From a virus: 25,211 nucleotides of DNA. The position numbers and the translations under genes are program-made. Below are positions 1-25,211 of the stretch, piece after piece. Position 1 is the stretch's first letter. The number at the start of each line of letters is the position of its first letter. The notes beneath the pieces were generated by a model, which was not told where the DNA came from, did not search any database, and saw only the letters and a list, made by a program, of their open reading frames with translations. The DNA lies in IMG/VR virus record IMGVR_UViG_3300048839_000271, positions 1-25,211 of that record, one strand, 5' to 3'.

Positions 1-1
1 G

Positions 2-154
2 GCCACCGTGACCACCGCGGACGGGACCGGGTATGCCGGGCCGACCTGTGCGGTGAAGCTGGGGCTGCTGGCGCCGAAGGTGGCCAGGCCGCGGGTGGTC
101 GGCCGGACAGCGCGGCGGACGGTGGAATCCGGGCAGATGGAGCTGGTGGCGTGA
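2..154 (+). CDS. C-terminal end of an unidentified upstream gene (partial)
   Basis: An open frame enters from the left edge and ends at TGA 152-154, giving 50 residues that finish with GQMELVA. The piece is rich in Val, Ala and Arg and I recognise no motif in it. The stop overlaps the next start as TGATG, which suggests translational coupling and supports this being a real gene end. Its position just before a small helix-turn-helix protein and the terminase genes fits the end of an early or middle module, but the function cannot be told from this fragment. Confidence 0.5.
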   Translation, partial: ATVTTADGTGYAGPTCAVKLGLLAPKVARPRVVGRTARRTVESGQMELVA

Positions 155-411
155 TGGCCGGCGTGCAGAAGTCCGCCAAGGGCCGCTACTGCGCCCGCAA
201 CGACATGGGGCGCCCCATCGGGGAGACGCACCCCATGGCGAAGCTGTCCGACAAGCAGGTGGACCAGATGCACGCTCTGCGCGAGCAGGGCATGGGCGTG
301 TCGGCGATCGCCCGGCAGTTCAAGATCAGCAAATCCCAGGCATGGAAGATCCTGGAAGGCCACAGCCGCGGGCAATGGGCTGCGCGGTGGGTGTTTGAAG
401 AGGGGCAGTGA
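154..411 (+). CDS. Small helix-turn-helix DNA-binding protein
   Basis: An 85-residue protein. The N-terminal third is basic and ends in a GETHPMAKLSD stretch. Residues about 30-70 then form a helix-turn-helix of the resolvase/homing-nuclease-associated type (LSDKQVDQMHALREQGMGVSAIARQF followed by a recognition helix KISKSQAWKIL). Short proteins with this GE.HP.AKL pattern are common just before terminase genes in tailed phages; their role is not established. It may bind DNA near the packaging start or regulate the late genes (inference). I chose ATG 154, which overlaps the upstream stop, over GTG 151. The stop overlaps the start of the small terminase gene (TGATG), so the genes are probably coupled. 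No nuclease motif is visible. Confidence 0.75.
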   Translation: MAGVQKSAKGRYCARNDMGRPIGETHPMAKLSDKQVDQMHALREQGMGVSAIARQFKISKSQAWKILEGHSRGQWAARWVFEEGQ

Positions 412-848
412 TGGCCGGCAGGCCCAGCAAGTACCGCGACGAGTTCGCCGAGCAGGCGCGCAAGCTGTGCCAGCTAGGCGCGACCGCGCCCGATCTGGCG
501 AGCTTCTTCGGCGTCGCCGTGTCCACTGTGAAGCTGTGGCAGGTGCAGCACAAGGCGTTTTCGGACGCCCTAAAGGTCGGCAAGGCGACCGCGGACAAGC
601 TGGTCGAGCAGTCGCTGTTCCGCCGTGCGCTGGGCTATGAGCACGACGAGGTCGACATCCGGGTGGTCGGCACGAAGCTGGTGAAGACGCCGCTGCGCAA
701 GTACTACCCGCCCGACACGACCGCCTGCATCTTCTGGCTGAAGAACCGCAAGCCGAACGACTGGCGCGACAAGCAGGCCCTGGAGGTCGATGCCGGCAAG
801 GGGCTGGCCGAGGCCATCCTGGCGGCCCGCAAGCGCGCGAAGGCATGA
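411..848 (+). CDS. terS: Terminase small subunit
   Basis: A 145-residue protein that should recognise the packaging site and load phage DNA onto the large subunit. The N-terminus has the pattern typical of phage small terminases: GRPSKYRDEFAEQARKLCQLG, then a helix-turn-helix (TAPDLASFFGVAVSTVKLW). The hallmark C-terminal stretch YYPPDTTACIFWLKNRKPNDWRDK sits at about residues 102-125, followed by a basic helical tail. ATG 411 overlaps the previous stop, and the stop overlaps the start of the large subunit (ATGA 845-848), which is the usual terS-terL coupling. Length and neighbours are both typical. The exact packaging mode (cos or pac) cannot be decided from this sequence. Confidence 0.88.
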   Translation: MAGRPSKYRDEFAEQARKLCQLGATAPDLASFFGVAVSTVKLWQVQHKAFSDALKVGKATADKLVEQSLFRRALGYEHDEVDIRVVGTKLVKTPLRKYYPPDTTACIFWLKNRKPNDWRDKQALEVDAGKGLAEAILAARKRAKA

Positions 849-2395
849 CAGCCGACGATCTGGCCCTCGCCGAGGACATGGGCCGCTTCTACGCGGACCC
901 GCTCGGGTTCGTGATGTACGCGTTCCCGTGGGACAGCGACAGCAGCCTGCAGATCGTCCGGCTGCAGGAGCCCTGGGCGAGCCGTTTCGGCTGCGAGTTC
1001 GGGCCGGACGCATGGGCCTGCCAGTTCCTTGAAGACCTGGGCCGCGACGTGGCGGCGCGCGGCTTCGATGGCGTGACGCCTGTCGAGCCGATCCAGTATG
1101 CAGTGAGCAGCGGCCACGGCATCGGCAAGTCGGCCATGGCCGCATGGCTGACGCTGTGGATCATGAGCACCCGGCCGCACAGCCGCGGCGTGGTGACGGC
1201 CAACACCGGCGAGCAGCTGGCCTCGAAGACCTGGGCCGGCGTGTCGGCCTGGAAGTCCCGTTGCATCACCGGGCACTGGTTCGACATCACCACCGGCAAG
1301 GGGGCGATGAAGCTGGTGCACAAGCAGCACCCGGACACCTGGCGCGTCGACGCCCAGACCAGCCGCGAGGAGAACAGCGAATCGTTCGCCGGCCTGCACG
1401 CAGCCAACAGCACGCCCTGGTATCTGTTCGACGAGGCCTCGGCCATCCCGCCGAAAATCTGGGAGGTGGCCGAGGGCGGCAAGACCGACGGCGAGCCGAT
1501 GCACTTCGCGTTCGGCAACCCCACGCGGAACACCGGGAGTTTCGCCGAGTGCTTCGGCAAGAACCGGCATCGGTGGAACACGCGGCACATCGACAGCCGC
1601 AGCGTCCAGATCACGAACAAGGCCACGCTGCAGGCCTGGGTCGACGACTACGGCGAGGACAGCGACTTCGTGCGCATCCGCGTGCGCGGCATCTTCCCGC
1701 GCGCCAGCAGCCTGCAGTTCATCCCGCGCGACCTGGTGGACGTGGCCATGGGCCGGCAGCCGCAGACCACGCGCTGGCTGGGCCTGACGGCAGCCATCGG
1801 CGTGGACGTGGCTCGCTTCGGCGGCGACAACTCGGTGATCCGCACGCGGATCGGCCGCGACGGCGCGAGCATCAAGCCCAAGCGCTACAACGGTCTGAAC
1901 ACGATGCAGCTGGCCGCGCGCGTGGCCGAGCACATCAACCACCTGCGCGACCACTACGGCCTGAAGTCGGTCACGTTCGTGGACGGCGGCGGCATCGGCG
2001 CCGGCGTGGTCGACCGGCTGCGCCAGCTCGGCTATGAGGTGGTCGAGGTGCAGTTCGGCGGCAAGCCTAACGACGAGCGCAAGTACAAGAACAAGCGCGC
2101 CGAGATGTGGGGCGCGGTGAAGGACTGGCTGCCCGGCGGCATCCTCGACAAGGACGAGCAGCTGGCCACCGACCTGACGGCGGTCGAATACGGGTTCACG
2201 CCGAGCGACCAGATCCTGCTGGAGCGCAAGGAAGACATGAAGAAGCGCGGCCTGGCCAGCCCGGACGACGGCGACGCGTTGGCGCTGACCTTCGCGCAGC
2301 CGGTGCCGGAGTGGGCCGACCCAGGCGACATCCCGTCGGCCGGCGTGAGCCGCAGCCAGGTCCTGGATCACGACCCATACGCCGGCGTGCGCTGA
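845..2395 (+). CDS. terL: Terminase large subunit (ATPase and nuclease)
   Basis: A 516-residue packaging motor that docks on the portal, pumps DNA with ATP and cuts the concatemer. The N-terminal ATPase shows a Walker A loop GHGIGKS at residues 90-96, a Walker B LFDEAS at 194-199 with acidic D196/E197, and a coupling-type segment GNPTRNTG at 224-231. The C-terminal RNase H/RuvC-like nuclease has acidic residues in the expected places: D321 in GVDVARFGGD, D380 in VDGGGIG and D477 in DDGDALAL. All key residues are present, so it looks intact. The start overlaps terS by 4 bases. The gene is followed after 19 bases by the first copy of the repeated bipartite element at 2415-2450, which marks the end of the packaging module. 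Confidence 0.95.
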   Translation: MTADDLALAEDMGRFYADPLGFVMYAFPWDSDSSLQIVRLQEPWASRFGCEFGPDAWACQFLEDLGRDVAARGFDGVTPVEPIQYAVSSGHGIGKSAMAAWLTLWIMSTRPHSRGVVTANTGEQLASKTWAGVSAWKSRCITGHWFDITTGKGAMKLVHKQHPDTWRVDAQTSREENSESFAGLHAANSTPWYLFDEASAIPPKIWEVAEGGKTDGEPMHFAFGNPTRNTGSFAECFGKNRHRWNTRHIDSRSVQITNKATLQAWVDDYGEDSDFVRIRVRGIFPRASSLQFIPRDLVDVAMGRQPQTTRWLGLTAAIGVDVARFGGDNSVIRTRIGRDGASIKPKRYNGLNTMQLAARVAEHINHLRDHYGLKSVTFVDGGGIGAGVVDRLRQLGYEVVEVQFGGKPNDERKYKNKRAEMWGAVKDWLPGGILDKDEQLATDLTAVEYGFTPSDQILLERKEDMKKRGLASPDDGDALALTFAQPVPEWADPGDIPSAGVSRSQVLDHDPYAGVR

Positions 2396-2414
2396 GTCGT
2401 CCGTCGTCGTCGCG

Positions 2415-2450
2415 CGTTTCCTTGTGCGCCAGCCGGCGCAACAGACTGCC
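2415..2450 (+). promoter_or_regulatory. Bipartite boundary element, copy 1
   Basis: CGTTTCCTTGTGC at 2415-2427, 15 variable bases, then AGACTGCC at 2443-2450. Two further copies with the same blocks and the same 15-base gap occur at 7125 and 23447. This copy lies 19 bases after the terL stop and 5 bases before the next ATG, which has no Shine-Dalgarno sequence. The spacer region also forms a TGCGCC-AGCC-GGCGCA hairpin (2425-2440), but copy 2 has no equivalent, so the hairpin is probably not the conserved feature. The function is unknown; a promoter, an activator site or a module-exchange boundary are candidates. Confidence 0.7.
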
Positions 2451-2455
2451 GCCCC

Positions 2456-2716
2456 ATGTGCTCGGTCGGCAGCGCCAGCGACACCAGCCTGGCAGGTGGC
2501 GCCCCTCAATCGTCGGCCGCCGGTGGCCAGTCCATCGGCGGCGGCGGTAGCTCTGGCTCGACGGGTGGCGGCGGCGCCACCATGTTCGGCCGGCGCGGGA
2601 CGATCCTGACGGGCGGCGCTGGCGTGGGTGCGGCAGCGCCCACCGCGGCCGCATCGAGTGCGATCACCACCGGCGGAGGCCGTCGTCCTGGCGGCCCGCC
2701 CATGATGGAGCACTGA
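2456..2716 (+). CDS. Small Gly/Ser/Ala-rich protein with MCS start, paralog A
   Basis: An 86-residue low-complexity protein starting Met-Cys-Ser, with glycine runs (IGGGGSSGSTGGGG) and a segment RGTILTGGAGVG at about residues 47-58. The next gene encodes a shorter protein with the same MCS start and a similar GTLLTGTGGV segment, so the two look like paralogs. Small proteins of this kind are seen near portal genes in podoviruses and may be virion parts, but I cannot assign a role. The Cys at position 2 is not preceded by a signal peptide, so this is not a classic lipoprotein. No Shine-Dalgarno sequence precedes ATG 2456, which sits 5 bases after the repeated bipartite element. Confidence 0.65.
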   Translation: MCSVGSASDTSLAGGAPQSSAAGGQSIGGGGSSGSTGGGGATMFGRRGTILTGGAGVGAAAPTAAASSAITTGGGRRPGGPPMMEH

Positions 2717-2719
2717 CCC

Positions 2720-2908
2720 GTGTGCAGTTCCTCGCCCAACATCCAGCCGCCACCCCCGCCGGCCCAGGAGCAGAAGCAGCCCGACACCGCCGCGGTGAAG
2801 AAGAAGCGCCCGGCGGCCGCATCCGGCGGCGGCACGCTGCTGACCGGCACCGGCGGCGTGCAGCAGGGCTCGCTGAACACCGGCAGCACGACCCTGCTCG
2901 GCGGCTGA
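2720..2908 (+). CDS. Small Pro/Gly-rich protein with MCS start, paralog B
   Basis: A 62-residue protein starting MCSSSPN, then a proline run (QPPPPPAQ), a basic patch KKKRP and a C-terminal half with GTLLTGTGGV and a terminal STTLLGG. The GT.LTG..GV segment matches the upstream gene, which suggests a tandem duplication followed by divergence. I chose GTG 2720 because it has a GGAG motif 9 bases upstream (2707-2710) and gives the MCS start shared with its neighbour. An overlapping frame from GTG 2722 gives an arginine-rich product typical of a GC-rich shadow and was rejected. The position directly before the portal gene suggests a small virion or connector-associated protein; the function is unknown. 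Confidence 0.65.
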   Translation: MCSSSPNIQPPPPPAQEQKQPDTAAVKKKRPAAASGGGTLLTGTGGVQQGSLNTGSTTLLGG

Positions 2909-2921
2909 GCCGCGCCCGGCC

Positions 2922-4637
2922 GTGACCCCTGACGCCCGCACGCCGATCCAGCGCGCGCTGCACCGCAAGCAGCAGCTGTTCAACGAGCGCAGCTCGTGGA
3001 TGGAGCACTGGCGCGAGATCAGCAGGCTGCAGGCACCGCGCGCCGGGCGCTACGTGACGACCGACCGCAACAAGGGCGGCAAGAAGCACAACGACATCAT
3101 CGACAACACGGCGATCTTCGCAGCGCGCACGCTGCAGGCCGGGATGATGAGCGGCATGACCAGCCCGGCGCGGCCGTGGTTCCGCCTGGGCCTGGCCGAC
3201 AAGGACATGATGGAGGCGCCGGCGGTCAAGCACTGGCTGCACGAGACGGCCCAGCTGCTGCGCAACATCTTCGCGGCCAGCAACCTCTACAACGTGCTGC
3301 ACACCATGTACGGGGAGCTCGGCCTGTTCGGCACCGCTGCGACGGTGATGCTGCCGGACTACCAGAGCGTGATCCGCATGCAGGCGATGACGGTGGGCGA
3401 GTACATGATCGCCACCGACCACCGCGGCCGTGTCAACACGCTGTGCCGCGAGTTCCAGATGACCGCGGCGCAGATGGTCGAGCAGTTCGGCTACGACCGC
3501 TGCAGCCAAGCCGTGCGCAGCGCCTGGGACGCGCGCAACTTCGATTCGTGGTTCGACGTGGTGCACCTGATCGAGCCACGGGCCACGCGCAACCCGAAGA
3601 TGCTGGACGCCCGCAACATGGCATGGTCGTCGTGCTACTTCGAGCCGTCGCAGTCGGGCGGCGACTTCCTGCTGGAGACCGGATTCAAGCGCTTTCCGGC
3701 GCTGGTGCCGCGCTGGGACATCACAGGCAACGACATCTATGGCCAGAGCCCAGGCATGGAGTGCCTGGGCGACGTGAAGCAGCTGCAGCACCAGCAGCTG
3801 CGCAAGGGCCAGGGCATCGACTACCAAGTCAACCCGCCGCTGGTCGTGCCCAGCAGTTACGCCGAGAAGAAGTCGAGCCGGCTGCCGGGCGGGATCATGT
3901 ATGCCGACGGCGTGGGCGCCGATCGCACGATCCGCACGGCATTCGAGGTGCAGCTGAACCTGCAGCACCTGACGATGGACATCGAGGATGTGCGCGGCCG
4001 CATCCGGGCGGCCTACTACGCCGACCTGTTCCTGATGCTGGCCAACGACACGCGCAGCGGCATCACCGCCACCGAGGTGGCCGAGCGGCACGAGGAGAAG
4101 CTGCTCATGCTGGGCCCGGTGCTCGAGCGGCTGCACAACGAGCTGCTGAGCCCGCTGATCGACAACGCCTTCGACACCGCGGCCGAGGCCGGGATCATCC
4201 CGCCGGCGCCTCCCGAGATGGAGGGCATGGACATCGAGGTCGAGTACATCAGCACGCTGGCGCAGGCGCAGCGCATGGTGCAGGCGCAGAGCGCCGACCG
4301 GCTGGTCACGGCCGTGGGCAACATCGCCGCGGCTAAGGCCGATCCCGCGGTCTGGGACAAGGTCGACACCGACCAAGTGATCGACGACTACGCCGACATG
4401 CTGGGCGTGCCGCCGCGCTGGATCGTGAGCGACGACCAGGTGGCCGAGGTGCGCAGCGCGCGTGCGCAGGCGGCGGCCGCGCAGCAGGCGCAGATCGCGG
4501 CGGAGAGCATGACCAAGTCCGCGGCCAACGCCGCGCGCGTGCCCACGCAGGGCGGCGAGTCGACCATGGCCACGGACATCCTGAACATGTTCCAGGGCTA
4601 CAACAGCCCGTCAGCCATCGAGGTGGGCACCCTATGA
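2922..4637 (+). CDS. Portal protein (podovirus head-tail connector)
   Basis: A 571-residue protein matching the podovirus 'bacteriophage head to tail connecting protein' family (T7 gp8-like). It should form the ring at one capsid vertex through which DNA is packaged and ejected. The N-terminus carries the family's typical stretch: RSSWMEHWREISRLQAPRAGRY, then DNTAIFAARTLQAGMMSGMTSPARPWFRL at about residues 45-75. The C-terminal part is helical and ends in an Ala/Gln-rich segment (about 505-530), as expected for the crown/barrel region. GTG 2922 is the first start that includes the full N-terminus; no clear Shine-Dalgarno precedes it. The stop overlaps the next gene by ATGA. Length is normal and I see no damage. 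Confidence 0.93.
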   Translation: MTPDARTPIQRALHRKQQLFNERSSWMEHWREISRLQAPRAGRYVTTDRNKGGKKHNDIIDNTAIFAARTLQAGMMSGMTSPARPWFRLGLADKDMMEAPAVKHWLHETAQLLRNIFAASNLYNVLHTMYGELGLFGTAATVMLPDYQSVIRMQAMTVGEYMIATDHRGRVNTLCREFQMTAAQMVEQFGYDRCSQAVRSAWDARNFDSWFDVVHLIEPRATRNPKMLDARNMAWSSCYFEPSQSGGDFLLETGFKRFPALVPRWDITGNDIYGQSPGMECLGDVKQLQHQQLRKGQGIDYQVNPPLVVPSSYAEKKSSRLPGGIMYADGVGADRTIRTAFEVQLNLQHLTMDIEDVRGRIRAAYYADLFLMLANDTRSGITATEVAERHEEKLLMLGPVLERLHNELLSPLIDNAFDTAAEAGIIPPAPPEMEGMDIEVEYISTLAQAQRMVQAQSADRLVTAVGNIAAAKADPAVWDKVDTDQVIDDYADMLGVPPRWIVSDDQVAEVRSARAQAAAAQQAQIAAESMTKSAANAARVPTQGGESTMATDILNMFQGYNSPSAIEVGTL

Positions 4638-4867
4638 GCGTCGCAGCCGATCCCGCCTCGGGCGTGCAGACCGTGGCCCTGGACACGAACCTGACCCCGG
4701 TCAGCCGCGGCCTCTACGTGGGAGTGACCGGAGACATCGCCGTCATCGCGTCCGATGGCAGCACCGCCACCTTCACCAACGTGCCGGGCGGCACCGTGCT
4801 GCCCGTGCGCGTGCGTCGCGTCAACTCGTCGGGCACCACGGCCACCGGCCTGGTCGCCCTCTACTGA
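4634..4867 (+). CDS. Small protein resembling the GTA head-spike base protein
   Basis: A 77-residue beta-rich protein. The pattern SRGLYVGVTGDIAVIASDGSTATFTNVPGGTVLPVRVRRV...GTTATGLVALY fits the 'spike base protein, RCAP_Rcc01079 family', named after the base of the head spikes of the Rhodobacter capsulatus gene transfer agent. Homologs are scattered through tailed phages near head genes. By analogy it may sit on the capsid and anchor a fiber (inference). It starts by ATGA overlap with the portal stop, so it is coupled to portal translation. The LamG-repeat protein 1.2 kb downstream is a possible partner that could be displayed on such a base; nothing in the sequence proves this. Confidence 0.7.
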   Translation: MSVAADPASGVQTVALDTNLTPVSRGLYVGVTGDIAVIASDGSTATFTNVPGGTVLPVRVRRVNSSGTTATGLVALY

Positions 4868-4882
4868 CAGGAGAGCCACGGC

Positions 4883-5167
4883 ATGAGCAACTGGCTGAAC
4901 AAGATCCTCGGACGCGGCGAAGGCGCTGCTGATGCTGCGCCGGTGGCGCCATCGTCCTATGCGCCCACCGAGCCGGCCGTCGCGCCGATCGCCGACATCG
5001 ACCTGAGCCTGGATGTGCTGGTGGCCGAGAACCTGCGCCTCGGCGCGGAGATCGACCGCCTGCGCGAGCGGCGCAAGGCCCTGAAGCCGCTGATCGACCA
5101 GAAGGTGCGCGAGCGCGAGCAGGCCGCGCCACTGGGCCCCGGCAGCGCCGTCATCAAGGGGGAGTGA
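4883..5167 (+). CDS. Small coiled-coil protein of unknown function
   Basis: A 94-residue protein preceded by a good AGGAG Shine-Dalgarno (4869-4873), 9 bases before ATG 4883. It begins MSNWLNKILGRG, an amphipathic helix. A Pro/Ala linker follows, then a charged helix at about residues 45-82 (DVLVAENLRLGAEIDRLRERRKALKPLIDQKVREREQ) with a leucine heptad pattern that looks like a short coiled coil. The function is unknown. Its place between the portal and other small head-module genes suggests a minor virion or assembly protein. Its own stop lies 3 bases before the next start, inside that gene's Shine-Dalgarno region. Confidence 0.75.
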   Translation: MSNWLNKILGRGEGAADAAPVAPSSYAPTEPAVAPIADIDLSLDVLVAENLRLGAEIDRLRERRKALKPLIDQKVREREQAAPLGPGSAVIKGE

Positions 5168-5170
5168 CCC

Positions 5171-5593
5171 ATGGCTTCCGGCATCTACCACTCGTTCTTC
5201 GAGGACGTCTTCAAGGGCAACATCGACGTCGACACCGACACCTTCTACGGCATGGTGGTCGGTGCGTCCTACAGTTTCAACAAGGACAGCCACAACCGGC
5301 GCGACGACATCACCGACGAGGTGAGCGGCACCGGCTACACCGCCGGCGGCCAGGCCGTCACGCTGACGGTCAACTCCATCGACACGGCCAACGACCGCGT
5401 CGAGATCACGATCGCCAGCACCAGCTGGACAAGCTCGACGATCAGCGGCGCGCAGCAGCTCATCGTCTACAAGCGCCGCGGCGGCGCGTCCAGCGCCGAC
5501 GAGCTCGTGTGCTGCGTCGACAACGGCAGCACCGTCAGCACCACCAGCGGCACGCTGCAGGCCACCGCCAGCACGATTCGCGTGCAGAACTGA
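5171..5593 (+). CDS. Conserved small phage structural-type protein, function unknown
   Basis: A 140-residue beta-rich protein. The start ASGIYHSFFEDVFKGNIDVDTDTFYGMVV followed by a DEVSGTGYTAGGQAVTLTV segment is the arrangement of a widespread family of small phage proteins (N-terminal 'I/VY..F...L..G.IDL.TDT.K', then 'EV.GTGYTAGG'). These are usually annotated as hypothetical virion or head proteins; no biochemical role is known to me. The C-terminal half is Ser/Thr-rich (VSTTSGTLQATASTIRV). A strong AAGGGGGAG Shine-Dalgarno lies 6 bases before ATG 5171. It is placed between the coiled-coil protein and a low-GC gene within the head module. Confidence 0.78.
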   Translation: MASGIYHSFFEDVFKGNIDVDTDTFYGMVVGASYSFNKDSHNRRDDITDEVSGTGYTAGGQAVTLTVNSIDTANDRVEITIASTSWTSSTISGAQQLIVYKRRGGASSADELVCCVDNGSTVSTTSGTLQATASTIRVQN

Positions 5594-5604
5594 GGAGTAT
5601 CGAC

Positions 5605-6006
5605 ATGAAGCGCTGGGCCTTCACCAATCTGGTCCTGACCGAGGATCAAGAGCGCGTGCCGCTGGTGGCGCCGTACACCAACCCGGCCGATCCGACCGCA
5701 CCGAAGATGAATGTCTACAGCAACGACACCGAAGATCGGTGCGTATGCTTGTGCGCGTTCCCGAACCTCGCAGATGTCAGCGAAGACCCGAATGTCTTCG
5801 TCTTCCCTGACGTTCCGCTTGGCGTGCAGTGGTCGACCATTCCGCAGGTTGACCGAACCGCCATCGCAGCAAAGATCCGAGCCTTCGGGTTCGCCTTCCA
5901 GCCGCACGGAACCATGTCCATCAAGCAGGTGATCGAGCTGGCCGTGCACGAAGTGCAGCCCGTGGTCAACGTCGAAACCCAGGACATCTACGACCCCTAC
6001 GGCTGA
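5605..6006 (+). CDS. Unidentified protein, base composition unlike neighbours
   Basis: A 133-residue protein with start ATG 5605, 7 bases after a GAGGAG Shine-Dalgarno (5592-5597). I do not recognise the family. Its layout resembles small phage proteins with a short N-terminal strand (RWAFTNLVLTEDQERVPLVAPY), a middle segment about residue values (NVFVFPDVPLGVQW) and a C-terminal helix (DRTAIAAKIRAFGFAF). It ends in VNVETQDIYDPYG and has three Cys close together (RCVCLC at about 47-52), unusual for this window. Counted by eye, 5701-5820 is about 55% GC, while nearby coding DNA is often near 70% or above. This suggests recent acquisition from a different background, or different selection. The longer upstream extension of this frame overlaps the 5171 gene and lacks support. 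Confidence 0.75.
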   Translation: MKRWAFTNLVLTEDQERVPLVAPYTNPADPTAPKMNVYSNDTEDRCVCLCAFPNLADVSEDPNVFVFPDVPLGVQWSTIPQVDRTAIAAKIRAFGFAFQPHGTMSIKQVIELAVHEVQPVVNVETQDIYDPYG

Positions 6007-6015
6007 GGCTGACGG

Positions 6016-7110
6016 GTGGCGACTTTCTGGCGCGGGTTCGACGACCCGGACGGAATCAGCGACTGGACCGAGGTTCCACTAACGTCCGGCCACACCTATC
6101 CCGCGTGGTCGGTCGTCTCTACGAACCAGCTGCAGGCCACCAGCGCCAGCAGCCACAACACAGCCTTCGTCTGGGACGACATCGACGCGGATGGTGACCG
6201 CGACGACTTCGAGGTTTTGTGCCAGGTCTACGTCGATTCCACGTCGACGACTGCGCGCTACCTGGGCGGCCGGATTTCAACGTCAGGCAGCTCGCGCACA
6301 GGCTATGCCGTGCGCGTTCGGTCGAACTCGATCGACACGTACAGATTCAACGGGTCGACCTATACCGCCATCACCAATGGCGTATTCAGCGTCACCTCGG
6401 GGACCTGGTGCTGGGTGCGCTTTCGGGTCAACGGCTCGACGGTGCAGGCTCGCGTGTGGGCCGATGGAGATAGCGAGCCAGGCACCTGGCAGTGCAGCGC
6501 TACCGACACGACCTACGCGACGGCAGGTCACGTCGGGGCCATCAAGGGCGCCAACACCAGCACTCAGCTCTGGCGACGGTTCGGCGTTGGCACCAACGGC
6601 GACACGGCGCCGTCCAGCTCCGGCGGCACCGACGGCACGATCACCGGCGCCACGCTCACCGCCACGGCATCGCTGATCCCGGGCGCGCTTTCCGGCACCA
6701 GCAGCGCCACGATCGCCGGCACCACGATGACGGCCGCGGCCTCGCTGGTGCCTGGTGCGCTGCAGGCCGGCTCGACCATCGCCGGCCAGACGCTGAGCGC
6801 GACCGCGTCGCTGATCCCTGGCACGCTGATTGGCGAGGGCGGCGCCACGCTGGCCGGGCAGACCTTGAGCGCCACGGCTTCGCTCATCCCTGGCGAGCTG
6901 CAGTCCACCGGCAACGCCCAGGTGCTGGCCGGCACCACGCTGTCGGTGGCGTCCAGCATCATCGTCGGCGAGCTGCGCGCCGGCTCGACGCTGCCAGGCC
7001 AGACGCTGACGGCCTCGGCCTCTCTTATCCCCGGCGTCCTGTTCGACTCGTCGCTGACCTCTGGCCTGCGGCACTCCAAGCTGCACATGCGCATCGGCAT
7101 CGGTATTTGA
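6016..7110 (+). CDS. LamG/concanavalin-like protein with C-terminal short tandem repeats
   Basis: A 364-residue protein. Residues about 1-190 look like a LamG/concanavalin A-type beta sandwich, a fold often used for sugar binding: the order is WRGFDD.D...W, then FVWDDID..DFEVLCQVYVDS, GYAVRVRSNSIDTYRF, TWCWVRFRVNGSTVQARVW.DG and WRRFGVGTNGD. A Ser/Gly linker follows. Residues 209-342 then hold six copies of a 22-25 residue repeat of the form T(I/L)AGQTLSATASLIPG.L. A likely role is a surface or fiber-type virion protein that binds carbohydrate (inference from fold only). GTG 6016 has TGAGG 7 bases upstream and gives the full N-terminal strand. The second bipartite element lies 14 bases after the stop. 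Confidence 0.72.
   Translation: MATFWRGFDDPDGISDWTEVPLTSGHTYPAWSVVSTNQLQATSASSHNTAFVWDDIDADGDRDDFEVLCQVYVDSTSTTARYLGGRISTSGSSRTGYAVRVRSNSIDTYRFNGSTYTAITNGVFSVTSGTWCWVRFRVNGSTVQARVWADGDSEPGTWQCSATDTTYATAGHVGAIKGANTSTQLWRRFGVGTNGDTAPSSSGGTDGTITGATLTATASLIPGALSGTSSATIAGTTMTAAASLVPGALQAGSTIAGQTLSATASLIPGTLIGEGGATLAGQTLSATASLIPGELQSTGNAQVLAGTTLSVASSIIVGELRAGSTLPGQTLTASASLIPGVLFDSSLTSGLRHSKLHMRIGIGI
6640..7041 (+). repeat. Six in-frame repeats encoding TLAGQTLSATASLIPG-type units
   Basis: Six units start at codons 209, 233, 255, 279, 304 and 326 of the LamG-like gene (nucleotides 6640, 6712, 6778, 6850, 6925 and 6991), spaced 22-25 residues apart. Units 3 and 4 are almost identical in protein (AGQTLSATASLIPG); unit 5 is the most divergent (AGTTLSVASSIIVG). 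Alternating small hydrophobic and Thr/Ser residues suggest a beta-solenoid or shaft-like segment. The lack of exact DNA identity means these are old duplications rather than a fresh expansion. Confidence 0.85.
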
Positions 7111-7124
7111 GCCTGCGCGGCCGG

Positions 7125-7160
7125 CGTTTCCTTGTGCGCAGGGGCGGCTTCCAGAATGCC
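7125..7160 (+). promoter_or_regulatory. Bipartite boundary element, copy 2
   Basis: CGTTTCCTTGTGC at 7125-7137, 15 variable bases, then AGAATGCC at 7153-7160. It starts 14 bases after the stop of the LamG-repeat gene and ends 11 bases before the ATG of the Bbp19-like gene, which has no Shine-Dalgarno sequence. It marks the entry to the capsid module. Unlike copies 1 and 3 it forms no convincing hairpin, which points to a DNA-level site or a primary-sequence RNA signal. Confidence 0.7.
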
Positions 7161-7171
7161 CGCGACCTGCC

Positions 7172-7459
7172 ATGGATGACGCCGATCTTCTGGACCCAAG
7201 CCAGCCGCAGCCCGACAAGGCTGCGCAGCGCGCCCAGCAGACCGAAGACATGAAGTGGCTGGCCGGTCACCCTCAGGGTCGGCGCATCGCGTGGCGACTG
7301 CTGGAGCGGGCCGGCGTCTTTCGGAGCACGTTCAACACCAACGCGATGACGATGGCGGCGAACGAGGGCACGAGGTCGCTGGGCCTGTTCCTGCTGGACG
7401 AGCTGCTTGACGCATCGCCGGGGGTGTTGACGCGGATGATGCAGGAGCACCGTGGATGA
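7172..7459 (+). CDS. Bbp19-family phage protein
   Basis: A 95-residue helical protein. The core EDMKWLAGHPQGRRIAWRLLERAGVFRSTFNTNAMTMAANEGTRSLGLFLLDELLDASPGVLTRMMQE fits the Bbp19 family of Bordetella phage BPP-1, whose members lie just before the scaffold and capsid genes. The conserved features are the GRR..WRLLE..G.FR.SF centre and the EG.RS.GL.LL segment. No activity is known; a minor head or assembly role is likely from position. ATG 7172 is the first start of the capsid module, lies 11 bases after the bipartite element and has no recognisable Shine-Dalgarno. The stop overlaps the scaffold gene start (ATGA). Confidence 0.85.
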   Translation: MDDADLLDPSQPQPDKAAQRAQQTEDMKWLAGHPQGRRIAWRLLERAGVFRSTFNTNAMTMAANEGTRSLGLFLLDELLDASPGVLTRMMQEHRG

Positions 7460-8118
7460 CGACCACGACCACGCAGGACGCCGGCGCAAGCACCCAGTCA
7501 GCCGGGGGAGAGCAAGGCACGACCACTGCACCCGCAAACGCGGGCGCAGCCGATACCACGAGCGCGGCGGCCGCCGACTCGACCACCTCCACCACGACCG
7601 AGTCCAATGGCACCCCGGGTGACGCCGGCGCTGCCGCCGGCGAGGCGAAGAAGGAAGGCGGCGAGACCGAGGCCATCGAGTACGAGGTCACGGCACCCGA
7701 AGGGATCGAACTGGACGCCGCCTCGGTGGATCAGTTCAAGGCCCTGGCCAAGGAACTGAACCTGCCCAAGGACAAGGCCGAGCAGCTGGCCGCCATCGCT
7801 GTGCAGCGAGAGGTGGCGCGCCGCCAGGCCTTCGAGCAGCAGATCCAGGACTGGCGCGACCAGTCGCAGGCCGACCCGGAACTCGGCAAGGACGAGAACC
7901 TGGCGGCCGCACGCAAGGCCATCGACACCTTCGGCACGCCCGAGCTGAAGGCCATGCTGGACACGAGCGGGCTGGGCAACCATCCCGAAGTCATCCGGCT
8001 GGCTATGAAGGTCGGAAAGCTCATCTCCGAGGACTCGTTCGTCCAGGCCAACCGGCCCGGCGCAGGCGCGCCGAAGTCGCTGGAGGAACGCATGTACCCC
8101 ACCAACGCCACCCACTGA
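7456..8118 (+). CDS. Probable capsid scaffolding protein (Bbp18-like position)
   Basis: A 220-residue acidic protein. Residues 1-65 are a disordered Thr/Ala/Gly/Ser stretch. A short strand-like EAIEYEVTAPEGIELDAASVDQFKALAKELNLPKDKAEQLAAIAVQ follows, then long charged helices (130-190), and the end is SLEERMYPTNATH. A 'YP'-type C-terminus after basic and acidic helices is typical of scaffolds that bind the inside of the procapsid. It lies directly before the major capsid gene, the normal scaffold position in podoviruses, and is translated by ATGA overlap with an AGGAG motif at 7443-7447. No protease catalytic motif is visible, so I call it a scaffold rather than a head maturation protease. Confidence 0.85.
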   Translation: MTTTTTQDAGASTQSAGGEQGTTTAPANAGAADTTSAAAADSTTSTTTESNGTPGDAGAAAGEAKKEGGETEAIEYEVTAPEGIELDAASVDQFKALAKELNLPKDKAEQLAAIAVQREVARRQAFEQQIQDWRDQSQADPELGKDENLAAARKAIDTFGTPELKAMLDTSGLGNHPEVIRLAMKVGKLISEDSFVQANRPGAGAPKSLEERMYPTNATH

Positions 8119-8132
8119 ACTGAGGTCCCATC

Positions 8133-9176
8133 ATGGCCACGATGCCCAACAAGTCCGGCGCCGTCACCCTTCTGGACGTCGCCAAGTCCCTCGACCCCGA
8201 TGGCAAGGTCGCGGCGGTTGCCGAGCTTCTGTCGCAGACCAACGAGATCCTGCTCGACATGCCCTTCTACGAGGGCAACCTGCCGACCGGCCACCGCGGC
8301 GGCATCCGCACCGGCCTGCCGACGGCGGTCTGGCGCAAGCTGTACCAAGGCGTGCCGCCCAGCAAGTCGCTGCGCGCGACGGTCGAGGACTCCTGCGGCA
8401 TGCTGGAGACCCGCTCGGAGGTCGACAAGGATGTGGCCGAGCTCAACGGCAACACCGCGGCATTCCGCCTGAGCGAGGCGCAGGCCTTCGTCGAAGGCAT
8501 GAACCAGTCGTTCGCCGAGGCGCTGATCTACGGCGACGCGTCGCTCAACCCCGAGCAGTTCAACGGCCTGGACGTGCGCTACAAGGCGCTGACCGGCACC
8601 ATCGGCCAGAACGTGATCTCGGCCGGCGGCGCCAGCTCCGACAACACCAGCGTCTGGCTGGTGGTCTGGGGCAAGAACACGGTGCACGGCATCTACCCGA
8701 AGGGCAGCAAGGCCGGCCTGAGCCACGACGACCTGGGCCTGATCGACGCCTTCGACTCCAACAACAACCGGTATCGCGCATACGCCGACCACTGGCAGTG
8801 GAAGGGCGGCGTGCACGTCAAGGACTGGCGCTACGTCGTGCGAATCTGCAACGTCGACGTGTCCGACATGACCGGCCTGACCGGCACGCAGGCCACCAGC
8901 ACGGCCACCTTCCTGCCCAAGCTGATGATCAAGGCGATGGCGCGCATCCCGTTCATGGGCATGGGCACGCCGGTCTTCTACGCCAACCGCTCGGTCAAGG
9001 AGATGCTGGGCATCATGGCCATGGACCGCAACCAGAACGTGCTGTCCATCCAGGCCGCGGCGCAGGAGTTCGGCACGATCGCCCCGGGCTCGGTCAACAA
9101 CGGCACGCTGCGCATCCTCGGCGTGCCGATCCGCACGGTCGACCGCATCGACGAGACCGAGGCCACGATCTCCTGA
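8133..9176 (+). CDS. Major capsid protein (BPP-1 Bbp17-like, HK97 fold)
   Basis: A 347-residue protein that builds the icosahedral shell. It is recognised from its position between scaffold and cement genes and from the family's typical segments: LLDVAKSLDPDGKVAAVAELLSQTNEILLDMPFYEGNLPTGHRG near the start, the E-loop-like GLPTAVWRKLYQGVPPSKS, EALIYGD..LNPEQFNGLD (about 130-145), and HWQWKGGVHVKDWRYVVRICNVD in the second half. BPP-1's capsid protein has an HK97-like fold with changed chain topology; whether this one shares that topology is inference. TGAGGT (8121-8126) provides the Shine-Dalgarno. There is no sign of an N-terminal cleavage domain or truncation. Confidence 0.92.
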   Translation: MATMPNKSGAVTLLDVAKSLDPDGKVAAVAELLSQTNEILLDMPFYEGNLPTGHRGGIRTGLPTAVWRKLYQGVPPSKSLRATVEDSCGMLETRSEVDKDVAELNGNTAAFRLSEAQAFVEGMNQSFAEALIYGDASLNPEQFNGLDVRYKALTGTIGQNVISAGGASSDNTSVWLVVWGKNTVHGIYPKGSKAGLSHDDLGLIDAFDSNNNRYRAYADHWQWKGGVHVKDWRYVVRICNVDVSDMTGLTGTQATSTATFLPKLMIKAMARIPFMGMGTPVFYANRSVKEMLGIMAMDRNQNVLSIQAAAQEFGTIAPGSVNNGTLRILGVPIRTVDRIDETEATIS

Positions 9177-9205
9177 TCGCCACCTGACCAAACGAGGACA
9201 TCAAC

Positions 9206-9688
9206 ATGCTTGTCGATTCGCAACTCGAGTTCTCCGACGGCCAGGCCGTCACGTCGACCGCGATCAGCTCCAACGTCATCGACCTGCGCACCCTGGGCGC
9301 CGGCGCCGGCAGCGATGTCGGCCCGAACACCACGGTGGACATCGGCCAGGGCGAGGACGTCTACCTGGTCGTGCAGACCCGCACCGCGGCAACCGACACC
9401 AGCAGCGACGCCACGCTGACGATCACGCTGGAGTCGGACAGCGCGGTGGGCCTGAACAGCGCGCCGACGGTGCACTTCAGCACCGGTGCGCTGGCCTTCG
9501 CCGCCTTCTCGCCGGCCGGCACGCGGCTGGTGACGCTGAAGCTGCCGTCGGCGCTGTACCAGCGCTACCTGGGCCTGCGCTACACCGTGGCCAGCGGCCC
9601 GCTGACCGCCGGCAACTTCGACGCGTTCCTGACGCTCGACCCGGCCGGCGTGCGCCGCACCTACGCCAGCGGCTTCTCGGTGCAGTAA
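9206..9688 (+). CDS. Bbp16-family capsid cement protein
   Basis: A 160-residue beta-rich protein matching the BPP-1 cement protein family (Bbp16), which forms jelly-roll trimers that clamp capsid subunits on the outer shell. Family features seen are the start VDSQLEFSDGQAVTSTAISSNVIDL, then GEDVYLVVQTRTA, DATLTITLESDSA, TLKLPSALYQRYLGLRYTVASGPLTAGNFDAFLTL and a C-terminal Y.SGFSV. Its place right after the major capsid gene is the same as in BPP-1. CGAGGA (9193-9198) is the ribosome binding site. The gene should be expressed at levels close to the capsid protein, which fits the terminator that follows one short gene later. Confidence 0.9.
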   Translation: MLVDSQLEFSDGQAVTSTAISSNVIDLRTLGAGAGSDVGPNTTVDIGQGEDVYLVVQTRTAATDTSSDATLTITLESDSAVGLNSAPTVHFSTGALAFAAFSPAGTRLVTLKLPSALYQRYLGLRYTVASGPLTAGNFDAFLTLDPAGVRRTYASGFSVQ

Positions 9689-9691
9689 GCC

Positions 9692-9967
9692 ATGGCTGGC
9701 GTCGCTCGCAAGGTGGTCGGCATGGCGGTGGCCCAGAAGAAGGGCCACTACCCCACGCCGGACGGTCGCATCCGCAAGGTCGACCTCGGCGAGGTCTTCC
9801 AGGTGCTGGAGGGGCTGACGAAGTCCCGCTGGTTCACCCTGCTGAAGGACGCCAAGGAACGCCAGCCCGGCGAGCGGCTGCCGGTGCAGCCCGAGCTGGA
9901 AGAAGGGCAGCGCCCGCCCGGCGCCGGCCCGAAGCCTGGCTCGACTGACCCGGTGGCCGACGGCTGA
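9692..9967 (+). CDS. Small basic protein of unknown function after the cement gene
   Basis: A 91-residue protein starting only 3 bases after the cement gene stop. Residues 1-55 are basic (VARKVVGMAVAQKKGHYPTPDGRIRKVDLGEVFQVLEGLTKSRWFTLLKD). The C-terminus is a Pro/Gly-rich tail (PPGAGPKPGSTDPVADG). The centre, a Gly/Arg turn followed by 'GEVFQVLEGLTKSRWF', resembles short proteins common beside capsid genes in podoviruses, but no function is known to me. It is the last gene before the intrinsic terminator at 9998-10027, so it probably belongs to the highly expressed capsid unit. Confidence 0.7.
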   Translation: MAGVARKVVGMAVAQKKGHYPTPDGRIRKVDLGEVFQVLEGLTKSRWFTLLKDAKERQPGERLPVQPELEEGQRPPGAGPKPGSTDPVADG

Positions 9968-9997
9968 TCTCCGGGACGCACACGCAGTTGCCACCCC

Positions 9998-10027
9998 AAG
10001 GGCCGCCATCGTGCGGCCCTCTTTTCT
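9998..10027 (+). terminator. Intrinsic terminator closing the capsid unit
   Basis: AGGGCCGC (9999-10006), a six-base loop CATCGT, then the perfect complement GCGGCCCT (10013-10020), followed by CTTTTCT (10021-10027). An 8 bp GC stem plus a T-rich tail is a textbook factor-independent terminator. It lies 31 bases after the last capsid-block gene and directly before the GAGGAG ribosome binding site (10028-10033) of the next gene. T7 has a comparable partial terminator (T-phi) just after its capsid gene, which raises capsid mRNA relative to tail mRNA; the same role here is inference. Confidence 0.88.
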
Positions 10028-10039
10028 GAGGAGCAGCAC

Positions 10040-10252
10040 ATGCCCGCATTCGAAGGCGACAAGCCGACCATCACGCTGACGCCGTCGCAGGTTGCTGCGC
10101 TCGGCATCACCGAGCGGCCGGCCGTCGGCGCCGCGATGTCTTTCCTGGTCATCGCCAGCGTCGAAAGCTCTGGTCACCAGATCCGCCCCGGCGATGTCTC
10201 GATCATGCTGCGGCTGCGCGTCGACGGCATGACCCCGATCGAGGGCGAGTGA
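10040..10252 (+). CDS. Small conserved beta-rich phage protein
   Basis: A 70-residue protein. The core is TITLTPSQVAALGITERPAVGAAMSFLVIASVESSGHQIRPGDVSIMLRLRVDGMTPIE. The plan 'L...LGI...PAVG..M...A.A.V.S......G....L.LQI..M' is shared by many tiny proteins encoded next to phage capsid and tail genes, some of which are capsid-associated. I cannot be sure of the family, so I give no function. ATG 10040 has a strong GAGGAG Shine-Dalgarno 6 bases upstream, placed directly after the terminator tail. Its stop is 1 base before the start of the tail tube A gene. Confidence 0.72.
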   Translation: MPAFEGDKPTITLTPSQVAALGITERPAVGAAMSFLVIASVESSGHQIRPGDVSIMLRLRVDGMTPIEGE

Positions 10253-10253
10253 C

Positions 10254-10850
10254 ATGGCCAGCGCGGCGGACATCTGCAACATCGGGCTGAGCCACATCGG
10301 CGCCGATGCCGTGGTGGTGTCGATCAGCCCGCCTGACGGCAGCGTCGAGGCCGGTCACTGCGCGCGCTTCTACAAGATCGCGCGCATGGAGGTGATCGAC
10401 CTGGGCGACTGGGCGTTCACGAAGCACCGGGTGCAACTGTCCCAGGTGTCCAACGACAGCCAGGCCTGGGACTACGCCTACGCCAAGCCTTCGGACATGG
10501 TCAGCCCGCTGCGCATCTTCCAGGATGGGCAGACCGACGAGGCCACCAGCGCCGATTTCGTGGTGGATGGCCAGGTGATCCGCACCAACGCGGCCGATGC
10601 GGTGCTGCTCTACAAGCGGGACATCACCGACACCACCAAGTTCCCGCCGCGCTTCGTCACCGCCATGGGAAAGATCATGGCCGGCTACCTGGCCGGGCCG
10701 CTGATCAAGGGCCTGGAAGGCGCGAACGTCGGGATCAAGTGGCTGCAGGCCGGCCGCGATGAGGCCGCCATGGCGCAGGCCTCCGACGCCAACCACGGTC
10801 AGCACGACGCCCACGACGTGGTGCCCTCCAGCATCGCGGCCAGAGCATGA
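10254..10850 (+). CDS. Tail tubular protein A (T7 gp11-like adaptor)
   Basis: A 198-residue protein of the tail tube A family, which forms the ring under the portal that receives the nozzle. Recognised from the N-terminal ASAADICNIGLSHIGADAVVVSISPPDGSVEAGHCARFYKIARMEVIDLGDWAFTKHRVQL, in which 'IcN.AL..IG' and 'r.e.L...dW.Fa..r..L' are family hallmarks. The middle YAYAKPSDMVSPLRIF and the C-terminal helical FVTAMGKIMAGYLAGPLIKG complete the pattern. It is followed by tube B with a 4-base overlap (ATGA), the normal order. Length is close to T7 gp11. Confidence 0.9.
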   Translation: MASAADICNIGLSHIGADAVVVSISPPDGSVEAGHCARFYKIARMEVIDLGDWAFTKHRVQLSQVSNDSQAWDYAYAKPSDMVSPLRIFQDGQTDEATSADFVVDGQVIRTNAADAVLLYKRDITDTTKFPPRFVTAMGKIMAGYLAGPLIKGLEGANVGIKWLQAGRDEAAMAQASDANHGQHDAHDVVPSSIAARA

Positions 10851-13729
10851 GCCAGCGCGCGCTGTTTCGCTCGTTCGCAGGCGGCGAGATCACGCCCGAG
10901 CTGCTTGGCCGCCTGGACCTGGGCAAGTTCCAGACCGGCCTTGCCCGCTGCCGAAACTTCGTGACGCTGCCGCACGGACCGGCCAGTCGCAGGCGCGGCT
11001 TCCGGTATATCGCCGAGGCGGCGACATCGACCAAGGCCACGCGGCTGATCCCGTTCGCCTACAGCGCCGAGCAGACCGCGGTGCTGGAGTTCGGGCACCT
11101 GACGGTGCGCTTCTTCGTCAACGGGGAGGTTGTGCTCGAGGCCTCGAAGGCATGCACGGCGACGGGCAGCACAGTCAGCTGCGCCAGTCACGGCTATGCC
11201 ACCGGCGACGACGTCTTCATCGGCGGCCGCTTCGTACGCGTCACGGTCACCGGCAGCGGCACCTACACGGCGGCCGACCGCTGGGGCAACGCAGTGACGC
11301 TGACCGGCGCCACCAGTTGCGCCAGGGTCTACACGCTGGAGACGCCCTACGTGGCGGCTGACTTGTTCGGCATCCACTACGCCCAGGATAGCGACGTGCT
11401 CACGCTGGTGCACCCGAGCTACCAGGCGCGCGAGCTGCGACGCCTCGGGGCCGCCAGCTGGTCTCTGGACGTGATCAGCTTCGCGCCTTCGGCCACCGTG
11501 CCAACCGGCGTTGGCGTGACGCCGACCATCGGCACGGCCGGCAACGAGAGCCCACAGAACTACTGCGTGACGGCGATCGGAGCCGACGGCATCACCGAAT
11601 CGCTGCCGTCCCTGGTGGTCAGCACCAGCAACAACCTGTCGGTGGCCGGCAACTACAACACCCTGGCCTGGTCGGCGGTCAGCGGCGCCACCGGCTACAA
11701 CGTCTACAAGTCGCGCGGCGGGGCCTTCGGCTACATCGGCCAGACCACCAGCCTGAGCATCGTCGACGACAACGTGTTGCCCGACACCGCGAAGACGCCG
11801 CCGCAGAACGTCTACACGCTGAACGCCGACCCTGACACCTATCCGTCGGCAGTCACCTACCACGAGCAGCGCCGCTGGTTCGCAGGCTCCAACGCTGGCC
11901 CGCAGAACGTCTGGGCCACGCGCAACGGCACCCAGAGCAACCTGACCTCGAGCGTCCCGAGCCAGGACGATGACGGCATGCAGTTCCGCATCCAGGCGCG
12001 GCAGCAGAACGCGATCCGCCACCTGGTGCCGCTGTCCGACCTGATCGCCTTGACCGTCGGCGGAGAGTTCCGGCTGTTCGCCGACAACGCGCCAGCCATC
12101 ACGCCCAGCACGCTGAGCATCAAGCCGCAAGGTGCCAGCGGCGCCAGCAACGTGCAGCCGGCGCTGACCAGCGGGTCGATCCTCTACGTGCAGAGCCAGG
12201 GCTCGCGGGTGCGTGAGATGGCCTACAACTGGCAGAACAACGCCTATGCGTCGATCGACATCTCGATCATGGCGCCGCACCTGTTCGATGGCCGCACGGT
12301 GGTCGACATGGCCTACGTGCGCGCGCCGATGCCTTCGCTGTGGTGCGTTCGGTCCGACGGCACGCTGCTGGGCATGACCTACGTGCCCGAGCAGCAGGTG
12401 TACGGCTGGCACCGGCACGACACGCCCGGCCGCTTCGAAAGCGTGTGCGTTGTCAGCGAGGGGCTGGAGGACGCCCTGTATGCCGTGGTGCAGCGCACGA
12501 TCAACGACCGCCCGGTGCGCTACATCGAGCGCCTGGAGTCGGCCTACTACGTGGAGGCCGTCGCCGACACCGAACCGGCGCCGGTGTACTTCGACGCGCT
12601 GATGGCCAACGACACGCTGGTGACGGTGCCCGCGCACGCGGCCGGCGACATGATCATCGTCATCCGGCGCGGCGGGTTCTCCGGGGATGGCCCGCCAGCG
12701 CTGCTGCCGGGCTTCACCAACATCATCACGGGCACGGCGACCTTCCCATACTCAGCGCGCGCCCAGTACATCACCGACACGGACAACACCGTGACCTCGG
12801 TCAGCAACTCGGCTGGGGTCACCTGCCAGTTCCTGATCATCAGCGGCGGCGGATCGGTCGGTGCTGCAGGCCACCTCAACAGCGAAAGCTCAGCCTCACC
12901 GATCGCATTTCCTGACCTGGCGCTGACGGTCGACGACGGTTCCTCGAGCGTGGTCGGCGTGGTGCTGATGAACCAGCAGCGCACCATCGCGAACCCGGCC
13001 GGCATGGACCTGATGCTGCAGAACTACACGCCGACCAACTTCGGCGGCGGCGAGTTCTCGAGCTGGATCATGGAGGGCGCGACAGAGTTCGCGGGTGTCG
13101 AGACCACCTTCTCCGGTGGCGGCGCCTACTGGCACACGATCGCCTTCGAGATCCTGCCACCGGGCAGCAGTGGCGGCGGCGGTGGCGAAGAGGAGAGCAG
13201 CACCGACCTCGACCGCAACGACTTCTACGTGGACAGCGGGCTGACCTACCGCGGCGAGGCGGCCGACGAGATCACCGGCCTGCATCACCTGGAGGGTGAG
13301 ACGGTGCAGATCCTGGCCGACGGGGCCGTGCACCCGACGCGCACCGTCACGGGCGGCGCGATCACGCTGCAGGGCGAGTACAGCCTGGTGCACATCGGGC
13401 TTGGCTACGAGAGCGACCTGATCACGCTGCCGGTGACGCTCGAAGCGGCGGCCAGCGGCCAGGGCCTGCAGAAGAACGTCAACGGGGTGCGCATCAAGGC
13501 CGCCACCAGCAGCGCCATCAAGGCTGGGCCGTCGTTCGCCAAACTCACGCGCAACGACGACCGCAACGTCAGCGACCCCTACGATTCCCCGCCGAGCCTG
13601 CGCACCACCGAGTTCCGCTTCGCCATCGGCCCGAGCTGGAACCCGGACGGCCAGGTGTGCATCCGGCAGGACCTGCCGCTGCCGGCCACCATCCTGTCGA
13701 TGGCGATCGATGTCGCGGCCGGCGGTTGA
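10847..13729 (+). CDS. Tail tubular protein B (T7 gp12-like nozzle) with inserted domain
   Basis: A 960-residue tail nozzle protein. The start SQRALFRSFAGGEITPELLGRLDLGKFQTGLARCRNFVTLPHGPASRRRGFRYIAEA is the hallmark of podovirus tube B. Residues about 220-315 look like a fibronectin type III-type domain (NYCVTAIGADGITES ... LAWSAVSGATGYNVYKS). The canonical body resumes (YHEQRRWFAGSNAGPQNVWATRNG, then LIALTVGGEFRLF) up to YIERLES at 559-565. There the usual continuation is interrupted by about 220 residues ending in a linker, PGSSGGGGGEEESS. It picks up again at 787 with DLDRNDFYVDSGLTYRG...ITGLHHLEGETVQILADG. The insert is a likely exterior or receptor-facing domain (inference). The gene's end overlaps the next gene by 20 bases. 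Confidence 0.9.
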   Translation: MSQRALFRSFAGGEITPELLGRLDLGKFQTGLARCRNFVTLPHGPASRRRGFRYIAEAATSTKATRLIPFAYSAEQTAVLEFGHLTVRFFVNGEVVLEASKACTATGSTVSCASHGYATGDDVFIGGRFVRVTVTGSGTYTAADRWGNAVTLTGATSCARVYTLETPYVAADLFGIHYAQDSDVLTLVHPSYQARELRRLGAASWSLDVISFAPSATVPTGVGVTPTIGTAGNESPQNYCVTAIGADGITESLPSLVVSTSNNLSVAGNYNTLAWSAVSGATGYNVYKSRGGAFGYIGQTTSLSIVDDNVLPDTAKTPPQNVYTLNADPDTYPSAVTYHEQRRWFAGSNAGPQNVWATRNGTQSNLTSSVPSQDDDGMQFRIQARQQNAIRHLVPLSDLIALTVGGEFRLFADNAPAITPSTLSIKPQGASGASNVQPALTSGSILYVQSQGSRVREMAYNWQNNAYASIDISIMAPHLFDGRTVVDMAYVRAPMPSLWCVRSDGTLLGMTYVPEQQVYGWHRHDTPGRFESVCVVSEGLEDALYAVVQRTINDRPVRYIERLESAYYVEAVADTEPAPVYFDALMANDTLVTVPAHAAGDMIIVIRRGGFSGDGPPALLPGFTNIITGTATFPYSARAQYITDTDNTVTSVSNSAGVTCQFLIISGGGSVGAAGHLNSESSASPIAFPDLALTVDDGSSSVVGVVLMNQQRTIANPAGMDLMLQNYTPTNFGGGEFSSWIMEGATEFAGVETTFSGGGAYWHTIAFEILPPGSSGGGGGEEESSTDLDRNDFYVDSGLTYRGEAADEITGLHHLEGETVQILADGAVHPTRTVTGGAITLQGEYSLVHIGLGYESDLITLPVTLEAAASGQGLQKNVNGVRIKAATSSAIKAGPSFAKLTRNDDRNVSDPYDSPPSLRTTEFRFAIGPSWNPDGQVCIRQDLPLPATILSMAIDVAAGG

Positions 13730-14174
13730 GTTCGCCGAGGCGAACGCTGGCCACGCCCAGGCGCTGGTGCGCGCGCTGCGGCAGCAGGATCGCGCCGAGC
13801 TCGACGCCTCGGGCCAGACCGACCACCTGGCGGCCGTCTGGCAAAGCGTCGAGCAGTCGGACTGGGCCGTGGCCGCCTATGTCGACGGGCAGCTGGTATG
13901 CCTGTTCGGCGTGGCCGCGCACGCGGCGCGCGGCACCGGCGTGCCGTGGATGCTGGGCACCGACCTGGTGGCGCAGCAGCGGCGTTTCCTTCTCCGGCTG
14001 GCGCCTACCTACATTGCCCGCATGCTGGCGGCCTACCCGCGGCTGTTCAACGCGGTGCACGCCAGGAACACCGTGTCGGTGCGCTGGCTGCGGCACGTCG
14101 GGTTTCGGCTCCACCCGTCCCAGCCGCACCCCCGCACCGGCGAGCCGTTCATTCCCTTCGAGATGACGCGATGA
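13710..14174 (+). CDS. GNAT-like T7 gp13-type protein
   Basis: A 154-residue protein with the acetyltransferase-like pattern of the T7 gp13 (DUF2833) group. The order is VEFAEANAGHAQALVRALRQQDRAEL at the start, then WAVAAYVDGQLVCLFGVAAHAARGTGVPWMLGTDLVAQQRRFLLRLAPTYIARML, and LFNAVHARNTVSVRWLRHVGFRLHP, which looks like the C-terminal GNAT 'N..a..wl..lGF'. In T7 the protein acts in virion assembly; acetyltransferase activity is unproven for this group. The place after tube B and before gp14-like genes is exactly T7 order. ATG 13710 overlaps tube B by 20 bases; its stop overlaps the next start (ATGA). It contains a degraded copy of the bipartite element at 13983-14018. Confidence 0.82.
   Translation: MSRPAVEFAEANAGHAQALVRALRQQDRAELDASGQTDHLAAVWQSVEQSDWAVAAYVDGQLVCLFGVAAHAARGTGVPWMLGTDLVAQQRRFLLRLAPTYIARMLAAYPRLFNAVHARNTVSVRWLRHVGFRLHPSQPHPRTGEPFIPFEMTR
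13983..14018 (+). promoter_or_regulatory. Possible degraded fourth copy of the bipartite element, inside a gene
   Basis: CGTTTCCTTCTCC (11 of 13 match to the first block) at 13983-13995, exactly 15 bases, then ACATTGCC (6 of 8) at 14011-14018, followed by CGC as in copy 2. The spacing equals that of the three intergenic copies. It lies within the coding frame of the gp13-like gene (residues about 92-103), so codon constraint or chance remains possible. Confidence 0.35.
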
Positions 14175-14641
14175 ACGACCTGGCCGGCATCACCAGCGGC
14201 GCCGTCACCAACCTGTCCCGCGCGCAGATCCTGCGGCTGCAGGACGAGGTCATGCGGCTGTCGCAGATCGAGCCGCCGACGCGGCACTTCTTCGCGCCCG
14301 GGCTCTACGGGCGAGAGATGTTCGCGCCGGCCGGCTCAATCGTCGTCGGCAAGATCCACCGGCTGGACCACATGTGCGTGGTGCTGGGCGACATCAGCGT
14401 CTTCTCGGTCGACGCCGGGCTGCGGCGCATCACCGGCTGCGAGACCTTCATCAGCCGCGCCGGCACGAAGCGCGCGCTGCTGGCGCACGCCGACACCTGG
14501 TGGACGACCTTCCATCCCAATCCCGACGACGAGCGCGACCTCGAGCGCCTGGAGCAGCGACTGATCGCGCCCGACTTCGAGGCGCTGGACGCGGACCTGG
14601 CGCAGCGCGCGAAGGATCTGCAGGAGGCCATCGCACCATGA
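14171..14641 (+). CDS. Cupin-like phage protein
   Basis: A 156-residue protein with a cupin-type beta-barrel pattern in the middle: TRHFFAPGLYGREMFAPAGSIVVGKIHRLDHMCVVLGDISVFSVDAGLRRITGCETFISRAGTKRALLAHADTWWTTFHPN. Proteins with 'HyFA.GvYaRe...PaGt.ltGkiH...H...l..G.i.v......r...p.tf.s.pGtkR....H.dt.w.T.H' are widespread in tailed phages of several types. The two His of KIHRLDH could bind metal, as in cupins; no activity is known to me. The C-terminus is a charged helix (DERDLERLEQRL...LAQRAKDLQEA). It is coupled at both ends by ATGA overlaps and sits between the gp13-like and gp14-like genes, so a virion or assembly role is plausible. Confidence 0.8.
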   Translation: MNDLAGITSGAVTNLSRAQILRLQDEVMRLSQIEPPTRHFFAPGLYGREMFAPAGSIVVGKIHRLDHMCVVLGDISVFSVDAGLRRITGCETFISRAGTKRALLAHADTWWTTFHPNPDDERDLERLEQRLIAPDFEALDADLAQRAKDLQEAIAP

Positions 14642-15108
14642 GCTACTTCGTCACCGCCGCGGTCATCATCTCGGCCGCCACCACCGCCTACAGCTACCAG
14701 CAGCAGAGCAAGACGAACAAGGCGATCGCGAAGAACAACGCGGTCATGAACGAGTACGCCGCGCAGGATGCCGAGCGCCGCGGCGAGAAGGACGCGCAGG
14801 AGGTCCAGCGCAAGGCCGCCGCGCTCAGGGGGCGCCAGCGCTCGCTGATGGCCGCGCGCGGGCTGGACCTGAACGTGGGCACGGCCGCCGACATCGTCGA
14901 CGAGACCGACTTCTTCGCGCGCGAGGACGTGGCCACCGCGCGCACGAACGCCGCGAAGGAGGCCTGGCGCTACCGGGTCGCCGGCCAGCAGGGCATGTCG
15001 GTGGCCAGCGCCGAGTCGCAGCAGGCGAACCTGAAGTCCTTCTCGACCCTGCTCGGCGCCGCCGGGTCGGTCGAGGACCGCTGGTATCAGCGCAACCGGG
15101 GGGGCTGA
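14638..15108 (+). CDS. Internal virion protein, T7 gp14-like
   Basis: A 156-residue protein with a hydrophobic N-terminal helix (YFVTAAVIISAATTAYSYQQQ, residues about 3-23), then a long Ala/Gln/Arg-rich helix (KAIAKNNAVMNEYAAQDAERRGEKDAQEVQRKAAALRGRQRSLMAARGLDL). A conserved small-residue segment GLDLNVGTAADIVDETDFFAREDVATARTNA follows. This plan matches gp14-type ejection proteins, which leave the virion first and insert into the outer membrane. An AGGAGG Shine-Dalgarno (14622-14627) lies 10 bases before ATG 14638, and the start overlaps the previous stop. The next gene begins 2 bases after the stop. Confidence 0.8.
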   Translation: MSYFVTAAVIISAATTAYSYQQQSKTNKAIAKNNAVMNEYAAQDAERRGEKDAQEVQRKAAALRGRQRSLMAARGLDLNVGTAADIVDETDFFAREDVATARTNAAKEAWRYRVAGQQGMSVASAESQQANLKSFSTLLGAAGSVEDRWYQRNRGG

Positions 15109-15110
15109 CC

Positions 15111-16751
15111 ATGCCGCGTGTGCCAACCTACGGCGGCCCGCAGGTCCAGGAGCGCGCGCTGCAGCCGGTGCTGCAGGGTCCGGTCGATGTCAGCAGCGGC
15201 ACGCGCGCGCTTGGCCAGACCGTGGCGCACCTGGGCGACATCGCCGACCGGCGCCAGCGGCAGGAGGCCGAGGCCGAGGCCAACCGGATCGACACCGAGA
15301 TCACAGCCGGGTGGCTGGAGTGGGACTCGGCCAACCGGCCCAAGTACCGCGGCCAGAACGTCAAGGGCTACGAGGCCGAGGCCGCGAAGTGGTGGGACGA
15401 CGCGCGCACCAAGTACGGCGCCAGTGCCAGTCCCCTGGCGCGCCAGGCCGTCGGCACCGCGCTGGGCCGCAAGCGCAACCAGGCGCTGGCCTCGGTGGGC
15501 GGCTACGTCAGCGCCGAGACCGAGCGCCACGCCGACGAGCAGGCCGAGGCTGCCGCGCAGACCACGATCGAGTTCGGCATCGACACCAACGACACCGCCG
15601 GCGCAGGGCAGCGGGTGCGCGAGATCGCGGCGCTCAAGGGCGCCCGCAAAGGCTGGACCACCGAGCAGGTGCAGGCCGAGCAGCAGCGGCTGCTGGGCAC
15701 CATGCACCTGGCCTACATCACCCGGCTGGCCGAAGCTGACCCGGTGAAGGCGCAGGCCTACTTCGACGCCAACCGAGGCGAGATCCCGGCCGTGGCGCAG
15801 GGCCGGGCCGAGGCCATGCTCAAGGGCGAGGTCGACAACCAGGCCGCGCAGCAGTTCGCCGCCGGCGTGGCCGGCAAGCCGCTGGCCGAACAACTGGCCG
15901 CGGCCGCCGACATTTCGGACCCGCAGCGGCGCGAGAAGACGCTCCAGCAGATCCGCAACAACCACGCCATGGTCGAGCAGGCGCGGCGCGAACGCGAGGG
16001 CGCGGCGGCCGACCAGGCGTGGCAGCTGGTGGGGCAGGGAAAGAAGGTGCCCGAGCTGGTGCTGCTGCAGATGGACGGCAAGAGCCGCGTGCAGCTGCAG
16101 GACTACCTGCGCGACCGCGCGAAGCAGGCCGCCACCGGCGCCAGCGTGAAGACCGACTGGCCGACCTACATCGACCTGCGCGAGCGGCTGGCCGCCGGCG
16201 AGAAGGTCGACCTGCGCCCCTACGCCACCAAGCTGGCGGGCCCGCAGCTCGAGCAGCTGCTGGACATCCAGACCAAGGCGGCCGACGCCAAGAGCCCGAA
16301 GCAGGACAGCATGCTGACCGACGAGCAGCGCATCGGCGCGGCGCTGGTGGGGCTGGGCATCGACAAGGGCAAGAGCCCGGAGGAGGCCGGGCGCTTCACG
16401 GCCGAGGTGGACCGCCGGGTGCGCGCAGAGTCGGCGGCGCGCGGCGGCAAGGACCTGACCGCGGACGAGAAGCAGAAGGTGATCGACTCGGTGACGATGG
16501 ACAAGGTCTACGTCGACGAGTGGGGCCGCGACCCCGAGAAGCCGCTGTCGCTGCTGACGCCTGACCAGCTGGGCAAGGCCTACGTGAAGTCGGGCGGCCG
16601 CAACGTGCCGCTGGCCTCGGTGCCGGCCACTGACCGCCAGCAGATCATCCAGGCCCTGCGGGCCGTCGGCCGGCAGCCGACCGAGCAGGCCATCGTCGAC
16701 CTGTACCTGCGCGGCAAGAACGCGCGCGCTTCATCCGGCACCGTGCGATGA
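15111..16751 (+). CDS. Internal virion protein, T7 gp15-like
   Basis: A 546-residue, almost entirely helical protein rich in Ala, Gln, Glu and Arg. The N-terminus PRVPTYGGPQVQERALQPV followed by LGQTVAHLGDIADRRQRQEAEAEANRIDTEITAGWLEWD and 'RGQNVKGYEAEAAKWWDDARTKYG' is typical of podovirus internal or ejection proteins of the gp15 class. These line the channel that crosses the periplasm together with the gp16-type protein. I see no transglycosylase or peptidase motif. A GGGGGG tract lies just before the start. The stop overlaps the giant polyvalent gene by ATGA, which suggests matched synthesis of the two partners. Confidence 0.82.
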   Translation: MPRVPTYGGPQVQERALQPVLQGPVDVSSGTRALGQTVAHLGDIADRRQRQEAEAEANRIDTEITAGWLEWDSANRPKYRGQNVKGYEAEAAKWWDDARTKYGASASPLARQAVGTALGRKRNQALASVGGYVSAETERHADEQAEAAAQTTIEFGIDTNDTAGAGQRVREIAALKGARKGWTTEQVQAEQQRLLGTMHLAYITRLAEADPVKAQAYFDANRGEIPAVAQGRAEAMLKGEVDNQAAQQFAAGVAGKPLAEQLAAAADISDPQRREKTLQQIRNNHAMVEQARREREGAAADQAWQLVGQGKKVPELVLLQMDGKSRVQLQDYLRDRAKQAATGASVKTDWPTYIDLRERLAAGEKVDLRPYATKLAGPQLEQLLDIQTKAADAKSPKQDSMLTDEQRIGAALVGLGIDKGKSPEEAGRFTAEVDRRVRAESAARGGKDLTADEKQKVIDSVTMDKVYVDEWGRDPEKPLSLLTPDQLGKAYVKSGGRNVPLASVPATDRQQIIQALRAVGRQPTEQAIVDLYLRGKNARASSGTVR

Positions 16752-19700
16752 CCGACTACCTTGCGCTGGCCCGCGGCCAGCAGCCGCAGGACGCGGCGCC
16801 GGACGACGCCGGCAACCCCTACGCCGCGCTGGTGCGCGAGGATCAGCAGGCCCAGCAGCAGCTGGCGCGCACCGTGGTCGAGCACGCGCTGACCGGGTCG
16901 CCCGAGGCCGCCGCCGAGCGCCAGCGCCTGGCCAACACCAGCGGCCTGCCGCTGCGCGTGGTTGAGCGCAACCTCGAGGAGGTGCGGCGCAAGGAGCAGC
17001 TGCGCGCGCTGGACCTGATGCGCATGGCCCAGGATTCGCCGGTGCTGGCGCGGCAGCTGGTCGACCCGGCCTTCACGACCGTGGCTGTCGACGACCTGGG
17101 CACTCTGGCCAGCCTGGAGACCGCCGTCGGCAAAGCGGTGCGCTACGTGATGGGCGCGGCGCCTGGCGGCGGCATGGTGGGCGACCTGCGGGCGTCGCTG
17201 TACCGCGGCGCGGCAGGCTTCGCTGGCGCCAAGATGGCCGCGGTCGACGTCGTGGAGCCGTGGGCGCGCCTGGTGGCCGGCGACGACAACTGGTTCGCCG
17301 GCATGTCGCGCTACTACGGCGAGCAGGCCCAGGCTGCCACCGGCATGGCCGAGCGCCTGAGCCCGCCTGGCGGAGGCGTGCTGTCGTCGGGCGTGTCGTC
17401 CGGCGTGCAGTCGCTGGGGCAGAACCTGAAATACCTGCCGCTGGCCTTCACCGGCCCCGGCGGCGCGGCGGCCGCGCTGGGCGGCATGGTGATGGAGAGC
17501 TTCGGCGCCAGCTACGGCAAGGCGGCCGACAAAAACCTGCCGCTGTGGCAGAGCCTGGGCTACGCCAGCGCCGACGCCATGGTCGAATACTGGACCGAGA
17601 AGATCCCCATGGATGCGCTGATCGGCGGCATCCGGCAGGGCGCGCCGTTCATCAAGGCCCTGGGCAAGCAGCTGGCGCTCGAGATCCCGGGCGAGCAGCT
17701 GGCCACCGTGCTGCAGGATCTGAACGAGTGGGCCACGCTCAACCCCGGCCGGCCGTTCGTGGACTACCTGGCCGACCGGCCGGACGCCGCGGCGCAGACG
17801 CTGATCGCCACCGTGATCGGCACCGGCGGCAACGTCATGGTGGCGCACGGCGCGGCGCGCGTGATCGACGCCACGCTCGGCAGCAACGCCTGGCGGCAGA
17901 ACATCACCGCCGGCTTCCAGTCCATGCTGGACGAGCAGATGGCCCTGGCCGGCCAGTCGCTGCTGCGCGAGCGCAGCCCCGAGCAGTTCCGGGCCATGGT
18001 GCAGCGCGTGGTCGACGCCAACGAAGGCGCGCCCAAGGTCGTCTACGTCGACGGCGAGGTGCTCAACCAGATGCCGGCCGAGGTGCTCGAGGCGCTGCCG
18101 GCCGAGGTGCGAGAGCAGATCCCGGCCGCGGCCGCCGCCGGCGCCGCGGTGGCCATCCCGATGGCCGACGTGCTGACGACTGCCCCCGGCACGCCGCTTG
18201 AGGCGGCGCTGGCCGAGCACGCGCGCATGGACCCGTTCGCGCTGTCGCCGGCCGAGGTCAAGGCCGCCGGTGACCAGGCGGCCGCGCTGAAGCTGCAGGC
18301 CGAGCGCGTGGTGCAGCAGGCATCCGACCAGGAGGCTTGGCGGCAGTCGGCCGAGGCGGTGCGCAGCGGCATCGAGGCGCAGATCGCCGCCACCGGCCGC
18401 TACCGGCCCGCGGTGGCCGAGGGCATGAGCCACTGGGCCGGCGCCTTCTACAGCACCATGGCCGCGCGCACCGGCATGACGCCGGAGCAGTTCGCCGCAC
18501 AGTACCCGCTGCGCATCCTGGCCGAGGCCAGCCAGCCGGCCCCTGCCGGGCAGGAACTGGACCAGCCATTCCGCCGCACCCCGGAGTTCGATGCGTGGTT
18601 CGGCGCCAGCAAGGTGGTCGACGAGGCCGGCGCGCCGCGCGTGATGTACCACGGCACCGGGGCGGACTTCGACACCTTCCGCGGCCAGCAGGCTGGCGCC
18701 ATCTTCCTGACGCCGGAGCCGATCTTCGCGCAGGCCTACGGCGACACCGGCGCGAAGTGGCTGCAGGCCCGGGGCCAGGACGGCGCGGCCAGGATCATGC
18801 CGGTCTTCGTCAAGGCCGAGAACCCGTTCGACTACGAGAACCCGGCGCACCGGCAGCAGGTGATCGAGGCGGCGCTGGCCGCCAGTGGCACCGAGAACGG
18901 CGCCGGCGAGCGCGTGATCAGCAACCCGGACGGCACGCCCAGCCTCTACTCGGCCGGCGTGCTGGATGCCGGGCTGGCCGACCCGGGCGAGGGCGGGAAC
19001 TGGCTGCTGATCGAACAGCCTTGGTTCCAGGAAGCTGTCCGCGCCGCCGGCTTCGACTCCTTCTACGTCAACGAGGGCGGGTTCAAGAACCTGGCCGTCT
19101 ACGACCCCGCGCAGGTCAAGTCGGCGATCGGGAACCGGGGCGCGTTCGACCCGAGCAGCGCGAGCATCCTGGAGCAGCCAGCCCGCGGCACCTTCAACCC
19201 CCGCACCCTCGAGCTCGTCCTGTCGCCGACGGCGGACCTGAGCACGTTCTTCCACGAGACCGGGCACTTCTACCTCGAGGTGCTGGCCGACGTCGCCAGC
19301 CAGGCCAATGCCCCGCAGCAGGTGGCAGACGACATGGCCGCGGTGCTGAAGTGGTTCGGCGTCGAGAGCCTGGGCGCATGGCAGGCCATGACGCTGGAGC
19401 AGCAGCGCCAGTATCACGAGCGCTGGGCCGAGAGCATCGAGCAGTACCTGATGGAGGGCAAGGCGCCGAGCGCCGAGCTGGCGCCGCTGATGCGCCGGTT
19501 CCGCGCGTGGCTGGTGGCGGCCTATCGGTCGCTGAAGGCCTTCCTGGCGGGCCGGCCCGATGCCGCGGCCATGCCGCTGAACGACGACATCCGCCGCGTG
19601 ATGGACCGGCTGCTGGCCACCGACGAGCAGATCGCACAGGCCGAGGAAGTGGCCGGCATGCTGCCCGACGAGGAGGCCACGGCCGCCGCGCTGGAGCGCC

Positions 19701-22700
19701 AGCAGGCCCGCAGCATGCGCGACCTGAAATGGACGGTGCGCGCGCGCGACAAGGTGATCGTCGGCATCCAGAAGCAGGCCGAGGCTGAGCGTCGCCGCGT
19801 GCGCATGCAGGTCCGATCCGAGGTGATGAGCCAGCCCGTCTATCGGGTGTGGCAGTTCCTCACCGGCAAGGGCGACCAGGTGGACACTGCGCCGCCGATG
19901 GTGAAGCAGGGCGCGACGCGCGAGCTCGACGTCACGAAGGACAGCCTGCTGGTGGCCGTCGCCAAGCTGGGTGGCATTGCCCGTGAATCGGCCATGCGCG
20001 ACCTGGGCGTGGCCGAGGATCAGTTCAAGGTCGAGTCGGGCGTCTTCGGCGCCACGGTCTTCCGCAAGGATGGCGGCCGCAACGCCGACGACATGCGCGA
20101 GCTGCTGACCGAGCACGGCTACCTGCGGCAGTTCGACGAGTTCGGGCGCACCGAACTGCGCGAGCTGGAGGACCTGATCGCCGAGGAGATCGGCGGCGCG
20201 CCGCAGTACAGCATGAGCTTCGACTACAGCAACTTCCTGGGCGATGGCCCGCGGGAAACGCTGCCGGTCTATGCCGCCTTCGGCAAGCTCGACACCGACG
20301 TGCTGCGCGGCTGGTTCGGCACGGCCGACGATGCGCTGTGGCGCCGGCTGTCAGAGCGCCGCATGACCAGCGACAAGGCCGGCGTGCACCCCGACGTGGT
20401 GGCCGATGCCTTCGAGTTCACCGATGGGCGCGTCATGGCCGAGGCCCTGGCCGCAGCCCGGCCTCCGCGCGAGGTGATCGAGGAGCTGACGGAGCAGCGC
20501 ATGCTTGAGGAGCATGGCGAGCTGGTCGACGAGCGCGCCATTCAGGAGGCCGCGAACGAGGCAGTGCACAACGAGGCCCGGGCCCGCGCGCTGGCCACCG
20601 AACTGCGCGCCCAGGCCGACCTGCTGGGCCAGCGTGAGGACACCGGCCAGACCAACGCCGGCGGCGCGCGCATCACGGTCAACGCCATGGCCGAGGCGGC
20701 GCGGCAGTTCGGCGCCGGCATCGCTGCGCGCACGGTGCTGAAGGATCTGCGCGACCGGATCTGGCAGCACACCGCGGCCGAGCGCAGGGCTGCCGGGCGG
20801 TGGCAGACGGCCACGGCCGCCGGCCAGACGCAGGAGGCGGTGAAGGCCAAGCAGGACCAGGTGCTGAACAACGCCGCGGCGCGCGCGCTGGTCGAGGCCA
20901 AGGACGAGGCGGCCCGGATCCTCGAGTTCTTCCGCCGCGTCACCAAGGGCGGCAACGAGAAGACCGTCGAGCGCGGCCGCGACGCGGACATCGTCAACGC
21001 GGCGCGCGCGGTGCTGGCGGCCTACGGAGTCGACACCGGCACCACCCGGGCGGCTGGCGACTACCTCGCCAAGCTGAAGACCAACGACCCGGAGACCTGG
21101 AACGTGGTGGCCCCGATGGTGGACGACGCCACCCAGGCCGCGCAGCCGCTGCAGGCGCTGACGATCGAGCAGCTGCAGGGCCTGCACGAGCAGGTGCAGG
21201 CGATGTGGCACCTGGCACGCCGCAGCCGGCAGCTGGAGGTCGACGGCAACCTGATGGACATCGAGGACGCGGCTGCCGAGCTGTCCGCGCGCATGGCCGA
21301 GATCGGCGTGCCGGCCGAGGCGCCGGGCGAGCGCAGCGCGGTGACGCGCGAGCAGGAGCGCGTGCGCTGGCTGCAGTTCGCCGGGTCGCTGCTGCGCCGC
21401 ACCGAGCAGTGGGCCGAGGCCATGGACGGCAAGTATGGCGGCCCGTTCCTGCGCTATGTCTTCCAGCCGGTGAAGGACGCGGCCGACCGCTACCGCGCCG
21501 ACCGCATCGCCTTCCGCCGGAAGTTCCAGGGCCTGGTCGACGCCGTGGCGCCGCACATGCAGCAGCGGCTGATCGAGGCGCCGGAACTGGGCTACACCTT
21601 CGGCCGCGGCCACAACGGCATCGGCATGGCCGAGCTGCTGCACGCCATCCTGCACACCGGCAACGAGAGCAACAAGCGCAAGCTGCTGCTGGGCAGGAAG
21701 TGGGCGACGGCCGCCGACCCGACGCAGGCTGACGGCGAGATCGACACCAGGCGCTGGGACGAGTTCATCGACCGGCTGATCCGCGAGGGCGTGCTGCGTC
21801 GCGAGCACTTCGACTTCGCGCAGGGGGTGTGGGATCTGCTCGAGGAGACCAAGCCGCTGGCCCAGGCCGCGCACCGCGACGTCTTCGGCACCTACTTCGA
21901 TGAGATCACGGCCAGCCCGGTGACCAACGCGCTGGGCACCTGGCGCGGCGGCTACGTGCCGGCGCAGGCCGACCCGCTGATCGTCGACGACGCCAGCCTG
22001 CGCGCGCTGGCCGAGGCCGAGAACGAGAGCATGGCCTACTCGTTCCCGGCGACGAATCGCGGGTTCACCAAGGGCCGCGTCGAATACAACCGGCCGCTGA
22101 AGCTGGACCTGCGCACGATCCCGCAGCACCTGGACAAGGTGCTGCTGTTCAGCCACATGGAGGCGCCGGTGCGCGGCGTGACGCGGCTGCTGCGCAAGTC
22201 CGACGTGTCCAAGCCACTCGGCCGCATCGACCCTTCGATCTACAGCGGCATGCTGCTGCCATGGCTGAACCGCAGCGCGCGCCAGCAGGTCGAAACGCCG
22301 GTTGTCGGCGACGGCCGCATCACGCGCGTCCTGTCAACCATGCGCTCGCGCGCCGGCGCCGCGCTGATGTTCGCCAACGTCAGCAACACGATCCAGCAGA
22401 TCACCGGCCTGTCGTCGGCCATGGTGAAGGTGAAGCCGGCCCTGCTGATGCAGGCTGCCGGGCAGTACCTGACCAGCCCGCGCAAGGTTTCACGTGAAGT
22501 CGCGGCAGCGTCAGAGTACATGGCCGACCGCATGAAGAACGAAGTTTCGGCGATGAACGACGAGGTGGACAGGATCCTGCTGGATCCGTCGCTGTACGAG
22601 CGCGCCCAGGCCTGGAGCATGCAGCACGCCTACTTCATGCAGACCGCGGTTGACAACGTGCTGAGCCCCATCGTGTGGACCGGGGCCTACAACCAGGCGC

Positions 22701-23440
22701 TGCAGCAGGGCATGAGCGAACGCGACGCCGTGCGTTTCGCCGACGGCACGGTGCGCCAGACCCAGGGCAGCACGCTGCCCGAGGACGTGAGCCGCATCGA
22801 GACCGGGCGGCCTGAAGCGCGCGTCTTCACGCAGTTCATCGGCTACTTCAACATGATGGCCAACACCAACGCGACGGCGCTGCAGCAGATCGCGCGTGAG
22901 ACCGGCCTGCGCAAGGGTGCCGGCAAGGCCATGCTGCTGCTGACCGTGGGCATGCTGATCCCGCTGTGGGTGGCCGAGGCCATCGCGATCGCCTTCCGCG
23001 GCGGGCCCGAGGACGAAGACAAGGACGGCGAGTATCTCGACGACTGGCTGGCCGCGGTGCTGGGCATGGGCACGATCAAGGGCATCCTGGCCAGCGTGCC
23101 GTTCATTGGGCAACTGGCCAATGCCGGCATCAACCGCACGAACAACAACCCGGCCGACGACCGGGTGTCGATGAGTCCGGCTATCAGCCTGTGGGAGGCT
23201 GGTGTTGGCGCGCCATCGTCGGTCTACAAGGCCATCGTCGACGACGGCAACAAGCAGAAGGCGGTGCGCGACGTGGCGAGCCTGCTGAGCATGCTCACCG
23301 GCCTGCCGTTCACCGCCGCGGCCAGGCCCATCGGCTATGCCGCCGGCGTGGCCGACGACCGCATCGAGCCGACCAGCGCGGCCGACGCGGTGCGCGGCGC
23401 CGTCACGGGCGTGGCCAGCCAGGACAGCCGAGCCCCGTAG
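16748..23440 (+). CDS. Giant polyvalent ejection protein with ART-like and HExxH metallopeptidase-like domains
   Basis: A 2230-residue protein in the T7 gp16 position, expected to be packaged and injected with DNA. N-terminal region: hydrophobic and Gly/Ala-rich helices (about 140-380). Residues about 611-800 look like an ART-PolyVal ADP-ribosyltransferase-like domain (EFDAWFGASKVVDEAG.PRVMYHGTG with H635, IFLTPEPIFAQAYG, FVKAENPFDYENP, then GFDSFYVNEGGFKNLAVYDPAQVKSA). At 835-840 FHETGH gives a zincin HExxH (H836, E837, H840), with E895 a candidate third ligand in AESIEQYL. The middle is long helical linker. Residues about 1860-2060 match a large polyvalent-protein-associated C-terminal domain. 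Hydrophobic segments follow at 2062-2080 and about 2101-2127. The exact substrates are unknown. Iyer and colleagues described the polyvalent protein class. Confidence 0.88.
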   Translation: MTDYLALARGQQPQDAAPDDAGNPYAALVREDQQAQQQLARTVVEHALTGSPEAAAERQRLANTSGLPLRVVERNLEEVRRKEQLRALDLMRMAQDSPVLARQLVDPAFTTVAVDDLGTLASLETAVGKAVRYVMGAAPGGGMVGDLRASLYRGAAGFAGAKMAAVDVVEPWARLVAGDDNWFAGMSRYYGEQAQAATGMAERLSPPGGGVLSSGVSSGVQSLGQNLKYLPLAFTGPGGAAAALGGMVMESFGASYGKAADKNLPLWQSLGYASADAMVEYWTEKIPMDALIGGIRQGAPFIKALGKQLALEIPGEQLATVLQDLNEWATLNPGRPFVDYLADRPDAAAQTLIATVIGTGGNVMVAHGAARVIDATLGSNAWRQNITAGFQSMLDEQMALAGQSLLRERSPEQFRAMVQRVVDANEGAPKVVYVDGEVLNQMPAEVLEALPAEVREQIPAAAAAGAAVAIPMADVLTTAPGTPLEAALAEHARMDPFALSPAEVKAAGDQAAALKLQAERVVQQASDQEAWRQSAEAVRSGIEAQIAATGRYRPAVAEGMSHWAGAFYSTMAARTGMTPEQFAAQYPLRILAEASQPAPAGQELDQPFRRTPEFDAWFGASKVVDEAGAPRVMYHGTGADFDTFRGQQAGAIFLTPEPIFAQAYGDTGAKWLQARGQDGAARIMPVFVKAENPFDYENPAHRQQVIEAALAASGTENGAGERVISNPDGTPSLYSAGVLDAGLADPGEGGNWLLIEQPWFQEAVRAAGFDSFYVNEGGFKNLAVYDPAQVKSAIGNRGAFDPSSASILEQPARGTFNPRTLELVLSPTADLSTFFHETGHFYLEVLADVASQANAPQQVADDMAAVLKWFGVESLGAWQAMTLEQQRQYHERWAESIEQYLMEGKAPSAELAPLMRRFRAWLVAAYRSLKAFLAGRPDAAAMPLNDDIRRVMDRLLATDEQIAQAEEVAGMLPDEEATAAALERQQARSMRDLKWTVRARDKVIVGIQKQAEAERRRVRMQVRSEVMSQPVYRVWQFLTGKGDQVDTAPPMVKQGATRELDVTKDSLLVAVAKLGGIARESAMRDLGVAEDQFKVESGVFGATVFRKDGGRNADDMRELLTEHGYLRQFDEFGRTELRELEDLIAEEIGGAPQYSMSFDYSNFLGDGPRETLPVYAAFGKLDTDVLRGWFGTADDALWRRLSERRMTSDKAGVHPDVVADAFEFTDGRVMAEALAAARPPREVIEELTEQRMLEEHGELVDERAIQEAANEAVHNEARARALATELRAQADLLGQREDTGQTNAGGARITVNAMAEAARQFGAGIAARTVLKDLRDRIWQHTAAERRAAGRWQTATAAGQTQEAVKAKQDQVLNNAAARALVEAKDEAARILEFFRRVTKGGNEKTVERGRDADIVNAARAVLAAYGVDTGTTRAAGDYLAKLKTNDPETWNVVAPMVDDATQAAQPLQALTIEQLQGLHEQVQAMWHLARRSRQLEVDGNLMDIEDAAAELSARMAEIGVPAEAPGERSAVTREQERVRWLQFAGSLLRRTEQWAEAMDGKYGGPFLRYVFQPVKDAADRYRADRIAFRRKFQGLVDAVAPHMQQRLIEAPELGYTFGRGHNGIGMAELLHAILHTGNESNKRKLLLGRKWATAADPTQADGEIDTRRWDEFIDRLIREGVLRREHFDFAQGVWDLLEETKPLAQAAHRDVFGTYFDEITASPVTNALGTWRGGYVPAQADPLIVDDASLRALAEAENESMAYSFPATNRGFTKGRVEYNRPLKLDLRTIPQHLDKVLLFSHMEAPVRGVTRLLRKSDVSKPLGRIDPSIYSGMLLPWLNRSARQQVETPVVGDGRITRVLSTMRSRAGAALMFANVSNTIQQITGLSSAMVKVKPALLMQAAGQYLTSPRKVSREVAAASEYMADRMKNEVSAMNDEVDRILLDPSLYERAQAWSMQHAYFMQTAVDNVLSPIVWTGAYNQALQQGMSERDAVRFADGTVRQTQGSTLPEDVSRIETGRPEARVFTQFIGYFNMMANTNATALQQIARETGLRKGAGKAMLLLTVGMLIPLWVAEAIAIAFRGGPEDEDKDGEYLDDWLAAVLGMGTIKGILASVPFIGQLANAGINRTNNNPADDRVSMSPAISLWEAGVGAPSSVYKAIVDDGNKQKAVRDVASLLSMLTGLPFTAAARPIGYAAGVADDRIEPTSAADAVRGAVTGVASQDSRAP

Positions 23441-23446
23441 CTGCGC

Positions 23447-23482
23447 CGTTTCCTTGTGCTCGGTGGCGCGCCGAAGAATGCC
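23447..23482 (+). promoter_or_regulatory. Bipartite boundary element, copy 3
   Basis: CGTTTCCTTGTGC at 23447-23459, 15 variable bases, then AGAATGCC at 23475-23482. It begins 6 bases after the TAG of the giant gene and ends 29 bases before the tail fiber ATG. The spacer can form TCGGTG-GCG-CGCCGA (23460-23474). With copies 1 and 2 this makes three identical 13-base blocks, all in intergenic gaps at module boundaries. Confidence 0.7.
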
Positions 23483-23511
23483 GCCACCCAGCACCAAAGA
23501 GCCGCAGCAGC

Positions 23512-24783
23512 ATGACGGTCCCAGACACCACCAGGCGGGGCGGGCCGTTCGACGGCGACGACTCGGCCACCGAGTTCCCTTTCACCTTCAAGGTGTTCGA
23601 GGCCGCCGACATCGCGGTGGTGCTCACCGACAGCGACGGCAACGACACCACGCTGACGCTGGACAGCCACTACAGCGTCGAGCTCAACGCCGACCAGGAG
23701 GCGACGCCTGGCGGCACGGTGACCTACCCGATCAGCGGCGACCCGCTGGCCGGCGGCGAGGTCCTGACCATCATCGGCGCGCTGACCGTCGAGCAGCCGA
23801 CCGACCTACCTACCGGCGGCGACTACAAGGCGCAGGTGGTCGAGGATGCGATGGACCGCATCGTGATGCTGATCCAGCAGCAGGCCGAGGCGATCAGTCG
23901 GGCGCTGGTGACGTCGCCGTCGAGCGGCGGCGATGGCCTCGCGTTCCCGGCCCCTTCAGCCAACAAGTTCATCGGCTGGAACAGCGCCGGCACCGCGCTG
24001 GAGAACAAGACCATCACGTCGAGCGGCCTCGACCTGGGGGCCGACTACGACTGGACCGGCACGCACCAGTTCAACGCCGGCAACACGGCGGACCCGGCGA
24101 TTCTGGTGCCCACCTATCCCACCTTCCGCATTCACCGCACGAGTCCAGCTGGCGGCAGCGGTCAGGTGCGCTCGCCGTTCATCATCGACCACAAGGCCAG
24201 CGCCGACACCGACGCCTTCGAGTGGGGCCTGATCGTCAGGAACAGCAACTACGCCGACGACACCGCAGAGAACGTCGGCATCTATGGCCAAGCCTACAAG
24301 TACCACCTGAACGGCAACAGCTTCGCCATGGTGGCCGAGGCCAAGGACCTGAGCGGCGACAGCAGCATCGGTGTGCTGTGCGGCCTCGAGGTCGACCTAT
24401 TCGGCAACGGCTCGAACGCGGCCTCGCGCGTTGGCATCCAGACTGTGCTGGGCAAGGGCAACCCGGGCGGCGCGCAGTTCGTGGCGCGTGCGGCGCACGA
24501 GATCGCGCCGTTCGGTCTGGACAAGAGCGCGGCCAAGCTGACCAACGCCATCGATATCCAGGCGAACTGCGACAACGCGCTGATCCGGCAGAGCAACACT
24601 GCGACGGCCGCCTATGCGATGGACTTCCTGAACGGCGGCGGCGTGACCGAGTTCATCCGCTTCTACAGCGGGAACATGCCGGCCTTCCAGCTGGTCGGCT
24701 CCGGGGGATCGTTGGGCACCTACGTCGGGCGCCTGAAGATCGACATCGACGACGTGACTTACTGGCTCCCCATCTATGGCTGA
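23512..24783 (+). CDS. Tail fiber protein with T7-fiber-type N-terminal domain
   Basis: A 423-residue protein. The N-terminal ~130 residues follow the podovirus fiber attachment domain: DTTRRGGPFDGDDSATEFPFTFKVFEAADIAVVLTDSDGNDTTLTLDSHYSVELNADQEATPGGTVTYP, then GEVLTIIGALTVEQPTDLPTGGDYKAQVVEDAMDRIVMLIQQQAEAISRAL, the helical neck. The C-terminal part is a beta-rich shaft/tip (from about 185) ending GTYVGRLKIDIDDVTYWLPIYG, the usual fiber or spike C-terminal strand pattern. It should attach by its N-terminus to the tail and bind the host surface. ATG 23512 is the first in-frame start after the bipartite element; only a weak AAAGAG lies upstream. The longer frame extending left into the giant gene was rejected. 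Confidence 0.85.
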   Translation: MTVPDTTRRGGPFDGDDSATEFPFTFKVFEAADIAVVLTDSDGNDTTLTLDSHYSVELNADQEATPGGTVTYPISGDPLAGGEVLTIIGALTVEQPTDLPTGGDYKAQVVEDAMDRIVMLIQQQAEAISRALVTSPSSGGDGLAFPAPSANKFIGWNSAGTALENKTITSSGLDLGADYDWTGTHQFNAGNTADPAILVPTYPTFRIHRTSPAGGSGQVRSPFIIDHKASADTDAFEWGLIVRNSNYADDTAENVGIYGQAYKYHLNGNSFAMVAEAKDLSGDSSIGVLCGLEVDLFGNGSNAASRVGIQTVLGKGNPGGAQFVARAAHEIAPFGLDKSAAKLTNAIDIQANCDNALIRQSNTATAAYAMDFLNGGGVTEFIRFYSGNMPAFQLVGSGGSLGTYVGRLKIDIDDVTYWLPIYG

Positions 24784-25180
24784 CACCATCGAAACCCTGG
24801 GCCTTCGCGCCCAACTCGTGCGCACCCAGATGGAGGCGCTGCAGCTTCGCGCGCAGCTCATGCAGCGCGATCACCAAGCGCTGGCCGCCGAGCTGGGCCA
24901 GATCAACGCCCAGCAGCAGGCGCTGGCAGCGGCCGAGGCTGCCGCCAAGGCGTCGACGGTGGACGCGGAGACCCAGGCGAAGCTGGATCTGATCGCCACG
25001 CTGCCGATGGACAAACTGCCAAGCTACGTCACCCGGCAGGCGCAGAACGACGACGGAAGCCCCAAGCGCGACGCGGCCGGGCGGGTGATCCTGCTGCATC
25101 AGGACGGCACGCCGTTGTCGGTCATCGAGCGGGCCATCATCGCGCGCCAGGCAGAGCTGCGGGCCGCGTCTGGTGGCTGA
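24776..25180 (+). CDS. Coiled-coil protein of unknown function after the tail fiber
   Basis: A 134-residue protein overlapping the fiber gene by 8 bases, with no clear Shine-Dalgarno, so probably coupled. Residues about 5-60 form a long helix rich in Leu, Gln and Ala with heptad-like spacing (LGLRAQLVRTQMEALQLRAQLMQRDHQALAAELGQINAQQQAL), a probable coiled coil. The C-terminal half carries LDLIATLPMDKLPSYVTRQAQNDDGSPKRDAAGRVILLHQDGTPLSVIERAIIARQAEL. I do not recognise a family. The position after the fiber suggests a fiber-associated protein, a chaperone or the first gene of the lysis region; none of these is shown by the sequence. Confidence 0.68.
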   Translation: MADTIETLGLRAQLVRTQMEALQLRAQLMQRDHQALAAELGQINAQQQALAAAEAAAKASTVDAETQAKLDLIATLPMDKLPSYVTRQAQNDDGSPKRDAAGRVILLHQDGTPLSVIERAIIARQAELRAASGG

Positions 25181-25192
25181 CGGCTGGCAGTC

Positions 25193-25211
25193 ATGGCCGA
25201 TGGCTTCAAGC
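25193..25211 (+). CDS. Possible start of another gene, cut by the window edge
   Basis: ATG 25193 opens a frame reading MADGFK to the window end, 12 bases after the previous stop. No Shine-Dalgarno sequence is visible and only six codons are present, so this rests on gene spacing and strand alone. Confidence 0.3.

Follow-up and report, generated by a model that had tools for sequence, protein, structure and literature searches.

The window, by which we mean the whole stretch of DNA analyzed here, is a 25,211-base record that makes up an entire IMG/VR contig and is a genome fragment. Based on gene identification, it encodes the late half of a BPP-1-like podovirus: TerS, TerL, the portal/head-tail adaptor, a phrog_528 protein, a protease, the capsid, tail tube proteins, and internal proteins, as well as a giant polyvalent protein with an ADP-ribosyltransferase-like domain and a tail fiber from 23512, the position (residue 183 of the open reading frame) at which the tail fiber domain starts. 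The portal is 53% identical to that of BPP-1, and a megablast of the window against phages found no close relative. The giant protein (2230 aa; 16748-23440) carries the domains ART-PolyVal (ADP-ribosyltransferase in polyvalent proteins) and LPD22 and is probably ejected together with the DNA.

The feature under study is a bipartite element. The pattern CGTTTCCTTGTGC-N15-AGA(A/C)TGCC has exactly three matches in the window, all on the + strand (2415-2450, 7125-7160, and 23447-23482), against a chance expectation of 0 in 100 dinucleotide shuffles of the window, and allowing up to three mismatches across the whole record yields no further match. In these respects, an earlier sequence-only reading, which described three copies with a 15-base gap, each starting 6-19 nt after a stop codon, was accurate. 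Its three exact copies stand but are not the complete set: a matrix made only from sites outside the window finds a fourth copy at 13983-14015, CGTTTCCTTCTCC-N14-TACATTGCCC, which was overlooked because its right half is TACATTGCC. In full, this copy reads CGTTTCCTTCTCC-N14-TACATT-GCCCGC-ATG and lies inside the phrog_308 gene. The same matrix ranks 13984 first, 7126 second, 2416 third, and 23448 fifth in the window. The N15 plus AGAMTGCC unit also does not hold up, since the right half conserved in relatives is a hexamer that starts one base earlier, 26 nt from the G of the box. The natural units of the element are a left box (in the window, CGTTTCCTT..) and a −10-like hexamer, [TC]AnnnT, as follows (HTH, helix-turn-helix).

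151-411, + strand: candidate reader of the box, a small HTH protein of 86 aa from GTG 151; adjoins and overlaps TerS; HTH_7 above the Pfam cutoff
2415-2427, + strand: putative promoter 1, left (phage-specific) box CGTTTCCTTGTGC; between TerL and a small pre-portal gene, a homologous place in relatives
2442-2447, + strand: putative promoter 1, −10-like hexamer CAGACT; ATG at 2456, 8 nt further, which would be near-leaderless
7125-7137, + strand: putative promoter 2, left box; precedes the phrog_528/protease/capsid block
7152-7157, + strand: putative promoter 2, −10-like hexamer CAGAAT; ATG at 7172, 14 nt further
13983-13995, + strand: putative promoter 3, left box CGTTTCCTTCTCC; inside the gene for the phrog_308 internal virion protein; top matrix hit
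14010-14015, + strand: putative promoter 3, −10-like hexamer TACATT; in-frame ATG at 14022, 6 nt further
23447-23459, + strand: putative promoter 4, left box; precedes the tail fiber gene
23474-23479, + strand: putative promoter 4, −10-like hexamer AAGAAT; tail fiber ATG at 23512, 32 nt further

The genes 3' of putative promoter 3 encode a short tail fiber, a phrog_418 internal protein, a lytic protein, and the giant protein. The window has no pre-TerS copy, although the contig is a fragment; at 151-848 the HTH gene overlaps TerS with no box between them, the place at which BPP-1 and others have a predicted promoter. The gene at 6016-7110, which precedes the copy at 7125, contains four imperfect repeats of ~69 nt at 6616-7035.

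The element across related phages

An IMG/VR scan with the exact window pattern returned only one chance match, in an unrelated AT-rich contig. The sequence-only reading had held that a lack of copies in relatives would count against it; the search of relatives finds the element present, with each phage using its own spelling of the box. BPP-1 has its own repeated element, GGTGCCCGTGCC-N15-TAnnnT, at the three corresponding places, ctQRb9 uses GGTACCCGTATC-N15-TAnnnT, and further spellings occupy homologous intergenic places in DC33, zth2-2, ctEw122, SR18, and IMG/VR relatives. In the complete genomes, exact boxes are found on the coding strand where late modules begin, and the remaining BPP-1 box matches are one-mismatch copies within genes, mostly in a bbp36 repeat. 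(One of these genomes, the Limnohabitans phage DC33 [PQ492659], is placed in the Inoviridae by its taxonomy line, yet its genome is that of a 39-kb BPP-1-like podovirus.)

Two portal-profile scans widened the set by 160 additional loci from viral contigs and prophages. In total, the element precedes the same genes in more than 90 relatives (94 positive loci), which form 65 clusters below 90% portal identity. The spacing test relied on words shared between slots and on the offset of any [TC]AnnnT from the first GT. Within one genome, the post-TerL and pre-phrog_528 slots share a word of at least 11 nt in 45 of 136 loci, versus 20 of 680 cross-genome pairs. The distance from the G of the box GT to the first base of the hexamer is 26 nt at 58 of 74 sites, with only 6 sites at the next commonest offset; some of these spacing statistics take in related phages, although clusters below 90% identity are still numerous. 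A matrix from 31 phages scores at least 14 bits in 142 of 320 slots, whereas shuffles predict 0.33, and its consensus is gsGTRYSCRTRwC-N15-YAnAnT-gc (seeds were chosen for the GT and for the A and T of the hexamer). When each phage is searched with its own box plus the hexamer (1.5 Mb), 245 matches fall on the coding strand versus 2 on the opposite strand.

Box plus hexamer recurs at two additional places, 39-54 nt 5' of the tail-tube gene and at the 3' end of TerL. Copies near the TerL 3' end occur in prophages L103, L116, L120, L121, L134, L138, L141, L145, L149, and L153, where the TACGAT overlaps apparently conserved YDP(Y) codons.

What varies, then, is the spelling of the box from phage to phage. 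Among 16 divergent phages with both sites, boxes match at 9.75 of 10 positions within a phage and at 6.3 of 10 between phages, and the spacer between box and hexamer is unconserved. Spellings differ even within one host genus (Paraburkholderia L145/L149, Cupriavidus L138/L153, and Limnohabitans DC33/L116); thus, the reader of the box is probably phage encoded. The copy embedded in phrog_308 behaves in the same manner: across 20 phages with the homologous region, the embedded DNA matches the phage's own box at 7.65 of 10 positions versus 5.03 for the boxes of others (P = 4e-5). Because this DNA tracks each phage's own box despite lying in coding sequence, the embedded copy is very probably a real promoter.

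Proposed promoter architecture and start-codon distance

Taken together, comparison among relatives lends strong support to the earlier suggestion of a phage-specific promoter or activator site before each module. We consider it very likely that the repeated element is an activator-dependent late promoter of BPP-1-like phages. Its identity as a promoter is strongly supported by evidence that is comparative throughout, and promoter activity, the −10 assignment, and the transcript starts are what we infer from the sequences. The hexamer consensus, T74 A100 x A66 x T100, fits a sigma-70 −10, albeit with seeds preselected for A2 and T6, and the spacing profile provides independent support. At the −35 position, 17 bp 5' of the −10, the element reads YSCRTR rather than TTGACA, and no TTGACA-like −35 is found at 16-18 bp. 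A sigma-70 scan of window positions 2000-9000 reported neither of the element sites there as a promoter. What we do find, ahead of several genes, is a conserved box that keeps a fixed distance to a −10. The sequence-only reading had judged a 14-base gap too short for sigma-70, but this took the wrong −35; 17 bp from the −10 lies TCCTTG, which belongs to the phage-specific box. Likewise, its idea of one protein contacting two faces of the DNA gives way to a right half better read as a −10 hexamer for RNA polymerase.

We propose a mechanism in which RNA polymerase with the host main sigma factor would read the right half as a −10 ([TC]AnnnT, often followed by GC), and the phage-specific box ([CG]GTRYSCRTR-like; in the window, CGTTTCCTTGTGC), at about −39 to −28, would replace the normal −35. 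A phage-encoded activator would bind the box and keep polymerase at the promoter, and the best candidate for this role is the small HTH protein encoded directly 5' of TerS (window 151-411; bbp27 in BPP-1). In this model, one regulator could switch on the late blocks in parallel, namely, packaging/portal, capsid, internal proteins plus lysis, and tail fiber. At several of these blocks, most of all ahead of TerS and the capsid block, transcription would start on the start codon or no more than 1-2 nt from it, giving a leaderless mRNA.

The geometry behind this last step is as follows. At pre-phrog_528 sites, the start codon lies 6-8 nt past the hexamer in 69 of 84 cases (exactly 6 in 45), and a Shine-Dalgarno-like word is present at 6 of these 84 sites versus 66 of 74 capsid genes of the same phages. 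Before TerS, the distance is 6-8 nt at 21 of 22 sites. Post-TerL sites have mixed distances, and tail fiber sites have leaders of 27-32 nt; in the window, two of the four sites, those with 14- and 32-nt leaders, are not leaderless. Transcripts usually start 6-7 nt from the −10. Given that the start codon is 6-8 nt away, transcripts would therefore begin at or beside it, and we regard leaderless late mRNA as likely for this class, based on the geometry and the missing Shine-Dalgarno sequence. In BPP-1, the annotated TerS (bbp26; 25734-26573) starts 5' of a putative late promoter, whose predicted leaderless ATG lies near 26255; thus, the annotated start is probably wrong.

A candidate reader and the rival explanations

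Which protein reads the box? The 78-aa HTH protein bbp27, encoded just 5' of TerS, is the BPP-1 homologue of the product of window 151-411. When the 49 genes of BPP-1 were compared with five other complete genomes that carry boxes, bbp27 alone, virion and packaging genes aside, proved to be conserved in every one of the five. Where enough upstream DNA is available, the reader gene is present in 54 of 57 promoter-positive loci; among 55 loci without an above-threshold promoter, it is absent in 27 and present in 28 (Fisher P = 9e-8 versus promoter-positive loci), and inspection by eye shows repeated boxes of a divergent kind in several of these 28. Since most loci with neither promoter nor gene belong to more distant phages, the co-occurrence partly reflects descent. 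Box and reader distances are weakly correlated once portal distance is taken into account (partial Mantel r = 0.14, P = 0.0005), and a search for a concentration of this covariation in the recognition helix did not find one. Structure prediction gives a three-helix HTH with two flanking strands, and pLDDT exceeds 90 across much of the HTH. Sequence and structure searches return generic HTH matches only (resolvase, paired domain, and SIRV1 ORF55), none of them significant by structure; homing endonucleases and resolvases have an HTH of this type as well. In BPP-1, bbp27 is annotated as an endonuclease, yet it is an HTH-only protein. On balance, the pattern of gene sharing leads us to favor binding of the box by the TerS-adjacent HTH protein as the probable reading.

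The reader could instead be a host regulator, another early phage protein, or an unshared phage factor acting on the same late promoter, which we see as possible but rather unlikely. The weak covariation of box and HTH protein points in this direction, as do other small HTH genes, such as those beside recT in ctQRb9, DC33, and ctEw122. However, outside the virion and packaging genes, only bbp27-type genes are common to the six complete box-bearing genomes, the comparison of complete genomes shows no BPP-1 homologue of the recT-adjacent gene, and a host reader sits poorly with unlike boxes among phages of a single host genus. These second HTH genes lie 3' of recT (L017, 4091-4288; L018, 16444-16641; L022, 14135-14329) and are annotated as PrtN-like or HTH domain, with HTH_17 in L017 and L018. 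A PrtN/P-box idea was considered and dropped because BPP-1 does not share the recT-adjacent gene of ctQRb9 and DC33.

Other explanations dispense with a promoter altogether. As an RNA signal for processing, antitermination, or translation, the element would be expected to be strand specific and to lie in 5' regions, as it does, and copy 1 is able to form a hairpin across the variable 15 bases. Yet that hairpin is not common to the other copies, the spacer is unconserved, an Rfam search with the element gives no match, the right half bears the A2/T6 signature of a −10 hexamer, and start codons 6 nt past the hexamer leave no space for a leader signal; we consider this account very unlikely. Less likely still is a set of repressor operators that silence late modules in the lysogen. 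The precedent is epsilon15, whose annotated repressor sites (ATTACC-N5-GGTAAT) stand at homologous places before late modules. Those sites are palindromic and also occur in the immunity region, whereas the GT box is not palindromic, has no exact copies in the early/immunity regions of complete genomes, and is tied to a hexamer at a fixed distance on one strand. Least probable of all are recombination linkers for module exchange between phages. The repeats do sit at module boundaries, but one copy is inside a gene, the fixed 26-nt spacing to the hexamer would go unexplained, and box spelling is phage specific, so linker boxes would often be mismatched between phages. The sequence-only reading had offered both a module-exchange boundary and a processing/translation signal, and near-fixed spacing, strand bias, start-codon distance, and the copy inside coding sequence speak against each of them.

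Relation to known systems and biological meaning

How does the proposed late promoter compare with known phage systems? Like Mor and C of Mu, the candidate reader would be a small phage HTH activator of late promoters, and it shows weak, HTH-only similarity to them (phrog_836/532 and Pfam Mor). Unlike in Mor/C, only the HTH aligns, and a reader of 80-90 aa has no space for the Mor dimerization domain. The box described here also lacks the dyad form of Mor/C sites. In the related phage epsilon15, elements also lie at the homologous late-module starts, but they are operators without a GT box; three of them, at 12-27, 2931-2947, and 19895-19911, stand in place of the GT-box promoter.

Known promoters that keep a −10 but have a replaced −35 need an activator. 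In T4 middle promoters, an example of sigma appropriation, the −10 is kept, the −35 is replaced by a MotA box, and activity depends on the activator (PMC2988021); the MotA box is (a/t)3TGCTTtA, 12 ± 1 bp from the −10 (PMC2988021). The likeness to MotA/AsiA lies in a host sigma-70 −10, a box in place of the −35 at a fixed distance, many dispersed promoters, and one small DNA-binding activator (here, a candidate). In contrast, the present box, GTRYSCRTR at about −39 to −28, is not a MotA box, and the element serves late genes, with starts that would often be leaderless. In library scans, the candidate reader, a small single-HTH protein, had no match to MotA.

As in Gram-positive phage regulators of the Ltr/RinA type, the candidate reader gene lies just 5' of the packaging genes. 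According to the part of the phi13 report consulted (PMC13123087), the ltr regulator gene is directly 5' of the packaging block, and its product activates a promoter there that has a −10 (TATA box). That part describes a single promoter with four upstream repeats, whereas here we find several dispersed single-box promoters; the Ltr phages have different hosts, and leaderless starts are not mentioned there for phi13. Library scans with the reader name no Ltr family among its matches. Compared with the MotA and Ltr systems, box, geometry, candidate protein, and start-codon placement all differ. Thus, the mode of action would resemble that of T4 MotA or staphylococcal Ltr promoters, and the form is apparently undescribed: a search of open-access papers did not find a description of this promoter class. 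We posit, at about even chances, a widespread and undescribed class of late promoters in which a stand-alone protein with a single HTH of the resolvase/homing endonuclease type replaces sigma-70 −35 recognition, box and reader drift together, and terminase and capsid mRNAs are leaderless.

Such a class would explain, in concrete and testable terms, how late genes are controlled in BPP-1, the model phage for diversity-generating retroelements, with a probable regulator named and transcript starts predicted nearly to the base. Its scope would extend to many related phages and to prophages of Burkholderiales and other Proteobacteria. The account predicts leaderless translation of the major structural operons, an arrangement that would be unusual for highly expressed genes of Proteobacteria. 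Finally, varied box spellings within a fixed geometry may offer a natural series in which to study the coevolution of an activator and its site.
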